Origin: an uncultured Bacteroidia bacterium
GTDB taxonomy: Bacteria; Bacteroidota; Bacteroidia; Bacteroidales; F082
Length of the DNA stretch: 64,000 nucleotides
Direction: 5' to 3'
Assembly (NCBI GenBank): GCA_902802535.1
Contig: CADCML010000011.1
Span: 19,285 to 83,284, forward strand
The position numbers and the translations under genes are program-made. This document shows, in pieces, positions 1-64,000 of the stretch. A model generated the notes under the pieces. The model had not been told where the DNA came from and did no database searches. It worked only from the letters and a program-made list of their open reading frames with translations. Positions within the stretch are counted from its first letter, which is position 1; the number at the start of each line of letters is the position of its first letter.

Positions 1-330
1 AACTTCTCTCAACAGATTACGATCGCTTATGGGAATGGTAACCGAAACAGTTTCACTTTGTTTTTCACGTTCAGCAATTTGGGCAGAATCCAAATCATAT
101 TGGTTCTGCAAGTTCATCCAAACCTCAGCGGGGATGTCCAAAGCTTTTTCCAAAGCAACGGCTACGTTCAGTGATACAGAACGTTTCCCATTGATGGTTT
201 CACTTAATACAGAAGGCTTGATACCTGTCATTTCTGACAATTCCTTCTGTGTCATGTTTCTTTCTTTCAATTCATCCTTGATTAATTCCCCTGGATGAGT
301 TGCAATAAATGGTGTTTGTTTCTTATTCAT
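1..330 (-). CDS. higA: HigA-family antitoxin, C-terminus cut by window edge
   Basis: The reading frame starts at the ATG at 330 and runs off the left edge after 110 codons. The N-terminus (MNKKQTPFIATHPGELIKDE) and the following helix-turn-helix (MTQKELSEMTGIKPSVLSE, then INGKRSVSLNVAVALEKAL) are typical of HigA/VapI-type XRE antitoxins. It would bind and neutralise the HigB-type toxin encoded just upstream and repress the shared promoter. The start overlaps the stop of the toxin gene by 8 bases, so the two are probably translationally coupled. Family assignment is firm; the C-terminal part is not visible. Confidence 0.88.
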   Translation of the reverse strand, partial: MNKKQTPFIATHPGELIKDELKERNMTQKELSEMTGIKPSVLSETINGKRSVSLNVAVALEKALDIPAEVWMNLQNQYDLDSAQIAEREKQSETVSVTIPISDRNLLREV

Positions 331-640
331 AATGCTTTGAGATTTCTTGTAATAATGCATTGACTATGATTCCGTTATCATCAGGTGAGCTCTTAAAGAA
401 CAATCGATATTGGGCATTAATCCAAACTGTTTCGACACCTTTCAAATCGCCCTTCTTTTTCTCATAATGCAGTGACTTGAAAGTGTAAAGGTCTTCGACT
501 CGTCTTGCTGCTTTGAGGTAATTCACCGCCTTAATGTATTGTTTTACGACATCCTGAGACAACTTTTTGTATTTATGGTCTTTAGTTGAACCGCATACAT
601 AAAGCTCCTCCAATGCCTTATCGTCAAATTTGATGTTCAT
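323..640 (-). CDS. higB: HigB-family toxin (RelE/ParE-like mRNA interferase)
   Basis: A protein of about 105 residues starting at the ATG at 640 (MNIKFDDKALEELYVCG). The core, with ARRVEDLYTFKSLHYEKKKGDLKGVETVWINAQYRLFF, follows the HigB/'plasmid maintenance killer' pattern: basic loop, then a strand with the conserved W-x-I-N-x-Q-Y-R-L. HigB toxins cut mRNA on the ribosome. Toxin-first order and 8-base overlap with the antitoxin are usual for higBA. A slightly longer TTG-initiated form from 661 is possible, but that start would lie inside the promoter box, so 640 is preferred. Confidence 0.87.
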   Translation of the reverse strand: MNIKFDDKALEELYVCGSTKDHKYKKLSQDVVKQYIKAVNYLKAARRVEDLYTFKSLHYEKKKGDLKGVETVWINAQYRLFFKSSPDDNGIIVNALLQEISKHYE

Positions 641-658
641 TTTTTCATTTTTATGCTG

Positions 659-666
659 CAAAAGTA
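659..666 (-). promoter_or_regulatory. -7 promoter box of higBA
   Basis: TACTTTTG on the minus strand fits the Bacteroidota -7 consensus TAnnTTTG and lies 18 bases before the higB ATG. Confidence 0.6.
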
Positions 667-674
667 ATTCTTTT

Positions 675-706
675 TTTGCGAATTATTAGCAAATTTGCGA
701 ATTATT
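675..706. promoter_or_regulatory. Direct repeats over the higBA promoter, candidate HigA operator
   Basis: TTTGCGAATTATT occurs twice, at 675-687 and 694-706 (19-base period). The first copy with its flank also forms a dyad TTTGC-N9-GCAAA. The repeats lie just upstream of the higBA -7 box, about where a repressor would act. HigA proteins generally autorepress; binding here is inference. Confidence 0.45.
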
Positions 707-728
707 TCAACAATAGCTCGATTTATCG

Positions 729-736
729 TACTTTTG
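729..736 (+). promoter_or_regulatory. -7 promoter box of MATE gene
   Basis: TACTTTTG matches TAnnTTTG, 19 bases before the ATG at 756. It is divergent from the higBA promoter. Confidence 0.6.
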
Positions 737-755
737 CGCCCTCAAAACCACGCAA

Positions 756-2069
756 ATGCCCAAAACCTCCCTCAATCGCTCAATACTGAAATTAGCCATC
801 CCCAACATCATCAGCAACATCACTGTGCCACTCTTGGGTTTGGTGGACATGGTGCTGATGGGTCATCAGGACAGTATCGCCTACATTGGAGCCATCGGTT
901 TGGGCGGCACCATCTTCAGCGTGATGTACTCCATTTTCAGTTTCATGCGGGCTGGCACAACTGGCTTTACGGCACAGGCATACGGCGCCAACGACCGCGC
1001 CGAGATGGCTTATTCACTCTATCGTTCGCTTTGTATTGCCTTGATTGCCACCATTTTGGTACTGTCGCTGCAAGACGCGGTAGAATGGCTCAGCATGAAG
1101 TTGTTGCATGGCAGCGAGGAAGTTTTGGCCCACACTGCCACCTATTTCCGAGTGCGCATTTGGGCCGCGCCGGCAGTGCTTTGCCTTTATGCTTTCAACG
1201 GCTGGTATATCGGAATGCAAAACACTACTATTCCAATGATTATTGCCATCCTGACCAATGTGGTGAACATTATATTAAGCATCGTGTTCGTCAACTTCAT
1301 GAGTATGGGCGTGGCAGGTGTGGCTTTGGGTACGGTCATCGCTCAGTATTGCGGATTAATTACTGCTATCGTCTTTCTATTCATTAAATTCCGCCACCAT
1401 CTCATCCCAATAAGACGAGTGATTCTGTTGCAAAGCGACAAACTGAAACGTTTCTTCCAAGTCAATGCTGACTTCATGATTCGCAGCATCCTTTTGGTGT
1501 TGAGCATTGCCTATTTCAACAACCAGTCGGCCAAACTCGGCGACGACATGCTGGCCGTCAACATGATTCTGATGCAGTTCTTCTACATTTTTTCCTACTT
1601 CACCGATGGCTTCGCCTACGCGGGTGAGGCTCTCGTGGGTCGTTTCACAGGTGCCCACGATGCAAAACAACTACGTCAAACCGTGAAACTGCTGCTGATT
1701 TGGGGCTTCGTTATCGCGTTGCCTTTCACCTTGTTATATGCCCTCTTCCCCGATTGGTTCATCGGCCTCATCTCCGACCAACCTGAAATCGCGATGCAAG
1801 CCAAGCCCTACCATATTTACATGATTCTCATCCCGTTCATTACCTTTGCGGCTTTCCTTTGGGACGGCATTTACATCGGTGCCACAGCAGCCCGCGCCAT
1901 CCGTAACACGATGATTATCTCCGCTTTATGCGTATTCCTGCCTGCCTCTTTGTTATTAATGCCGCATTTCGGCAACCATGGCTTGTGGATTGCTTTCTTG
2001 CTTTTCATGGTGGCAAGAGGGCTTAGTATGACTTTGATGGCGAAAAAGGCGGTGTTTGGAACAGAATAA
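756..2069 (+). CDS. MATE family efflux transporter (DinF-like)
   Basis: A 437-residue integral inner-membrane protein with about 12 hydrophobic segments, the normal size for MATE exporters. The N-terminus (SILKLAIPNIISNITVPLLG, then VDMVLMGH) is the MATE signature, including the conserved D of the first helix (LVDMVLMG). The MATE halves, joined by a basic loop near residues 210-235, are both present. The family exports cations, drugs or metabolites using H+ or Na+ gradients; the substrate cannot be read from sequence. It has its own promoter and is divergent from higBA. A second, less similar MATE gene lies at 48958-50325. Confidence 0.92.
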   Translation: MPKTSLNRSILKLAIPNIISNITVPLLGLVDMVLMGHQDSIAYIGAIGLGGTIFSVMYSIFSFMRAGTTGFTAQAYGANDRAEMAYSLYRSLCIALIATILVLSLQDAVEWLSMKLLHGSEEVLAHTATYFRVRIWAAPAVLCLYAFNGWYIGMQNTTIPMIIAILTNVVNIILSIVFVNFMSMGVAGVALGTVIAQYCGLITAIVFLFIKFRHHLIPIRRVILLQSDKLKRFFQVNADFMIRSILLVLSIAYFNNQSAKLGDDMLAVNMILMQFFYIFSYFTDGFAYAGEALVGRFTGAHDAKQLRQTVKLLLIWGFVIALPFTLLYALFPDWFIGLISDQPEIAMQAKPYHIYMILIPFITFAAFLWDGIYIGATAARAIRNTMIISALCVFLPASLLLMPHFGNHGLWIAFLLFMVARGLSMTLMAKKAVFGTE

Positions 2070-2074
2070 TTCCC

Positions 2075-2082
2075 TACCTTTG
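2075..2082 (+). promoter_or_regulatory. -7 promoter box of DUF2461 gene
   Basis: TACCTTTG, 16 bases before the ATG at 2099. Confidence 0.55.
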
Positions 2083-2098
2083 CCGAAAACTTTACCCC

Positions 2099-2764
2099 AT
2101 GGAAGAAATCCTCAAATTCTTAGACGACGTCCTCCACAACAACAATCGCCCTTGGTTCCAGGAGAATAAGAAACAATACCAGACGGCACAGGCAAATTTC
2201 AATGCCTTGGCCGAACAAATCATCGCAGGTGTGCAGAAATTCGACGACAATTGCAAAGGTCTGACCCTGAAAGACTGCACTTACCGCTTCTATCGTGATA
2301 CTCGTTTCTCGCCCGACAAGCGGCCCTACAAGACCCACTTCGGCGTATTCGTCTGTCCCGAAGGCAAGAAGTCGATGCTGAGCGGCTATTATTTCCATTT
2401 GGAAGCCAAGGAATCGGAATACCTCGGCCACAACATGCTCTGCACAGGGATGTACATGCCCGACACGGCCATGCTGAAGACCATCCGCAACGAAATCCTC
2501 TTTAACGGCGAACCGCTTGTGGAGAGCATCGCCAAAGCCAAAGGTTTCGACCTCGACACCAGCCACGCCATGAAGCGCGTGCCCAACGGCTATCCCAAGG
2601 ACCATCCGCAGGCCGAGCTCTTCAAGCAACGCGACTGGCTCTTGGTACAAGACCTGCCCGAGAAACGCCTCTCCGACCCACATCTCGTCGACTGGGTAGT
2701 GTCAGAATTTGAAAAGACCAAGGATTTCTGCCAATGGCTGAATCGGACGGTGAAAGGGGAATGA
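2099..2764 (+). CDS. DUF2461 domain protein (TIGR02453 family)
   Basis: A 221-residue cytosolic protein without signal peptide or membrane segment. It has the DUF2461 marks: N-terminal helix then NNRPWFQENKKQYQTA, the central YRFYRDTRFSPDKRPYKTHF, and a GGYYFHLE-like strand (here SGYYFHLEAKESEYLG). The biochemical role of this family is not established. Its length is as expected and the gene appears intact. It has its own promoter and the S8 protease gene follows 37 bases downstream, so some read-through is possible. Confidence 0.88.
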   Translation: MEEILKFLDDVLHNNNRPWFQENKKQYQTAQANFNALAEQIIAGVQKFDDNCKGLTLKDCTYRFYRDTRFSPDKRPYKTHFGVFVCPEGKKSMLSGYYFHLEAKESEYLGHNMLCTGMYMPDTAMLKTIRNEILFNGEPLVESIAKAKGFDLDTSHAMKRVPNGYPKDHPQAELFKQRDWLLVQDLPEKRLSDPHLVDWVVSEFEKTKDFCQWLNRTVKGE

Positions 2765-2801
2765 ACTTGTTAAAACACAAACCATCAAATACCATAACAA
2801 A

Positions 2802-5800
2802 ATGAAGAAATTATTTACCCTAATCTGCATGGTTTTGGCCTGTGCCTACTGCCTCGCCCAAGACCGCAACAACGAAGACGAGGTGGTGAAGATTGACTGG
2901 TACAACCAGCACGCTACCAAAGAGGGCGAACTCATCGTAAAGTTTGCCGATCACACCACGCTGCGCTTGCAAAACGATGCACGTGGTGCTTTACAAGCCA
3001 CCGGAATGAATAAGGTGGATGCACTGCTGCAACAATATCCTGTGGCCAAAGCAGAACGCCTTTGCCCCAACGATGACCCCAAAAGAGAACTGAAAACCTC
3101 CAAATCTTACAATGGTCCCGATGTGGTAGAACACGACTTAAGCCGCCTCTGCCGCTTCGTGATGCAAGACCCCAAGCAGACTTATGAAATGATACAAACC
3201 TTAAAAGAATTGGACGAAGTGGAGTTTGCAGAGCCCAATTATATGGCTTTCGCTTTAGGCTCTTCCCCCGACCGTCCTCTAAGTCCCGTCAGTCCTCTAA
3301 GTCCTATAAAATCCCCGACCCCTCGCGAAGGCGGCTATTTCAATCCTACAGCCTACATGGCCGAGCCAATGTACCCCCTCCAATGGGGCTTGGAAGCAGT
3401 GAACTTGCCAGAACTATGGGCGGCTGACACGATGGTGTTAAGCACCGACCGCAAGGTAATTGCCATCTTGGATACTGGCGTTGACATCGACCATCCCGAC
3501 CTTGCCGCCAATATCTGGACCAACCCAGGCGAGACAGACAACGGCTACGACGACGACAACAACGGCTTTGCCGATGACCTCCACGGCTGGGATTTCGTGA
3601 ACCAGACCGCCGACATGCACGACTGGAACAGCCACGGCACCCACTGCGCAGGCATTGCCGCTGCCGTAGGTGACAACGGCATTGGCATTACCGGTGCCAA
3701 CCCCATGGCTTACATCATGCCCATTGCAGTGCTGCAAAGCAATGGCACGGGCGACATCGCTACGATTATACAAGGCATTAACTACGCCAAAAACAACGGT
3801 GCCGATGTGCTGAGCATGAGTTTTGGCTCTTATTCTTATTCCATCGCTTTGGAGCAAGCCCTTGGGCAAGCCTACCAAAGTGCGGTGCTTGTTGCCGCTG
3901 CTGGAAATGATGGTTTGGACATGATTCTTCCTGGTGTTTGTGAGGTGATGCATGGTGATATGTTCCCTGCAGCATTTACTTTTGTTTTAGGCGTGGAAGC
4001 CACACAACACTATCCAGGCTTATGTGGGTATCGTGCCTGTTTTTCTAATTATGACTGTGATGGTCCGTCTTTCTCACAATATGGTGAAGAACGACTTTAC
4101 AACTACGAACTACAAGCTCCTGGTGCAGGCATTCACAGCACCGTGCCCAACGGCCATTACCGCAGCTACAACGGCACTTCCATGAGTGCGCCTTTGGTGG
4201 CAGGCGGTATTTCAGCCTTGCTTCATGCCAAGCCTTACATTTCCCAAGAAATGCTTTGGGGCGACTTGATTAACACCGCTGGAAATCATGTGAACTTCAT
4301 GGCTTGTTACGAAGCCGGCGAGGCTCCAGCACAATTGCAGTTTGTGGCTTTTGAGACTAACGATACCATTAACGGGGATGGCGATGGCCGTCCCGATGCG
4401 GGTGAAACCATCTGCCTTTATCCCACTTTGCGTAGCACATGGGGCGCCACGAATGATATTACTATGTGGCTTACTTTGAATGAGTTTGAAGACCCCAATA
4501 TTGTGACCTTCTTGGATACTGAGCCTGTGGATTTTGGTTGGCCTCTTTCGGCCTATGCCAAAAGCAAGTCTGTCAATCCCTTGCGTTTTACCATTGACCC
4601 CGACTGCGTGGATGGCCGCTATATCAATTTGGTGCTCCATGCGATTTCTTCCGATGCCCAAGCGGAGTTGGTGTATCCTTTTACCATACAGGTGGAAAAT
4701 GGTGTGGAATTGGGTGGCATGATAAATGATACGGTGACACTTTATCCTAATGTGCATTATATTGTGACCAGCAATCTTGCTCTGACTGAAAGTGCTTTGA
4801 TGGTAATCAAACCGGGAACTACATTGAAATTCATGGAAGGAGTAGGCTTGTCTAATGTGGGACGTATTTATGCAGTTGGTACTCCTGATAGTTTGATAAC
4901 ATTTACGAAAGCAGATTTAGGTAATAGTTGGGATGGAATGATATTGAATTATTATGACACTTTAGATTATTGTGCTATTGAATATATTGATGAAGGATTT
5001 AGTTTGCGCGGCCAAAGAAAGAATATGGGACAAAACTGTGGAAATGTCTATTATTACAAATATCAGTACCCTATCGTTTTGAATTCAATTATTAGGAAAA
5101 TAGCATTATGGGATGGATGCTATTTATTAGAGAATATTATGCTATCAAAAAGCAATTTTTATGAGAATTATATAGGTGTTGATGGATGTGGTGGGTTATT
5201 TGAAAAATTATATAGAGGAGACGGTTATGTTCCATGTGAGACACCTAATCTTGAGTATTATCAAAAAAATAATATTATTCGGAACATATTCGATGATTTA
5301 CCAAAAGTTGGTGATGGAATGTATGAATCACTATTATCAGTTTTCAATTTTAATTGGTTTGGTAATGATTGTTTAAACTATTGGGGGGGGAGTATAAGAG
5401 GTTTAAATATTGGTACATCATCAACGACCCCATGGGAAGTTCCTTTTGGTGATCGTTGTTATTTAGGTAGCGCTCGTGAAGACATTGTGCGCCAACATGT
5501 TTACGATTTTGATTATCCAGGCTCAAATACTTTTGGCCGTATCAATTTAGATAATATGGCTACACAGCCAACGCCTGATGCCCACGGCATAGTTTGGAAA
5601 GTGGAAGTCAACGGATACGATGCGCAGGATGAGTTTGAACAAATGCCGCCTTTGGGTTGTGGTACTCACGAATTCAAGGTGTATTTCAACCGCCCAATGG
5701 ACACCTTGGTCACACCCATGCTGGCTATGGGCGTGCGCCCGCCATACACCCAGCATCGAATCACCCGAAACAGGCATTGGAACGCAGATGGAACCATCTA

Positions 5801-7082
5801 TTCAGCCACTATCACTATCGATGGCTATACGGCTACGGATGGCCTCAACCGCATCTATGTGGCAGAGGCAAGAGATACTGAGCATTTCGAGATCCCTATT
5901 GAGGATTTCCGTTTCAATGTGCAGGTGGCTTCGGCAGGTTCCTTAAGCAATGAATTCATGGCTACGCCTGGTCTTGGCAAAGTGGATTTGGAATGGAACA
6001 ACAATGAAGTGGATTTCGAGGATTTCTTGGGGTATAACATGTATCGTTATGTGTACGATTCAGTTCCTGCAAATTGGCATTGGAATGATGAAGGGAATTG
6101 GGTATGTGATAGCGCATGGATGCCAACTGACACCCTCCAACTCAACACTTCGCTCATCCAAGACACCGTGTTCACGGATTACAATGTAGTACCTGGCCAG
6201 CGCTACTATTATTTCTATAAGGTGCTGCGTACCAACCTCAGCGAGAGCGAAGCTTCGCTTACCGTCACCACAGTGCCGCTCACTTCCATCCCGGGCGATG
6301 CCAACGGCAGCATGGCGGTGGATGTGGCCGATGTGGTGAGCCTCGTCAGCTACCTCACCAATGGCAATCCGCAGCCCTTCATCTTTGAGGCTGCCGACAT
6401 TAACGGCGACGGCACCATCGATATTTTGGACATCGTGGGGGTCATCAACCTCATCATCAACCGTGGCGGCCTGCCTGATGCCAACCCTGTGGCCACGGCC
6501 TACTACAGCATCGAGGACGGCATCCTTTTCGTAGATACGCCAGTCGAGTTGGGCGGTGTGCAGTTCGTGTTCGAGAATAACGAAACTTTGGAAGCCTTGC
6601 AAGCCTTGGAAGGCTTTGAGCAGGTAACGGCTGAGACGAGCAACGGCACCCTCTTCATGGCTTACAGTATGAGCGGCAAGAAGCTTCCCGCTGGCAAACA
6701 CGCTTTGTTGCGCATGGGCGAAGCTCAAATCAACACTGTTGCCCTCTCCGACCCCGAAGGCCGCAATGTATTGGCCATTGCAGGCGGTGCAGGCGTTGAG
6801 GAGCACGAAACCCTCTTCCTCGAACAGCCTTATCCGAATCCCTTCAACGGCAACCTCACCATCCCCTTCATTATCGGCGACGAGACGGCCAACCATGTGG
6901 TCTTCACGGTCACCAACATGATGGGACAGACGGTCTCCGTCATCAACCTCGGCTCACGCGGCAGGGGAGAGTATAAATATGAGTGGTCGCCCGCATCAAG
7001 CATGGCTCCTGGCATCTACACGGTGTCCATGCAGGTCAACGGTCGTATGGTACAACACGCTAAAGTCGTTTACGTAAGATGA
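2802..7082 (+). CDS. Secreted S8 (subtilisin-like) serine protease with dockerin and T9SS sorting domain
   Basis: A 1426-residue secreted protease. Signal peptide 1-20; propeptide-like region about 25-150; S8 catalytic domain about 195-475 with Asp224 (AILDTGVDIDHPDL), His278 (SHGTHCAGIAA), oxyanion Asn369 (AAAGND) and Ser460 (NGTSMSAPLVAGG). The middle (about 630-920) looks repetitive and beta-rich, perhaps a beta-helix. A dockerin-like pair of EF-hand loops sits at about 1163-1222: the second loop, DINGDGTIDILD, is canonical, the first (DANGSMAVDVAD) is weaker. Residues 1342-1426 are a type A T9SS sorting domain (PYPNPFN..., PGIYTVSMQVNG). The stop overlaps the start of the cohesin-like gene by 4 bases (ATGA), which argues for a physical partnership. 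The stretch 4790-5500 is visibly AT-richer than its flanks and contains a run of eight G at 5383-5390. Confidence 0.9.
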   Translation: MKKLFTLICMVLACAYCLAQDRNNEDEVVKIDWYNQHATKEGELIVKFADHTTLRLQNDARGALQATGMNKVDALLQQYPVAKAERLCPNDDPKRELKTSKSYNGPDVVEHDLSRLCRFVMQDPKQTYEMIQTLKELDEVEFAEPNYMAFALGSSPDRPLSPVSPLSPIKSPTPREGGYFNPTAYMAEPMYPLQWGLEAVNLPELWAADTMVLSTDRKVIAILDTGVDIDHPDLAANIWTNPGETDNGYDDDNNGFADDLHGWDFVNQTADMHDWNSHGTHCAGIAAAVGDNGIGITGANPMAYIMPIAVLQSNGTGDIATIIQGINYAKNNGADVLSMSFGSYSYSIALEQALGQAYQSAVLVAAAGNDGLDMILPGVCEVMHGDMFPAAFTFVLGVEATQHYPGLCGYRACFSNYDCDGPSFSQYGEERLYNYELQAPGAGIHSTVPNGHYRSYNGTSMSAPLVAGGISALLHAKPYISQEMLWGDLINTAGNHVNFMACYEAGEAPAQLQFVAFETNDTINGDGDGRPDAGETICLYPTLRSTWGATNDITMWLTLNEFEDPNIVTFLDTEPVDFGWPLSAYAKSKSVNPLRFTIDPDCVDGRYINLVLHAISSDAQAELVYPFTIQVENGVELGGMINDTVTLYPNVHYIVTSNLALTESALMVIKPGTTLKFMEGVGLSNVGRIYAVGTPDSLITFTKADLGNSWDGMILNYYDTLDYCAIEYIDEGFSLRGQRKNMGQNCGNVYYYKYQYPIVLNSIIRKIALWDGCYLLENIMLSKSNFYENYIGVDGCGGLFEKLYRGDGYVPCETPNLEYYQKNNIIRNIFDDLPKVGDGMYESLLSVFNFNWFGNDCLNYWGGSIRGLNIGTSSTTPWEVPFGDRCYLGSAREDIVRQHVYDFDYPGSNTFGRINLDNMATQPTPDAHGIVWKVEVNGYDAQDEFEQMPPLGCGTHEFKVYFNRPMDTLVTPMLAMGVRPPYTQHRITRNRHWNADGTIYSATITIDGYTATDGLNRIYVAEARDTEHFEIPIEDFRFNVQVASAGSLSNEFMATPGLGKVDLEWNNNEVDFEDFLGYNMYRYVYDSVPANWHWNDEGNWVCDSAWMPTDTLQLNTSLIQDTVFTDYNVVPGQRYYYFYKVLRTNLSESEASLTVTTVPLTSIPGDANGSMAVDVADVVSLVSYLTNGNPQPFIFEAADINGDGTIDILDIVGVINLIINRGGLPDANPVATAYYSIEDGILFVDTPVELGGVQFVFENNETLEALQALEGFEQVTAETSNGTLFMAYSMSGKKLPAGKHALLRMGEAQINTVALSDPEGRNVLAIAGGAGVEEHETLFLEQPYPNPFNGNLTIPFIIGDETANHVVFTVTNMMGQTVSVINLGSRGRGEYKYEWSPASSMAPGIYTVSMQVNGRMVQHAKVVYVR
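5383..5390 (+). repeat. G8 homopolymer inside the S8 protease gene
   Basis: Eight consecutive G in an otherwise AT-rich stretch of the coding sequence, encoding part of YWGGSIRG (about residues 861-863). Long G runs are prone to slippage; a change of one base would shift the frame before the dockerin and the sorting domain. Confidence 0.7.
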
Positions 7083-10000
7083 AAAAGCTACTGATAATCC
7101 TAATATGCTGCCTTGCCGGGGTTGCGCGAGCCGAGAATGTGGTCTCGGTGTCGTCGGCCAGCGGGCATCCGCAGGACGAGGTGACACTCAATGTGTCGCT
7201 CGCCAACACGGATGAAGCAGTGGCTTTCCAAGCGGACATTCCCTTGGGTAGCCAATTGACATACGTGATGGGTTCAGTCGCTCTCAACAGCGAACGTGCC
7301 ACCGACCACATCGTGACCGCCGCCGTGGTGAACGGCAGCTTGAAGATCCTCGCCTATTCCATCACACTGTCACCGTTTGTGGGCAACGAAGGTACCTTGC
7401 TCAGTTTCACCCTCCGATTAAAGAACGAGTCAGGCAATTACACCCTTGACATGGGCAGTGCGAAACTCTCCGATGCCTCGGGGACGGCCTTGCCCGTGAC
7501 CACACAAAACGGCACGGTGACGATACTTTCGCCCAAGCTGCAAATCAACACTACAACCCTCAACTACGGCCACGTGCCGATACGCAGCGACTACTATCAA
7601 ACCGCTTCAGTGACTAATGTCGGCAACGAGCCCCTGACCATAACAAGCATTACTTTCAGCGATGCGGTGTTTAGTTGTCCGGACTTCACGGAAACCATCA
7701 TGCAACCAGGCGAATATGCAAGTTTCAACTTCAAATTTGCCCCCATGCTGAAAGGAGGCGTGACTGCTACGGCGACAATAATTTCCAACTCCATTTCTGG
7801 CAATGGCATCATCAACTTGGTAGCCGACCCTTTCGCTGTGAACGAAATCCACGTGGGCAACACCACGGGCTATTGCGACAGTGTTGTTGCATTGCCCATC
7901 AGCATGAACAACATGGAAGGCATCATCGGCTTCCAAATAGAGTTCAACCTCAATCCCGCTTTGGAGTTCGTCGATTTCACGCTCAGCGACCGCAAGACCA
8001 ACCACGTCGCAACAGGTGTGGTCAGTGGAACAACTCTGCGGCTTATGGCTTATTCGCCTTCGGGTGCGACTTTCACTGGTGACGATGGCGTGATTGGCAC
8101 GGTGAGGTTTCTTTTGAAAGGCATGTATGGCTATTACTCCCTTTACCCAACAAAAGCAGTGTTGGCAGATGCCAACGGAGAGGATGTGCTGTCCGACAAG
8201 TATGAGGGATATGTGGACATCAGAAGCCCACAAATCTACGGCGATGACATGCTGGATTTCGGCACTTCGCCTGTCACCGAAACAGCAAACAGGGAATATG
8301 TAGTCAACAACTGGGGTAATGCTTCCATGCGCATCGACCAAATCGTCTTTGACCAAGAAGGTTTTGCCGTTGCCGAGGCTTTCCCAATAACAGTGCCTGA
8401 ATGGGAATCCTCGGTGTTGCACGTGAGCTACACCCGTGAGCAGAAGGGCAATTTCAACGCCCTAATGAAAATCTACAGCAACGACCCGCAGAACGGCTTG
8501 AAAAATGTAGCTTTGTCTGGCAGCCGCTACGAGCCTAACAGCCTTGAGCTTTTTGCCGATCCCTTCAGTCTGGAAAATGGCGATGTGGCCGTGTCATTAT
8601 TGATGGACAATTATTCAGACATCGTGGCCTTGCAGGCCAACTTCCAATATCCTCACGAGAGTTTTTCTGTACAACCGTATGATTTCCAATTGACTGAACG
8701 TTTTTCAAACCATTTGTTATACTCCAGTTCGATAAATGATTCCACCTATCGAATCATCGTGCTTTCCATGCAAAACAATGCGGTAGAAGGTCACGAAGGC
8801 GTGGTACTGAATATTACTTTGCATCCTATTGGAACCCCAGAAGCGAAGGAATACACCGTTTCGGTTTCCGATATCGTGCTCAGCGGTAGGGAAGGAATGA
8901 ATCTGTTCACGGGTGAATTTGACCCGTGTGAGTTCCATTTCTTTACTGTGCCGATGGATTTCCATTTCACGACAGCAGGTACTTGGAGCAAGACTTCTAA
9001 TTGGCAATATAACACGTTGCCGAGAGACTGCGACAGAGTCTTCATCGATGCCAATTGTCAACTCGATATGGATGCCGAAGTGACCGAATTGAGTGTTACT
9101 TTAGGCAAAACCCTCACCCTCCAAACAGGCAAAACCCTTACCGTCATAGGCTCGTTGACTAATACCGCAGCAACGGGTTTGGTCATCAAGGAAGGAGCGC
9201 AACTTATTAACGCTTCTGCGAATGTGAGTGCCACGATGGAGAAAAATATCGTCGCTTATGGCAACATGAACACTCCAGATGGCTGGTATGCTATCGCCTC
9301 ACCAATGGATGCAATGCCCATTGAGGGAAGCACTTTCCTCACGCCTGAGTATGACCTCTACCGCTACAACGAGAATTCCACAAACAGCCACGAATGGGAG
9401 AACCATAAAATGAGCCATGCGGATTTCACAAGTTTTGAGAACGGTCGCGGTTATTTGTATGCCAACAACAACACTTTCTCGCCAGCCTTTATCGGTACGC
9501 TGAACAACACAGCCATCACCTGTCCTTTGTCTTACAGCGACCGACCCAACGACGAGTTGGACGGTTTCAACCTCATCGGCAATCCCTTCCCGCATGTTAT
9601 CTATAAAGGCGCAGGCGCAGCCATCGACAACGCCAACCTCGCCTCAGGCTACTACACCCTGACGAACGAAGGCGCATGGCACGTCCATACCTACGAAGAG
9701 GCTATCCAACCCGGACAAGGCATTTTGGTGAAAGCCACCGCTCCCACCGCCCTAACCATCGCCAAGAGCAATGCAGCGGCCAATGCCGAGTCAGATGACA
9801 CCAAAGATATTGCAACGCGTATAAGTTTTATCGTAACGGACGGTCATGGCAAAGACTGCGCAATCGTTTATTTCGGCCAAGGCACTAGTCTCGACAAGGT
9901 GAATTTCCCCTCCAACGACACGCCTATGATTGCCATTGTACAGGAAGGTAAGGACTACGCCATTGCTCACATCGACAATAAGGAAATCATCGACCTGAAA

Positions 10001-10183
10001 TTCAAGGGCAAGCAAAGCGGCAAATATGTGTTGAGAACCAATTTCAAGGCAGACGATCTTGAATCTCTCCGCCTAACCGACCATGCCACGGGTACCGAAA
10101 TTGACTTGTTGCAACAACTAGAATACAATTTCACGGTCATCGGCCAAGAACCTGAAATCAGGTTTACGGTGACGTTTAAGTAA
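7079..10183 (+). CDS. Secreted protein with three cohesin-like domains, candidate scaffold
   Basis: A 1034-residue exported protein; signal peptide 1-18 (MKKLLIILICCLAGVARA). Three segments follow the cohesin pattern (a G-x-x-G opening, N-terminal strands, 'FQ' strand, 'G..G.L' strand, G-Y strand, a closing G-x-V): about 19-150, 245-383 and 487-622. They alternate with two HYDIN/ASPM-like Ig domains (about 151-245 and 381-486; LNYGHVPIRSDYYQTASVTN). The C-terminal third resembles the conserved tail regions of Bacteroidales surface proteins, but no T9SS sorting motif is visible at the very end (FTVTFK). Cohesins bind dockerins; the gene immediately upstream, overlapping by 4 bases, encodes a protease with a dockerin. 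Cohesin calls are by eye and may fall below strict profile thresholds; the scaffold role is inference. Confidence 0.7.
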   Translation: MKKLLIILICCLAGVARAENVVSVSSASGHPQDEVTLNVSLANTDEAVAFQADIPLGSQLTYVMGSVALNSERATDHIVTAAVVNGSLKILAYSITLSPFVGNEGTLLSFTLRLKNESGNYTLDMGSAKLSDASGTALPVTTQNGTVTILSPKLQINTTTLNYGHVPIRSDYYQTASVTNVGNEPLTITSITFSDAVFSCPDFTETIMQPGEYASFNFKFAPMLKGGVTATATIISNSISGNGIINLVADPFAVNEIHVGNTTGYCDSVVALPISMNNMEGIIGFQIEFNLNPALEFVDFTLSDRKTNHVATGVVSGTTLRLMAYSPSGATFTGDDGVIGTVRFLLKGMYGYYSLYPTKAVLADANGEDVLSDKYEGYVDIRSPQIYGDDMLDFGTSPVTETANREYVVNNWGNASMRIDQIVFDQEGFAVAEAFPITVPEWESSVLHVSYTREQKGNFNALMKIYSNDPQNGLKNVALSGSRYEPNSLELFADPFSLENGDVAVSLLMDNYSDIVALQANFQYPHESFSVQPYDFQLTERFSNHLLYSSSINDSTYRIIVLSMQNNAVEGHEGVVLNITLHPIGTPEAKEYTVSVSDIVLSGREGMNLFTGEFDPCEFHFFTVPMDFHFTTAGTWSKTSNWQYNTLPRDCDRVFIDANCQLDMDAEVTELSVTLGKTLTLQTGKTLTVIGSLTNTAATGLVIKEGAQLINASANVSATMEKNIVAYGNMNTPDGWYAIASPMDAMPIEGSTFLTPEYDLYRYNENSTNSHEWENHKMSHADFTSFENGRGYLYANNNTFSPAFIGTLNNTAITCPLSYSDRPNDELDGFNLIGNPFPHVIYKGAGAAIDNANLASGYYTLTNEGAWHVHTYEEAIQPGQGILVKATAPTALTIAKSNAAANAESDDTKDIATRISFIVTDGHGKDCAIVYFGQGTSLDKVNFPSNDTPMIAIVQEGKDYAIAHIDNKEIIDLKFKGKQSGKYVLRTNFKADDLESLRLTDHATGTEIDLLQQLEYNFTVIGQEPEIRFTVTFK

Positions 10184-10207
10184 CGATAAAAATTGAAGGT
10201 AGAAAAT

Positions 10208-10236
10208 GAAAAAGCCCTGCGCCGCAGGGCTTTTTC
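10208..10236. terminator. Bidirectional rho-independent terminator
   Basis: GCCCTGC-gcc-GCAGGGC stem (10214-10230) flanked by an A run on the left and a T run on the right. It lies between the convergent cohesin-like gene and pheS and can serve both. Confidence 0.85.
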
Positions 10237-10237
10237 A

Positions 10238-11269
10238 TTAAGCCAACTCAAACTGCTCCAAGAACTTCAAGTCGTTCTCAAAGAACAGCCTCAAGTCGTT
10301 AATGCCATATTTCAGCATAGCGATACGTTCCACACCCATGCCGAAGGCGAAGCCGGTGTATTTTTCTGGGTCGATACCGCTGGCGATGAGGATGTTGGGG
10401 TCACACATGCCGCAACCGAGGATTTCAACCCAACCTGTGTGCTTGCAGATGTTGCAGCCCTTGCCGCCACAGATGTTGCACGAGATGTCCATCTCCGCCG
10501 AAGTCTCGGTGAAGGGGAAATACGACGGGCGGAAACGCACCTTGGTGCCCTCGCCGAAGAACTCCTGCACAAAGTGATACAAGGTCTGCTTCAAATCAGC
10601 GAAGGAAACGCCCTCATCGATGTAAAGGCCCTCAATCTGATGGAAGATGCAGTGGGCACGAGCCGAGATGGCTTCGTTGCGGAACACACGGCCGGGAGCG
10701 ATGATGCGGATGGGCGGTTGATGGGTCTCCATCACGCGGACCTGCACACTCGATGTATGGGTGCGCAACAGCACATCCGAAGCCTTGTTGACATTGGGCT
10801 CCTTGTTGATGAAGAAGGTGTCCTGCATGTCGCGGGCGGGATGGTCAAGCGGGAAGTTCAAGGCCGAAAACACGTGGTAATCATCCTCAATCTCGGGACC
10901 TTCAGCGATGGTGAAGCCAAGATGGGAGAAAATCTCATTGATGTCACGGCGCACAATGGACAACGGGTGACGAGCACCTTTCATGTCGGCAGCGGGCATA
11001 CTCATGTCGAAGCCAGCATCGTTGCTGTGCTGATTATCAAACTTTTGCAATTGCTCTTCCACCTTCTCTTGCACGACGTTTTTCAACTCGTTGAGCATCA
11101 TGCCCATCTCCTTGCGGAGCTCGGGTGCCACGGTTTTGAAATCGGCGAACAAGGCAGGAATGACGCCTTTCTTGCTCAAATAAGTAATGCGGAAACTCTC
11201 CAAGGCATCTTTACTTTCAGCTTGGAAATCACGCACTTGGGATAGTATCTCTTCTATTTTCTCTTTCAT
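10238..11269 (-). CDS. pheS: Phenylalanine-tRNA ligase alpha subunit
   Basis: A 343-residue cytosolic class II aminoacyl-tRNA synthetase subunit that charges tRNA-Phe together with PheT (not in this window). The N-terminal coiled-coil arm (MKEKIEEILSQVRDFQAES) is followed by the catalytic core: GARHPLSIVRRDINEIFSHLGF, RTHTSSVQVRVM (motif 2 region), GRVFRNEAISARAH, and motif 3 GFAFGMGVERIAMLKYGIND. The ATG at 11269 gives the family's usual length. The upstream gap to the cyclophilin gene holds a palindromic repeat (11286-11362). It is last in a minus-strand cluster with the cyclophilin, DUF4270 and glycogen-synthase-like genes. Confidence 0.96.
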   Translation of the reverse strand: MKEKIEEILSQVRDFQAESKDALESFRITYLSKKGVIPALFADFKTVAPELRKEMGMMLNELKNVVQEKVEEQLQKFDNQHSNDAGFDMSMPAADMKGARHPLSIVRRDINEIFSHLGFTIAEGPEIEDDYHVFSALNFPLDHPARDMQDTFFINKEPNVNKASDVLLRTHTSSVQVRVMETHQPPIRIIAPGRVFRNEAISARAHCIFHQIEGLYIDEGVSFADLKQTLYHFVQEFFGEGTKVRFRPSYFPFTETSAEMDISCNICGGKGCNICKHTGWVEILGCGMCDPNILIASGIDPEKYTGFAFGMGVERIAMLKYGINDLRLFFENDLKFLEQFELA

Positions 11270-11285
11270 GTGAAGCTTGGTTTTC

Positions 11286-11362
11286 TGAATCGTCGTGCTT
11301 CGCTCGCGATGACGAAATACGTGTCTATGTCGTCGTTGCAAGGAGGTACGACGAAGCAATCC
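11286..11362. repeat. Palindromic dispersed repeat, copy 1
   Basis: On the minus strand it reads GGATTGCTTCGTCGT..., a spacer, then CGTCATCGCGAGCGAAGC...; the two ends are inverted copies. The same element, with better-matching GCAATGACG/TCATTGCG cores, occurs at 28970-29046 and as a half copy at 33994-34021. This copy fills most of the gap between the cyclophilin gene and pheS. Confidence 0.7.
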
Positions 11363-11364
11363 AA

Positions 11365-12000
11365 TTACTTTTCAATAGTTACTGAAATAATCGTCACTGG
11401 CTCGACGGGGACATCCATGCGGCCAGTCTTCACGGCGGCGATTTTGTCGACCACTTCAAGACCTTCGGTCACTTCGCCATAAACGGTGTATTCGCCGTCC
11501 AAGAAGGGCGTGCCACCCACGGTCTTGTAGGCTTGGCGTTCCTTGGCGGAGAACACTTTGCCCATGCGGCCTTCGAGCATGTCCAAGGCCTTGTCGTCAT
11601 ATACCTTGCCTTGCACGATGTAGAATTGCGAACCGCTGGAGGCCTTCTTGGGGTTCACTTGGTCGCCTTGACGGGCAGCAGCAAGGGCACCTTTCTTGTG
11701 GAAATGGTTGTCCTTGAACTCGGCAGGGACAGTATAGCCTGGGTCTAAGCGGCCATCGGCGTTCTGTCCGCCCTGAATCATGAACTGATTGATGACGCGG
11801 TGGAACGGCGAGCCGTTGTACCAGCCCTCGTTCACCAACTTGAGGAAGTTGTCGCGGTGCAACGGAGTGTCGTTATACAACTTGGCTTTAATGGTTCCCA
11901 TGCTCGTCTTGATGACGACGACGGTTTCTTTTTCTGTTGCTTTTTGTGCCGAGCAGGTCAAACCTGCGATAATCAAAGCGGCTAAAATCAGTTTTTTCAT
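11365..12000 (-). CDS. Cyclophilin-type peptidyl-prolyl cis-trans isomerase, exported
   Basis: A 211-residue protein with an N-terminal signal sequence (MKKLILAALIIAGLTCSAQ). The Cys at 16 could be a lipidation site (LTCS), so it may be a lipoprotein or a periplasmic enzyme. The cyclophilin core is complete: PLHRDNFLKLVNEGWYNGSPFHRVINQFMIQGG carries the catalytic Arg of FHRV, and SGSQFYIVQG and DGEYTVYGEV follow. It speeds proline isomerisation, here presumably for envelope protein folding. It lies between the DUF4270 gene and pheS on the same strand. The short PPIase form without extra domains is usual in Bacteroidota. Confidence 0.94.
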   Translation of the reverse strand: MKKLILAALIIAGLTCSAQKATEKETVVVIKTSMGTIKAKLYNDTPLHRDNFLKLVNEGWYNGSPFHRVINQFMIQGGQNADGRLDPGYTVPAEFKDNHFHKKGALAAARQGDQVNPKKASSGSQFYIVQGKVYDDKALDMLEGRMGKVFSAKERQAYKTVGGTPFLDGEYTVYGEVTEGLEVVDKIAAVKTGRMDVPVEPVTIISVTIEK

Positions 12001-12059
12001 ATTCCTTGATTTAATAATTCAAAATTCAACATTTAAAATTCCACATTTTTCGTTCCTAA

Positions 12060-13409
12060 CTACTCGTTCACAATCGAATAAGTAACTTCCAACCTCATCT
12101 TATCACCCGTAGTGGCGTTGGGGCCGTTGATGACATAGCGCGACGCGTTGTAGGACGCACCGTTGATGCTCAAACTGAGTCCCAGATTGTCTCTCGTTTC
12201 CATAATCATGCTCTGCAAGTACTCCGTGATGCGGAAAGTAACCGATTGATTGCTTGAGTTATAGGTACCGTCGAAGAAGTTGCTGCCTTCGAGATAGTCG
12301 GGCAAGATATAGGTGGTGGTGTCGGAGCTGTAGCCCACCAGCATGAAATTGTCGGGAGCTTTATAAATCGAGTCCGTCAGCGTCTTTGAAACGGGCAAGA
12401 TGAGCTTGGCCTCGTTGACCACGATGTGGCAATCTTCTAAAGTGTCAGCCCAATGGGTAAGGTTGGGGAAAAGCACCTTGGCCCTCACACCGCCCATGGT
12501 CTGCAAGTAAAGAGTCGACTGGCCCAATGCCTCTTGGCCGTCCACCAGTTGGCTCACAAACTCGGGACTGCCCTGCGTGTAGTCGTGGTTGATATGGTTG
12601 AAATAGGTGTCGGACGTGGTCACATAGAAATTGTAGCGCATGGACTTTTCGGGCGTTTCTGCGTTGTGATAGTACAACTGCAGCAAGGTATAAGTATTGT
12701 TGGTCAGGTTGATGGCACTGATGGCACCGTTGAGAGCCACAGGGGCACAAGTCACATAAAGGCCCTTGAAATGTTGCTTGAAAAGGTCAGGACGCGAGTA
12801 GGACGCGGTGTCAAGGTTAATGAGCGCGTTGCCCAACTCTAAACTCAGCGGGATGCGAATGATGGGTTGCGCCACGGTATCGCTGCCGATGACATGCACC
12901 TTGGTTTTCGGGCGCGGGCTGAACTGGTAGCCGTTGGCATAGTCGACGACATCCGTAGCTACTTCCGAATAATTGTAATAGGTAGTTTCAAACCCGAGGC
13001 TGTCCGTCAGCTCGTAGGCGTGCACCGTTTGCATGGTCATAGTGTCGCCGTAATAGCCTGAAATACAAAGTTGCAGCACCAACGAGTCGACCACGGGGCT
13101 ACTGCCAAAGCTTTGTCCGGCCACCGAAGGGCGAAACTGGGTATAGAATCCCGCCTCAGAAGTGCCGAATACAGGGTCTTTCATGGCACCCAACAAGGCA
13201 TTGGTGGCATTGCTTGTAGCTACGGAATCAAAATAAGAATGGCAGACAATCTCGGTAGTGTCAATATGGAAAATGCCAATATAGGTGTCATCGGAAACCA
13301 GGTTGTTGCCTATGGTTTCGGGCGACTTCTTACATGAGGCAAAGGACAATGCCAGCATACCAATCATTAACACCAAGCAGGTTGGGATAGTTGAATGATG
13401 TGTTTTCAT
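12060..13409 (-). CDS. DUF4270 family lipoprotein
   Basis: A 449-residue predicted lipoprotein: hydrophobic leader ending in FASC with Cys26. The mature part begins KKSPETIGNNLVSDDTYIGIF and continues with the repetitive beta-rich strands and FGTSEAGFYTQFRP motif of DUF4270. The function of the family is unknown. It lies 30 bases downstream of a glycogen-synthase-like gene; this neighbour pair recurs in Bacteroidales, as I recall, so a shared job in envelope or storage-glycan biology is possible but unproven. Confidence 0.85.
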   Translation of the reverse strand: MKTHHSTIPTCLVLMIGMLALSFASCKKSPETIGNNLVSDDTYIGIFHIDTTEIVCHSYFDSVATSNATNALLGAMKDPVFGTSEAGFYTQFRPSVAGQSFGSSPVVDSLVLQLCISGYYGDTMTMQTVHAYELTDSLGFETTYYNYSEVATDVVDYANGYQFSPRPKTKVHVIGSDTVAQPIIRIPLSLELGNALINLDTASYSRPDLFKQHFKGLYVTCAPVALNGAISAINLTNNTYTLLQLYYHNAETPEKSMRYNFYVTTSDTYFNHINHDYTQGSPEFVSQLVDGQEALGQSTLYLQTMGGVRAKVLFPNLTHWADTLEDCHIVVNEAKLILPVSKTLTDSIYKAPDNFMLVGYSSDTTTYILPDYLEGSNFFDGTYNSSNQSVTFRITEYLQSMIMETRDNLGLSLSINGASYNASRYVINGPNATTGDKMRLEVTYSIVNE

Positions 13410-13439
13410 CTGGTCGAAAATTTGTTGTGGTTATTCATG

Positions 13440-14261
13440 TTATTTTCCAAGCATGACATCGTAAAATTCGTTGCAAGCCTGCGCATAATGCACTTGCTCC
13501 TGATAGGTGAGAACCGGCTTCTTGACGGTTTGCAAATGGGCCTCAATCTCAGGATGAAGGTGGTCGGTGCAGACCACGATGCCGTCGGAATAGTCGATGG
13601 CGGCCTTGGTCAGGTTGACGTAATTGCCTTCCTTGAAATACTTGAGGTCTTTGGCCGTCATGCCTGGCAGTTTCATCATCTTGTCGAAGCCTGGCTTGAA
13701 GTTCTCCTCGAAGCCATCGTCATAGATGGAGTAAACAATTTTCGTCTCGTTGAAGAGCGGGTTGTCGCGGACATTCATGGCACGCTTGATGTAGACTGGC
13801 ATCAAAGCCGAAATCCAGCCATGGCAATGGATGACGTCGGGCGACCAGTTGAGTTTCTTCACCGTCTCGATGACACCACGGGTAAAGAACACGCAACGGT
13901 AGTCGTTGTCGTCGCAAAACACGCCTTTTTCGTCATACATCAGGTGCTTTTTCTTCGTGAAGAAATCGTCGTTGTCGATGAAATAAATCTGCATCCTCGC
14001 CTTTTGGATGGAAGCCACCTTGATAATCAGCGGGTGGTCCGTGTCGTTGATGATGAGGTTCATGCCCGAGAGGCGAATCACCTCGTGGAGCTGGTTGCGG
14101 CGTTCGTTGATAACACCGTAACGCGGCATGAAGATTCTGATTTCCTTACCGCTTTCTTGTGTGGCTTGAGGAAGGTAGCGACCAACGAGGCTCATCGGCG
14201 TTTCCGGCAAATAGGGTGCGATTTCCTGATGGACGAATAGTACTCTTGTCTTGCTAGTCAT
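13440..14261 (-). CDS. Glycogen/starch synthase N-terminal-domain protein (GT5-like, short form)
   Basis: A 273-residue cytosolic protein resembling only the N-terminal Rossmann domain of GT5 glycogen synthases: VLFVHQEIAPYLPETPMSLVGRYLPQATQE, FMPRYG, DVIHCHGW and a YSIYDDGF strand. Full-length GlgA is about 480 residues; the C-terminal GT-B half with the nucleotide-sugar site is missing. No stop or frameshift relic of that half lies downstream, where the DUF4270 gene starts after 30 bases. Short forms of this type are commonly annotated as 'glycogen/starch synthase' in Bacteroidota, so this is probably a natural variant rather than a truncation. Catalysis is uncertain. It has its own promoter at 14287-14294. 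Confidence 0.8.
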   Translation of the reverse strand: MTSKTRVLFVHQEIAPYLPETPMSLVGRYLPQATQESGKEIRIFMPRYGVINERRNQLHEVIRLSGMNLIINDTDHPLIIKVASIQKARMQIYFIDNDDFFTKKKHLMYDEKGVFCDDNDYRCVFFTRGVIETVKKLNWSPDVIHCHGWISALMPVYIKRAMNVRDNPLFNETKIVYSIYDDGFEENFKPGFDKMMKLPGMTAKDLKYFKEGNYVNLTKAAIDYSDGIVVCTDHLHPEIEAHLQTVKKPVLTYQEQVHYAQACNEFYDVMLGK

Positions 14262-14286
14262 GGGCTTTAGTCTTGCTTAGAAACTA

Positions 14287-14294
14287 CAAAATTA
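14287..14294 (-). promoter_or_regulatory. -7 promoter box of glycogen-synthase-like gene
   Basis: TAATTTTG on the minus strand, 25 bases before the ATG at 14261; divergent from the meaB promoter. Confidence 0.55.
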
Positions 14295-14335
14295 CGCATT
14301 TTTTTTGGAATAACGCAAATAAAAATAAAAAACCC

Positions 14336-14343
14336 TACCTTTG
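14336..14343 (+). promoter_or_regulatory. -7 promoter box of meaB
   Basis: TACCTTTG, 44 bases before the ATG at 14388. Confidence 0.6.
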
Positions 14344-14387
14344 CCGAACCAAATCGAAAATTAAACGAAACTAAACCGCAGCCCGCT

Positions 14388-15503
14388 ATGGAACACGAAC
14401 ACTTTGAAAATCAGGAGCATGAGTGGGAATCGAACCTCAAAGTCACCGAGGGTGTCGATGGTCCCATCCAAGTCAACCCCAACGCTTTGGAACGCATGAA
14501 ACGCAACCAACAGCAGCTCATGCCGTTGGAATGGTATGTTGATGGCATCCTCAAAGGCGACCGCGTGACGCTGAGCAAGGCTATCACCTTGGTTGAGAGT
14601 GCCTTGCCGAAGCATCAGGATTTGGCGCAACAAATCATCGCGGCCTGCCTGCCCCATGCAGGCAAGGCCTTGCGATTGGGCATTACAGGCGTTCCAGGCG
14701 CGGGCAAAAGCACTTTCATTGAGGCTTTGGGCGTGCATCTTTGCGACAAGGGACAAAAACTTGCGGTTTTGGCCATCGACCCGTCGAGCCAACGCTCGAA
14801 AGGCAGCATTTTGGGCGACAAGACCCGCATGGAAACCCTTTCGGTACATCCCAACGCCTACATCCGCCCATCGGCCTCGGCAGGCACTTTGGGTGGCGTG
14901 GCTCGCAAGACAAGAGAAACGATAATCCTTTGCGAAGCAGCGGGTTATGACACCATTTTCGTGGAAACCGTGGGCGTGGGCCAATCCGAAACAGCGGTGC
15001 ATTCCATGGTCGATTTCTTCCTCCTTATATTAATAAGCGGTGCCGGCGACGAACTGCAAGGCATCAAGCGCGGCATCATGGAGATGGCCGACGGCATCGC
15101 TGTGAACAAGGCCGACGGCGACAACGTAATGCGCGCCAACCGCGCCGCAGCGGAATGCAGAAACGCTTTACATTTGTTCCCCTTGCCTGAATCGGGACAA
15201 GAAACCAAGGTGCTGACTTGCTCCGCGCAGACGGGATATAATATTAATGAGGTGTGGCAGATGGTGTTCGATCACGTACAAGCCATCCGCGACAACGGCT
15301 ACCTTTATAGGAAACGCGCCCAACAAGATGTCCAAATGATGTACGACTCGATGGACAGTGCCCTGAAAAACGATTTCTACCAAAACCAACTCGTTTCCGA
15401 CCTCCTCCCCTTGGTCGAAAGCGACGTGCGCGGGCAACGTATGAGCGCTTACATTGGGGCGCAAAAATTGTTGGATGCTTATTTTAATATGCTGAAAAGG
15501 TAG
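14388..15503 (+). CDS. meaB: Methylmalonyl-CoA mutase-associated GTPase MeaB (ArgK family)
   Basis: A 371-residue cytosolic G3E-type GTPase. After a helical N-terminal region, the G domain has Walker A GVPGAGKST (about residue 103), the Mg/switch segment VLAIDPSSQRSKGSILGDKTRM, VETVGVGQSE and NKADGDN (base-recognition motif). MeaB gates adenosylcobalamin loading and protects methylmalonyl-CoA mutase, which links succinate to propionate. The mutase genes are not in this window. The C-terminal dimerisation segment (SDVRGQRMSAYIGAQKLLDAYF) is present, so the gene is full length. The next gene starts 3 bases after the stop. Confidence 0.94.
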   Translation: MEHEHFENQEHEWESNLKVTEGVDGPIQVNPNALERMKRNQQQLMPLEWYVDGILKGDRVTLSKAITLVESALPKHQDLAQQIIAACLPHAGKALRLGITGVPGAGKSTFIEALGVHLCDKGQKLAVLAIDPSSQRSKGSILGDKTRMETLSVHPNAYIRPSASAGTLGGVARKTRETIILCEAAGYDTIFVETVGVGQSETAVHSMVDFFLLILISGAGDELQGIKRGIMEMADGIAVNKADGDNVMRANRAAAECRNALHLFPLPESGQETKVLTCSAQTGYNINEVWQMVFDHVQAIRDNGYLYRKRAQQDVQMMYDSMDSALKNDFYQNQLVSDLLPLVESDVRGQRMSAYIGAQKLLDAYFNMLKR

Positions 15504-15506
15504 CCT

Positions 15507-17408
15507 ATGAAGAGAATCATACTCACTTTGATACTATCCACGCTTTTTCTTGTTCTCTCGGCACAAGATGTTGACAGGGACAGGCGTATTATGGAGCGTG
15601 TGATGGCCGATAGTGATAGGTATTCATACGCTTCCGCCTCTCACGACACGCTTGAAGTGGCTGTGAATAATGCCGTTGCGCTTTTGGCCAGTCAGATTGT
15701 GACGGACGTGCGGGTGCAGACTAAATCAGAAACCCATTCCGTCACAGGAAACGACAATGTGGAGGAACGGCTGTTCTACGACCAGGTGGCCGAAACTTTT
15801 ACCAATGTCAGGCTGAAAGATTATCATACCCTCGTGGTGGCCAAACCAGACAGGAAAAGCAGCAACTATACCGCTTTTGTCTATATAGAGAAGGAAAGCA
15901 TTGCGCAGATTTACGCCGAGATTGAGGCAGAAGAACAGGAGGCGAGATTGGCAAAGGCCAAGAAAATCGGCGAGGACGTGAACTTCTATTACAACGAAGG
16001 CTGTAAGGCAGTAAAAGATGTGCGCATCGGTGATGCACTGAAGTATTGGTATTGGGCATACGCCCTCAGTATCGGAACCAACGCTACAATTGGGAACGAG
16101 CCTGCCGCCAGGTTTCTCGAAACCAAAATAGACCAATTGTTAGGTAATATTCAATTGAGTGCCATTTCTTGTGAGAAGGTAAAAATCAACGATTTGCAGG
16201 AGAAATACAATGTCATCCTCAATATTCAGTATAAGGACGATGCTTCGGCGTTTCATAAAGTCACCAACCTCGACTACGAATACAACGACGGATATACCCA
16301 ACAGAAAGGAGCCCGAGTGAGAGACGGCATAGGCACCCTCGAACTGCAATACGAATTGGATGAGGTGCGCTTTTATTGCGTTTACAAGTACGACGAGAAC
16401 GAAACTCCTGCCGATGTCTATAACATTGTGAAGACAAAAGGAACTAAGAAATTTGCTTCGGCCACCAAGATGGTCAAAATTAGCAACGAGGCCAAGAAAG
16501 TGAAGGACGTCGTTGTCAATCAGGGCGATGTTGAACTACCAGTGACATATAGTACAGAAGAAAAGGGAATTTCAACGGTGGCTGTTCTGTCCGAAAGCAA
16601 ACAGAAGTTACTATTAAGCCAGATGGAAAGCATCGAAAACGCTATTCGTAATAAGAATTACGCTTCCGTTCAGTCGCTTTTCACCAAAGAAGGCTACGAC
16701 AGCTTCCTGAAACTCGTCAGGCGTGGCAATGCGACCATCGTAGGCAAGCCGCAATACAAATTCATGAATTTTGGTCGGCTCACATTGTGCCGAAGTATCA
16801 CCATGCAATTCCGTTTTCGCAACAACAAGCAATTTATTGAGAATGTCACTTTCCGTTTCAATGCTGACAACCTCGTTGAGTCCCTTGCCTTCACCCTGTC
16901 AGATGTGGCTGAGAGCGACATCCTCCAGAAAGGCGATTGGAACCGTGATTCACGCCTAACGTTAATGACATTCCTCGAAGATTATCAAACAGCCTACGCC
17001 CTTGGACGTGACAAATACCTTGAAAGTATCTTTTCAGACAACGCCCTTATTATTGTAGGTAACAAGCTGGAGTCAAGAGTGCTTGCTGATGGTGTTAGGT
17101 TGGTGGAGCATGTGAGATATGACACACTTTCGAAGAAGCAGTACATTGATCGTTTGAGAAGGCATTTCGCCACGAAGGAATATATCAACCTTAACTTTAC
17201 GGAAACAGACTTTCAACGCGCCTCCAACAACAAGGAGATGTATGGTATACGTGTCAGACAGGAGTATTTCTCCAGCAACTACGGTGATGTGGGCTATCTT
17301 TTCCTGTTGGTTGACCTCCGCAACGAGTTGCCCATCATCCATGTCAGGGCATGGCAAAACGACAAGCTTCCGCTGGAATCGCTTATTGAGTTGAATGATT
17401 TTTATTGA
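15507..17408 (+). CDS. Secreted protein of unknown function with LPP20-like N-terminal region
   Basis: A 633-residue protein with a signal peptide (MKRIILTLILSTLFLVLSAQ). Residues about 35-170 (ATVNNAVALLASQI-like segment, then FTNVRLKDYHTLVV...TAFVYIEKESI) resemble the LPP20/'SLBP' fold seen in many Bacteroidota envelope proteins. A short charged coiled coil follows (EIEAEEQEARLAKAKKIGED) and then a TPR-like stretch (NEGCKAVKDVRIGDALKYWYWAYALS). The remaining 400 residues are soluble and mixed alpha/beta without a motif I recognise. It sits 3 bases after meaB and is probably co-transcribed, but I see no functional link with the GTPase. Confidence 0.6.
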   Translation: MKRIILTLILSTLFLVLSAQDVDRDRRIMERVMADSDRYSYASASHDTLEVAVNNAVALLASQIVTDVRVQTKSETHSVTGNDNVEERLFYDQVAETFTNVRLKDYHTLVVAKPDRKSSNYTAFVYIEKESIAQIYAEIEAEEQEARLAKAKKIGEDVNFYYNEGCKAVKDVRIGDALKYWYWAYALSIGTNATIGNEPAARFLETKIDQLLGNIQLSAISCEKVKINDLQEKYNVILNIQYKDDASAFHKVTNLDYEYNDGYTQQKGARVRDGIGTLELQYELDEVRFYCVYKYDENETPADVYNIVKTKGTKKFASATKMVKISNEAKKVKDVVVNQGDVELPVTYSTEEKGISTVAVLSESKQKLLLSQMESIENAIRNKNYASVQSLFTKEGYDSFLKLVRRGNATIVGKPQYKFMNFGRLTLCRSITMQFRFRNNKQFIENVTFRFNADNLVESLAFTLSDVAESDILQKGDWNRDSRLTLMTFLEDYQTAYALGRDKYLESIFSDNALIIVGNKLESRVLADGVRLVEHVRYDTLSKKQYIDRLRRHFATKEYINLNFTETDFQRASNNKEMYGIRVRQEYFSSNYGDVGYLFLLVDLRNELPIIHVRAWQNDKLPLESLIELNDFY

Positions 17409-17460
17409 AGCTTATAAAGACAAACAGCTTTGTCTATGGTCAAATAATCACTTTTACCAA

Positions 17461-17562
17461 TTTTATTCCTCTAAACCTTGGTAAAAAATCGAAATTTAGA
17501 GAAATAAAACACTTTAATTCTCTGAATGCGATATTTTTTGTACCTTTGCAGAGAAATAAAAC
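17461..17562. repeat. Two tandem inverted-repeat units over the promoter of the AAA ATPase at 17572
   Basis: Unit 1 pairs TTTTATTCCTCTAAA (17461-17475) with TTTAGAGAAATAAAA (17495-17509), 14 of 15 complementary. Unit 2 pairs TTTAATTCTCTGAA (17513-17526) with AGAGAAATAAAAC (17550-17562). The motif AGAGAAATAAAAC repeats at 17498 and 17550, a 52-base period. The -7 box lies in the loop of unit 2 and the start codon is 10 bases after the array, so this is placed like an operator. Confidence 0.65.
17541..17548 (+). promoter_or_regulatory. -7 promoter box of AAA ATPase gene
   Basis: TACCTTTG, 23 bases before the ATG at 17572, inside the inverted-repeat array. Confidence 0.6.
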
Positions 17563-17571
17563 CGATATGGC

Positions 17572-19002
17572 ATGAAAAACATTATTGGAAGAAAAAAGGA
17601 AATTGAAGAATTGGAACGACTGTACAACGCTGAAAATGCAGAGTTTGTAGCTGTTTATGGTCGGAGACGTGTAGGCAAGACTTATTTGATAAAGGAAGTT
17701 TTCAAGGACAGATTTGCCTTTTGGCATACTGGATTGTCTCCTTATGACCATGATAAGAAATTTCTGCTTCGTGACCAGTTGCAAGCGTTTTTGTATTCGC
17801 TTCAAGACTTTGGATATGAAGGTCATGCATGTCCCCAATCTTGGCTCGAAGCCTTTAGACTATTGGAGAAACTGCTTGCATCTAAAGATGATGGAAGTCG
17901 GCAAGTGGTCTTCATCGACGAGTTGCCGTGGATGGACACAGCGCGGTCGAGGTTCATCTCTGCTTTTGAGCATTTCTGGAATGGTTGGGCCTCGAAGCGT
18001 GACAATGTTTTGCTGATTGTTTGCGGGTCGGCAACCTCTTGGATGGAAGACAACCTTATTAATAATAAGGGTGGCCTTTACAACAGACTGACTCGTGAGA
18101 TGAAGCTCAGCCCATTCACTTTGGCGGAGTGTGAGGCGTATTTCCGCAGCAAGGAAATCAGTGTGAGCCGTTACGATGTGGCACAAGTTTACATGGTTTT
18201 TGGTGGCATTCCGCATTACTTGAGCTTATTTGAGAAAGGTTATAGTATGGCACAAAACATAGACCTCCTGTTGTTTGATGGAAATGCTAAACTGAAAAAC
18301 GAATTCGACCGATTGTTTGGGTCGTTGTTCAAGAACGCCGACGACCACAAGAAAGTCATTCGTTTGCTGGCTGGAAGGCGAAAAGGTTACACACGCAAGG
18401 AAATCCTTGAACTCACAGCCATTAAAGACGGCGGTGGTGCGAGCGAAATTCTCAAAGGCTTGAAAGAGAGCGATTTCATCATGTCTTATTATCCATTCGG
18501 TGATCGAAAGGCCGAGCATTATCGACTGACCGACCATTTTTGTATGGCTTATCTTCAATTCCTTGACGGCAAGGACAAGCCGGACCCTCAGTTTTGGCAA
18601 AAGAACAATTCCTCGCCGCGCCTAAACACATGGCGCGGCTTCGCCTTTGAGGAACTTTGTTTCGCTCATGTCGCCCAGATCAAGCAGAAACTGGGAATAG
18701 CCAGTGTAAGTACGACCGAATCTTCTTGGGTAGTGGAATCGAATGAGAGAAAACATCAAATAGATTTACTCATCGATAGGGCTGATAATGTGATAAATCT
18801 TTGTGAAATAAAGTTTTACGGCAAACCTTTCTCCATTGATGCAAAATATGGCGTTGAATTGCGGGAACGGATGCAAACCTTGATGGACAAAGTACCGCGG
18901 AAGAAAAGCATCCACTTGACATTGATAGCCGCCTTTGGATTGAAATCAAACGAAAACAGCGGGCAAGTACAGAGCATAGTCAGTCTTGATGATTTGTTTT
19001 AA
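17572..19002 (+). CDS. AAA/STAND-type ATPase with C-terminal nuclease-like domain (ATPase_2 + DUF234)
   Basis: A 476-residue cytosolic protein. N-terminal archaeal-type ATPase domain with Walker A GRRRVGKT (30-37), Walker B VVFIDELPWMD (about 109-119) and a sensor-like LLIVCGSATSWM. A winged-helix-like middle (about 265-330, GYTRKEILELTAIKDGGGASEILKGL) is followed by a DUF234/PD-(D/E)XK-type end: QIDLLIDR...LCEIKFY (about 398-417) supplies D and E-x-K. Families of this build are widespread and multicopy in Bacteroidota and archaea; their role is unknown. It is monocistronic. A C-terminal relic of a close paralogue lies at 24570-24680, and two more distant relatives at 24996 and 61105. Private promoter repeats suggest specific, perhaps auto-regulated, expression. 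Confidence 0.85.
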   Translation: MKNIIGRKKEIEELERLYNAENAEFVAVYGRRRVGKTYLIKEVFKDRFAFWHTGLSPYDHDKKFLLRDQLQAFLYSLQDFGYEGHACPQSWLEAFRLLEKLLASKDDGSRQVVFIDELPWMDTARSRFISAFEHFWNGWASKRDNVLLIVCGSATSWMEDNLINNKGGLYNRLTREMKLSPFTLAECEAYFRSKEISVSRYDVAQVYMVFGGIPHYLSLFEKGYSMAQNIDLLLFDGNAKLKNEFDRLFGSLFKNADDHKKVIRLLAGRRKGYTRKEILELTAIKDGGGASEILKGLKESDFIMSYYPFGDRKAEHYRLTDHFCMAYLQFLDGKDKPDPQFWQKNNSSPRLNTWRGFAFEELCFAHVAQIKQKLGIASVSTTESSWVVESNERKHQIDLLIDRADNVINLCEIKFYGKPFSIDAKYGVELRERMQTLMDKVPRKKSIHLTLIAAFGLKSNENSGQVQSIVSLDDLF

Positions 19003-19051
19003 TTTGGCAATGTTTTTTTGAAATAGTTTTCTCTTTTGGGGATAAAATTTT

Positions 19052-19059
19052 TACTTTTG
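19052..19059 (+). promoter_or_regulatory. -7 promoter box of PEGA protein operon
   Basis: TACTTTTG, 29 bases before the ATG at 19089. Confidence 0.55.
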
Positions 19060-19088
19060 CAACACTATTCATTGAAAACAAAGCCATC

Positions 19089-20696
19089 ATGATGAAGAAA
19101 ACATGCTTTCTTTTCCTTTTGCTGTTATGTGGCGTGGTCGCCATCGGACAAGACTTTGAAATCGTCAGTGTTGAGTCTTTGCCCGCTGATATGTCGGCAA
19201 GGGAGGAGATGAAGACCGACCACAACGACCGCCAATGTGCTTTACTTCGTGTGGCCACACAAAACATTGCGCCCAACCAACGTGAAGGTTTCAGCTTTGT
19301 CCCAGATTTAGGCTCCGAAGTGGTGGAGCGTGCAACTCGTGACGGTGAAATCTGGCTTTGGGTCTCACCTGGGCTGAAATACCTCCGTATCAAACATCGT
19401 GATTGGGGACAATATGAACTTCGTCTTCCTGATTATGTCACTCGTGTTGAGGCGTTGCATACCTATAAGGTAACAATTAAAGGAACATTGTCGTTGATCA
19501 TACAAGAGCAAAACAACTCATCTCCTACGCAACAATATTTAGTCTTTCAACTATCACCAACCAACGCCATGCTTGAAGTGGATGGCCAATTATGGGAAGT
19601 TGGCCCAGATGGTACAGCTATGAAATTTGTTAACTTTGGTACCTATTCATACCGAGTCCAAGCACCAAATTATTTACCTGAAACAGGCAAGGTTACTGTA
19701 GATGACCCAAATAATACCAAAACAGAAGTCGTAAGATTAAACCCCGACTTTGTGGAAGTGACCCTCAAAATGGATGCGGATGCCGAAATCTGGGTGAATA
19801 ACGAGAAGAAAGGTACACGGACATGGACGGGGTCGTTAGGCAAAGGCACTTATAAGATTGAATGTAAGCAAGAAGGACACGAAACCTCAGTGATTTCAAA
19901 GGAAATCACCGCTGAGATGAACGGACAGACCATCATTTTGCCAGCACCGAAACCCAATTATGGCTCGTTGAATGTAGAAAGTACACCAATTGGAGCTACT
20001 ATCTATATTGATGGGAAGGAAGTTGGGGAAACGCCGAGGTCGATTAATGAAATAATGGTTGGTAAACACGAAATCAGACTGACCAAAGAAGGCTTCGTTG
20101 CATATACGGAAACTATCAATATCGCAAAGGATGAACGCAAGCAAATAAAAGCAACTCTGAAGAGTGATGGTAGTGTTGTGAAGCCGCAACAACCCATGAC
20201 TCCAAAGAAAGAAAGTAGTGTCTTCTTTGTGATGGCCAATGCTGCTTATTCTATCGCTCCGCAAACCTCGTTTGGGCTAACGGTGGGCTCTGCAAAGAAA
20301 TTAGGCTGGTATGCCAGCTTGGGCAGCAATTTCAGTTTTAAAAGTGCAGAATTTGAGTGTGATGGGACAGGAACCATTAGCGGGATTTCGTCTGAGTATT
20401 CCTATTCAGGTAACAAGTCCACTTCGCGTTTGGGGGCTACAGCAGGTTTGGTGCTCAGGATAAGTGATCCGATATACGCTTACATGGGTGGCGGTTATGG
20501 TTTCCGAAACGTGTTTTGGGAACTTGAAAACGGCAGCTGGTCAAAATGTACCGACGATTCATACCAAGGAATTGCTATTGATGCTGGTCTTATGTTGCAT
20601 TTCGATGGATTCGGACTCTCATTGGGTGTGCAGACTATTGGAGTGAAGTATTTGGAAGCAAAGATTGGCATTGGTTATACATTAAAAAAGAGATAA
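19089..20696 (+). CDS. Secreted PEGA-domain protein with C-terminal barrel-like region
   Basis: A 535-residue exported protein (signal peptide MMKKTCFLFLLLLCGVVAIGQ; an ATG one codon later is equally possible). Residues about 145-357 hold up to three PEGA-type repeats; the third is clearest (GSLNVESTPIGATIYIDGKEVGETPRSINEIMVGKHEIRL in pattern, about 292-335). PEGA domains are small beta modules of surface proteins. The end (about 375-535) alternates aromatic and glycine-rich strands (YSIAPQTSFGLTVGSA, YAYMGGGYGFRNVFWE, GIGYTLKKR) and is probably a small outer-membrane beta-barrel. It is 3 bases from the InlB-repeat/FISUMP lipoprotein, so the two probably form an operon and may act together at the surface. 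Confidence 0.75.
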   Translation: MMKKTCFLFLLLLCGVVAIGQDFEIVSVESLPADMSAREEMKTDHNDRQCALLRVATQNIAPNQREGFSFVPDLGSEVVERATRDGEIWLWVSPGLKYLRIKHRDWGQYELRLPDYVTRVEALHTYKVTIKGTLSLIIQEQNNSSPTQQYLVFQLSPTNAMLEVDGQLWEVGPDGTAMKFVNFGTYSYRVQAPNYLPETGKVTVDDPNNTKTEVVRLNPDFVEVTLKMDADAEIWVNNEKKGTRTWTGSLGKGTYKIECKQEGHETSVISKEITAEMNGQTIILPAPKPNYGSLNVESTPIGATIYIDGKEVGETPRSINEIMVGKHEIRLTKEGFVAYTETINIAKDERKQIKATLKSDGSVVKPQQPMTPKKESSVFFVMANAAYSIAPQTSFGLTVGSAKKLGWYASLGSNFSFKSAEFECDGTGTISGISSEYSYSGNKSTSRLGATAGLVLRISDPIYAYMGGGYGFRNVFWELENGSWSKCTDDSYQGIAIDAGLMLHFDGFGLSLGVQTIGVKYLEAKIGIGYTLKKR

Positions 20697-20699
20697 ATC

Positions 20700-22550
20700 A
20701 TGAAAACGCAGAATATACTGCTCATAGCACTTTTGGTGTTATTAACAGGTTTGACTACTTGCAAGAAAGACCACGACATTCCGACAGGGAAGGTGTTTAA
20801 TTCAGAATCTGGTTTGGATAGTTTAATTATCAGTGTTTCTGCCAATCCAAACGATGGCGGTCAAGTATATGGAGGAGGGACTTACCAAAAGGGACAAGAA
20901 TGTACAGTGATTGCTTCTCCCAACGAGGGTTATGCTTTTGCTAATTGGAAAGAGAATGACAGTATTGTTGCAGAGGGTAAACTATTTCGTTTCACGGTGA
21001 CCAGTAACCGAACTTTGGTGGCAAATTTTGTACAACAAGAGCCTCAGAACTATACCATTAGTGTTTCAGCCAATCCTAGTGACGGAGGCACAATAAACGG
21101 AAGTGGAACATATCAAAGTGGGCAGACTTGTATGGTAACAGCTTCGGCTAATGAAGGATACATTTTTACTAATTGGACAGAGAATGGAACTCAAGTTTCG
21201 ACAAGTACGGCTTATTCGTTTACAGTAAATGCTGACAGAGCTTTAGTGGCCAACTTTTCTGTCAGTACAGGGAGTTACACCATTACAGCCGTGTCTAGTC
21301 CGATATACGGTGGAGTAATAAATGGTGCTGGCACTTATACCCAAGGACAAACCTGTACATTGACAGCTATTTCACATGAAGGCTATACTTTCACCAATTG
21401 GACAGAGAACGGCACCCAAGTTTCAGACGAAGTCCGTTACTCTTTTACGGTGACAAGCAATCGGACTTTGGTAGCACACTTTACCGCTAATCCACAAAAT
21501 TACGACATCAATGTTTCGGCAGACCCAAGCAATGGTGGCACGGTAAGTGGCGGTGGCACCTACCAGCAAGGACAATCCTGTACTGTGATAGCCACAGCCA
21601 ATACAGGATATACCTTCACGAACTGGACGGAGAATGGTAGTGTGGTTTCCAACAGTGCCAGCTACACCTTCACGGTGAATGGCAACCGCAATTTGGTGGC
21701 ACAATTCCAGCAGCAATCTTACACTATAAGCATTTCTGCCAATCCTTCAAGTGGCGGTAGCGTGAGCGGTGGCGGCACATATAATTATGGCCAATCTTGC
21801 ACGGTACACGCCACGGCCAACAGCAACTACACCTTCTCCAACTGGACGGAGAATAGCAATGTGGTTTCCACCAATGCCAATTATACCTTTACGGTAAATA
21901 GTAACAGAACTTTGGTGGCCAATTTCAATTACAATGGCGGCGGAACTCATGAGTATGTCGACCTCGGCCTGCCGAGCGGCCTACTATGGGCCACTTGCAA
22001 CATAGGAGCGGACTCGCCCGAAGACTATGGCGACTACTTCGCCTGGGGTGAGACTCAGCCGAAAAGCACTTACGACTGGAGCACATACCAGTATTGTATG
22101 GGCAACATGAATACGCTGACCAAGTACTGCAACCATGCTAGCTATGGCTACAACGGCTTTACCGACGACCTTACAGTGTTGGAAGCATGCGATGATGTGG
22201 CCACAGCCCGATGGGGCAGCGGCTGGCGTATGCCAACCGCAGAAGAATGGGAGGAACTCTACAACAACACGGCCGTCACATGGACACAGCAGAACGGCGT
22301 GAACGGCAGACTGTTCACCGCAACAAACGGCAACAGTCTTTTCTTGCCCGCTGCAGGCTTCCGCGGTGAAAGCAGTCTCTACTGCGCAGGAAGCAACGGC
22401 CTCTACTGGTCGAGTTCGCTCAGCACGCTCTACACGAGCAGTGCGTGGTACTTCGGCTTCGGTTCGGGCAATTACAGTATGAGCATGAACTACACTAATC
22501 GCTGCGACGGTCGATCTGTCCGCGCAGTACGCACAACACGAGAAAATTAG
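20700..22550 (+). CDS. Lipoprotein with five InlB-type B-repeats and a FISUMP domain
   Basis: A 616-residue predicted surface lipoprotein (lipobox LTTC, Cys21). Five tandem repeats of about 73-76 residues (about 43-410) each follow the pattern SANPxxGG..xGxGTYxxGQ.CTVxAxxNxGYxFxNWxENG...YxFTVxxNRxLVAxF, the divergent InlB B-repeat family. The last 200 residues are a FISUMP (Fibrobacter succinogenes major paralogous) domain: EYVDLGLPSGLLWATCNIGA, YFAWGE, WRMPTAEEWEEL and GLYWSS. This build occurs in Bacteroidota surface proteins of unknown binding target. It is co-transcribed with the PEGA gene. The FISUMP part is GC-richer than the repeats, which suggests domain shuffling. Confidence 0.85.
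   Translation: MKTQNILLIALLVLLTGLTTCKKDHDIPTGKVFNSESGLDSLIISVSANPNDGGQVYGGGTYQKGQECTVIASPNEGYAFANWKENDSIVAEGKLFRFTVTSNRTLVANFVQQEPQNYTISVSANPSDGGTINGSGTYQSGQTCMVTASANEGYIFTNWTENGTQVSTSTAYSFTVNADRALVANFSVSTGSYTITAVSSPIYGGVINGAGTYTQGQTCTLTAISHEGYTFTNWTENGTQVSDEVRYSFTVTSNRTLVAHFTANPQNYDINVSADPSNGGTVSGGGTYQQGQSCTVIATANTGYTFTNWTENGSVVSNSASYTFTVNGNRNLVAQFQQQSYTISISANPSSGGSVSGGGTYNYGQSCTVHATANSNYTFSNWTENSNVVSTNANYTFTVNSNRTLVANFNYNGGGTHEYVDLGLPSGLLWATCNIGADSPEDYGDYFAWGETQPKSTYDWSTYQYCMGNMNTLTKYCNHASYGYNGFTDDLTVLEACDDVATARWGSGWRMPTAEEWEELYNNTAVTWTQQNGVNGRLFTATNGNSLFLPAAGFRGESSLYCAGSNGLYWSSSLSTLYTSSAWYFGFGSGNYSMSMNYTNRCDGRSVRAVRTTREN
20828..21930 (+). repeat. Five tandem ~220-base coding repeats
   Basis: The InlB-type repeats are recognisable in DNA as well as protein, beginning near 20828, 21055, 21280, 21508 and 21725. 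Copies 4 and 5 are closest to each other (for example GGACGGAGAATAG and GGCGGTGGCAC-type words recur), consistent with recent duplication. Confidence 0.7.
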
Positions 22551-22742
22551 AAAAAACAGAACAAGGAAGAAACCGAAAATTCTGAAGAGAGTAGGCGTGA
22601 ATTTAAAACTTATAATAATGGAAATAATAGAAGTTAAAATGACGAAGAAATGATGGAAAAACTGTGCAAATAACTAGATTATGAGTGTTGGACTGATACA
22701 GAGGGAGCTATTCATAAGAAATAATACAAATTATCCGTCACT
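22551..22742. other. AT-rich intergenic region
   Basis: No coding sequence, hairpin or clear TAnnTTTG box is visible. It must hold the promoter of the AlbA_2-DUF2971 gene unless that gene is read through from upstream. Confidence 0.4.
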
Positions 22743-24080
22743 ATGGCAAAATTTGAGAGAATAGAAGATTTGAAAATCGCTAATGGGATTATCCCATTCC
22801 CTGAGAATGAGCAATTGGAGTATAAACCATCAATATCTGTTGATAATATTCCTCAGTTTTTGAGAGCAATGGTTGGACTGTCTAATACCGAAGGCGGCTG
22901 TCTAGTAATTGGGGTCAGAGAAATGAGAAATGGTGGTGCTGTTGTGACAGGTTTGGATAGTCAAGGTCTTCAAAGATTTGAACAATTCGAGAATGCTTGT
23001 CAAAGACTCTTTAAAAATGAATTTATCGGTGAACTTAAAGCTTCATTTCAAACAAAGCTTATCAATGGGAAAACAGTTGCTTTTGTTTTCGTTCAGAAAA
23101 GTAAAGAAAAGAACATCAGAATTACAGACGAGGCTATTTTAATCAGAAGACAAAATGGAATTGTAGTTGAAAAAGTCAAAGACAATTTACAACGATATAA
23201 AAGATTCGAAATTGAAAAGTACACAAGATTCAATGATTATGATGTTTTTGACAACACGCTCCCATCAAAGGCAAGGTACATGCTTTCGGAACAGAAAGCT
23301 GGATCAAATGTTTTGTACAAATATATGACATTGGATGCCTTCATTCAGTGCATTGAAAATGGAAGCATAATGTTTCAAGAGCCCAGTGGATGGAATGACC
23401 AATTTGAAAAACGGTTTTATAATGCCAATTATAAGAATGTGACAAGGCGTGTTGAAGATTACCCAAAAGTATTTGCTACTTGTTTGACTGAAACAAAAGA
23501 CAGTGAAGCACCATGGAAGGTTTATTCAAGCCAAAACAAAGGGTTGGGAAGATGCATTCAGATTGAGATAAATTTGGAAAAATTCAGACAACAGCTCTAT
23601 GCATTTGCGTCAAGCAATGGATTTGATGTATATGAGGGAAAAGTTTTATATGGGTTGGACGAAACAGAAATCATGAACCTACATACCAAAAAATCTCCGT
23701 TTTTCAAGTTGTTTTTCAACACATTTAATCTCAATCATTTCCTGTGGCTACTTTTTATCAAAAGACCTGCATATAAATATGAAGATGAGGTGAGGTTTTT
23801 CTTGGTTCCACGTGTGACTGAATCAAGGAATAAAAGGAGACCCGAACGAAAATATGTACCGGTTTCTTGGGGAGACTTAATCCGAGAAGTTCGAATAGAC
23901 GAAAATTGTTCAGACTCTGAAAAACTAGTCATTAATAGAATATGTGAGGAGAATGGCATCCAATTGGTAGATTCCCAATGCGATCCATACAGAGATAAAG
24001 GGAGAATGAATATTTACATTGAGTGTTTTAACATTGATAATATGAATGGCAAAAAGACAATTACAATCAGCAAGCCATAG
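22743..24080 (+). CDS. AlbA_2 (Schlafen-like) - DUF2971 fusion protein
   Basis: A 445-residue cytosolic protein. Residues about 20-145 form an AlbA_2 domain (NEQLEYKPSISVDNIPQFLRAMVGLSNTEGGCLVIGV in pattern; E-x-K and the GG-x-x-x-I-G-V strand). Residues about 190-420 are a DUF2971 domain: LYKYMTLDAFIQCIENGSIMF, P.GWNDQFE, FATCLTETKDSEAPWKVYS, and YEDEVRFFL. AlbA_2 is a nucleic-acid-binding domain found in Schlafens and many bacterial accessory proteins; DUF2971 is unassigned but recurrent in genomic islands. The gene is much more AT-rich than core genes nearby and stands alone, which fits acquisition. A defence or stress role is only a suggestion. Confidence 0.75.
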   Translation: MAKFERIEDLKIANGIIPFPENEQLEYKPSISVDNIPQFLRAMVGLSNTEGGCLVIGVREMRNGGAVVTGLDSQGLQRFEQFENACQRLFKNEFIGELKASFQTKLINGKTVAFVFVQKSKEKNIRITDEAILIRRQNGIVVEKVKDNLQRYKRFEIEKYTRFNDYDVFDNTLPSKARYMLSEQKAGSNVLYKYMTLDAFIQCIENGSIMFQEPSGWNDQFEKRFYNANYKNVTRRVEDYPKVFATCLTETKDSEAPWKVYSSQNKGLGRCIQIEINLEKFRQQLYAFASSNGFDVYEGKVLYGLDETEIMNLHTKKSPFFKLFFNTFNLNHFLWLLFIKRPAYKYEDEVRFFLVPRVTESRNKRRPERKYVPVSWGDLIREVRIDENCSDSEKLVINRICEENGIQLVDSQCDPYRDKGRMNIYIECFNIDNMNGKKTITISKP

Positions 24081-24569
24081 TATAAACAAAATCAATTAAT
24101 TGCAATTGCTGGCATTTTAGATTTCCCGGTTCATTCTGATTTGCAGTCCAACCGCATAGAACCACAAGAAATAAAATTGTTTGATAATTATTATAAATGA
24201 TTTATTTCTATCTGCTAACCCGTTCTTCCGCATTTGCAATGCGGAAGGTGTGAATATCAGCATTTGCAATGCGAAAAACAACGATAGGCGGCTGCCGCAG
24301 ATTTGTTTAGGATTCTCCTACAATTGGCATGTTTTGGACATAATAATGTGTCATAATCGTCCACGAAAAGAAAAAAATGCGTTTTGTGGACAAATAAGCG
24401 CGATAATCCGACTGAAATTCAATAAACCAGATGCAAAAAGCTGTAGTAAAAAGGATTAGAAGCAAGTTGTAAAAATCAAACTTGTTCCTTAACTCTTTTC
24501 ACAAATGCCCGTAATTCAGCGTCTTTGGCCATCAAGTCTTGTGGAATGAGATAAGGGATGATTCTTGGT
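24081..24569. other. Non-coding stretch with palindromes
   Basis: No convincing gene. It contains REP-like palindromes (24225-24273), an inverted repeat GTCCACGAAAA (24359-24369) / TTTTGTGGAC (24382-24391), and on the minus strand at about 24480-24591 a short open stretch (IPYLIPQDLMAKDAELRAF...) that may be the tail of a lost gene. Confidence 0.5.
24225..24272. repeat. REP-like palindromes (GCATTTGCAATGC)
   Basis: The first is a perfect hairpin: CTTCCGCATT, loop TGC, AATGCGGAAG (24225-24247). A second core, GCATTTGCAATGC, recurs at 24260-24272, 30 bases on. Paired short palindromes of this kind in Bacteroidota resemble REP elements mobilised by Y1 (IS200-like) transposases; none is encoded here. 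Confidence 0.6.
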
Positions 24570-24680
24570 GCATCGGAAAAAGCCCTCCAACTAACGATGA
24601 TCACCACCTACGGCGTGGAAAGGAACATGTACAGCAACCGCGTACAGTCGGAAGTGCTGCTTGATGACCTTTTTGGGTGA
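24570..24680 (+). pseudogene. C-terminal relic of an AAA ATPase of the 17572-19002 family
   Basis: The frame ending at the TGA at 24678 reads SEKALQLTMITTYGV then ERNMYSNRVQSEVLLDDLFG. The intact ATPase at 17572-19002 ends KKSIHLTLIAAFGLKSNENS then GQVQSIVSLDDLF, an alignment without gaps over about 33 residues (LT.I...G...N..S..VQS.V.LDDLF). Everything upstream of this fragment is missing. Confidence 0.7.
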
Positions 24681-24737
24681 TTTGTGTTTAGGATGCTTAT
24701 TTCAATAAGTAACTGTTCAAAATTAAACTGCAATATC

Positions 24738-24817
24738 TTTTGACTTCGTGACACGGGACTTCGAGACTTCGGGACAAGCAAATGCCTCGTAGTCTCGTAG
24801 TCCCGCAGCCTCGCGTC
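24738..24817. repeat. Imperfect palindromic repeat (CGGGACTTCGAGACTTCG type)
   Basis: The left arm has CGGGACTTCGAGACTTCG and the right arm, on the other strand, CGGGACTACGAGACTACG. The arms are separated by a short loop. It looks like a further class of dispersed palindrome in this gene-free stretch; no second copy is seen in this window. Confidence 0.5.
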
Positions 24818-24867
24818 CAATATGTAAACTAATTTTGCTCATCTACTTATGCAGAAACGACAATTCC

Positions 24868-24976
24868 GGAATTTTGTGATATTTTCCTTTGTTTGGTTCG
24901 GAATTTTGTGATATTTTTGCCGAAAAATATCGGAATTTTGTGATTTTTGGGCTAAAAATAGTAGGAATTCTGTGAT
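24868..24976 (+). repeat. Four-copy, 32-base-period repeat array before the DUF4143 ATPase
   Basis: GGAATTTTGTGAT begins at 24868, 24900 and 24932, and GGAATTCTGTGAT at 24964: exactly 32 bases apart each time. Between copies 2 and 3 lies a perfect dyad ATATTTTT-GCCG-AAAAATAT (24911-24930) that includes the -7 box. The start codon at 24996 is again 32 bases after the last copy. Equal spacing near three helical turns puts all copies on one face of the DNA. Confidence 0.85.
24912..24919 (+). promoter_or_regulatory. -7 promoter box within the repeat array
   Basis: TATTTTTG, with TTTG at 24888-24891 as a possible -33 element 20 bases upstream. Repeat copies 3 and 4 would then lie in the 5' leader. 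Confidence 0.5.
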
Positions 24977-24995
24977 TCATAAAACACAAACAGTT

Positions 24996-26339
24996 ATGAA
25001 CCAAATACTTAAAAGAAAAATCGATGGCTTTTTGATGCAATGGAAGCAAAATCCGCAAAGGTTGCCGCTCATCATCAAAGGTTCGAGGCAAGTGGGAAAG
25101 ACCTTCTCGATAGAACAATTCGCCAAAAACTACGGCAACTTCATCGAAATCAACTTCGTGACCGAGCCGCAATACAAAACCATTTTTGACACGGGATTCA
25201 AAACCGACGACATTCTGAAACAAATCAGTTTCGTCAATCCCGAGGCAAAGTTTGTGGCCAACGACACGCTCATCCTCTTCGACGAGATGCAAGCCTGCCC
25301 CAACTGCGCCACAAGCCTGAAATTCTTCAAGTTGGATGGGCGGTTTGATGTCATTTGTTCGGGTTCGCTCATGGGCATCAACTATCAGGAAATTGAGTCG
25401 AACAGCGTGGGTTACAAGGAAGAATATGAGATGCAGTCGCTTGATTTCGAGGAATTTCTGTGGGCAAAAGGCTATTCCGAAACCCAAATCGAAGACCTTT
25501 ACGCCCACATCGCCGAACAAAAGCCCTTTTCACAACTGGAAATGGATGTCATGTTTGGGCATTTTTTGGATTACATGCTCGTGGGGGGAATGCCTGCCAT
25601 CGTGAGCGACTTCGTCAGTCAAAACAACTTTTCCGGCATTCTGAAAAAGCAACAAATGCTGCTCCTCGACTATGAGGAGGACATCACCAAATATGCCATC
25701 GGCCTCGACAAAGGGAAGATCAAGAATATCTACCGCAACATTCCCAATTTCCTCGCTATGGAGAACAAGAAATTCCAAATCTCAAAGGTGGCAAAAAACG
25801 CAAGATCAAGGGAATACATCGGAACGGTCGATTGGTTGGCTGACGCGGGCATCATTAATGTTTGCTATAACCTCAACCTGCCCGAACTGCCTATGAAAGG
25901 CAACGCCAATGCCAACGAATACAAGATTTATTTCCGCGACACGGGCTTGCTCATCGCCTCGCTCGACGACGAATCGCAGACCGACTTGCGCCACAACCGC
26001 AACTTCAACACATACAAGGGTGCGCTTTACGAAAACATCGTGGCCGACATGTTCGTCAAGGAGGGTTATCCGTTGTATTATTTCAGGAACGAGAAATCGA
26101 CCATCGAAATGGATTTCTTCATCCGTGATGCCGAGTCGCTGATTCCCGTTGAGGTGAAGGCCAAAGACAATGCCACGGCCTCGCTCAACAAACTGATAAC
26201 CGACACAAAATACAAGGACATTCGCTACGGCATCAAACTCTGTTACAAGAACATAGGATTCAACGGAAAATTCTACACCTTGCCTTATTTCGCAACATTC
26301 CTGCTGAAACGCTGGATTAATGAACGAATCGCAAAGTAA
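24996..26339 (+). CDS. AAA family ATPase with DUF4143 C-terminal domain
   Basis: A 447-residue cytosolic protein starting at the ATG at 24996 (MNQILKRKIDGFLMQWKQ). An upstream in-frame GTG at 24972 would fall inside the fourth repeat, so it is not preferred. AAA_14-type ATPase domain: Walker A GSRQVGKT (29-36), Walker B TLILFDEMQ (about 91-99), and CSGSLMG as sensor. DUF4143 follows, with the nuclease-like signature EMDFFIRD and PVEVKAK (D, E-x-K) near the end. These ATPases are common, multicopy and poorly understood in Bacteroidota. The four-copy repeat array over the promoter is its most unusual feature. Codon use and base composition are closer to core genes than the preceding AT-rich region. 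Confidence 0.87.
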   Translation: MNQILKRKIDGFLMQWKQNPQRLPLIIKGSRQVGKTFSIEQFAKNYGNFIEINFVTEPQYKTIFDTGFKTDDILKQISFVNPEAKFVANDTLILFDEMQACPNCATSLKFFKLDGRFDVICSGSLMGINYQEIESNSVGYKEEYEMQSLDFEEFLWAKGYSETQIEDLYAHIAEQKPFSQLEMDVMFGHFLDYMLVGGMPAIVSDFVSQNNFSGILKKQQMLLLDYEEDITKYAIGLDKGKIKNIYRNIPNFLAMENKKFQISKVAKNARSREYIGTVDWLADAGIINVCYNLNLPELPMKGNANANEYKIYFRDTGLLIASLDDESQTDLRHNRNFNTYKGALYENIVADMFVKEGYPLYYFRNEKSTIEMDFFIRDAESLIPVEVKAKDNATASLNKLITDTKYKDIRYGIKLCYKNIGFNGKFYTLPYFATFLLKRWINERIAK

Positions 26340-26373
26340 GGATATAGCCACGCTACATCTCTACAAAAAAGCA

Positions 26374-26610
26374 TCATTCCGCAACCAGCCGATACTCCTC
26401 CGCCTTCGCCGCATCATCATTAATAAGGTACAACTCGTAAAGGTTGCGGCACACCTCTTCGCGCACATGCTCCTCGGCCTCAGTGAAAGGTCCTTCGCCC
26501 AACTTTTCAAGCACGCGTTCGTATTCCGTTATTAATTCTATGCCTTGCTCGCCATTGGCTTCCATTTCTTTGGCGTTATTGAAGGCAATCATCCAGTCTT
26601 TTAGTGCCAT
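26374..26610 (-). CDS. Small helical protein of unknown function
   Basis: A 78-residue acidic, helical protein (MALKDWMIAFNNAKEMEANGE...). The C-terminal part looks like one and a half TPR-type helices (EEHVREEVCRNLYELYLIND, then DAAKAEEYRLVAE). It has no signal peptide. A good -7 box lies 46 bases upstream (26657-26664), divergent from the glutamine synthetase promoter, which supports a real gene. I do not recognise the family. Confidence 0.6.
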   Translation of the reverse strand: MALKDWMIAFNNAKEMEANGEQGIELITEYERVLEKLGEGPFTEAEEHVREEVCRNLYELYLINDDAAKAEEYRLVAE

Positions 26611-26646
26611 TTTACCTTATTTTGTTTGCTGTTCAATAATATTGTT

Positions 26647-26654
26647 TATCTTTG
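26647..26654 (+). promoter_or_regulatory. -7 promoter box of glutamine synthetase gene
   Basis: TATCTTTG, 59 bases before the ATG at 26714. Only 2 bases separate it from the divergent box of the 78-residue protein, so the two promoters probably compete. Confidence 0.55.
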
Positions 26655-26656
26655 CG

Positions 26657-26664
26657 CAAAAATA
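26657..26664 (-). promoter_or_regulatory. -7 promoter box of the small helical protein
   Basis: TATTTTTG on the minus strand. Confidence 0.5.
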
Positions 26665-26713
26665 GGAAATTTTGAATTTGAAATCTTAAATCTTTAAATA
26701 AATAATAATCGTA

Positions 26714-28132
26714 ATGGACCAAAAAATTGCCATGAACCCCAATCGTCTGGTGCAGTACCTTCAGAAGCCTGCATCGGAGTTCACTCGCGCCGACATCATC
26801 CGTTATTGCGAGGAAAACCAAATCGAATTCGTCAACTTCCACTATTGTGGCTGGGACGGCAAATTGAAGACCCTCAACTTCGTGATTCACAGCTTGGAAC
26901 ACCTTGAGAGCATCCTCACCGCCGGCGAACGCGTGGATGGCTCCAGCCTGTTCCCCTTCATCGAGGCGGGCAAGAGCGACCTCTATGTGGTGCCGAAGTA
27001 CAAGACGGCCTTCCGCAACCCCTTCACCGAGACGCCCACCTTGGACATCCTCTGCTCCTTCTACAACCGCGACGGCGAGCCGTTTGAAAGCTCACCCGAA
27101 CACATCCTGCACAAGGCGCACGAAGTGTTCAAGAAGACCACGGGCCTTTGCATGGAGACCATGGGCGAGCTGGAATATTACATCATCGCCGACGACGAGG
27201 AAATCTACGAGGTGCCCGACCAAAAAGGTTACCACGAGAGCGCTCCGTTCAACAAGTTCACCGAGTACCGCGTGGAAGCCATGCGCCTCATTGCCCAAGC
27301 TGGCGGCTTGATTAAGTACGGCCACTCCGAAGTGGGCAACTTCACCTACGACGGCAAAATCTATGAACAGAACGAAATCGAGTTCCTGCCCACCAACATC
27401 GAGGACGCTGCCGACCAACTCGTTGTGGCCAAGTGGATTATGCGCCAATTGGCTTACGAATACGGCGTCACCCTGACTTTCGCCCCGAAGATTACCGTGG
27501 GCAAGGCCGGTTCGGGAATGCACGTCCACTGCAAGTTCACGAAGGACGGCAAGAGCGTGATGGTGAAGAACGGCGAACTGACCGACTACGCCAAGAAAGC
27601 CATTGCTGGTTACATGGTGGCTGGCACTTCGCTGCCTGCCTTCGGCAACCCCAACCCGCTGTCGTTCTTGCGTTTGGTGCCTCATCAGGAAGCCCCGACC
27701 TCGCTGTGCTGGTCTTACTCGAACCGCAGCGCTCTGGTGCGCGTGCCGCTCGGCTGGATTAGCAATGGCAAAGACATGTCTGCCAACGCCAACCCGTTGG
27801 AAAAGAAGTCGAACAAGGACTTCAGCGAGAAGCAGACCTTCGAATGGCGTGCCTCCGACGGTTGCGCCGACATGTACCTGCTGATGGCCGCCCTCTGCGC
27901 CGCCGCTCGTCACGGTTTCGAGATGCCCAACGCCGACAGCTGCGTGGCCGCCGCAAAGGAATTGGAGAAAGACCGCGAGATTTATACGGCCAAGGGCGTG
28001 TTCTCCGACAGCATCGTGGACTACATGATCAAATTCCTCACCGACTTCAACGATGCCCACCTCCGCAAGGAACTCGGCAACGACACGAAGAAAATCCTGA
28101 AATTGGTGAAGGATAACATTCACGTCGGTTAA
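26714..28132 (+). CDS. glnA: Type I glutamine synthetase family protein
   Basis: A 472-residue cytosolic enzyme that makes glutamine from glutamate, ammonia and ATP. Beta-grasp N-terminal domain (VNFHYCGWDGKLKTLNFVI) and catalytic barrel with YYIIADDEE, the KAGSGMHVHCKF loop (substrate His), SYSNRSALVRVPL and FEWRASDGCADMYLLMAALC. The segment where enteric GSI carries its adenylylated Tyr is replaced by KKSNKDFSEKQTFEWRASDG, so regulation by adenylylation seems unlikely. Length is typical of GSI. The second Met at residue 7 (MNPNRLVQYLQKP) is an alternative start. The gene has its own promoter. Confidence 0.93.
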   Translation: MDQKIAMNPNRLVQYLQKPASEFTRADIIRYCEENQIEFVNFHYCGWDGKLKTLNFVIHSLEHLESILTAGERVDGSSLFPFIEAGKSDLYVVPKYKTAFRNPFTETPTLDILCSFYNRDGEPFESSPEHILHKAHEVFKKTTGLCMETMGELEYYIIADDEEIYEVPDQKGYHESAPFNKFTEYRVEAMRLIAQAGGLIKYGHSEVGNFTYDGKIYEQNEIEFLPTNIEDAADQLVVAKWIMRQLAYEYGVTLTFAPKITVGKAGSGMHVHCKFTKDGKSVMVKNGELTDYAKKAIAGYMVAGTSLPAFGNPNPLSFLRLVPHQEAPTSLCWSYSNRSALVRVPLGWISNGKDMSANANPLEKKSNKDFSEKQTFEWRASDGCADMYLLMAALCAAARHGFEMPNADSCVAAAKELEKDREIYTAKGVFSDSIVDYMIKFLTDFNDAHLRKELGNDTKKILKLVKDNIHVG

Positions 28133-28155
28133 AAAAATGTTGCGGCTGCCATAAT

Positions 28156-29976
28156 ATGACAGCCCTACAAACGAAAATGGCCATGACAAAGGACAAATTC
28201 AATTGGAAATTCTGCCTTTGTTGTGGCCTTTTCATTTGGTTCATTGTCAATCTGTTGCAGGGCATTTTCACTGAAATTCAGGAGGACGAGGCTTATTACG
28301 TCCTTTACGGTGAACACCTTGCGTGGGGTTATTTCGACCATCCGCCTATGGTGGGGTTGATGACCTTTTTGAGCAGCCTTTTCTTTTCGGGGATTTTGGG
28401 CGTGAGGTTTTTCACGATTCTTGCATCCTGTTTGTCGTTGTTCACAATGTGGAAAATCATCGATGACAAGCAGCCTGACAAGGAAAAGATATTGCTTTTC
28501 TTTACGTTGGCTTGCTCCATCGTGATGTTCAACATTTATGGCTTTGTCACTACGCCCGATGTGGAGTTGATTCTGTTTTCGGCCTTGTTTCTGCTGGTGT
28601 ATCAGCGTTATTTGATCGAAAACACCTGGCCTCATGCCCTGTTGATGGGCGTTTTGATGGCCTGTATGATTTACAGCAAGTATCATGCTTTCTTGTTATT
28701 GGGGCTGATTGTGTTGTCGAATCTCAAACTGTTGAAAGACGGCAAGTTTTACGTGGCTTGCCTTGTGACTTTGACTTTGCTTGTGCCGCATATCCTTTGG
28801 CAAATCAACACGGATTTCCCAAGTTTCAAATACCATCTTTCGCAACGCAGCGAACCGTTCCGTTGGAGTTATTTCTTTGAATATCTGCCCAATCAGCTGC
28901 TGATTTTCAATCCATTGACTTTTGGGGCGGTGGTTTATATTTTGATAAAGCATAGACCTGCAAAAGGATGGATTACTTCGTCGTGCCTCCTCGCAATGAC
29001 GCCAAAAGACAGGCTTGATGTCATTGCGAGCAAAGCGAAGCCATCCAAAGAACAAACACCACAAAACGTTTTTGAACGGGGATTAAGGTTTATCCTCATC
29101 GGGTTCTTTTTCTTCTTCTGGCTGATGGCCTTCCGTGGACATGTGGAGCCGCATTGGACTATCGTTTGCGTCATCCCAGTGATAGTGTTGGTTTACCGCA
29201 AATCCTTGATTGACGATAAGTTAAGAAAATACACCATGCGTCTCATTCTGCCTTCCCTCCTATTGGTTTTGACCTTCAGAATCCTCTTGTTGACGCCTTT
29301 GGCTGACCGTTTCGGCTATCACGGCAAGGAAAAATATTACAAGGCCATCGAGCAAGTGGCCGGCGACCGTCCCGTGGTGTTCCGAGGCTCGTTCCAGCCG
29401 CCGGCTTTGTACCATTATTTCACGGGCAAGGAAAGCTCGACGCTGCAATGCTATTACGACCGCATGACGCAATACGATCTCTGGCAGTTCGACAAGGCTT
29501 GGATTGGAAAAGAAGTGTTCATCTGCGGTCACGTCAATGGGCGCTCGGAATCTTATCAAGTGGGCAACGTGGAAATCGAGGGCTTCCTCAGCGACGACTT
29601 TTCCTCAGCCAACCGCTTGGTGACCACCTTCGAAATCACCAATGCAGGCAACGACAAAACACCCGTTTTCCACCACGGCGACACCATTCGCGTCGACTTT
29701 TCCATCTACAATCCCAGTGAAGCACCCATTAATTTTCAGCACAAAGACTTCAAAATGGCCATCAAGGCGCAATACCTGCCTGGCGATGCCTTCAGTTTTT
29801 GTTTCTACAAAAAAATCATGGAAATCGAGCCTCAAGACACTTATCAAGGGCAACTCTATACTATTGTGAATGAAGAAATTAGCCCAGGTGATTACCACTT
29901 CAACCTCGGCATAGGCGACCGAGTTTCGTCTTTCGTCACCGAAGAGAGCGGGGTGACCCTCAAGATTGTGCCCTGA
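28156..29976 (+). CDS. GT39-family membrane glycosyltransferase (PMT_2/ArnT-like)
   Basis: A 606-residue inner-membrane protein. Near the N-terminus it has the family signature: FTEIQEDEAYYVLYGEHLAWGYFDHPP, where the acidic pair binds metal and lipid-phosphate sugar in the first periplasmic loop. About ten membrane segments follow, then a soluble C-terminal domain from about residue 400. It would transfer a sugar from a polyprenyl-phosphate donor to an envelope acceptor; the acceptor is unknown. Residues about 272-297 (GWITSSCLLAMT...) are the translation of a dispersed palindromic repeat inserted in frame in a loop. The start is uncertain: ATGs at 28156, 28177 and 28183 are all in frame. The 3' end overlaps the convergent IPExxVDY gene by 17 bases. 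Confidence 0.85.
   Translation: MTALQTKMAMTKDKFNWKFCLCCGLFIWFIVNLLQGIFTEIQEDEAYYVLYGEHLAWGYFDHPPMVGLMTFLSSLFFSGILGVRFFTILASCLSLFTMWKIIDDKQPDKEKILLFFTLACSIVMFNIYGFVTTPDVELILFSALFLLVYQRYLIENTWPHALLMGVLMACMIYSKYHAFLLLGLIVLSNLKLLKDGKFYVACLVTLTLLVPHILWQINTDFPSFKYHLSQRSEPFRWSYFFEYLPNQLLIFNPLTFGAVVYILIKHRPAKGWITSSCLLAMTPKDRLDVIASKAKPSKEQTPQNVFERGLRFILIGFFFFFWLMAFRGHVEPHWTIVCVIPVIVLVYRKSLIDDKLRKYTMRLILPSLLLVLTFRILLLTPLADRFGYHGKEKYYKAIEQVAGDRPVVFRGSFQPPALYHYFTGKESSTLQCYYDRMTQYDLWQFDKAWIGKEVFICGHVNGRSESYQVGNVEIEGFLSDDFSSANRLVTTFEITNAGNDKTPVFHHGDTIRVDFSIYNPSEAPINFQHKDFKMAIKAQYLPGDAFSFCFYKKIMEIEPQDTYQGQLYTIVNEEISPGDYHFNLGIGDRVSSFVTEESGVTLKIVP
28970..29046. repeat. Palindromic dispersed repeat, copy 2, inside the GT39 gene
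   Basis: A 77-base element with inverted ends: GGATTACTTCG...CGCAATGACG on the left and GTCATTGCGAG...CGAAGCCATCC on the right. It stays open in the gene's frame. Confidence 0.8.
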
Positions 29977-30481
29977 GCGCCGCCTGTTGGGCTTCCAGCT
30001 CGCGCATTTTTTCCCTTACAGCATTGATATCGTTCTGCTTTTTCTTCTTGTTGATCATCTGCTGCTCGCAATCGGCGATGGTCTCCAACACCTGACGCAA
30101 GACCCTGTCCTTCTCCAACACGAAGGCATGACCGATGCCCTCAATCTCGCGCAAACCGCGCATGATGTTGGTTTGCCGCTCGGCAGAAAGAGTGTTTTGG
30201 ATGAGGAAAAGATAGTCCAGACGCGGATTGAAAGGATACAACACCTTATCCTTGCTTACAAGCGAAACAAGGTTGTAAACATTATAGTTCTCTCCCGCCG
30301 TGTAATAGAAAAAGGAGAACGGAGCACCCTCAAAAATGAGGTCGTCATACCTGACCAAGTCGAGCAAGAGCTTGTTATTGATGCTCCACGCCAGCTTATA
30401 GTCGACCAAAGCCGAATTGATGCCCACAACGGTGGTGTCGTCAAACGACGCTATTTGTATTTTCCTGTTTTTGGGATTCAT
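29960..30481 (-). CDS. IPExxVDY family protein
   Basis: A 173-residue cytosolic protein from the ATG at 30481 (MNPKNRKIQIASFDDTTVVGINS). Core strands (VDYKLAWSINNKL, FSFFYYTAG, YNVYNLVSLVSKDKVL, PRLDYLFLIQ) match the IPExxVDY family of Bacteroidota, whose function is unknown. A charged coiled coil closes the protein (NKKKKQNDINAVREKMRELEAQQAAL). It is the last gene of acpP-fabF-rnc-IPExxVDY, a conserved Bacteroidota order, 18 bases after rnc. A -7 box (30486-30493) lies only 4 bases before the start. Confidence 0.85.
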   Translation of the reverse strand: MNPKNRKIQIASFDDTTVVGINSALVDYKLAWSINNKLLLDLVRYDDLIFEGAPFSFFYYTAGENYNVYNLVSLVSKDKVLYPFNPRLDYLFLIQNTLSAERQTNIMRGLREIEGIGHAFVLEKDRVLRQVLETIADCEQQMINKKKKQNDINAVREKMRELEAQQAALRAQS

Positions 30482-30485
30482 GCCG

Positions 30486-30493
30486 CAAAGATA
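30486..30493 (-). promoter_or_regulatory. Possible internal -7 box before IPExxVDY
   Basis: TATCTTTG on the minus strand, 4 bases from the ATG; if active, the transcript would be leaderless or nearly so. Confidence 0.4.
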
Positions 30494-30499
30494 CAAAAC

Positions 30500-31228
30500 T
30501 CAATCCTCACCCAGCAACATGTTGCAGGTTTTTTCGGCCGCCAATTGCTCGGCGCCACGGATAGAGCGGTCGAAGGCATCGGCATAAGGCTTGCCGTCAA
30601 TGACGATTTGCACGTGAAACTGCTTCTTGTGTCCCTCGCCAATTTCTTCAAGTTGCTGAAAAACAAGGGTCTTGCGTTTCTTTTGCGACCATTCGAGCAG
30701 TTTGCTCTTGAAGTTGACATCCGTGCTCTGCAGTTGTTCCAAATCCAAATGCACCTTGATGATGCGTTCGATGATGATGCGTTTGGCAAAATCGAAACCA
30801 CGGTCCAAGTAGATGGCACCCATCAAGGCTTCAAAGGCGTTGCCACCCATCGAACGGGCATTGTTGCCTACGTCGGGCGTGTGGCGGATGTAGTCGCCGA
30901 AACCCAATTTCTCCGACAACTTGTTGAGCGAGACACGGCTGACGATGCGCGACCGCATCTCGGTGAGGAAGCCTTCGGGTTGGGTAGGATAAGTGTGGAA
31001 AAGGTAGTCGGCCACAGCGGTGCTCAGCACGGAATCGCCCAAATATTCCATGCGCTCGTTGCTGACATGGTAATGCCCGATCGTTTCCACCGCCATCGAC
31101 TTATGCGTGAAAGCCACGCGATAGAGCGTGATGTTTTTGGGATAAAAGCCGAAAATGTTGTGGATGTACTCGTAAAGATCCTTGTCGGCCAAGTCTTTAG
31201 GGGAAGAAAAAAGGGAGAAGAGTGCCAT
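30500..31228 (-). CDS. rnc: Ribonuclease III
   Basis: A 242-residue cytosolic double-strand RNA endonuclease for rRNA processing and RNA decay. The catalytic signature NERMEYLGDSVLSTAVADYLF and the second acidic site (GNAFEALMGAIYLDRGFDFAK) are intact, followed by a dsRNA-binding domain (KSKLLEWSQKKRKTLVFQQL, then a GAEQLAAEKTCNMLL helix). The ATG at 31228 is 4 bases after the fabF stop; an earlier TTG at 31240 would overlap fabF by 8 bases and is less likely. The linkage fabF-rnc is typical in Bacteroidota. Confidence 0.95.
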   Translation of the reverse strand: MALFSLFSSPKDLADKDLYEYIHNIFGFYPKNITLYRVAFTHKSMAVETIGHYHVSNERMEYLGDSVLSTAVADYLFHTYPTQPEGFLTEMRSRIVSRVSLNKLSEKLGFGDYIRHTPDVGNNARSMGGNAFEALMGAIYLDRGFDFAKRIIIERIIKVHLDLEQLQSTDVNFKSKLLEWSQKKRKTLVFQQLEEIGEGHKKQFHVQIVIDGKPYADAFDRSIRGAEQLAAEKTCNMLLGED

Positions 31229-31232
31229 TTTA

Positions 31233-32483
31233 TCACTCAAACTTTTTGAAAATCAAGCTGGCATTTTGTCCGCCGAAACCGAACGAGTTGGTCAAACCGT
31301 AGTGCACGTCACGCTTTTTGGCCTTGTTGAAGGTGAAATCGAGGCGCGGGTCAATCTGCGGGTCATCGTCGAAATGGTTGATGGTAGGTGGTATGATGCC
31401 GTTCTTGAGGGCGAGGACGGTGGCAATGGCCTCGACTGCACCTGCGCCACCGAGGAGGTGACCCGTCATCGACTTGGTGGAGTTGATGCTGATGTTGTAG
31501 GCATGTTCGCCAAACACCTTTTGGATGGCGAGAGTTTCGGCCAAATCGCCCATTGGTGTCGATGTGCCGTGTGTGTTGATGTGGTCAATGGCCTCGGGAG
31601 CCAGACCGGCATCGTTGAGGGCGCGTTGCATACTGAGCACGCCGCCTGAGCCTTCAGGATGGGGTGCGGTGATGTGATAGGCATCGGCCGACTCACCACT
31701 GCCCACCACTTCGGCATAAATCTTCGCGCCGCGAGCCTTTGCGTGTTCGTATTCCTCAAGGATAAGGCAACCGGCACCTTCGCCCATGACAAAGCCGTCG
31801 CGGCTGAGGTCGAAGGGACGTGAAGCCGTCATGGGGTCATCGTTACGGGTGGAGAGGGCTTTCATGGCGTTGAAACCACCGATGCCCAACTGCCCGATGG
31901 CTGCTCCTGCGCCGCCGGTAACGATGACTTTGCTCTTGCCCCAACGGATATAGTCATAAGCCAAGATGGTAGCATGAGTCGAAGAGGCGCAAGCCGACAC
32001 GGTGGCGAAGTTAGGACCACGGAAACCGTAATTGATGGAAATCACGCCCGCAGGCATGTTGACAATCATTTTGGTGATGAGGAAGGGACTGAAACGTGGC
32101 ACGAGGCCTGTTTGGACGTGTTCCTTAATTTCCTCGTACAAATGATTGACACCGCCAATGCCCGAGGTAATCAGTACGCCCACCTCATCATAGTTGGTGT
32201 TTTCGGGATTGATGCCCGAGTCGGCGATGGCTTCGTTGGCAGCCACGATGTCGAACTGGGCAAACAAGTCGTATTTGCGCGCAGTCTTCTTGTCGAAGAA
32301 GTTGTCGGGGTCATAGCCCTTCACCTCGCATGCGAAATGCGTCTTGTATAAAGAAGAATCGAAACGGGTAATTTCACCAGCACCGTTTTTTCCATTCACC
32401 AAACCCTCCCAAAAATCCTTGACGGTGTTTCCGATGGGAGTGATGGCACCTAAGCCCGTGACAACTACTCGTTTCGATTCCAT
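31233..32483 (-). CDS. fabF: Beta-ketoacyl-ACP synthase II
   Basis: A 416-residue cytosolic condensing enzyme of fatty-acid elongation. Thiolase fold with the nucleophile in ATVSACASSTHA, catalytic His in NTHGTSTPMGD and the second His in KSMTGHLLGGAGAVEA; the closing FGFGGQNASLIFKK is also present. It lies 30 bases downstream of acpP, its substrate carrier, and 4 bases upstream of rnc. Length and motifs are normal. Confidence 0.97.
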   Translation of the reverse strand: MESKRVVVTGLGAITPIGNTVKDFWEGLVNGKNGAGEITRFDSSLYKTHFACEVKGYDPDNFFDKKTARKYDLFAQFDIVAANEAIADSGINPENTNYDEVGVLITSGIGGVNHLYEEIKEHVQTGLVPRFSPFLITKMIVNMPAGVISINYGFRGPNFATVSACASSTHATILAYDYIRWGKSKVIVTGGAGAAIGQLGIGGFNAMKALSTRNDDPMTASRPFDLSRDGFVMGEGAGCLILEEYEHAKARGAKIYAEVVGSGESADAYHITAPHPEGSGGVLSMQRALNDAGLAPEAIDHINTHGTSTPMGDLAETLAIQKVFGEHAYNISINSTKSMTGHLLGGAGAVEAIATVLALKNGIIPPTINHFDDDPQIDPRLDFTFNKAKKRDVHYGLTNSFGFGGQNASLIFKKFE

Positions 32484-32513
32484 AAAAAACTTATTTCTTT
32501 AGTTGAGTGGAAA

Positions 32514-32756
32514 TCAGTTTTCGGCACGCATCTTTTCGATGAGTTTCACCACATCGCCAACAGTCTGGATGTTTTCCTGTTGGTCGTCCGGGATGGAGAG
32601 GTTGAAGTTCTTTTCAAATTCCATCATCAGCTCGACGGTGTCCAATGAATCGGCACCCAGGTCGTTGGTGAAGCTGGCTTCCATAGTGACTTCTGAAGGA
32701 TCCACGCCAAGTTTTTCAGCGATGATCGGAACGATTTCATTCAAAATTTCTTGCAT
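32514..32756 (-). CDS. acpP: Acyl carrier protein
   Basis: An 80-residue acidic helical protein. The phosphopantetheine attachment Ser is in [13 protein letters not shown]. It carries acyl chains for FabF and the other fatty-acid enzymes. It is the first gene of acpP-fabF-rnc-IPExxVDY; its promoter box lies about 150 bases upstream, leaving a long leader. Confidence 0.97.
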
Positions 32757-33083
32757 AGTTCTCTTTTTTTAGTTGATAAATGGGTCGCGCAACCAGAGCT
32801 TGTTACTTCTCAAAAAGCAAAAGACTTTATCAATAAATTGACAGTCAATTGTTTAAAAAAGAAGTCAGACTGTCTGGCGACCAATAATTACTCGTTTTCG
32901 CGGCAAAGGTACGACTTTTTTTTATAATGGCGTATTTTTTTGGTTTTTCTGCATCTTTATTGGGCAAAAGGCAAACGGATTCTGAGTTCTTCCAAAATGG
33001 AAATATTCTGTTATAGTTTAAAGAAAAATACCACCTATGGTATTTCAAAACTTCGTATTTTTACACCATAAAAACGGAACACT
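32757..33083. promoter_or_regulatory. Divergent control region of acpP and polA
   Basis: No gene. On the acpP side are two short palindromes, TTGAC-a-GTCAA (32838-32848) and CAGAC-t-GTCTG (32876-32886), in the leader downstream of the -7 box at 32904-32911. On the polA side a perfect dyad AAATACCA-ccta-TGGTATTT lies at 33026-33045, just upstream of a near-consensus box TATTTTTA (33056-33063). Confidence 0.45.
32904..32911 (-). promoter_or_regulatory. -7 promoter box of acpP operon
   Basis: TACCTTTG on the minus strand, the only good match upstream of acpP. Confidence 0.55.
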
Positions 33084-35948
33084 ATGGAAACCACAGAGAA
33101 AAAACTCTTCCTATTGGATGCATACGCACTGATTTACAGGGCTTTCTTTGCCCTAAACAAGAACCCGCGCATCAACTCGAAAGGTGTCAATACCTCGGCG
33201 GTGATGGGCTTCCTCAACTCGCTCTACGAAATCCTGAAAAACGAGAAACCTTCTCACATCGGCGTGGCCTTTGATGTGGCTGGCACCGCGCAACGCCAAG
33301 AAGAATACAGCGAATACAAAGCCAACCGCGAGAAAATGCCCGACGACCTCCGCGAATCCATACCTTATATAATAAGACTCATCGAAGCCTTCAACATCCC
33401 TATTTACGGCGTGGAAGGTTACGAAGCTGACGATGTGATTGGGACGCTGTCGAAAAAGGCTGAAAAAGAAGGCTTTACTACCTATATGATGACCCCAGAC
33501 AAGGATTTCGGACAACTCGTCACTGACAAGGTTTTACTCTACAAGCCCGCCAAATTCGGCGAACCGGCACAGATTTGGGGACCGAAGAAAGTGTGCGAAC
33601 GCTATGGCATCAGCGAACCTAAGCGACTCATTGACATTCTGGGACTTTGGGGCGATGCCGCCGACAACATCCCGGGCATTCCGGGCATTGGCGAAAAGAC
33701 GGCGGCTATCTTGGTCGGGAAATACGGTAGCGTGGAGAACCTCATCGCCCACGCCGACGAGCTCAAAGGCAAACAGAAAGAAAACGTCATCGCATTTGCC
33801 GAACAAGGCCTGATGTCGAAGGCTTTAGCTACCATTAATTTGGAGGTGCCCGTCAACTTCGACGAAGACGAGCTGAAAGCCAAGGAACCCGACCTGCCTG
33901 CGCTGATGGCCTTGTTTGAGGAACTGGAATTCAAGACCTTCGCCAAACGTTTTTTGGACGATTACAAGAAAACCCACACGGGCGAGGCATCTCTGGATTG
34001 CTTCGTTCCTCGCAATGACGGGAAGACATCAGGGAGCCAAGCACCCGATTTGTTCTCCAACGAGACCTCTACTCCATCAGGACAATTCGACTTGTTCAAC
34101 CAAGATGGCGGCAACGGCCTGTTGGGGTTTTCCGACAAGGACTCCGCCAAAACGGTGCAGCATGTCTACAAACTTGTGGAGACTGATGAAGAAATCAAGG
34201 CCTTAGTGGAGCGTTTATCACAACAAACACGGTTCGTCTTCGATACCGAAACCACCAATATTGATGTATATTCCGCTGACTTGGTCGGCCTTTCCTTCGC
34301 CATCAAAGCTCACGAAGCTTGGTATCTGTCCATGCCCGCCAACCGCGAGGAATGTCAACGAAAACTGGAGCTACTGCGACCTCTGTTTGAGGACGAAAGC
34401 ATCATGAAAATTGGCCAAAACCTGAAATTCGACATCTCCATGCTGGCACAATACGGCATCAGCGTGAAGGGCAAGTTGTTTGACACGATGCTGGCGCACT
34501 ACCTCATTGAGCCGGAGCAACGCCACAACATGGACTACCTCGCCGAGGTCTACCTCAACTACGTCACCATCCCTATCGAGGAGCTGATTGGGAAGGGGCG
34601 ACAACAGAAAACCATGCGCGAAGTGCCCGTGGAATTGGTGAAGGAATATGCCGCCGAGGATGCCGACATCACCATGCGACTCTATGAAAAACTGTTGCCT
34701 TTGCTGAAAGAAAACGGCGTGGAGAAACTGTTCTACGAGATTGAGATGCCACTCGTGCCCGTGCTGAGCCGCATGGAGGCCAACGGCGTGAAGATTGACA
34801 CGGAAAACCTGAAGCAAATCAGTGATGAGTTTGCCGTCGAGATTCGCAAAATCGAAGAACAGATTTACGAATTGGCTGGAATGCCGTTCAATATCGCCTC
34901 GCCGAAGCAATTGGGAGAAATCCTCTTCGAGAAACTGCGCATCGACGAGAAAGCCAAGAAAACCAAGACGGGACAATACGCCACGGGCGAGGAGGTGCTG
35001 CAAAAATTGGCCCACAAGCATCCCATCGTCAACCTGATTTTGGACTACCGCTCACTCACCAAATTGAAGTCTACCTATTTGGATGCCCTGCCGGCCTTAG
35101 TCAACCCGAAGGATGGCCTCATCCACACTTCATTCAATCAAGCTGTGACTGCCACGGGACGCTTGAGTTCCAACAATCCCAACTTGCAGAACATCCCTGT
35201 GCGCACCGAGAAAGGCCGCGAAATCCGCCGCGCCTTCGTGCCTCGAAGCGAGCAATACACTCTTTTGGCGGCAGACTATTCCCAAATCGAATTGCGCATC
35301 ATCGCCCATTTGAGCCAAGACCCTGCTATGGTCGCTGATTTCAACCTAGGCCACGACATCCACGCAGCCACGGCTGCCAAGGTGTTCCACGTGCCGATGG
35401 AGCAAGTCACCAAGGAGCAGCGCAGTCGAGCCAAAGCGGTCAATTTCGGCATCATCTATGGCATGTCGGCCTTCGGCCTAGCAGAAAGGATGGAGCTTTC
35501 GCGCAGCGAGGCAGCCGACATCATCAAGAAATATTTCGAGGAGTACGCAGGCATCAAAGAATACATGAACCGCAGCATCGCTCTCGCCAAGGAGCGCGGC
35601 TATGCCGAAACCATCTTAGGGCGTCGCCGCTACCTGCGCGACATTAATGGCGCGAATAGCGTGGTACGCGGTTTCGCCGAGCGTAATGCCATCAACGCAC
35701 CTATCCAAGGCAGCTCCGCCGACATGATCAAGATTGCCATGATTGGCATCCATCAGGAATTGGAACGGCTGAAGATGCAATCGAAGATGATCTTACAGGT
35801 ACACGATGAATTGGTGTTCGATGCTCACTTGGATGAACTCGATACTTTGAAATCCATTGTTCAGGACAAGATGGTGAATGCCATGCCCTTGTCGGTGCCG
35901 GTGGTGGTCGAAATCAACACAGGCGCGAATTGGTTGGAAGCGCATTAA
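33084..35948 (+). CDS. polA: DNA polymerase I
   Basis: A 954-residue cytosolic repair and replication polymerase. 5'-3' exonuclease domain about 1-290 (LLDAYALIYRAFFALN, GYEADDVIGTLSKKA, TPDKDFGQLV, GIPGIGEKTA). 3'-5' exonuclease about 350-540 with the proofreading residues kept: FVFDTETT, LKFDISML, YAAEDADI. Polymerase domain about 560-954: LLAADYSQIELRI (motif A), RAKAVNFGIIYGMSAFGL (motif B), LQVHDELVFDA (motif C). The linker near 303-313 (SLDCFVPRNDGKT) is the translation of half a dispersed palindromic repeat. The gene converges on metG with one base between the two stops. Confidence 0.97.
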   Translation: METTEKKLFLLDAYALIYRAFFALNKNPRINSKGVNTSAVMGFLNSLYEILKNEKPSHIGVAFDVAGTAQRQEEYSEYKANREKMPDDLRESIPYIIRLIEAFNIPIYGVEGYEADDVIGTLSKKAEKEGFTTYMMTPDKDFGQLVTDKVLLYKPAKFGEPAQIWGPKKVCERYGISEPKRLIDILGLWGDAADNIPGIPGIGEKTAAILVGKYGSVENLIAHADELKGKQKENVIAFAEQGLMSKALATINLEVPVNFDEDELKAKEPDLPALMALFEELEFKTFAKRFLDDYKKTHTGEASLDCFVPRNDGKTSGSQAPDLFSNETSTPSGQFDLFNQDGGNGLLGFSDKDSAKTVQHVYKLVETDEEIKALVERLSQQTRFVFDTETTNIDVYSADLVGLSFAIKAHEAWYLSMPANREECQRKLELLRPLFEDESIMKIGQNLKFDISMLAQYGISVKGKLFDTMLAHYLIEPEQRHNMDYLAEVYLNYVTIPIEELIGKGRQQKTMREVPVELVKEYAAEDADITMRLYEKLLPLLKENGVEKLFYEIEMPLVPVLSRMEANGVKIDTENLKQISDEFAVEIRKIEEQIYELAGMPFNIASPKQLGEILFEKLRIDEKAKKTKTGQYATGEEVLQKLAHKHPIVNLILDYRSLTKLKSTYLDALPALVNPKDGLIHTSFNQAVTATGRLSSNNPNLQNIPVRTEKGREIRRAFVPRSEQYTLLAADYSQIELRIIAHLSQDPAMVADFNLGHDIHAATAAKVFHVPMEQVTKEQRSRAKAVNFGIIYGMSAFGLAERMELSRSEAADIIKKYFEEYAGIKEYMNRSIALAKERGYAETILGRRRYLRDINGANSVVRGFAERNAINAPIQGSSADMIKIAMIGIHQELERLKMQSKMILQVHDELVFDAHLDELDTLKSIVQDKMVNAMPLSVPVVVEINTGANWLEAH
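33994..34021 (+). repeat. Palindromic dispersed repeat, half copy inside polA
   Basis: GGATTGCTTCGT...CGCAATGACG matches the left arm of the elements at 28970-29046 and 11286-11362. Only one arm is present and it stays in frame in the interdomain linker of PolA. Confidence 0.75.
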
Positions 35949-35949
35949 A

Positions 35950-38010
35950 TCATCCAACACTGCAGCCTGGCGTAACCAAATCGCTTGGGGTAAGCAGCAC
36001 GAGGCGACCGTCCTTGTCCTCGGCAGAGAGAATCATGCCCTCACTGACTACGCCCTTGAGCTTGCGTGGCTCGAAGTTGGCGATGAAGCACACCTGCTTG
36101 CCCACCAGTTTCTCAGGTTCAGTGTAATACTTGGCGATGCCGCTCACGATGGTACGTTTGTTCATACCGTCGTCAATAAGGAATTGGAGCAGTTTGTCGG
36201 CCTTCGGCACTTTCTGACATTCGAGGATGGTGCCCACGCGGATGTCGACCTTCATGAAGTCGTCGAAGCTGACGGCAGGCTTCACGTCACTGGGTTTCCA
36301 AGCGTTAAGTTGATTGGCTTTCTTGGTCTCTTCCAACTTCTTCAATTGGGCTTCCACTACGCTGTCCTCGACCTTCTCGAACAGCAGCTCCGGCTGACCG
36401 ATGACATGACCTTCTGTGAGTAAAACGGTATTTTCGGCATCGTCCCAACCATTGAACTTCAAGCCTATCATCTGCTGCAATTTTTTCGCGCTGAAGGGAA
36501 GGAAAGGCTCGCTCAAAATGGCCAAATGCGCCACAATCTGCAACGACACGGCCATCACATCCTTCACGCGCTCGGGGTCGGTCTTGATTTGCTTCCAAGG
36601 CTCGTTGTCGGTGAGGTATTTGTTGCCGAGGCGGGCCAAATTCATCAACTCAGACAGAGCCTCGCGGAACTTGTAGTTCTGAATGAGTGCACCAATCTTG
36701 TCGGGATAGCCATTCATTTCGGCAATGGTGGACAAATCGATATCGTTGAGGTTGTCCATGGCGGGCACCACACCTTCATAATATTTATGTGTCAAAACCA
36801 AGGTACGGTTCACGAAGTTGCCGAAAATAGCTAATAGTTCGTTGTTGTTGCGGTCTTGATAGTCCTTCCAAGTGAAGTTGTTGTCCTTGGTCTCGGGCGC
36901 ATTTGCAGTCAACACGTAACGCAACACATCCTGCTTGCCTGGGAACTCTACAAGGTATTCGTGCAGCCATACGGCCCAATTGCGCGAGGTTGAAATCTTG
37001 TCGTTCTCAAGGTTGAGGAACTCGTTGGCAGGCACGTTGTCAGGCATGATATAATCGCCGTAAGCCTTCATCATGCAGGGGAAGATGATGCAGTGGAACA
37101 CGATGTTGTCCTTGCCGATGAAGTGCACCAACTTGGTCTCGGGGTCTTTCCACCATTTCTCCCAATTTTCACCACGTTTCTCGCAAATCTCCTTCGTATT
37201 GCTGATATAGCCGATGGGTGCATCGAACCAGACATACAGCACTTTGCCTTCTGTGCCTTCAATCGGGACGGGAACGCCCCAGTCGAGGTCGCGGGTAACG
37301 GCGCGGGGCTGTAGACCACCGTCCAACCAACTCTTCACCTGACCGTAGACATTCGATTTCCATTCCTTGTGACCTTCGAGAATCCACTCGCGGAGCCAAG
37401 TTTCGTATTGGTCCAAAGGTAGATACCAATGCTTGGTAGGTTTTTTCACCAAAGCTGCGCCGCTGAGTTGCGAGTGCGGATTAATTAATTCGTCGGGACT
37501 CAGAGATGAGCCACATTTCTCGCATTGGTCACCGTAGGCACCGTCGGCACCGCATTTCGGGCAGGTTCCCACAATATATCGGTCAGAAAGGAACTTCTGT
37601 CGCTCAGGGTCAAAGTATTGTTCGGTTTCCTTCTCAATGAACTTCCCTTCGTCGTAAAGCTTCTTGAAAAACTCCTGGGCCGTGGCACGATGCATCTTCG
37701 AAGAAGTGCGTGAATAGACATCATAGCTGATGCCCAGCTCTTCGAACGACTTCTTGATGATTTCGTGGTAACGATCCACAATATCCTGAGGCGTAACGCC
37801 CTCTTTTTCAGCCTTAATGGTAATCGGCACACCGTGCTCGTCGGAACCACCGACAAACAACACCTCCTCACCGCGCATTCGCAGATAGCGCACGTAGGTG
37901 TCGGCAGGGATATAGACGCCAGCTAAGTGTCCGATGTGAACGGGGCCATTGGCGTAAGGCAATGCAGTGGTTACGGTGTAACGCTTGAAGTGTTTGTTCG
38001 TTGATTCCAT
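35950..38010 (-). CDS. metG: Methionine-tRNA ligase
   Basis: A 686-residue cytosolic class I synthetase. It has [20 protein letters not shown] (HIGH motif), a zinc knuckle [21 protein letters not shown] in pattern, the anticodon-side WFDAPIGYI strand, and KISTSRN in place of KMSKS, a common bacterial form. The C-terminal 110 residues ([19 protein letters not shown]...) are the tRNA-binding OB domain, so this is the long, dimer-forming type. It charges tRNA-Met for initiation and elongation. Promoter at 38103-38110. Confidence 0.97.
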
Positions 38011-38102
38011 ACTTATTAATCGTTTAGGTGAAAGTTGAAAAATTGTTCGTTTAATCCCCCGCTTTCGGGCACCCCATAAAAGGGGGATGGGAAAAACGGG
38101 TG

Positions 38103-38110
38103 CAAAAATA
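38103..38110 (-). promoter_or_regulatory. -7 promoter box of metG
   Basis: TATTTTTG on the minus strand, 92 bases before the ATG. Confidence 0.55.
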
Positions 38111-38160
38111 GTGATAATTGTTGAAATTTGGGAAGGGTTGTTTATTTTGGCAACAAAAAA

Positions 38161-38184
38161 AGCCAGTGGCTTGCGTCACTGGCT
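38161..38184 (-). terminator. Rho-independent terminator of the T9SS surface-protein gene
   Basis: Stem AGCCAGTG / CACTGGCT with an 8-base loop; on the minus strand it is followed by a T run (from the A run at 38154-38160). It follows the stop codon at 38206. Confidence 0.85.
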
Positions 38185-38205
38185 TTTCTGATATAAATGT
38201 GACTC

Positions 38206-40935
38206 TTACTTCACAACCACCTTTTGGACTTTCACGTTGTCGCCGTTGATGAGGCGGAACATGTAAATGCCATTGGTGATGTCAATCTTCTTTTCGATGC
38301 TGCCATTGAAGGTATCGGTGCTAATCACGCGACCCGTCATGTCAATCATTTGCAAGGTGGCTTCGCCTTCGATACCGTAGACGCTGAAGTTGCCACTTTC
38401 GTTAATGAAGCCAAAGCTTTCATCACCTTCTATCTTGCTGTTGGAAGCATACACCAGTTTGAAGCGGCTTTCGTAATCCGAAGTCTTGGCCTTGAAGGTG
38501 TAGCTCGGGGTGCTGAGGAGGTCAATGTCGTCACTGGTCATATTGTCGATGAGGTGCAAATAGCTGAACTCGACATTATCTTTGCTGAAGCTCAAAGTAT
38601 AATTACCGTTTTCGGCAGCGCGGAAATTGATGGGCATTTCGCCTTGGCCTTCGGCATTGACGACAGCGTAATCCTTACCGTTTTGCGGGATGTAAACCTT
38701 GGTGTGGTTCGGGTTAAGCTGGAACTTCGGCAGGGTGCTGCCTTCGTCGAAACGCAGGACAGTACGGTCGATGACCTTATCATTGGCACTGCTGAGGTTA
38801 AGGGCCATAGTCATACCGGTGGTTTGGTTGCTGGGAATTTTTGTGAAGGTCTCGATATCGCCATTATTCTCAGCGATCACGAACACAGCTTCCATCGGAG
38901 CAACATTACCAGTGCCAGCAATAACTTCATTGCCTGCATCATTTATTCTGTAATAAGATCTCGTGATAGAAGCATAATTATTGCCCCAAGGATTACCAAT
39001 GAGGTTCCAGCCAGGGAACTCAACTGCACCACCATCTTGAAGCGTTTCAACCTTCTTCAAAGTAACTTTACCATCACCATAATAAGGCACGCCTGTGAAG
39101 GTAAGATCGTCACCAGCTCTATTGGCATAGAGATAACCTCTCAAAGGCTCAAGGTCGTAGGAGTTAGCTTTCCAGTTCTCCCATTCCAAGCCATGCTCCA
39201 GTTCATCAAAATAAATAGTATTCTGTTCGAAGCGGTACAAGTCGAAGTCTTCGGGGTTGGTGTTGTTAAGCATGTTCTGCACATTTGCTGGATCGGTATC
39301 ACCATATAACGGTGAAGAAATCAGGAACCAGCCACCGGGTTCTACGGTTCCAGTACCATCAACCCAAGGATCAATTTCCTTGATGAACGTAGAAGGCATA
39401 GGCACTGTATAGTCCACAGAAATATCGTCGATGTAGATGCGACCATAACGAATAGTAGTACTTGCAGGCACGTCCATCATAAAAGCAATACGATTGCCTG
39501 TACCCGTATAGTTACTAAAATCTGCGGTACAAGTCTCATAATTCTCCGTAGTCGGATAAGAGGCTCCATTACCAGACCCATAATTTGATAGAGTGAAGGA
39601 TTCCACCTCAGTGAAAGTGCCATCCTCTTCCATGACACCAATTTTGAATGTACCAGACCAACTGTTCCAATCTCCAGGCATAAGCTTGGTTTTAACTGCC
39701 TGACAAGTAACTTGCATCAGTTGGATGTGTTGCATTGGAGGCATTATCGCATATTGGGGTTGAGGATCATTTTGGTTCTTATCAAAATGAAACATCAAAC
39801 TGTTGCTCGGGCTGTAGGCAAAAGGTGTCGTGTTACCCTCAAACTTTGTCAAATAATAAGAAATAGTTGGAAATACCCTATTTGGAGAAGTAGGATCTGC
39901 ACAAGCATTGACAGACTCCCAGCATCTAGGCATCACATGTTCGTTTGGAGTAAGCATGCTACTTACAGTATAGCTGTCGAAATTCTCTGTGTAGGCTTCA
40001 TTAAGTAATATAGGTGTAACAGCACAATCTGCAATGAATGTTACTCTTGTTGGAACACTTTCATTCGAACCATACAAAGCTTTGACACGGAAATCATATT
40101 CCTCACCAAGAACCAAATCGGTGATTTCCACTGAAGTGTTTTGTGTTTCTGTCCATTCTTCAGACCAAGCGTCCGAGGATTTTTTGAATTGGTAGGCATA
40201 ACCGGTAACCTGATTGTTCGGAGCCCCCCATGACAAATTCACGGTAGTTCCATTAACAACGGGAACGACAGGATACACTCTTTGATAAGGCAAAGTCTGA
40301 TAATTGAAAGTCATCTTAGGTAAATACGAAGTAGTATTTTCCTCGACAACTACACTCTGAGGATTTTCCCCAACAGAAAACAAAGCCGAATTTTTGTCAG
40401 TTACAGCATACAACCATCTCGTGGGGTCTCCAGTGCCAGTTTGGCTCAAATCAAAGCCAACCAAAAGGTTTTCGCCAGTGTAGGTGAATTGCTCAGAAAA
40501 GGTTATCGTCATCTGATAATTGCTAAGGCTGACGCTACCTTCATACACTTGGGTCAACGATTCCCAAGCGATATACTCATTCTTTATAAATTGATCATTC
40601 GGCACTTCGGCCATGAACACTTTAAACTGAGCAGTACCCCAATCTTTCGTAGCGTCATTGCTGTAGAAAGTAAGTTTTCTTACTTTACTACCAGTATTAC
40701 CAACCATGTCAACCAAACTCGTAGCAGGAATGATGAACTGGCTGGAAGTGGCTTGGTCGACACTTCTACCTGAAAAAGGTACATAATAGCTTACGTAATT
40801 GGAAACATTGGAATTGATTGTCAAATCTTGCCAAGATTCAGTCTTGGGACCGTTAGCAGGGAGGTTTTGTGCATTCACGATCCCTGGCACCAGAAGTGCC
40901 ATCATCAGAAGATGAAGTAAGTGTTTACTTTTCAT
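38206..40935 (-). CDS. T9SS-secreted surface protein with Fn3 and cleaved-adhesin-like domains
   Basis: A 909-residue exported protein: signal peptide (HLLHLLMMALLVPGIVNAQ), an N-terminal beta domain, a fibronectin type III-like domain at about 215-305 (VVPVVNGTTVNLSWGAP...YDFRVKALYGSNES), then a MAM/cleaved-adhesin-like beta-sandwich (about 310-510, ENFDSY...YIDDISVDY). A conserved 'GWFLISSP...GRGYLYAN'-like region occupies about 530-800; the cohesin-like protein at 7079 has a related region. The final 75 residues (FSVYGIEGEATLQMIDMTGR, then NGIYMFRLINGDNVKVQKVV) are a type A T9SS sorting domain. It probably ends on the cell surface; its ligand is unknown. Confidence 0.8.
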   Translation of the reverse strand: MKSKHLLHLLMMALLVPGIVNAQNLPANGPKTESWQDLTINSNVSNYVSYYVPFSGRSVDQATSSQFIIPATSLVDMVGNTGSKVRKLTFYSNDATKDWGTAQFKVFMAEVPNDQFIKNEYIAWESLTQVYEGSVSLSNYQMTITFSEQFTYTGENLLVGFDLSQTGTGDPTRWLYAVTDKNSALFSVGENPQSVVVEENTTSYLPKMTFNYQTLPYQRVYPVVPVVNGTTVNLSWGAPNNQVTGYAYQFKKSSDAWSEEWTETQNTSVEITDLVLGEEYDFRVKALYGSNESVPTRVTFIADCAVTPILLNEAYTENFDSYTVSSMLTPNEHVMPRCWESVNACADPTSPNRVFPTISYYLTKFEGNTTPFAYSPSNSLMFHFDKNQNDPQPQYAIMPPMQHIQLMQVTCQAVKTKLMPGDWNSWSGTFKIGVMEEDGTFTEVESFTLSNYGSGNGASYPTTENYETCTADFSNYTGTGNRIAFMMDVPASTTIRYGRIYIDDISVDYTVPMPSTFIKEIDPWVDGTGTVEPGGWFLISSPLYGDTDPANVQNMLNNTNPEDFDLYRFEQNTIYFDELEHGLEWENWKANSYDLEPLRGYLYANRAGDDLTFTGVPYYGDGKVTLKKVETLQDGGAVEFPGWNLIGNPWGNNYASITRSYYRINDAGNEVIAGTGNVAPMEAVFVIAENNGDIETFTKIPSNQTTGMTMALNLSSANDKVIDRTVLRFDEGSTLPKFQLNPNHTKVYIPQNGKDYAVVNAEGQGEMPINFRAAENGNYTLSFSKDNVEFSYLHLIDNMTSDDIDLLSTPSYTFKAKTSDYESRFKLVYASNSKIEGDESFGFINESGNFSVYGIEGEATLQMIDMTGRVISTDTFNGSIEKKIDITNGIYMFRLINGDNVKVQKVVVK

Positions 40936-41020
40936 AATGGTTGATTTTTAATTAATTAATTGTTTATCTATTTATTATTTTTCCGTTTTTATGACCGCAT
41001 AATGGGGTCTATTTGGGCGA

Positions 41021-41028
41021 CAAAATTA
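41021..41028 (-). promoter_or_regulatory. -7 promoter box of the T9SS surface-protein gene
   Basis: TAATTTTG on the minus strand, about 85 bases before the ATG at 40935. No clear box was found for the divergent TonB receptor gene in the rest of this 212-base gap. Confidence 0.45.
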
Positions 41029-41147
41029 TTACTTTTTTTTGAATTAGAAGCAAAATAATTAATTTTTTTGCAAAAAAGTCTTCATTTTGCACTAAAATGA
41101 AACCTTTTGCGTTACATGCATAATCTAAACATTCAAAACAAACTGGA

Positions 41148-43565
41148 ATGAAACATCACCTTTTCAGCCGATGGCTTGTCGCTGTCGGCTTGGTTTTGGC
41201 CTCGCTGCCATCCTTCGCGCAACGGCGCACCATCAGCGGCTACGTAATGGATGCCGCCAGCAAGGAAACCCTCATCGGGGCGACCATCTTTGACAAAAAC
41301 TCCGGAAAAGGATGCGCCACCAACAGCTACGGATTCTACACTTTAACCTTGAACCAAGGTCCAGTTGAGCTGCAAGTGTCTTATGTAGGCTACACTCCGC
41401 AAACCCGCACCATCGACCTGAAAGAGAGCCAAAGCCTCAACTTCGACCTTGAAGCTAACACGACTTTGGACGAAGTGGTGGTTGAAGCGCAACGTGCCAC
41501 GGCGAGTGCCCGCAGTCCGCAGATGAGCGTAGTGGAACTGCCCGTGCAGCAAATCAAGAGCATCCCGACCTTGTTTGGCGAAACGGACGTGCTAAAGGCC
41601 ATCCAACTGCTGCCTGGCGTGCAGAACGGTTCAGAAGGTTCTGCTGGCATGTATGTGCGAGGCGGCGGTCCAGACGAGAACCTTTTGCTTTTGGATGGCG
41701 TGCCGGTTTACAATGTCAACCATGCCTTGGGCTTCTTCTCCGTATTCAATCCCGACGCGCTAAAAAACGTCACCTTATATAAAGGTAGCTTCCCTGCGCA
41801 TTTCGGAGGTCGTCTTTCATCGGTAGTGGACATCCGCATGAAGGAAGGTGACATGCAAAAATACCACGGCAACGCGAGCATCGGCCTGATTTCTTCGAAA
41901 ATCAACTTTGAAGGTCCGATTGTGAAGGACAAATTGTCGTTCAACCTGTCGTACCGCCGCACCTACGGCGACTTACTCCTCAAGCCCGCCCTTTGGATTG
42001 CTTCGATAACCAACCCCGAGCTCAACAAACTGAGCGTGGGCTACTATTTCTACGACCTCAACGCCAAACTCAATTGGAAGATTTCGGACAAAGACCGTCT
42101 TTACCTCAGCTTCTACACTGGGGATGATGGCATATATTTCGGCGTGAAATACAAGGACTATACCGTTGATGACATCCAGTACACCAACAAAATGAACCTC
42201 AACTGGAAATGGGGCAACAAGGTGGCCGCCTTGCGTTGGAACCACGTCATGTCGCAGAAGCTGTTTATGGACGCCTCGGTCAACTACACACAATACCGCC
42301 ACAACTTGGGTTTGAACATCTTCGAAGGAATGGAAGGAGGTGCTATCACTAACGTCAATTCCAAGACTGAGTTCGACATGGCCTACAAGTCGAACATCAA
42401 CGACCTGACCGCCAAAGTGGATTTCGACTACACCCCCCTGCCCAACCACGAAATACGTTTCGGTGGCAACTACACCTACCACCGCTTCCGTCCCGATGTG
42501 CAGTCGATAAAAATGTCTTTCGGGAGCATGGGAAGCTATGACACGGTGATGGCACCTTCAAAAGTCATTGCCCACGAAACGGCACTTTACGCCGAGGACA
42601 ACATGACCTTCGGCGACATCTTCCGAGTGAACGCCGGCGTGCACTACTCGACCTTCACCGTTGAAGGCAAGACTTACCAAAGCGTGCAACCACGCATTAG
42701 CACCAGCATCATGTTGGCTTCCAACCTTTCACTCAAGGCGGGCTATGCCTACATGACGCAATACGTCCACCTGCTTTCCAACAGTAGTCTGAGCCTGCCC
42801 ACAGACCTTTGGGTGCCTGTCACAGCGAAAATCGAGCCGATGAAGGCGCATCAATGGTCGGCAGGCATGTTCTGGGAATTGCCTCAACTGTTCGATGTGT
42901 CCGTTGAGGGCTACTACAAAATGATGGACAATCTCTTGGAATACAAGGACGGTGCGTCATTCTTCGGCTCTGCCGAGACTTGGGAGAACAAGGTCTGCAT
43001 GGGCAAAGGCTGGGCTTACGGCATAGAGTTCCTCGTGCAACGTTCGTTCGGTAAGACCACTGGCTGGATTGGCTACACCTGGTCACATTCCAAGCGCCTG
43101 TTCGACCGCGAAGGCCAGATGATTAATAACGGCAATGTGTTTCCGGCCAAATATGACCGCCGCCACGACATCAGCATCACGGTGCAACACAGATTCGGCG
43201 AAAACTTTGACCTTTCGGGAACATGGGTGTTTAGCAGCGGCAACTGCGGCACCCTCGGCACGCAAATCTACGAAGGCTTGCCCAACCAATGGGGCTACAT
43301 CCCGCAACTGCAAGCCCTCGAACGCAACAACTACCGCATGGGCAACTACCATCGCCTCGACTTGGGTGCCAACTACCATATCAAGTTGAATCCAGGCTTG
43401 CTCACCCTCAACCTCAGCATCTATAACGTGTATAATCACAACAATCCCTTCATCGTCTATTCCGACTACAATTGGGACGAATCCACCCAAGAAGAAAAGA
43501 AAGTCCTAAAGCAGGTCAGCATCTTCCCCATCATTCCATCATTCAGCATCGCATATAAGTTTTAA
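41148..43565 (+). CDS. TonB-dependent outer-membrane receptor with carboxypeptidase-like regulatory domain
   Basis: An 805-residue outer-membrane protein. Signal peptide 1-25; carboxypeptidase-like beta domain about 27-112 (TISGYVMDAASKETLIGATIFD...VSYVGYTPQT); plug domain about 115-235 (LPGVQNGSEGSAGMYVRGGGPDENLLLLDGVPVYN); a 22-strand barrel to the C-terminus ending in an aromatic (FSIAYKF). It takes up a large or scarce substrate with TonB energy. It is followed after 3 bases by a DUF4249 lipoprotein, a standard Bacteroidota pair, analogous to but distinct from SusC/SusD. Substrate unknown. Confidence 0.93.
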   Translation: MKHHLFSRWLVAVGLVLASLPSFAQRRTISGYVMDAASKETLIGATIFDKNSGKGCATNSYGFYTLTLNQGPVELQVSYVGYTPQTRTIDLKESQSLNFDLEANTTLDEVVVEAQRATASARSPQMSVVELPVQQIKSIPTLFGETDVLKAIQLLPGVQNGSEGSAGMYVRGGGPDENLLLLDGVPVYNVNHALGFFSVFNPDALKNVTLYKGSFPAHFGGRLSSVVDIRMKEGDMQKYHGNASIGLISSKINFEGPIVKDKLSFNLSYRRTYGDLLLKPALWIASITNPELNKLSVGYYFYDLNAKLNWKISDKDRLYLSFYTGDDGIYFGVKYKDYTVDDIQYTNKMNLNWKWGNKVAALRWNHVMSQKLFMDASVNYTQYRHNLGLNIFEGMEGGAITNVNSKTEFDMAYKSNINDLTAKVDFDYTPLPNHEIRFGGNYTYHRFRPDVQSIKMSFGSMGSYDTVMAPSKVIAHETALYAEDNMTFGDIFRVNAGVHYSTFTVEGKTYQSVQPRISTSIMLASNLSLKAGYAYMTQYVHLLSNSSLSLPTDLWVPVTAKIEPMKAHQWSAGMFWELPQLFDVSVEGYYKMMDNLLEYKDGASFFGSAETWENKVCMGKGWAYGIEFLVQRSFGKTTGWIGYTWSHSKRLFDREGQMINNGNVFPAKYDRRHDISITVQHRFGENFDLSGTWVFSSGNCGTLGTQIYEGLPNQWGYIPQLQALERNNYRMGNYHRLDLGANYHIKLNPGLLTLNLSIYNVYNHNNPFIVYSDYNWDESTQEEKKVLKQVSIFPIIPSFSIAYKF

Positions 43566-43568
43566 GCC

Positions 43569-44567
43569 ATGAAAAAATTCATTTTATTAACCATCAGCGC
43601 AATATTCCTCACTTCCTGCGAAAAGGAAATCGAATTCAACGGAGAACAGACCGACCCCCGTTTGGTCATTAATAGCATTGTGGATGTAGGCCAACCCGTC
43701 AAGGCGCATGTCAGCAAAAGCCTTTTCTTCCTCGACAACGAAGGAACCACCTCCGCGCCTGCCGATACCCAAGTGGAACTTTGGGTGAACGATGCCCCTA
43801 AAGAGACCATGCACACCGCCGACACCACTTATATCAACGGACGTCCCATCGTTTGGTTTGAGAGCCACTACTGCCCCATTGTCGGCGACATCATCAAGAT
43901 TACGGCCTCGGCCAACGGCTTCGAGGATGTGGAGGGCACCACGAGCACGCTACCTTCATCCGTAGAATTTCGGCTGGCGGACAAAACGGTGAAAGAGATT
44001 GACTCCTATTATATTTCTTATGACGATGAAGATAGTGCGCTATACGTATACGGACAAATGGACATAATCGTAGAAATAACCGACCCCAATCCTGGAAAAA
44101 CCGACCTTTTCAGATTATGGATTCAGATGAATGAATACGATATCGATACAGTAGACCAGTATTACGCAAGCAATTACTATGTGTCGCACGAGTTCACCGA
44201 TCCTGTTTTCGGAGCCGCCATTGCGACGAACGATTATGTTGACATCAGCGACTTGGACACGCGTCCCGAAGGCGTGTTTTCCGACGCACTGTTCGACGGT
44301 GGTTCTTATCAAATCAAAGTGCCACTTTATTTCAACCTGACGCGTCGTGACAACACCGACCCCGATTTCTTCGAAGTGCCCGTCATGATTGAGCATCTTT
44401 CGAAAGAATACTATTACTATCTGAACACCTGCGAACAAGGTAGTGAAATTGCGAGCTTTTTCGCCGAACCTACACAGGTTTATTCCAATGTGACCAATGG
44501 TTTTGGCATTGTAGGTGGGCGTTGGATAGACTCGACTTGGATGGCGTTGCCCATAGTGGAACCATGA
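43569..44567 (+). CDS. DUF4249 family lipoprotein
   Basis: A 332-residue predicted lipoprotein (lipobox LTSC, Cys17). The mature N-terminus EKEIEFNGEQTDPRLVINSIVD..VKAHVSKSLFFLD follows the DUF4249 pattern: an Ig-like opening and then a beta-rich body. It is 3 bases from the TonB-dependent receptor and presumably forms the surface lid or accessory of that transporter, as such pairs do. The AT-rich patch at 44000-44180 is the only compositional change. Confidence 0.88.
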   Translation: MKKFILLTISAIFLTSCEKEIEFNGEQTDPRLVINSIVDVGQPVKAHVSKSLFFLDNEGTTSAPADTQVELWVNDAPKETMHTADTTYINGRPIVWFESHYCPIVGDIIKITASANGFEDVEGTTSTLPSSVEFRLADKTVKEIDSYYISYDDEDSALYVYGQMDIIVEITDPNPGKTDLFRLWIQMNEYDIDTVDQYYASNYYVSHEFTDPVFGAAIATNDYVDISDLDTRPEGVFSDALFDGGSYQIKVPLYFNLTRRDNTDPDFFEVPVMIEHLSKEYYYYLNTCEQGSEIASFFAEPTQVYSNVTNGFGIVGGRWIDSTWMALPIVEP

Positions 44568-44606
44568 AAAATTCCACATTTGTGCTTGTTTTTTTCGATT
44601 CTTTAC

Positions 44607-44614
44607 TAACTTTG
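44607..44614 (+). promoter_or_regulatory. -7 promoter box of the DUF937 gene
   Basis: TAACTTTG, 45 bases before the ATG at 44660. Confidence 0.5.
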
Positions 44615-44659
44615 CGGTTTGTAACACGCAAATTTCACTATTTATAAAAACTTACAACT

Positions 44660-45196
44660 ATGGATTTAACGAACATCTTAGGTGCTTTGACAGGCAATGA
44701 CGCCATCGGCACCATCGCAGAAAAATTCAACATCGACTCGAGCCAAGTGTCTTCGGTCATCACCAATGCTTTGCCGTCCTTCTTGGGCGCGATGCAACAG
44801 AACGCCTCCACCGAAGGCGGCGCTGCATCCTTGGCCAAGGCTCTCGGCGACCATGCTGGCGAAGCGGGCGACATCATCAACAACCTAAAGGGTGCCGACC
44901 TCACCGACGGCTCCAAGATTCTGAGCCACATCTTTGGTGGCAACCTGTCGTCAATCATCAGCGGCATCTCGCAAAAGAGTGGCGTGGCCTCCAATGGAGT
45001 GAGCAATATCCTCGCTGCCATTGCCCCGAGCATCCTGGCCCTTTTGGGCAAAGGCCAACAAGGCCTCGGCAAGAATATGGCTTTGGCTGGTATGTTGGGT
45101 GCCATCCTTGGCGGCACGTCGAGCAACAGCAACAGTAACAGCGGCGGCCTCGGCAGCATATTGGGCGGCCTCGGCAGCATCTTCGGGAAGAAATAA
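44660..45196 (+). CDS. DUF937 family protein
   Basis: A 178-residue protein without a signal peptide. The helical N-terminal part (LTGNDAIGTIAEKFNIDSSQ, then SSVITNALPSFLGAMQQNA) and the glycine- and alanine-rich C-terminus (LAAIAPSILALLGKGQQGLG, then GGLGSILGGLGSIFGKK) match DUF937/YidB-like proteins. Their function is not settled. The next gene, a BspA-like surface protein, starts 56 bases downstream; a functional tie is not evident. Confidence 0.85.
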   Translation: MDLTNILGALTGNDAIGTIAEKFNIDSSQVSSVITNALPSFLGAMQQNASTEGGAASLAKALGDHAGEAGDIINNLKGADLTDGSKILSHIFGGNLSSIISGISQKSGVASNGVSNILAAIAPSILALLGKGQQGLGKNMALAGMLGAILGGTSSNSNSNSGGLGSILGGLGSIFGKK

Positions 45197-45252
45197 ACTC
45201 TCTTTCTTCCACCTCAAACCATCATGCTGGGCTTGACTAATTCCATACAACC

Positions 45253-46443
45253 ATGAAAATCAATTCAACATTATGCAAAAAAGCAGCGTATGCGGTCGTA
45301 TCCCTTCTTATGCTTGGAATTACGGGAACGATGCAACTGCATGCGCAAACCCTTTTCACCATAGGGAATTTGTATTATCAAATTAATGCTGACGGTGTTT
45401 CTGCAACACTTGTTGGTCCTGTCGACATCACAGAAGTGGCCGGTGAATTAAGTATCCCGTCAACCATCAGTTATGATGGAAACGACTATCCCGTGACCAG
45501 GATTGGGAACAATGCCTTCATTTCGAGTGGAAGATTGACAGGTTCCTTGACCATACCCAATACGGTGACATACATTGGTGAAAACGCATTCTTGGCTTGC
45601 AGCGGATTGACCGAATTACACCTCGGCAATTCGTTGGATACCATTGGGCCTGCGGCATTTTATGGTTGCAAAGGATTTACCGGCTCGCTGACCCTCCCCA
45701 ATTCGGTGAGGGTCATCGGGATTGCGGCATTCTATGGTTGCACTGGATTTGACGGCTCGCTGACTTTTGGCGACGGCTTGAAACGCATCGAGAATGCGGC
45801 GTTTTATAAGTGCAGTGGGTTCACCAGTTTGAACATCAGCAATGCCGTGACCACCATCGGCACTTCTGCATTTTGGGGCTGTTATGGATTGAGCGGTTCA
45901 CTGACCATCCCTAACTCCGTGACGAAAATCGAGCCTAATGCATTCCGCAATTGCAGCGGATTTACTGACACACTAACTCTCGGCAGTGGATTGGACAGCA
46001 TTGGCGGGGAAACCTTCTGCAATTGCAGCGGGTTTACCGAAGTCGTTTCCTTGGCCACAGAGCCACCAGTGTTTTCATTTGAAGATGTGTTTAAGGGATT
46101 CAACTGCACCAAACTCACTGTTCCTTGCGGTCGTATTGCCGCCTACGAGAACTCGGAGTGGCATGATTATTTCGCCACCATCATCGACGATTGTAGCAAC
46201 ATACCAGAACTTGATGAGGAAATGGCAACCGTTTATCCCAATCCGACTAATGGAACTCTTAGAGTTGAGGCTGAAAACATGGAAGGCCTCAGCATCTACA
46301 ACATGTTGGGAGAAAAACTATTTGAAGCTTTAACAAGCGGAAACTGCTTTGAATACGACTTCAGTCCGCATGAAAGAGGAGTTTACATCGTCAGAATCCA
46401 AACGGAAAAAGGAATGGTGACGAAACGTGTTGTTATGGAATGA
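45253..46443 (+). CDS. BspA-like leucine-rich-repeat surface protein with T9SS sorting domain
   Basis: A 396-residue exported protein: signal peptide 1-31 (ends LHAQ), then about nine LRR_5/BspA-type repeats of 22-24 residues (about 60-285; pattern LTIPNSVTxIGxxAFxxCSGFT). A hinge carries VPCGRIAAYENSEWHDYF and the last 75 residues (VYPNPTNGTLRVEAENMEGL...RGVYIVRIQTEKGMVTKRVV) are a type A T9SS tail. BspA-type proteins often bind host or partner-cell proteins. The repeats are nearly uniform, so slippage-driven copy-number change is plausible. Confidence 0.88.
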   Translation: MKINSTLCKKAAYAVVSLLMLGITGTMQLHAQTLFTIGNLYYQINADGVSATLVGPVDITEVAGELSIPSTISYDGNDYPVTRIGNNAFISSGRLTGSLTIPNTVTYIGENAFLACSGLTELHLGNSLDTIGPAAFYGCKGFTGSLTLPNSVRVIGIAAFYGCTGFDGSLTFGDGLKRIENAAFYKCSGFTSLNISNAVTTIGTSAFWGCYGLSGSLTIPNSVTKIEPNAFRNCSGFTDTLTLGSGLDSIGGETFCNCSGFTEVVSLATEPPVFSFEDVFKGFNCTKLTVPCGRIAAYENSEWHDYFATIIDDCSNIPELDEEMATVYPNPTNGTLRVEAENMEGLSIYNMLGEKLFEALTSGNCFEYDFSPHERGVYIVRIQTEKGMVTKRVVME

Positions 46444-46469
46444 AAAAAGGCGGTAAAACCGCCTTTTTT
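46443..46469. terminator. Bidirectional rho-independent terminator
   Basis: GGCGGT-aaa-ACCGCC stem flanked by six A and six T residues, between the convergent BspA-like and S46 peptidase genes. On the minus side the S46 stop codon touches the T run. Confidence 0.88.
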
Positions 46470-48607
46470 CATTCTATGATAGTCATCTCCTCAATCAAAT
46501 GTCCTGCGCCAGCGAATTTGTCGATAATGAAAAGCACATAACGAATATCGACGGAAATGTTTCGGCAGATGGCGGGGTCATATATCAGGTCGCTCATCGT
46601 GCCTTCCCAGCAACGGTCGAAGTTGAGGCCGAGCAGCTGGCCTTCGGAATTCAAGATTGGGCTGCCTGAGTTGCCACCTGTGGTGTGCACACTTGCGGTG
46701 AAGGCCACATGCATTGTGCCGTCCCTGTCGGCATAGCGGCCATAGTCCTTATTAATATATAGCTGCTTCAAACGCGGCTCCACGACGTAATCGTAAATCT
46801 CCGGGTTTTCCTTCTGCATGATACCTTCAAGCGTGGTGAAGTGGCGATAGGTCTTGCCATCCTGCGGCTTGAAACCCTCCACCCTGCCGTAGGTGACGCG
46901 CAACGTGAAATTGGCATCGGGATAGAAATGCTTTTCAGGTTCCATCTCCATTTGGCCTTTCATGTAGATACGTTGCAGGCGAGCGTTGTCGTTGGTGAGA
47001 CTGACAATGTGGTCATAGACTTCGTCGCGGTAGAACCCATTAAGGCTTTGGAAAACTTGCAAAGCGGGGTCTTTGGCCAGTTTCTTGGCATCATTGGCTT
47101 TGAAACCATTAAGTAAGGCATTCACTTTTGCCTCGTCGGTGAACATCGATTTGTTGAACAGGTTGTCGACATAGCCGTTGATGTCCTTGATGTCGTTGAG
47201 GAAGGCGGGGCGGAAGTCGGCGGGTTGGGCTTTGAGGTATTCGCCGAGCAGCATGGCGGCCACTTCGCGGTCGATCGGTTCGTAATAATCTTTGAAGAAG
47301 GTAGCAGAAGCCTTTTTCAGCGATTCAACCATGCGGTTGATGTCCTCCTGCGGGGTTTCCTTGGTCACTTCAGAGAGTTTGGTGAAGCGTCCCGCGAAGC
47401 TCACCAACTCGATGCGCCGTCCGGCCTCGGCCATATAGGTATAGGCCAATTGGTATGGCTCCAGCGTCTTGTAGTTGCTCTTGAAGTCCTTCAGCAGATT
47501 GGCATACATGTAGCGGCTGCGCGACTGCATCACCCAATCGTAGAAACTGCTTTCGTAATCCATTTTCCTCTCGATGCCATGGAAGTGATTAATGCCTTCG
47601 GTCACGCCCATCCATTTTTTCCAGCCGTTGCCCAATCCGGCGTGTTTGGAGGCGTACTGGATGCGCACTTTCGGGTCTTGTTCCTGATACTTGTTGTAGA
47701 TGTCGAGCACCTTGCCGCGCAAGTCGACCATGACGGGGTCGATGACGTTGGCTTCCTGGTCGACGGCCACGGCAGGCAAATATTCGTTGGTGCGGGCGGG
47801 ATAGCCGAACACGAAGGCAAAGTCGCCCTCCTCGACACCCTTCAGGGAAATATCCAAGTGCTTGGCGGGCTTGTAAGGCACGTTGTCCTTGTCGTACACA
47901 GCAGGATGGCCGTCCTTGTCGGCATAAACGCGGAAGATGCTGAAGTCACCCGTATGGCGGGGCCAAACCCAGTTGTCGGTGTCGCCGCCAAACTTGCCGA
48001 TGTTGCTCGGCGGGCAACCCACGAGGCGCACATCGGTGTAGACCTCGTTGAGCAGCAGGTAGTATTCGTTGCCCTGGAAGAACGGCTTGATGCTGACTTT
48101 GTAGCGTGTTTCTTTCTCCACCTCGGCGATGATTTTTTTCATGTTTTGGTCCACTTTGGCCTTCCGTTCGTCTTCGGGCGTGTCGATGGTGATGCCTTCG
48201 AGCACACGTTCGGTCACGTCGCGCATTTCGCGGAGGAAAGTGACGCTAAGGCCTGGGCAGGGAAGCTCCTCGCCCCTATTCATGGCCCAGAAGCCGTTGG
48301 TGAGGTAGTCGTGCTCCACCGAGCTATGCTTCTGGATGTAGTCGTAACCGCAGTGGTGGTTGGTGAACAGCAGGCCGTAGTCGCTGACGATTTCGCCTGT
48401 GCAGCCGCCGCCAAAGAGCACGATGGCGTCTTTCAGGCTACTGTGATTAATGCTGTAAATGTCTTCAGCGGAGATTTTCATGCCCATTTCCTGCATTTCT
48501 TTCTCATTGTATTGCAGCAACATGGGAATCCACATGCCCTCGCCAGCTTTTGCGATGCCGACCGCGAGGGTGAGGATGAGGGTGATTAATAATGTGATGC
48601 GTTTCAT
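46469..48607 (-). CDS. S46 family dipeptidyl peptidase (DPP11-like, Asp/Glu-specific)
   Basis: A 712-residue periplasmic serine exopeptidase, signal peptide about 1-21. Triad by motif: His85 (LLFTNHHCGYD), Asp221 (PRHTGDFSIFRVYAD), Ser647 (GGNSGSP). The residue 18 after the nucleophile is Arg665 (GLNFDRCWEG); in the family Arg here marks DPP11, which takes dipeptides after Asp or Glu, while DPP7 has Gly. The helical cap between the two protease halves is present and the length equals characterised S46 enzymes. It would release acidic dipeptides from imported oligopeptides, fitting a peptide-based diet. It is monocistronic. Confidence 0.93.
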   Translation of the reverse strand: MKRITLLITLILTLAVGIAKAGEGMWIPMLLQYNEKEMQEMGMKISAEDIYSINHSSLKDAIVLFGGGCTGEIVSDYGLLFTNHHCGYDYIQKHSSVEHDYLTNGFWAMNRGEELPCPGLSVTFLREMRDVTERVLEGITIDTPEDERKAKVDQNMKKIIAEVEKETRYKVSIKPFFQGNEYYLLLNEVYTDVRLVGCPPSNIGKFGGDTDNWVWPRHTGDFSIFRVYADKDGHPAVYDKDNVPYKPAKHLDISLKGVEEGDFAFVFGYPARTNEYLPAVAVDQEANVIDPVMVDLRGKVLDIYNKYQEQDPKVRIQYASKHAGLGNGWKKWMGVTEGINHFHGIERKMDYESSFYDWVMQSRSRYMYANLLKDFKSNYKTLEPYQLAYTYMAEAGRRIELVSFAGRFTKLSEVTKETPQEDINRMVESLKKASATFFKDYYEPIDREVAAMLLGEYLKAQPADFRPAFLNDIKDINGYVDNLFNKSMFTDEAKVNALLNGFKANDAKKLAKDPALQVFQSLNGFYRDEVYDHIVSLTNDNARLQRIYMKGQMEMEPEKHFYPDANFTLRVTYGRVEGFKPQDGKTYRHFTTLEGIMQKENPEIYDYVVEPRLKQLYINKDYGRYADRDGTMHVAFTASVHTTGGNSGSPILNSEGQLLGLNFDRCWEGTMSDLIYDPAICRNISVDIRYVLFIIDKFAGAGHLIEEMTIIE

Positions 48608-48639
48608 TGGATGATGTTTAATTGTTGATTTATTGGGGG

Positions 48640-48647
48640 CAAAAATA
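48640..48647 (-). promoter_or_regulatory. -7 promoter box of the S46 peptidase gene
   Basis: TATTTTTG on the minus strand, 32 bases before the ATG at 48607. Confidence 0.55.
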
Positions 48648-48658
48648 AAAAAATTGTT

Positions 48659-48961
48659 TCAATCCCAAAAATAAAAGAAACAAACCAACCGGCAAAACAA
48701 CTCGCGCCACCAAGCTTGTTTCAGTTCGAGGTCGACGTCTTTGGTGCGACTGCGGAAGACATGGAACTTGTAGAAAAAATTATGCGACCGCCATTCGCAA
48801 ACCTGCGACTCTATATCGCGCTGGTTGACAGCCATTTCAGAATTAACCGAATCACGCAAACTTTCCAAATAAGCCCTCATTTCGGCCTTGCTTTTCACCT
48901 TGCACGAATCGTTGATGTGCGTGTTGGTCGGGGTCGTTATGGCATTGGAAAGGTCTATCAT
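48659..48961 (-). CDS. Small protein of unknown function, coupled to MATE exporter
   Basis: A 100-residue frame whose ATG overlaps the stop of the MATE gene by 4 bases (48958-48961). It is basic and helical (KAEMRAYLESLRDSVNSEM...HNFFYKFHVFRSRTKDVDLE) and ends with a hydrophobic aromatic stretch (LFCRLVCFFYFWD). No family recognised. The tight ATGA overlap favours a real gene; the shadow of longer frames elsewhere in this region does not explain it. Confidence 0.5.
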   Translation of the reverse strand: MIDLSNAITTPTNTHINDSCKVKSKAEMRAYLESLRDSVNSEMAVNQRDIESQVCEWRSHNFFYKFHVFRSRTKDVDLELKQAWWRELFCRLVCFFYFWD

Positions 48962-50325
48962 TCAGCAGGTTTGAACACATGACGTTGCGTGAGCATGAGC
49001 AAGAAAGCAAGCAAGGCACCGAGTACATCGGAAATGGTCATCGAGGCCCAAACGCCCGTCAGGCCGTTGCCGCCCACATTAATGAATAAGGTGGGAACAA
49101 CATAAATCATCGGGGCGAGGAACAACACCTGCCGCGAAAGACTCGTGACGATGGCAATCCAAGGCTTGTCGATGCTCTGAAAGAAGTTGGAGTTGGTGAT
49201 GGTGAAACCCACCAAGGGAAACATCACCAACATGAAACGCATGGCCGGCACGGCGATTTGAATCAACTCATCCTCCTTGGTAAAGGCACGAAGCAGGATT
49301 TGGGGAATGGTCAAAGCCAACAGTGCCCCTGCAAGGCCAATCAGCACATTCACTTTCATGGTCAAGGTGTAGACGGATTTCAGTCGGTGGGGATGGCCAG
49401 CACCATAATTATAACCCGCAATAGGCTGCATCCCTTGGCACACGCCAAGGATGAGCATCACGCTGAGGCTACCGAAGGTATTGACAATACCGTATGCCCC
49501 CACGGCAAGGTCGCCGCCATAATGGATCAGTTGCCTGTTGAGCAAGGCCACCACGCCCGAAGCGGCCACATTCATCAGGAAAGGACTCATGCCGATGAGC
49601 AGGATATTGCGGAAAATGTAGAGTTTAGGTTGCCACGAATGGCGGCGGAAACGAATGAAGGAACTTCGTTGCAGGAAGTGCCAAATGGCAACAACACCTG
49701 TACAACTCATGGAGATGGTAGTGGCCCATGCCGCACCAGCGATGCCCCAGTCCAAGACGTAAATAAACAAGGCATCAAGAGCGATGTTAAGGATAGCACC
49801 ACTCACCATAATCCACATCGATTTCTTGGGATAGCCCGTGGCGCGAATCAAGCCAGTAAGGTTGAAAGTGACGGTGGTCATGAACATACCGGGCAGCACA
49901 ATATCCATGTATTCGCGTGCATAGGCGATGGTGTCTGCCGATGCACCAAACATGGTCAAAATCTTGTCCATGAAGACGTAACCACCCGTGACGAAAAGGA
50001 AACCGAAAATGAAGGTCAGCAGCATACTGTTGCCCAAAATGTCCTCGGCCCATTTGTAGTCCTTCTTGCCGAGCACAATCGACATGCGGGCAGAAGAACC
50101 CACACCCACCAACGAGCCAAAGGCATGGATGATGTTCATGATGGGCATGGTGATGGCCAAGCCCGCAATGGCAAGCGCACCCACACATTGGCCCAAAAAC
50201 ATGCGGTCGACGATGTTGTACACCGAGGCAATAATCTGGCTGACAATGCTCGGCAGCGCATACATCCACAGCAAGCGACGGATACTTTTGGTCTCCAATT
50301 CCAATGTCCTGTCAAGTTGTTGCAT
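48958..50325 (-). CDS. MATE family efflux transporter (NorM/VmrA-like)
   Basis: A 455-residue inner-membrane protein with 12 hydrophobic segments, starting at the ATG at 50325 (MQQLDRTLELETKSIRRLLW). A longer frame extends upstream to 50613 but would cross the promoter box at 50367-50374 and exceed the family length. MATE signatures: LPSIVSQIIASVYNIVDRMFLGQ and, in the second half, GMQPIAGYNYGAGHPHRLKS. It exports cationic compounds or metabolites; substrate unknown. A small gene overlaps its stop. Confidence 0.93.
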   Translation of the reverse strand: MQQLDRTLELETKSIRRLLWMYALPSIVSQIIASVYNIVDRMFLGQCVGALAIAGLAITMPIMNIIHAFGSLVGVGSSARMSIVLGKKDYKWAEDILGNSMLLTFIFGFLFVTGGYVFMDKILTMFGASADTIAYAREYMDIVLPGMFMTTVTFNLTGLIRATGYPKKSMWIMVSGAILNIALDALFIYVLDWGIAGAAWATTISMSCTGVVAIWHFLQRSSFIRFRRHSWQPKLYIFRNILLIGMSPFLMNVAASGVVALLNRQLIHYGGDLAVGAYGIVNTFGSLSVMLILGVCQGMQPIAGYNYGAGHPHRLKSVYTLTMKVNVLIGLAGALLALTIPQILLRAFTKEDELIQIAVPAMRFMLVMFPLVGFTITNSNFFQSIDKPWIAIVTSLSRQVLFLAPMIYVVPTLFINVGGNGLTGVWASMTISDVLGALLAFLLMLTQRHVFKPAE

Positions 50326-50366
50326 AGTTCCTGAGTTTGTCGAAGTATATCCAAAAATTGAGGGCG

Positions 50367-50374
50367 CAAAAGTA
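50367..50374 (-). promoter_or_regulatory. -7 promoter box of the second MATE gene
   Basis: TACTTTTG on the minus strand, 41 bases before the ATG at 50325; it decides the start. Confidence 0.6.
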
Positions 50375-50432
50375 GCAAAAAAATGATTATCGAGTTTATC
50401 AAAATTGGCATCTTTAATCCAAAAGAATTGCT

Positions 50433-50440
50433 TATTTTTG
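50433..50440 (+). promoter_or_regulatory. -7 promoter box of the O-acylation operon
   Basis: TATTTTTG, 51 bases before the ATG at 50492; divergent from the MATE promoter. Confidence 0.6.
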
Positions 50441-50491
50441 CCGCTCATTTTGGGAATCAGCCCAAAACGATGGACAAGTTTTTGTAAAATA

Positions 50492-51373
50492 ATGAAATTC
50501 AGTAGATTATTCATATTATGGTTGTGCATTTTTTGTCTTGCGGCAAACAATTGTTGCGTGTCGTCGGACAGCGACCGACTTGCCCATGGGCTGAAAAAAT
50601 GGGAGAACAACATCCCCCTACCCTATCACGAAGAACTGGACAATACGGTAAGACGTTTTGCCTCAAAACCGCTTCCCTTCAGCCGCATGGCCTATTTCCC
50701 AATGATTGATTCGGCCCTTATGCAGCGCAACCTGCCTTGGGAACTCAAATATTTGCCGTTGGCGCTCAGTAGGATGCAGCCCAACTGCACCCAAGGCGAC
50801 CGCAGCGGCATTTGGCAACTACCCACCTTGACGGCAATGCATTACGGCCTAATTATCGACGAAACCCGCGACGAACGCTTGGACGTGGAAGCCTCCACCC
50901 GTGCCGCCTTGGATTACTTGAGCGAGCTTTACCAGCAATACGGCGACTGGTGGTACAGCATCTTGGCCTACACCAACAGTCCCGTTGCGCTGCAACACGC
51001 CTTGGCACAAGCTGGCGAAACCCCTGAGCTTTGGGCTTTCCGCGAACAGCAACTTCTGCCCAACACCCAAGTCATCCCCGACTTCATCGCCTGCATCTAC
51101 CTCGTCCATGAAAACTTGCTCGAATTTGTCGATAAGTCCGACGCCGAGATTGACGAAGCCGATGAAAAACCCGTCCAGGAAACAATGACAAACGATAACA
51201 AAGACATGAGTCCTTCGACCGACTCAACCATCCAATATTACAAAATCAAAAAAGGTGACATGTTGAGCAAGATTGCTGTCAAATATCACGTCACGGTCTC
51301 CGACTTGATGACTTGGAACGAATTGGACAGCGACTTGATTTACGAAGGCCAAACATTAATTATCAAGCAATGA
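50492..51373 (+). CDS. LysM protein with degenerate lytic transglycosylase domain
   Basis: A 293-residue exported protein starting at the ATG at 50492 ([20 protein letters not shown]); earlier in-frame starts fall before the promoter box. Residues about 55-190 follow the MltD/SLT fold ([73 protein letters not shown] in pattern). The catalytic Glu of that family (in 'ESxxxP') is replaced by Leu in LALSRMQP, and the AYNxG motif is AYTNSP, so it is probably not an active lyase. Residues about 245-293 are one LysM peptidoglycan-binding motif. Its stop overlaps the first SGNH gene (ATGA). It may target the downstream acylation enzymes to peptidoglycan. Confidence 0.78.
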
Positions 51374-52890
51374 AATCCATACGCACACTTGCAATCATCC
51401 TTACTATCATATTGATTTTAGGCGCGGGCTGGTTCTTTTTCCCCGCCGAAGGCATCACCGTGGGCAACCAAAACCTGCGATTCCCGTCGTATGCCGAAGA
51501 CAGCAAACCCGCTGAAAAAGAAATCGACGTTGACGATGTGTTGAACAGGGTAACGAAGAGCTTCGAAATGACCTGCTCCGACAACCTGTTGGACAGTATG
51601 CGCTTCTTCCGCAACTACCTCAAGGAAAACCCCAACCGCATCTACCTGCCCAACGATGACTACACCTACTTTGACTCTTTGTTCTCGCAATTTGAACAAG
51701 CCCAAAACGAAGGCAAGACCTACCGCGTGATGCACTACGGCGACTCACAGATTGAGATGGACCGCATTTCGTCGGTGCTGCGCCAGAAACTGCAAGACCT
51801 TTTCGGCGGCTCGGGACCCAACATGATTCCTGCCGTGCAACCCGTGCCCACCATTTCGGTGGTGCAACAGTCGTCGGGACTTTATCGCTACGCCCTTTAC
51901 GGCGATGCCACCAACAAACGCGCCTCACACAACCGTTACGGCGTGATGGCACAATACAGCCAAGTTGTGGGTGGAGGCTCCATTTCCTTCAGCCAAACCA
52001 AACATTCCCAAGCCTTTGACAACGCCAAAGAAATCTCGTCCGTTTCGGTATTGTTGGGCAAAAACAGCAAAGGATTCAAGGCCACGCTGAAATGCGACAA
52101 CCTGACCTTAGAGCCTAAGACACTGACCAACAGCGACAGCGTTTCGCTCATCACTTGGGATTTGCCCGAAGATGTCAAGAAAGGTACCATCACCTTCAAG
52201 GGCAACGCTGAAATTTACGCTGTTCTCCTCGACGGAGACCCAGGCGTGGCCATCGACAACATTTCACTGCGCGGCTGCTCGGGCACCATCTTCACCCGCA
52301 TGAACGAATCCATTGTCCGCCAGTCGTTCGACCTCCTCAACACGCGGCTCATCATCATGCAATTCGGCGGCAACCGTATGCCCGACATCAAGACGACCAA
52401 AAACATCACCCCATATTTGGCCGAACTCGAGAAACAAATCCAATACATGCGGCGCGTCGCCCCCGAAGCCACTTTGCTCTTCATCGGTCCTGCCGACATG
52501 GGTCGCCGCTACAACGGCAAAATGGACACTTGGCATGGCCTGCCTGAGCTGAACGACTCGCTTCGCGTCATGTCGCTGCGCAACAATGTGGCCTATTGGG
52601 ACATGTTCAACGTGATGGGCGGTCAAGGCTCGATGGCACAATGGGTGAAACACAAACCCGCCTTGGCTGGTGCCGACCATATCCACTTCACCTTCAACGG
52701 CGCCCAGGAAATCGGGGCCGACCTTGCCCGTTCGTTCACCACCTACTACGACTTCTACAAGCTGCGCCAACGCGTGCCAAGCGAAAAAGTCATCGAATTT
52801 GTCAACCTCGACCCCACAGAAGACTCCATCCGCACGGCAGGCCGCATCAGAATGCCCTACTATAATCCCTACGGTATCAAGAAAAGATGA
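51370..52890 (+). CDS. SGNH/GDSL-type protein 1 of the O-acylation operon
   Basis: A 506-residue protein anchored by one N-terminal membrane segment ([18 protein letters not shown]), the rest periplasmic. SGNH blocks: [13 protein letters not shown] (Ser126), QFGGNRMPD (block III Asn), and [11 protein letters not shown] (Asp436, His439). A beta-sandwich insert separates blocks I and III, as in AlgX/PatB/DltD-like acetyltransferases. The likely role is moving acyl groups delivered by the MBOAT protein onto, or off, an envelope glycan. Its start overlaps the previous stop and its stop overlaps the next start, both by 4 bases. Confidence 0.82.
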
Positions 52891-54164
52891 AGAAACTGCT
52901 GATAGCCATAGGATTGTTGCTCAGCTTGTGTGGAGGCTTCGCCCAAACGGAACCCCTTCAGAAGCCCATCGAGGACTTGGCATTCGCCCACTTTGAGCGT
53001 AACCGGCTCATTTACCCGGGCGACAGCCTCGCCATGGAACGGTTCTTTACCAAGTTGGACTCGGTGCTTTTCATCGGCGAAGGCAACATCAGCATCATGC
53101 ACATCGGCGGCTCGCACGTGCAGGCCGGCGTGTTCACACAGCAATTTCGCGACAACCTGCTCGGCATCGGCACCGACCTGATGGGCGGACAAAACTTCGT
53201 CTTTCCCTTCACGGCGGGAGGCACCAACAACCCCTCGCATTATTGCGTGAGCTACACGGGCTCATGGAGCTATTGCCGTAACGCCGTGCGCAAGGAGACC
53301 GACAAACGCATGGGATTGGCCGGTGCCGCCATCACCACCACCGACCCCACGGCTTCGGTGAGCATCGTCAGTCGCGAACGCCGCCCTTCCGAGCTTGACC
53401 CCGTCTTCAGATTCAACAAAGTGACCCTCATCGGTTTTTCGGAAACCGAAAACGTGACTCCAGTGATTGGCTACCAAGGCAAGACCCTCAAAGGCAGCTA
53501 TAACGACAGTCTTTCGACTTACGTCTTCCCCTTGCCCGACTTCACCGACTCCATCTGCATTTTCTTTGACTCTGTTCCAGGCGAGTTTACCCTCACCGGC
53601 GTGCTGTTGGAAAACGGCTTGCCAGGCATCAGCGTGCATGGCATTGGTGTGAACGGTGCCAGTGTGCCCTCCTACCTGCGATGCGACGATTTCGAGCGCG
53701 ACCTCAACCTCATCCGCCCCGACCTCATCATCTTCGGCATCGGCATTAATGATGCGGCCGAAAAAGACTTCGACAAAAGAATCTTCAAGAGCCACTATAA
53801 CGAGCTTATCGAAGTCATCAAGCGCGTCAACCCTGATTGCGCCTTGCTCTTCATGACCAATAATGACAGCTACAAGCGGCTGAAAGGCTATCGGAAAAAG
53901 GCACGTTACGAGGTCAATCCCAATGGCATCATCGCTGAAGAAGCCTTCATGGAGATGGGAGAACAATACAATGCCGCCGTGTGGAACCAGTTCGACATCA
54001 TGGGCGGACTGCGTTCGATGCAGGACTGGGAGAAAGCCGGACTGGCACAAAAAGACAAGGTCCACTTCACCAGCATCGGCTACCAACTCCTCGGCGACTT
54101 GCTCTACAACGCCCTGATTAGCCGATATATAGAACACGTCAAATCCACTGCAAAACAAAACTAA
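52887..54164 (+). CDS. SGNH-type protein 2 of the O-acylation operon
   Basis: A 425-residue periplasmic protein with a cleavable signal peptide ([20 protein letters not shown]). Block I reads MHIGGSHVQAG, so GDS has become GGS but the nucleophile Ser76 is kept. Block III is FGIGINDAAEKDF and block V DKVHFTSIGY (Asp390, His393). It is a diverged paralogue of the SGNH protein upstream, with the same order of domains. The pair plus an MBOAT gene recalls AlgJ/AlgX with AlgI. ATGA overlap upstream; the MBOAT gene starts one base after its stop. Confidence 0.82.
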   Translation: MKKLLIAIGLLLSLCGGFAQTEPLQKPIEDLAFAHFERNRLIYPGDSLAMERFFTKLDSVLFIGEGNISIMHIGGSHVQAGVFTQQFRDNLLGIGTDLMGGQNFVFPFTAGGTNNPSHYCVSYTGSWSYCRNAVRKETDKRMGLAGAAITTTDPTASVSIVSRERRPSELDPVFRFNKVTLIGFSETENVTPVIGYQGKTLKGSYNDSLSTYVFPLPDFTDSICIFFDSVPGEFTLTGVLLENGLPGISVHGIGVNGASVPSYLRCDDFERDLNLIRPDLIIFGIGINDAAEKDFDKRIFKSHYNELIEVIKRVNPDCALLFMTNNDSYKRLKGYRKKARYEVNPNGIIAEEAFMEMGEQYNAAVWNQFDIMGGLRSMQDWEKAGLAQKDKVHFTSIGYQLLGDLLYNALISRYIEHVKSTAKQN

Positions 54165-54165
54165 A

Positions 54166-56031
54166 ATGTTGAGCTTCACCGACATAGCATTGGATTTTCT
54201 GAAAAACCTGTTCTCGTTCGACAAGGCACACCCTTTGTTGTTCACCCAGTTCTATTTCTGGGCCTTCTTTGCCTTGGTGTTCGCCGTGTTTTGCCTACTC
54301 AAAAACAAGTGCCTGCTGCGCAATATCTTCCTGTTTTTCGTCAGCCTGTTCTTCTACTTCAAGACCAGCGGGCTTTTCGTTTTAATACTGATTTTCATCA
54401 CTTTATATAACTTTTTCGCAGCCAAATGGCTGAATACGAGGAAGAAAGACGGGAGCCGCAATTTCGTATTGGGGCTCAGCGTCATCGTCAACCTGTCCAT
54501 CCTCTGCTATTTCAAGTACGCCTATTTCATCACCGATGTCGTCAACAACCTGACGGGCCTCCATTTCCGCGTGTTCGACGTCTTCTCATGGATAGGCAAC
54601 CAAATCACGGGCGACAACCGTTTCAGCGTCGACCTTATCGTGCTGCCTGTGGGCATTTCATTCTACACCTTCCAGGCCATCAGCTACATCATGGACGTGT
54701 ATCGCAAACGCATCGCACCCGTCAGCAACATCTTCGACTTCGGTTTCTACGTCAGCTTCTTCCCGCAGCTGGTGGCCGGTCCTATCGTGAGGGCCAACGA
54801 GTTCATCCCGCAGCTGCACAAGAAATACTTCCTCAGCCGTCGCCATTTTGGCATTGCCGTCTTCTGGATCATGAACGGTTTGGTGAAAAAAATCGTGCTG
54901 AGCGATTATATCGCCGTCAATTTCATCGACCGTGTGTTTGACCAGCCTCTGCTTTACACCGGTTTCGAGAACCTGATGGCCCTGTTCGGCTATTCGCTGC
55001 AAGTGTATGCCGACTTCTCGGGCTACACCGACATCGCCATCGGCGTGGCCATGCTGATGGGTTTCTACCTGCCCAAGAACTTCAATTCGCCCTACAAAGC
55101 CAAAGACCCGGGCGAGTTTTGGAACCGTTGGCACATGTCGCTGTCGCGCTGGCTGAAAGACTACCTTTACATCCCCTTGGGCGGCAACCGCAACGCCACC
55201 TTCGGCACCTTCTGCATCATCGTCATGATTGCTGCTATTGCCGTGTTCCTTTCGGGCAGCTGGTGGGTCGGGCTCGGCGTGGGTGTGCTGGCCATCATTC
55301 TTACTTTAGTGGCCATTTTCAAACCCGAAAAACGCAAGACCATCACCACTGAAATCAACCGCATGGACACCATGCTTTTGGGTGGACTTTGGCACGGTGC
55401 CTCGTGGAACTTCATGATTTGGGGCGGCTTGAACGGCATCGGCATGATTTTCTACCATTTCTGGAAAGACTGGAGCGTTTACGGCCGCACCTTATTTATA
55501 TTGGCCGTCAGCTTCGCGCTGCGGGTGCTGTGCGTTTATGTGCCGCAACCCGTGTTCAACGTGCTTTTCGTTTGGTGCATGATTGTGCTGGCAGGCAACG
55601 TCGTGAGGATGCTCTACAACCTCTTTGGCGGACAAAAGGCCTGGCAGTGGCTGCAAGACACTTGGGCGGTCTTCCAAACCTTCACCTTCATCACCTTCAC
55701 ACGACTATTTTTCCGTAGCGGCTCCAACCTCGACCCTGCCGTGGCCAACGAAACCGCATGGAACACTGCCAAGAACATGGTCAACCAGATGGGCAGTCGC
55801 TGGAATTGGAGCGTAGTGCCCGACATTATCGTCAATTACCGCATCGTGTTCTCGCTCATCCTGATAGGCATGGTTATCCACTGGCTGCCCGAGAACTTCA
55901 AGCGTCGCTACCGCCTGTGGTTCGCCAAAATGCCCACCTTATTGATGATTCTGGTGTGCGTCATCATCGTGTTCATCATCTACCAGTTCATCACTGCTGA
56001 TTTGCAGGCGTTTATTTATTTCCAGTTCTGA
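54166..56031 (+). CDS. MBOAT family O-acyltransferase (AlgI/DltB-like)
   Basis: A 621-residue inner-membrane protein with about 12 membrane segments. Family motifs: GISFYTFQAISYIMDVYRK, FPQLVAGPIVRANEFIPQL, FWNRWHMSLSRWLKDYLYIPLGGNRN and the active His in LGGLWHGASWNFMIWGGLNG (about residue 408). It takes an acyl group, usually acetyl, across the membrane for transfer by periplasmic SGNH partners; both are encoded just upstream. It is longer than AlgI because of an insert near residues 350-400 and a C-terminal extension. Last gene of the operon. Confidence 0.93.
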   Translation: MLSFTDIALDFLKNLFSFDKAHPLLFTQFYFWAFFALVFAVFCLLKNKCLLRNIFLFFVSLFFYFKTSGLFVLILIFITLYNFFAAKWLNTRKKDGSRNFVLGLSVIVNLSILCYFKYAYFITDVVNNLTGLHFRVFDVFSWIGNQITGDNRFSVDLIVLPVGISFYTFQAISYIMDVYRKRIAPVSNIFDFGFYVSFFPQLVAGPIVRANEFIPQLHKKYFLSRRHFGIAVFWIMNGLVKKIVLSDYIAVNFIDRVFDQPLLYTGFENLMALFGYSLQVYADFSGYTDIAIGVAMLMGFYLPKNFNSPYKAKDPGEFWNRWHMSLSRWLKDYLYIPLGGNRNATFGTFCIIVMIAAIAVFLSGSWWVGLGVGVLAIILTLVAIFKPEKRKTITTEINRMDTMLLGGLWHGASWNFMIWGGLNGIGMIFYHFWKDWSVYGRTLFILAVSFALRVLCVYVPQPVFNVLFVWCMIVLAGNVVRMLYNLFGGQKAWQWLQDTWAVFQTFTFITFTRLFFRSGSNLDPAVANETAWNTAKNMVNQMGSRWNWSVVPDIIVNYRIVFSLILIGMVIHWLPENFKRRYRLWFAKMPTLLMILVCVIIVFIIYQFITADLQAFIYFQF

Positions 56032-56047
56032 GTGTTTGGTTTATTGT

Positions 56048-56055
56048 TATCTTTG
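56048..56055 (+). promoter_or_regulatory. -7 promoter box before the 141-residue protein
   Basis: TATCTTTG only 5 bases before the ATG at 56061, so the transcript would be leaderless or nearly so. Confidence 0.45.
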
Positions 56056-56060
56056 CCGGC

Positions 56061-56486
56061 ATGAAACTCAATTGTCTCATAGGATTGCAGTTACTGTTGG
56101 CCTTGGCGAGATGTTTGAAGAACAATTGTTGGCCGAGCCTGCCATTACTTGATTGCATTGACGGCTGGAAAGAAATGGATGTTGACACTACTTATCTGAC
56201 ATCTGATGTGGTTATGGCAAACTTCGACAGATTGAGAATCCAATTTGGAAATGGCAACATCGGAATTAATGTCGACAACGGAAACGCTCCCATTTCAATG
56301 ATTGTCAATCCAATAATCAAAGAGAATGGAGCATTAGAGTTCCCCTATCCTGAATATCCGAGTGGCGGATTCAATAGTTTTATGGGAAACTACATCGGCA
56401 CAGATACCATTGTCATCAGCATAAAATACGGCTACTTGATGGGAAGCTATAACAAATATCAAATTGTAGGCGTAAAAACTCGTTGA
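56061..56486 (+). CDS. Small exported protein of unknown function
   Basis: A 141-residue frame with a hydrophobic N-terminus (MKLNCLIGLQLLLALARC), possibly a signal or weak lipobox. The rest is beta-rich with DVVMANFDRLRIQFGNGNIGIN and a KYGYLMGSYNKYQIVGV end. No family recognised. A promoter box directly abuts the start. Immediately downstream lies a relic of a T9SS sorting domain in another frame, so this could itself be a decaying surface protein. Confidence 0.5.
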   Translation: MKLNCLIGLQLLLALARCLKNNCWPSLPLLDCIDGWKEMDVDTTYLTSDVVMANFDRLRIQFGNGNIGINVDNGNAPISMIVNPIIKENGALEFPYPEYPSGGFNSFMGNYIGTDTIVISIKYGYLMGSYNKYQIVGVKTR

Positions 56487-56495
56487 TTATCCAAT

Positions 56496-56585
56496 ATGTG
56501 TGTACAACTATCTGCTGGCACTTACACGATGCGGGTTGCTTTGGAAGACGGGAAGGTGTTTTCGGATAAGGTGATGAAGGAATAA
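56496..56585 (+). pseudogene. Relic of a T9SS C-terminal sorting domain
   Basis: The frame reads MCVQLSAGTYTMRV then ALEDGKVFSDKVMKE and stops at 56583-56585. The LSAGTYTMRV...SDKVMKE pattern is the end of a type A sorting domain. No signal peptide or body is attached. Confidence 0.6.
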
Positions 56586-56586
56586 T

Positions 56587-57150
56587 CTACCCCTTCAAAA
56601 TCATCTTTTCCAGACGATTATACCAATCCTCGCCAAACTTGCGGATCATCGGCTCGCGAAGGAATTTCCACAAGGGAATGCCTTCGCGTTCGCCTTTGCG
56701 CTTAGCGGGCACGCAGACGCTCCATTCGTGGTAGAGGATGTGGGTGAAGCCGTCCTTTTCCACCAAGCGAATAGGATAAAGGTGGCATGAAATCGGTTTC
56801 CAGAAGTCGCATTTGCCTTCCAAATAGGCCTTTTCGATGGCGCAGAGGGCGGTGCCGTTCTCATGAAAATAGACAAAAGCACATTCCTCGCCATTCACCA
56901 AAGGCGTGACGAGTTCGCCCGTTTCGTCATAATCGTAAACGTCATTTTCTTCCACCACCTTGATGCCTTCGGGGCGCATATACGGTTTGATAGCTTCGAG
57001 GTTATCTTCAATTTGCTCTATTTCAGCGGCTTCCAATGGCGCGCCCGCATCGCCGGCCACACAGCACCAGCCTTTGCAGCGCGGCAGGCAGCAGCAGAAT
57101 TGGGCGTTCAGGAATTCGTCAGTGACGATGATGTTGTCTAAAATAATCAT
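56587..57150 (-). CDS. DUF3109 family protein
   Basis: A 187-residue cytosolic protein rich in conserved Cys: [42 protein letters not shown], and [16 protein letters not shown]. The layout matches DUF3109 (related to YkgJ-type putative metal or Fe-S binding proteins) and its length is usual. The function is unknown. It is divergent from argF with the two promoters overlapping in 80 bases; its own -7 box lies 5 bases from the start codon. Confidence 0.9.
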
Positions 57151-57155
57151 GTTTG

Positions 57156-57163
57156 CAAAGATA
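57156..57163 (-). promoter_or_regulatory. -7 promoter box of the DUF3109 gene
   Basis: TATCTTTG on the minus strand, 5 bases before the ATG at 57150. Confidence 0.45.
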
Positions 57164-57176
57164 AAGGAAAAAACCT

Positions 57177-57184
57177 TACCTTTG
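57177..57184 (+). promoter_or_regulatory. -7 promoter box of argF
   Basis: TACCTTTG, 47 bases before the ATG at 57232. Confidence 0.6.
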
Positions 57185-57231
57185 CCGCGAATTTTAAATC
57201 ATTAAATTTTAAATCTTTAAATCATAAAGAA

Positions 57232-58233
57232 ATGGCATTTAACCTCAGAAACAGAAACTTCCTGAAGTTGTTGGACTTCACTCCGGAAGAGATTAAGTTT
57301 TTCCTGAAGCTGGCCGCCGACCTCAAGGCCGCCAAGTATGCAGGCACCGAACAACCTCGTTTGACGGGCAAGAACATCGCCCTGATTTTCGAAAAGACCT
57401 CAACCCGCACCCGTTGCGCTTTTGAAGTCGCCGCCAAGGACCAAGGTGCTCACGTCACCTATCTCGGCCCCTCTGGTTCACAAATCGGCATCAAGGAATC
57501 GATGAGAGACACCGCCCGCGTGCTGGGTCGCATGTTCGACGGCATCGAGTATCGTGGCTTCGGTCAGGATATCGTTGAAGAACTGGCCAAATACGCCGGC
57601 GTGCCGGTATGGAACGGCCTCACCAACGAGTTCCACCCCACCCAAATCCTCGCCGACTTCCTCACCATGATGGAACACAGCGACAAGCCCCTCAACCAAG
57701 TGACCTTCGCCTACTGCGGCGACGCCCGTTTCAACATGGGCAACTCGCTGATGGTGGGTGGCGCCAAGATGGGCATGGATGTCCGCATCGTGGCTCCCAA
57801 GGAACTGCAACCCAACAAAGAACTCATTGACACCTGCAAGAAGATCGCCAAGGAAACGGGTGCCAAGGTGACCGTGACCGACGATGTGAAAAAGGGCGTC
57901 AAGGGCTGCGACTTCCTTTACACCGACGTGTGGGTATCGATGGGCGAACCCGCCGAGGTCTGGAAGCAGCGCATCGACCTGCTCATGCCTTATCAGGTGA
58001 ACAAGGAGATGATGAAGGCTACGGGCAACCCGAACTGCAAGTTCATGCACTGCCTGCCGGCTTACCACAACCTCGAGACCCAAGTGGGCCGCGACGTCAA
58101 CAAGCAATTCGGCTTGAATGGCATCGAGGTCACTGAGGACGTGTTCGAGAGCACGAACAGCATCGTCTTCGACGAGGCTGAGAACCGTATGCACACCATC
58201 AAGGCCGTCATGGTGGCCACGTTGGGTGACTGA
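57232..58233 (+). CDS. argF: Ornithine carbamoyltransferase
   Basis: A 333-residue cytosolic enzyme that interconverts ornithine plus carbamoyl phosphate and citrulline. Carbamoyl-phosphate site [32 protein letters not shown]; ornithine loop DVWVSMGEP; and HCLPAYHN with the catalytic Cys. SMG distinguishes it from aspartate carbamoyltransferase and from the acetylornithine/succinylornithine variants. The length fits both anabolic ArgF and catabolic ArcB; no arc or other arg gene is adjacent to settle the direction. Own promoter and terminator. Confidence 0.95.
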
Positions 58234-58258
58234 TCTTAGTCCAAAAGCATCAAAAATG

Positions 58259-58290
58259 AAAGGAACCCCGAAATTCGAGGTTCCTTTCTT
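58259..58290. terminator. Bidirectional terminator between argF and the Omp28-like gene
   Basis: AAAGGAACC / GGTTCCTTT stem with a 11-base loop, followed by a T-rich stretch on the plus side and by TTTC-ATTTTTG on the minus side. Confidence 0.7.
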
Positions 58291-58313
58291 GTTTTCAGGA
58301 AACAGCTTCAGCA

Positions 58314-60671
58314 TCAGTGGCTGACCACCACACGCTGGTTGCTGATAGTGCCGTCGCTCTGGCGGATGTTGAAGAAATACACGCCGTTGCTGTATTGGCT
58401 CAGGTTCACGTTGACAATCATGCTGTTGGCGGGGATGGTTTCCACCAAAACACCCATCACGTTGTAAACCATCACACTCTCGATGTTCCTGGCCGATTCG
58501 ATGCGCACTTGGTTGTTGGCAGGATTCGGATAGACCTTAGCCGTCGATGAAAGCTCGGTGACAGTCAGCAGTTCGCCGTCAACGGTAACATTAAACACCA
58601 CTTCTCCACCATCAGATTCCACCTTAACAAAGGTTTCAGCCACACTTCTGCCAGCAGGAGCATTGGGACCAATCATGAAATGGAATTCTTCTCCTTCAGC
58701 AAGCGTATAAGGCAGGGCGTTCATGGGCTCTATGACCACATATTGGTCACCTGTAGGATTAGCTTCGGTGATGGCGGTAACCTCGATAGGCGTATGCGAA
58801 GCGAAATTGGCGTTGGTCACATAGACATCGGCTTCGGGTTCTTCGACTGTCAGATAAACGTAAGGCGAGCCATAGTTCACCAATCCCATGTCTTGCAAAG
58901 TGCTTGACGTAGTGGCCAGCACCTTCACCGAGGTCATGCCACCTTCATACAAAGCGACCACGCCCACCACATAGAACACATCCGGTTGACTTTGGAAACT
59001 ATACGAATTTTCAGTAATATTCTCAGCCACCAGCTCATTGTTGACATAAACATTATATCCGATAGGATTGCCGTTGGCAGGGGCATCCCACACGGCGTAC
59101 ATCGTACCCTTCATCGGAGCTTCATCCATCACAGTGAGGTTCTCAACAGGATAAGGATGCACATCAGTGTATTCGTAAGCAAAATGACTGTTGAAGGTCT
59201 CCTTGGTGTTGTAGTTCTGCACCCAAATGGAAACCTCAAGGTCGCTCATCTCCTCGACGTGCGTTCCCGACATGTCTTGGGTGAACTCCAAGTGCTGGTT
59301 TTCGCAAGAAGTGAAATTGACAGAAGTGCCTTGTGCATCGGGCAACATCTTCATGAAGACATGGTGGAATGAAGTTTCGCCGTTGCCGCCCACATTGTTG
59401 TGTGTCTCTTTTTCGTTCACGGAGATGAACACACGGGCCTCGGCATCAATGTAAGGCATCACATCGGCCTTGACGGAGATGGTGTTGCCGCTCACCGAGA
59501 AGGAACCACGGACTTCCATGAAGGCCGTTCTTTCGGCGTGTTGATCGAAAACGGCTTGTGTAATAGCGGCATAGCCTTGGTCTTCACCATCGAGGAAGCA
59601 CTGAGGAACAGCATTGACACCATAATAGTTGCGGCGCACGCCACCTTCTTCGGTGTAGTACGGGTCGCCGTTGCCAGGCCAGTTCATCTGGTACTTGGTG
59701 TAGGTGAAACGGCCAGGGTTGTTGTTGCAGAAGTTCAGCATGGTGGTGTTAACGTTTACGCAAGGTCCGCAGGTTGAGGACGAGAAGTGCTCAATCATCG
59801 GGATCTTTTCGGCAGCGCCGATGGCCACGGAAACGCCTTTTTCATACGTGTTGTTGGCAGTCACATCGTCTTCCTGTCCATTGACCAGGTCGATGCTGTA
59901 GGCCACATTGTAGCTGCCAGGAACCAGCATGGTCGAAGTGGTGAAATTCAAGGTCTGGGTTCCCAACGAAGGGATGTTGACGGTGAAAGTCTCGGTGACA
60001 GGCTCCAAGCCTTCCACAGCGTATGTGGCTTGCACTGAGGTCACGGTGGTGACACCATAGTTAAACACGTTGATGCCAAACGAAGTCTCGCCGCTGCCGA
60101 CGAAATCGTTAAGCGTGACGGATTCAAGACCGAGGTCGAGGTTTTCGAGGGTGAAGGCCGAGATGTCGTCGAAGAACCAGTCGTTGATGTTGTAGCTGCT
60201 GCCATTGAAGAAGATGCAGAACTGCACATTGGCCTGACCCATGTCGGAGGTGCTGATTTCTTGGCTCACCGACCACGCACCACTCGTGCTGTAGCTTTGA
60301 GTCCAAGCCTGATTCCAAGTGGTACCGCCATCGGATGTGGTAGCCACACCGATGGTGTTGGCACCTGAGTAGTTGTCAAGCGCGTGCTTGAACGAGAACA
60401 CGAGGCTGTTGATACCCGTCAGGTCAACAGCAGGAGACACGAGTCGCGACATACCGTTGAATTGGGGGCTCCAAGCGAGATGCATCTCATTGGCTTGTCC
60501 ACCAGCGTTGTTGGTAGCCGAAACCGACCAGTTGCTTTCATGTGCGTCAATTGACCAGCCAGCGGGCATTGAAGCACCATCAAATGATTCCTGCAGCAAA
60601 ACCACGCGGTTTTGTGCCATGCTTGCCGTCGCAAGAAGCAACGCGAAAGCGAAAAGTAAGAATTTCTTCAT
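58314..60671 (-). CDS. T9SS-secreted protein with Omp28-like thioredoxin-fold domain
   Basis: A 785-residue exported protein: signal peptide 1-19 (ends SMA-Q), a jelly-roll/MAM-like domain about 20-175 (ESFDGASMPAGWSID...DDISAF), a CARDB-like Ig domain about 180-285, then the Omp28-like domain about 287-500 with a redox-type CxxC (HFSSSTCGPCVNVNTTML) and NAVPQCFLDG. An Fn3-like module and a C-terminal type A T9SS domain (VYPNPANNQVRIES..NGVYFFNIRQSDG) follow. The CxxC suggests disulfide chemistry or metal binding at the surface, but Omp28-type proteins lack an assigned reaction. Confidence 0.85.
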   Translation of the reverse strand: MKKFLLFAFALLLATASMAQNRVVLLQESFDGASMPAGWSIDAHESNWSVSATNNAGGQANEMHLAWSPQFNGMSRLVSPAVDLTGINSLVFSFKHALDNYSGANTIGVATTSDGGTTWNQAWTQSYSTSGAWSVSQEISTSDMGQANVQFCIFFNGSSYNINDWFFDDISAFTLENLDLGLESVTLNDFVGSGETSFGINVFNYGVTTVTSVQATYAVEGLEPVTETFTVNIPSLGTQTLNFTTSTMLVPGSYNVAYSIDLVNGQEDDVTANNTYEKGVSVAIGAAEKIPMIEHFSSSTCGPCVNVNTTMLNFCNNNPGRFTYTKYQMNWPGNGDPYYTEEGGVRRNYYGVNAVPQCFLDGEDQGYAAITQAVFDQHAERTAFMEVRGSFSVSGNTISVKADVMPYIDAEARVFISVNEKETHNNVGGNGETSFHHVFMKMLPDAQGTSVNFTSCENQHLEFTQDMSGTHVEEMSDLEVSIWVQNYNTKETFNSHFAYEYTDVHPYPVENLTVMDEAPMKGTMYAVWDAPANGNPIGYNVYVNNELVAENITENSYSFQSQPDVFYVVGVVALYEGGMTSVKVLATTSSTLQDMGLVNYGSPYVYLTVEEPEADVYVTNANFASHTPIEVTAITEANPTGDQYVVIEPMNALPYTLAEGEEFHFMIGPNAPAGRSVAETFVKVESDGGEVVFNVTVDGELLTVTELSSTAKVYPNPANNQVRIESARNIESVMVYNVMGVLVETIPANSMIVNVNLSQYSNGVYFFNIRQSDGTISNQRVVVSH

Positions 60672-60717
60672 AGTGAATTGATTTAAGATGATTAGTATTA
60701 ATAAATTAATTTCGGTG

Positions 60718-60725
60718 CAAAAATA
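60718..60725 (-). promoter_or_regulatory. -7 promoter box of the Omp28-like gene
   Basis: TATTTTTG on the minus strand, 46 bases before the ATG at 60671. Confidence 0.55.
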
Positions 60726-60795
60726 AGAACATTTTTGAATGTTCAGTCTGTTACGGGAAAAAAAGCCTTATTTTGACGAAAATAAATCACAAAGT

Positions 60796-60920
60796 GTAGT
60801 CTACAACGCACTCGGTGAGTTATTACGTACCGTCCCAGGCAACAACACACTCAAATTGGCACAAACAGGTAAGCATTCGCAGGAAATTTTCGCTCTTAAT
60901 ATTGATAACAAAGTGATTGA
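60796..60920 (+). pseudogene. Relic of a T9SS sorting domain
   Basis: The plus frame contains VVYNALGELLRTVPG then NNTLKLAQTG, the 'VYNxxGxLxxT...L..L..G' pattern of type A sorting domains, and then diverges (KHSQEIFALNIDNKVIEYT). No upstream body and no promoter are attached. Confidence 0.45.
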
Positions 60921-60984
60921 ATATACTTCCGTTCCAAACTTTTTGTTGGAAAAGTCCAAGAATTTTGCTTGTTTTGGGCAAAAG

Positions 60985-61068
60985 TGTTGTCTATAAACAA
61001 CAGTTTTTATTAAAAAATGATGTCTATAATCAACATTTTTTGTAGAAAAGTGTTGGATGTAACCAACA
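60985..61068 (+). repeat. Three-copy, 33-base-period dyad array before the AAA ATPase at 61105
   Basis: TGTTGTCTATAAACAACA (60985), TGATGTCTATAATCAACA (61018) and TGTTGGATGTAACCAACA (61051): 18-base dyads spaced exactly 33 bases, each followed by a T run. The third copy lies between the -33 TTG (61053-61055) and the -7 box (61075-61082), a classic repressor position. Confidence 0.85.
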
Positions 61069-61074
61069 TTTTTG

Positions 61075-61082
61075 TATTTTTG
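61075..61082 (+). promoter_or_regulatory. -7 promoter box of the AAA ATPase at 61105
   Basis: TATTTTTG with TTG at 61053-61055 as -33 element (19-base spacer), 22 bases before the ATG. Confidence 0.6.
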
Positions 61083-61104
61083 CAGGCAAAATGAAGATAC
61101 TGCC

Positions 61105-62304
61105 ATGGAAACACTATTCGTAAAACACGATCGACTCATCGCCAAAACCTCTTTGGACATCGTCAGGGAAATGATGAACCGTGTGCATTGGAATGCCCAA
61201 CTGCTGTCCATCCAAGGAGCTAAAGGCGTGGGCAAATCGACGCTGCTCAAACAATTCATCAAAATGAATTACCAACCTGGCGACCGAAAAGTGCTGTACT
61301 GCTCCGCTGACACCATCGATTTTTCCCGCCGAACTTTGGTTGATCTTGCCGGAGAATTTGTCATGAACGGCGGAGAAAGACTTATTATCGACGAAATCCA
61401 TAAATATGAAGGATGGAGCCGCGAAATCAAAGAAATTTACGACCTTTATCCCGAATTGAAAATGATTATCAGCGGTTCGTCGCTGTTGAGCCTATTGGCT
61501 GGTGACGCAGACTTGTCGCGCCGATGCATCAAATACACCATGTCGGGTTTGTCGTTCCGCGAAGCGTTGAGATTTTACGAAAACCTTGAATTTCCCGTCT
61601 GGACTTTGGAAGACATTCTCACGCGTCCTTACGAATTATGGCAAACTGTCGCTGCTCAATGCAAACCTATTGAGCAGTTCAAGAAATACCTTCAATACGG
61701 CTATTATCCCTTCTTCTTGGAAGGACAACAAGATTATTTTACGAGAATCGAGCAGGTGGTCAACTATGTCGTGGAAACGGAACTTCCCATGATCTGCAAG
61801 GTCGATGTGGCCTACACCCGAAAACTCAAGGCCTTGATTTCCATCATTGCTGAAAGTGTGCCTTACGAAGTGAATGCCAATCGATTAGCCGCAGCCATCG
61901 AGATAGGCAGAGATACCGTTGTCGGCTATCTGAAAAACATGGGCGATGCCAAACTGCTGAACTTGCTCTATTCCGACAAGAAAAGTATCGGCAAACTCAC
62001 CAAACCCGACAAAGTTTATCTCGAAAACACGAATTTGCTCTATGCGTTAAGTCCTACTTCGGTCGAAATCGGGACGGTGCGTGAGACTTTTGCCATTACC
62101 CATCTCTCTGAAAACCATCTTGTTGAATACGGAAAAGACAAAGGCGACTTTAAAGTGGATGACAAGTATCATTTTGAAATCGGTGGCAAGGACAAAGGCT
62201 TCAACCAAATTGCGGATTTGCCCGATTCATACATTTTTGCTGATGACATAGAATCGCCCGTTGGTGCAAAACTGCCTCTTTGGATGCTGGGGTTTTTGTA
62301 TTGA
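61105..62304 (+). CDS. AAA family ATPase (AAA_14) with short nuclease-like C-terminus
   Basis: A 399-residue cytosolic protein from the ATG at 61105 (METLFVKHDRLIAKT), which lies properly downstream of the promoter box; an in-frame TTG at 61072 would precede it. Walker A GAKGVGKS (38-45), Walker B RLIIDEIHKY (about 91-100), sensor SGSSLLSLL. A winged-helix-like stretch (VPYEVNANRLAAAIEIGRDTVVGYL) and a C-terminal nuclease-like motif FEIGGKDKGF follow. It belongs to the same broad group as the ATPases at 17572 and 24996 but is not close to either. Cellular role unknown; the private dyad array suggests tight, probably autogenous control. Confidence 0.87.
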   Translation: METLFVKHDRLIAKTSLDIVREMMNRVHWNAQLLSIQGAKGVGKSTLLKQFIKMNYQPGDRKVLYCSADTIDFSRRTLVDLAGEFVMNGGERLIIDEIHKYEGWSREIKEIYDLYPELKMIISGSSLLSLLAGDADLSRRCIKYTMSGLSFREALRFYENLEFPVWTLEDILTRPYELWQTVAAQCKPIEQFKKYLQYGYYPFFLEGQQDYFTRIEQVVNYVVETELPMICKVDVAYTRKLKALISIIAESVPYEVNANRLAAAIEIGRDTVVGYLKNMGDAKLLNLLYSDKKSIGKLTKPDKVYLENTNLLYALSPTSVEIGTVRETFAITHLSENHLVEYGKDKGDFKVDDKYHFEIGGKDKGFNQIADLPDSYIFADDIESPVGAKLPLWMLGFLY

Positions 62305-62307
62305 TTT

Positions 62308-64000
62308 CTATCGATTCTTCCGCACCAGCACGGCAATCCCCAACAAAACCACTACTCCACCGCCAGCAACCCAAAGCCAAGGGAAGCCCTTCCCTGTTTC
62401 CTCAATCGAACCAAGCGTTTCAGGTTCAGGCTCAACATAATAGATGTACTTCCCCTCGCGGATGAGTTGTTGGGTGTAGTTCAGGATGGAGTCGCCGTGG
62501 GCAAAGGATAGCTCCTCGGGCGTGAAGTCGACGGGATAATCGGGCAGCACACCGCGACCGTATGGGAAACGCTCGTTGACCAACGTGTCCGCCACAATTT
62601 TGATCATCGGAATTTGCACTGTGATGCCGGAAGCAGGCATCATGTATTGCGTGAAATGCTCGGCTTTCATCTGATGGTAGGCCGAACCCGTTTCGCGCCC
62701 GACGATGATGCCACGGTTTTGCTTCTTCACATAGCCCGCAAAGGACGTGGAAGCCGAAAAAGAGGCCTCGTTCGTCAGCACATACAACTGGCCCTTGTAG
62801 TTGGCCACACTGTCAGGCTCGACCCATTCTGGCTCGTTCTTCACGAAGCCTTCGCCATTGCCAAGCGGCTCATATTCAGCGAAAACACCCATCGGTTCCT
62901 CGTCCAAGGGACAATTGCCGCCGAAGCATTTGAAGCCGCCTCTTTTGTTCACAAATCGATAGAGCGAGGTGCAGAACGGCTTTTGCGCGAGATAGGAATA
63001 AATCGTTTCCATCACTTTGCGCGGGCCACCGTAGTTGTCGCGCAGGTCGATGATGAGGTTGGGAATGCTGTCAGCAACGATTTGTGTGAAAAATGCCCTC
63101 ACGCTGTCTTCTTGCATTTCGTCTAATTCGAAAGTTCGGATATCGAGATAAGCCACCGAATCCGAGAGTTTTTTATACTGGAAAAGCGCTTTTTCATCCA
63201 AATGGTAATGATGGTATTGGTATTTCGTCCAAAGCGGTTCTCGGTCAGGGTCTTTGCGCGACATCTGCTCAAAACGCTTCGTCTCACCATCGGCAAAGGT
63301 GACAGTGATATTAAAATCTTTTGCAATTTGTCCACAATAATAATAGTCCATTCCGTTGATAGTAATAAGATCCCCGCAACTTTTCACATAGCCATCGGAA
63401 GATGTGTTAAACTCCAACAATATGGTTTTCAGCGAGTCGGCAGGGATGCCGTTCACCGAAACCACCTTTTTGCCAAGATATTCCTTGTACTTCGGAACGG
63501 CTCGCCACACCTGAAGCGTATCGTTGAACCAGCCCAACAACACCGATGAAGGCCTTGTTACACTCTTCATTTTCGTTTGTGAAATGATTGCTGTGTGGCT
63601 ATCGTGAACTCTGGAAATCACGGAACGAACCATCACTTCAAAGTCGCCGACAGGAATGGTTTCGCCTATCGTGGCCTTCTTTCGGGCGAGAAAAGCGTCA
63701 AACTCGTCTTTCGGGGTATAATCGTAAAATCCAGGAAAGGCATCCTCAAAGGCTTCCATCAGTCCGTCGAGGTCGGCAACGGCCTCATCGCGCGTCAGTT
63801 GGGTCTTGTTGTTCGCCTTGGGCGGGATGAAAGTGGTCTTCAGGCCAAAAGGCGTCATCGGGTCGGCGGCTTGCGAGTTTTTCGAGATACTGACCACCAC
63901 ACAAGGCTCCTTGATGCGCTTGTAATAATAGCCCACGGTGCCCAACACATCGCCCCGATGCAGGGTTTCGCCCGTCTTGAACAGCCGCAACGGGCGCATA
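62308..64000 (-). CDS. S41 family peptidase, N-terminus cut by window edge
   Basis: At least 563 residues; the frame is still open at the right edge and no signal peptide is visible, so the N-terminus is missing. The C-terminal-processing-protease fold is clear: DSHTAIIS region, a PDZ-like stretch (YLGKKVVSVNGIPADSLKTIL), LIIDLRDNYGG, and the nucleophile segment VLTNEASFSASTSFAGYV with GRETGS. The end carries one membrane segment (WLWVAGGGVVVLLGIAVLV) and a short basic tail, so the protease is tethered with its bulk in the periplasm. It may degrade periplasmic or imported proteins. It converges on the AAA ATPase gene with 3 bases between stops. Confidence 0.88.
   Translation of the reverse strand, partial: MRPLRLFKTGETLHRGDVLGTVGYYYKRIKEPCVVVSISKNSQAADPMTPFGLKTTFIPPKANNKTQLTRDEAVADLDGLMEAFEDAFPGFYDYTPKDEFDAFLARKKATIGETIPVGDFEVMVRSVISRVHDSHTAIISQTKMKSVTRPSSVLLGWFNDTLQVWRAVPKYKEYLGKKVVSVNGIPADSLKTILLEFNTSSDGYVKSCGDLITINGMDYYYCGQIAKDFNITVTFADGETKRFEQMSRKDPDREPLWTKYQYHHYHLDEKALFQYKKLSDSVAYLDIRTFELDEMQEDSVRAFFTQIVADSIPNLIIDLRDNYGGPRKVMETIYSYLAQKPFCTSLYRFVNKRGGFKCFGGNCPLDEEPMGVFAEYEPLGNGEGFVKNEPEWVEPDSVANYKGQLYVLTNEASFSASTSFAGYVKKQNRGIIVGRETGSAYHQMKAEHFTQYMMPASGITVQIPMIKIVADTLVNERFPYGRGVLPDYPVDFTPEELSFAHGDSILNYTQQLIREGKYIYYVEPEPETLGSIEETGKGFPWLWVAGGGVVVLLGIAVLVRKNR

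Follow-up and report, generated by a model that had tools for sequence, protein, structure and literature searches.

Private promoter repeat arrays of PDC-S01/PDC-S27 ATPase-nuclease genes as probable operators of their own genes

In a 3.7-Mb Bacteroidales genome, most ATPase-nuclease genes of the PDC-S01/PDC-S27 type are preceded by promoter repeats, and these arrays are probably operators through which each protein represses its own gene, private to each paralogue. Within the window, the whole 64-kb stretch of DNA analysed, family genes were matched at 17572, 24996 and 61105 only (Table 1). The original prediction placed a private array of similar architecture before each of these genes. All three arrays are present and correctly located; 24996 and 61105 do share an architecture, whereas 17572 departs from it in the alternating orientation of its sites and in their spacing.

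Table 1. Genes, promoter arrays and predicted protein domains in the window
Feature	Position	Strand	Description
Gene 17572	17572..19002	+	ATPase_2-type AAA ATPase, winged helix, PD-(D/E)XK end; PADLOC PDC-S27
Array of gene 17572	17460..17562	+	four AGAGAAATAAAAC-like half-sites, orientation alternating, direct period 52
Predicted winged helix of 17572	18337..18528	+	residues 256-319; model and profile match
Predicted PD-(D/E)XK core of 17572	18616..18813	+	residues 349-414; D398, E412, K414
Gene 24996	24996..26339	+	AAA_14 and DUF4143 protein, 447 aa; PADLOC PDC-S01
Array of gene 24996	24867..24976	+	CGGAATTTTGTGAT x3 and one degenerate copy, period 32
Predicted winged helix of 24996	25701..25934	+	residues 236-313; helix 271-283 holds R272
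PD-(D/E)XK core of 24996	26022..26243	+	residues 343-416; conservation and model
Gene 61105	61105..62304	+	AAA_14 and weak DUF4143, 399 aa; weak PADLOC PDC-S01
Array of gene 61105	60984..61068	+	three palindromic units (GTGTTGTCTATAAACAACA-like), period 33

The products of 24996 and 61105 match PADLOC models of PDC-S01 (492 bits to PDLC04786 and 94 bits to PDLC04787, respectively) and that of 17572 matches PDC-S27 (648 bits to PDLC04984, over residues 1-476), the library giving no curated cut-off for these models. In Pfam, 24996 scores 112 bits for DUF4143 (PF13635) and 78.9 bits for AAA_14 (PF13173) against cut-offs of 28.1 and 27, while 61105 passes the cut-off for AAA_14, with DUF4143 below it at 21.2 bits. 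Fusion of the ATPase to a PD-(D/E)XK nuclease is indicated in 24996 by Pfam, invariant residues and the model (pLDDT 91.1, lower at about 71-82 for residues 251-280), in 17572 by agreement of Pfam, alignment and model (pLDDT 90), and in 61105 by Pfam alone. E346, E371, D373, E386 and K388 of 24996, which we assign to the PD-(D/E)XK motif from general knowledge, are invariant together with the Walker residues across 47 aligned sequences (46 of 90 available relatives used), and E412 of 17572 is nearly invariant in its alignment (12 of 17 relatives). The winged helix of 17572 matches profiles of the winged-helix chains SloR (249-341) and MJ223 (255-319); a sequence search of solved structures with 24996 returned weak or spurious matches. 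The arrayed family comprises very common, uncharacterised ATPase-nucleases that are candidate virus-defence genes. According to the available text of PMC12988326, PDC-S01 ranks fourth in frequency among defences across prokaryotes; PDCs are phage-defence candidates, most of them still awaiting validation. PDC-S01 and PDC-S27 have an ATPase fused to PD-(D/E)XK, as do the window genes, whereas the available portions of their descriptions make no mention of an array, winged-helix recognition or autoregulation.

The intact copies of CGGAATTTTGTGAT in the 24996 promoter start at 24867, 24899 and 24931 and the degenerate fourth at 24963, yielding a direct-repeat score of 24.0 (z 14.7) that 0 of 100 dinucleotide shuffles reach. 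With up to one mismatch, CGGAATTTTGTGAT occurs three times in the whole 3.7-Mb genome, always within this promoter; a regulon reading was rejected on the zero copies elsewhere. For motifs other than that of 24996, the check extended to the family promoters and 100 kb of control DNA. The palindromic units of 61105 start at 60984, 61017 and 61050 (direct-repeat score 28.5, z 17.6 against dinucleotide shuffles), with scoring from a later in-frame ATG that still leaves the array within the 200 bases read. Half-sites of AGAGAAATAAAAC at 17460(-), 17498(+), 17511(-) and 17550(+) flank and overlap the 17572 promoter, forming a weaker array than the other two (direct p 0.02, inverted p 0.01); half-sites of this type are seen by eye in relatives L254 and L255 (94% and 93% identical). 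From the known consensus, we take TATTTTTG to be the -7 element both of 24996, at 24912..24919 (+) in the 3' end of one repeat copy, and of 61105, at 61075..61082 (+), and TACCTTTG at 17541..17548 (+) to be the TAnnTTTG -7 element of 17572.

Genome-wide, repeats at p ≤ 0.01 precede 72 of 83 readable family members, the remaining 11 showing no significant repeat, compared with 17 of 104 control genes (direct or inverted; 8 of 104 for direct repeats). The survey began from 94 places hand-picked from the family matches in the genome, excluding additional pieces or domains of genes already counted, a scrap at a contig edge (C50) and larger proteins taken to be unrelated (C1:22752, C62:13126, C7:22735, C1:75698). 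Seven places were unscored (six pieces without a P-loop and one whose upstream region runs off the contig) and four were judged non-family (C9:45341, C16:51359 (Ffh-like), C25:7833 (RecA-like), C28:8847), leaving 83. Control genes, taken from five 20-kb stretches and the window, were started at the first ATG of the longest frame; family genes were started at the ATG closest to a point 25 residues ahead of the P-loop or, if there was no P-loop, at the frame's first ATG. Broken family copies are also present.

Motif density across 55 genes is 4.68 per kb in a gene's own promoter, 0.0042 in other family promoters, 0.0009 in control DNA and 0 in its own gene body, with a strict 14-letter word giving at least two own matches in just 33 of the 55 arrayed genes. 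A -7 element is found in 68 of the 70 family genes (of 83) with a motif call. Mobile-element ends were rejected as a general reading, since just 3 of 55 genes (C74:11930, C56:8261 and C67:41283) have the motif in their 3' flank; these three raise the pooled 3'-flank density, 0.24 per kb, above control, so the flank signal is not general and not nil. Incompatibility, with paralogues of the same genome forced apart, was not supported, since group L pairs at 45-55% identity (no within-genome pair exceeds 55%) have means of 10.8 within and 11.5 between genomes (p 0.30).

Repeat spacing tracks the protein subfamily, measuring 32-33 bp in 24996 and 61105, 52-53 bp with alternating half-sites in 17572 and 14 bp in a third subfamily, and it does so even though motifs differ. 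A best distance of 32, 33, 52 or 53 was found in none of the controls, the upstream read being 200 bases for controls and 220 for the family. Relatives of 24996 from several phyla have a best distance of 31-33 or 64-66 bp in 85 of 92 cases; neither in the genome nor among these relatives are arrays absent from most members. Groups A and L give a strong signal when helical phase is tested at 10.5 bp, but the controls show the same tendency (R 0.48, p 0.057), so the argument relies instead on the 32-33 and 52-53 spacings that recur. Inspection by eye found array copies to resemble each other more than relatives' copies, one common motif instead of private ones in haloarchaeal relatives, and no array in the 144 bases upstream of L116; none was seen in a Vibrio relative. 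The relative sets read for motif versus period each count the window's own gene as a member (L253, L283) and leave out L277, L282, which gave no gene, and L295, which lacks upstream sequence.

As predicted, repeat motifs co-vary with protein divergence: in a comparison of 100 orthologues, distances in the repeat core correlate with those of the protein (r 0.45), whereas spacer distances do not (r -0.01). The two best co-varying residues of the 24996 type, R272 (codon 25809-25811) and Y246, both lie in the predicted winged helix, and columns 272 and 246 are among the five highest-ranked columns in each of 60 bootstraps of the 100 orthologues. Third place goes to column 64, in the ATPase part, and apart from columns 272 and 246 the winged helix shows no enrichment (5 of the top 20 columns, 3.5 expected). 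The first run covered 87 of 98 orthologues, selected by a chained array, length and a locus below L210; L163, a twin of L115, was dropped from the 100-orthologue comparison and the R272 analyses. Among genes with R272, 87 of 90 have G at repeat base 4 of every copy, versus 2 of 24 non-Arg genes; these pooled counts include the set from which the rule was derived. With an ungapped register, some copies in non-Arg genes are set wrongly; a flexible register gives 86 of 90 and 2 of 24 and leaves the later-gene counts unchanged. Those later genes obey the rule in 17 of 17 and 10 of 11 cases (27 of 28 together), its wording for non-Arg genes having been loosened after the second new set from 'not G' to 'G not fixed'. 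They represent 28 of 30 genes fetched, L239 and L351 having no chained array and, by eye, TGTG in both.

On the tree, R272 changed few times, giving 3-4 supported independent pairs; across random pairings the base moves the same way in 3.5/4, 2.7/3 and 1.8/3 and never the opposite way, which is not significant. Shared ancestry limits the association of R272 with base 4, the independent pairs being too few. The proposal that recognition runs through the C-terminal half accordingly gains co-variation at two winged-helix residues, qualified by the few changes of the key residue. That part of the DNA-reading region changes in step with the array suggests that each copy may switch itself off.

In Bacillota orthologues, a repeat overlaps the -35/-10 in 39 of 56 cases, where random placement gives 20 expected and a maximum of 31 (500 trials); without score credit for a TG before the -10, the overlap is 42 of 56 against 21 expected and a maximum of 33. 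Arrays fall outside the called -35/-10 in 17 of the 56, and some lie wholly upstream of the promoter element or in the leader. Operator-like sites overlapping the gene's own promoter, by which autoregulated promoter modules are recognised, are thus found here, and sites at the core promoter or downstream of it are usually repressive. For the earlier suggestion that these proteins limit their own expression, this overlap is the one line of support.

We propose that each gene is a one-gene module whose product joins an AAA+/STAND-like ATPase, a winged helix and a PD-(D/E)XK nuclease, in that order, with the promoter repeats serving as operators for its own protein. Several protomers would sit side by side on the array via their winged helices, and the oligomer would set the spacing, at about three helical turns for AAA_14/DUF4143 and five for ATPase_2. 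Bound protomers would block RNA polymerase, so that the gene would repress itself. With the winged helix drifting in concert with every repeat copy, each paralogue would come to hold a private address, allowing dozens of copies to coexist in one genome without cross-regulation. From sequence, we infer that the family proteins physically bind, oligomerise and repress at their arrays. A broader scheme would extend such arrays to an entire superfamily of STAND/Orc-like ATPase-nucleases, which rank with the commonest candidate defence genes of prokaryotes; in it the array is both a repressor site and a docking platform for an intruder-sensing nuclease, and strict pairing lets some 80 independent circuits coexist in one genome. 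This seems to us doubtful.

The protein-bound array might instead chiefly anchor or trigger the nuclease, through self-cutting, homing-like copy control or an invader-sensing perch, with promoter overlap secondary. The invariant nuclease and Walker residues, the resemblance of the 17572 fold to STAND immune sensors, the existence of broken copies and the three genes with flank motifs speak for such a role, and mobility is suggested by patchy copy number in one genus (0-38 first-look candidates with a 24996 query) and by the several phyla that contribute close relatives in a contig scan keeping the best 80 of 557. We nevertheless judge it unlikely, given the rarity of the 3'-flank motif and the above-expectation overlap of Bacillota copies with -35/-10. 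Activation, in which the array-bound protein would drive its own promoter in a positive loop, agrees with the arrays wholly upstream of the -7/-10 element but is improbable in view of the many copies that sit at the core promoter or downstream of it.

Use of the arrays as operators by other host regulators, and not by the adjacent protein, is compatible with their promoter position and with the dyads among the motifs, as in ordinary repressor sites. This is highly improbable, however, since the dozens of motifs per genome would each require a dedicated regulator, a gene keeps its type of array across phyla (scan of the best 80 of 557 relatives) and the motif follows a winged-helix residue of the protein itself. 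Least credible are neutral repeats, arising by slippage or AT-rich low complexity and inherited with the gene: promoters are AT-rich and some control genes carry repeats too (17 of 104), yet cores follow the protein and spacers do not, where equal spacer conservation would have favoured neutrality, spacing recurs and tracks subfamily, and copies within an array are, by eye, more alike than relatives' copies.

Autoregulation through private arrays was not found described in the literature searched, the preprint defining PDC-S01/PDC-S27 lying outside that search. Archaeal Orc1/Cdc6 proteins likewise combine AAA+ and a winged helix with repeats adjoining their own gene, binding being predicted in the present family, and are found among other AAA+ proteins in the fold matches of 24996 (2qby, 2v1u) and 17572 (1w5t, 2qby). 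To our knowledge, Orc1/Cdc6 proteins have no nuclease domain, and the PD-(D/E)XK predicted here means that the family is not classed with them. In the available text on Haloarcula hispanica, each Cdc6 recognises origin repeats beside its own gene, with several pairs per genome (PMC3936714). Orc1/Cdc6 boxes are replication origins, whereas the family arrays lie at promoters, in dozens of copies. Plasmid iteron Rep proteins and restriction-modification C proteins (acting at C-boxes) bind repeats upstream of their own gene and limit its expression, resembling the family in a DNA-reading domain and in repeat position, with family binding again predicted; we know of no AAA+/PD-(D/E)XK fusions among them, nor of dozens of privately addressed paralogues per chromosome. 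STAND NTPases (Avs3, Apaf-1 and NRC proteins) match the fold of 17572, and Avs5 is among the fold matches of 24996, but we know of no STAND winged helix that binds its protein's own promoter.

A private, readable address before most members shows which DNA each protein probably sees and makes regulation in the family directly testable, while the natural series of protein-address pairs could be used to decode winged-helix specificity. The family may act in defence against phages or plasmids. In practice, the array can serve as a marker by which further members are found, and can help to decide between an immune nature, a selfish one and a mixture of the two.

The source genome of the window (G000; the window is G000:C11:19285-83284) is a 3.7-Mb draft, 85% complete and 6.3% contaminated, with 63 DUF4143, 41 ATPase_2 and 87 AAA_14 matches in overlapping sets. 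The window contains three family genes, named by their start positions. Tandem Repeats Finder reveals arrays upstream of 24996 (period 32) and 61105 (period 33), both extreme against dinucleotide shuffles (z 14.7 and 17.6, respectively). It detects no array upstream of 17572, whose promoter carries four half-sites of alternating orientation with a direct period of 52; these repeats are modest against dinucleotide shuffles (direct p 0.02, inverted p 0.01). Repeats precede all three genes, as the original prediction proposed. The gene beside 24996 encodes an SLFN_AlbA_2 protein matching PADLOC PDC-S31 (84 bits), which by this match is another candidate for defence.

Family genes of the window and associated loci
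Feature	Position	Domain search	Length (aa)
17572	window, from 17572	ATPase_2	476
24996	window, from 24996	AAA_14 + DUF4143	447
61105	window, from 61105	AAA_14; DUF4143 sub-threshold	399
SLFN_AlbA_2 neighbour of 24996	window 22743-24080		
Orphan array	G000:C1:149700-149800		
Broken family copies	G000:C45:17879, C12:545, C136:2684, C89:3156		

Arrays before family genes are confirmed and general. For 83 family genes in G000, scoring of 200 upstream bases (100 shuffles each, p≤0.01) revealed direct or inverted repeats in 72, compared with 17 of 104 control genes (Fisher 3e-23) and 8 of 47 controls whose upstream gap measures 100 bases or more (Fisher 2e-15); direct repeats alone are present in 55/83 versus 8/104. 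Repeats precede 45/53 AAA_14/DUF4143, 17/19 long ATPase_2 and 10/11 short ATPase_2 genes, with no significant repeat in the scored bases of the remaining 11. The best repeat distance is linked to subfamily. Of the 53 AAA_14/DUF4143 genes, 27 have 32-34, five 65-66, five 21-23, 10 another value and six none. Of the 19 long ATPase_2 genes, nine have 52-53, five another value and five none; of the 11 short ones, six have 14, three another value and two none. Among control genes, 32, 33, 52 and 53 never occur as the best distance, and 14 occurs once. A P-loop of the GPKWCGKT kind is common to three of the five genes spaced at 21-23.

The motifs are private, as predicted. For 55 genes, a 14-letter core (≤1 mismatch) reaches 4.68 hits/kb in the promoter of the gene itself, against 0.0042/kb in promoters of other family members and 0.0009/kb across 100 kb of control DNA; 33 of the 55 have at least two own-promoter matches to the strict 14-letter word. 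All three genomic occurrences of the 24996 motif (≤1 mismatch) lie in its own array. The 61105 palindrome (≤3 mismatches) gives nine strand hits genome-wide (own array three, orphan cluster three, paralogue promoter one, scattered two), compared with one for the reversed control pattern. The orphan array, three 61105-like palindromic units at ~33-bp spacing on the 3' side of another family gene, has no family gene of its own seen beside it and may be the remnant of a copy since lost. At four broken family copies, repeats persist by eye before the remaining N-terminal part.

Relatives of 24996 (E≤1e-90) occupy 16 places in 10 of 39 other genomes searched, with upstream arrays of similar spacing and different motifs (by eye), except L116, where none is seen by eye in 144 upstream bases; another relative, L125, has one in-frame stop. 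First-look candidates for the 24996 query number 0 to 38 per genome across one genus (G001-G023, of varying completeness), which suggests that family size changes rapidly in both directions. From a public-genome scan, the best 80 among 557 loci were retained, at 53-94% identity; their records, mostly draft MAGs and so possibly mislabelled, are assigned to Bacteroidota, Bacillota, Spirochaetota, Fibrobacter and, in one case, an archaeon. IMG/VR contributed 12 further loci. Of these 92, scored without shuffles, 52 have a best distance of 32, 24 have 33 and eight have 64-66; 31 and 146 occur once each, and six loci have none. Of the 28 relatives of 17572 (own gene included, also without shuffles), 10 show 52-55, two show 63, and single genes show 74, 84, 85 and 106; three show another distance and nine none. 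Inverted repeats exceed the score threshold in 26 of them. Of the 29 relatives of 61105 (own gene included), 15 show 33, three show 32, four another distance and seven none.

More distant named relatives show spacings of 33 (Collinsella, Runella), 66 (Parabacteroides), 32 (Acinetobacter, Persicobacter), 34 (Aliarcobacter), 54 (Desulfosarcina) and 15 (Rhodothermus), a dyad (Mesorhizobium), two copies seen by eye only (Ruminococcus albus) and 77, not clear-cut (Fusobacterium); no repeat was found upstream of the Vibrio relative. Four haloarchaeal relatives of 17572 (L320-L323) have no repeat by script; by eye, a TCATTATCG-AGTAATCATTAT-like motif, common rather than private, directly precedes the start codon. 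Three distant ATPase_2 relatives on IMG/VR contigs (L336, L337 and, by eye only, L338) have 15-bp direct repeats that resemble one another (AAATCACGATT-like) a short way ahead of the start codon.

In the AlphaFold2 model of 24996 (pLDDT 91.1), an AAA+ domain is followed by helices and strands; we read residues 236-313 (helix 271-283, strands 287-293 and 304-313) as a winged helix and 343-416 as PD-(D/E)XK. Across 47 sequences, E346, E371, D373, E386, K388 and the Walker residues never vary. The 17572 model (pLDDT 90.0) places winged-helix elements at 256-319 and PD-(D/E)XK at 349-414, and its profile retrieves TnsC, two winged-helix chains and the Walker ATPase 2qen from Pyrococcus. In Foldseek searches 2qen is the top match of both models (TM 0.43 and 0.48 by query), ahead of ORC/Cdc6 proteins from archaea and eukaryotes and of further AAA+ proteins; 17572 additionally matches Apaf-1, NRC resistosomes and Avs3.

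Recognition through the C-terminal half, as originally proposed, finds partial support. Across 100 orthologues, protein distance tracks repeat-core distance (r 0.45) and not spacer distance (r -0.01). Once overall protein distance is controlled for by partial correlation, winged-helix columns 272 and 246 (24996 numbering) rank first and second (0.39 and 0.38) and stay in the top five in 60/60 bootstraps; neither enters the top 15 in the spacer control. Of all 447 columns, 272 is also the one most strongly associated with base four of the TGTG half of the repeat unit (84 rows). That base is G in 273/276 copies of R272 genes versus 20/72 with other residues, and in every copy for 87/90 R272 versus 2/24 non-Arg genes (Fisher 3e-18; flexible register, 86/90 and 2/24), or 8/10 versus 2/24 within the F/L246 clade (p 1e-4). 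Two later gene sets (28 scored of 30 fetched) gave G in every copy in 17/17 Arg genes and not in 10/11 non-Arg genes; the rule for non-Arg residues, at first 'not G', was softened to 'G not fixed' after the second set. On trees inferred after removal of the winged-helix columns, residue 272 switches just five or six times; the 3-4 independent pairs with support show no discordance, yet fall short of significance. The winged helix beyond these two columns shows no enrichment among co-varying columns. This co-variation argues well, though not decisively, for recognition of the repeats by the winged helix.

The predicted limit on own expression finds support in promoter overlap. A repeat copy overlaps the called -35/-10 in 39/56 Bacillota orthologues (random placement mean 20, maximum 31, 500 trials) under a score whose point for TG before the -10 could favour repeat ends, and in 42/56 without that point (mean 21, maximum 33). 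In a common arrangement, TTGAAA or a variant of it is followed after 17-18 bases by TATAAT or a variant, and the last copy abuts this -10 with its TGTGA end. In G000, 68/70 family genes with a motif call have a TAnnTTTG element no more than 260 bases from the start, and repeat copies precede it, coincide with it or follow it. Such placement is as expected for an autorepressor operator.

PADLOC names these genes PDC-S27 and PDC-S01, both described as ATPase plus PD-(D/E)XK in the sections consulted of a paper ranking PDC-S01 fourth most common defence across prokaryotes (PMC12988326); rumen genomes hold 10,358 counted PDC-S01 (PMC13356809). The sole paper found with the word DUF4143 reports 6.6-fold higher RNA of a Thermus AAA_14/DUF4143 gene when plasmid and TtAgo are both present, the sections consulted not studying the protein itself (PMC4406477). 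A Thermus thermophilus HB27 pTT27 gene, TT_RS11170 (L358), has a short dyad, TGAATGA-CTA-TCATTCA, before its ATG (by eye); at a guess, it is possibly TT_P0211, that gene with raised RNA in plasmid-bearing cells. Promoter repeats go unmentioned in the consulted sections of all three papers, and no description of them for PDC-S01/S27 appeared in the literature searched, whose scope excludes the preprint defining these systems. Operator arrays and self-repression are already known kinds. Recognition by each protein's own winged helix with autorepression is the best explanation and, in our judgement, a fairly probable one. What is new, as far as the literature searched extends, is a family-wide, paralogue-private array with subfamily-linked spacing before AAA/STAND-like nucleases.
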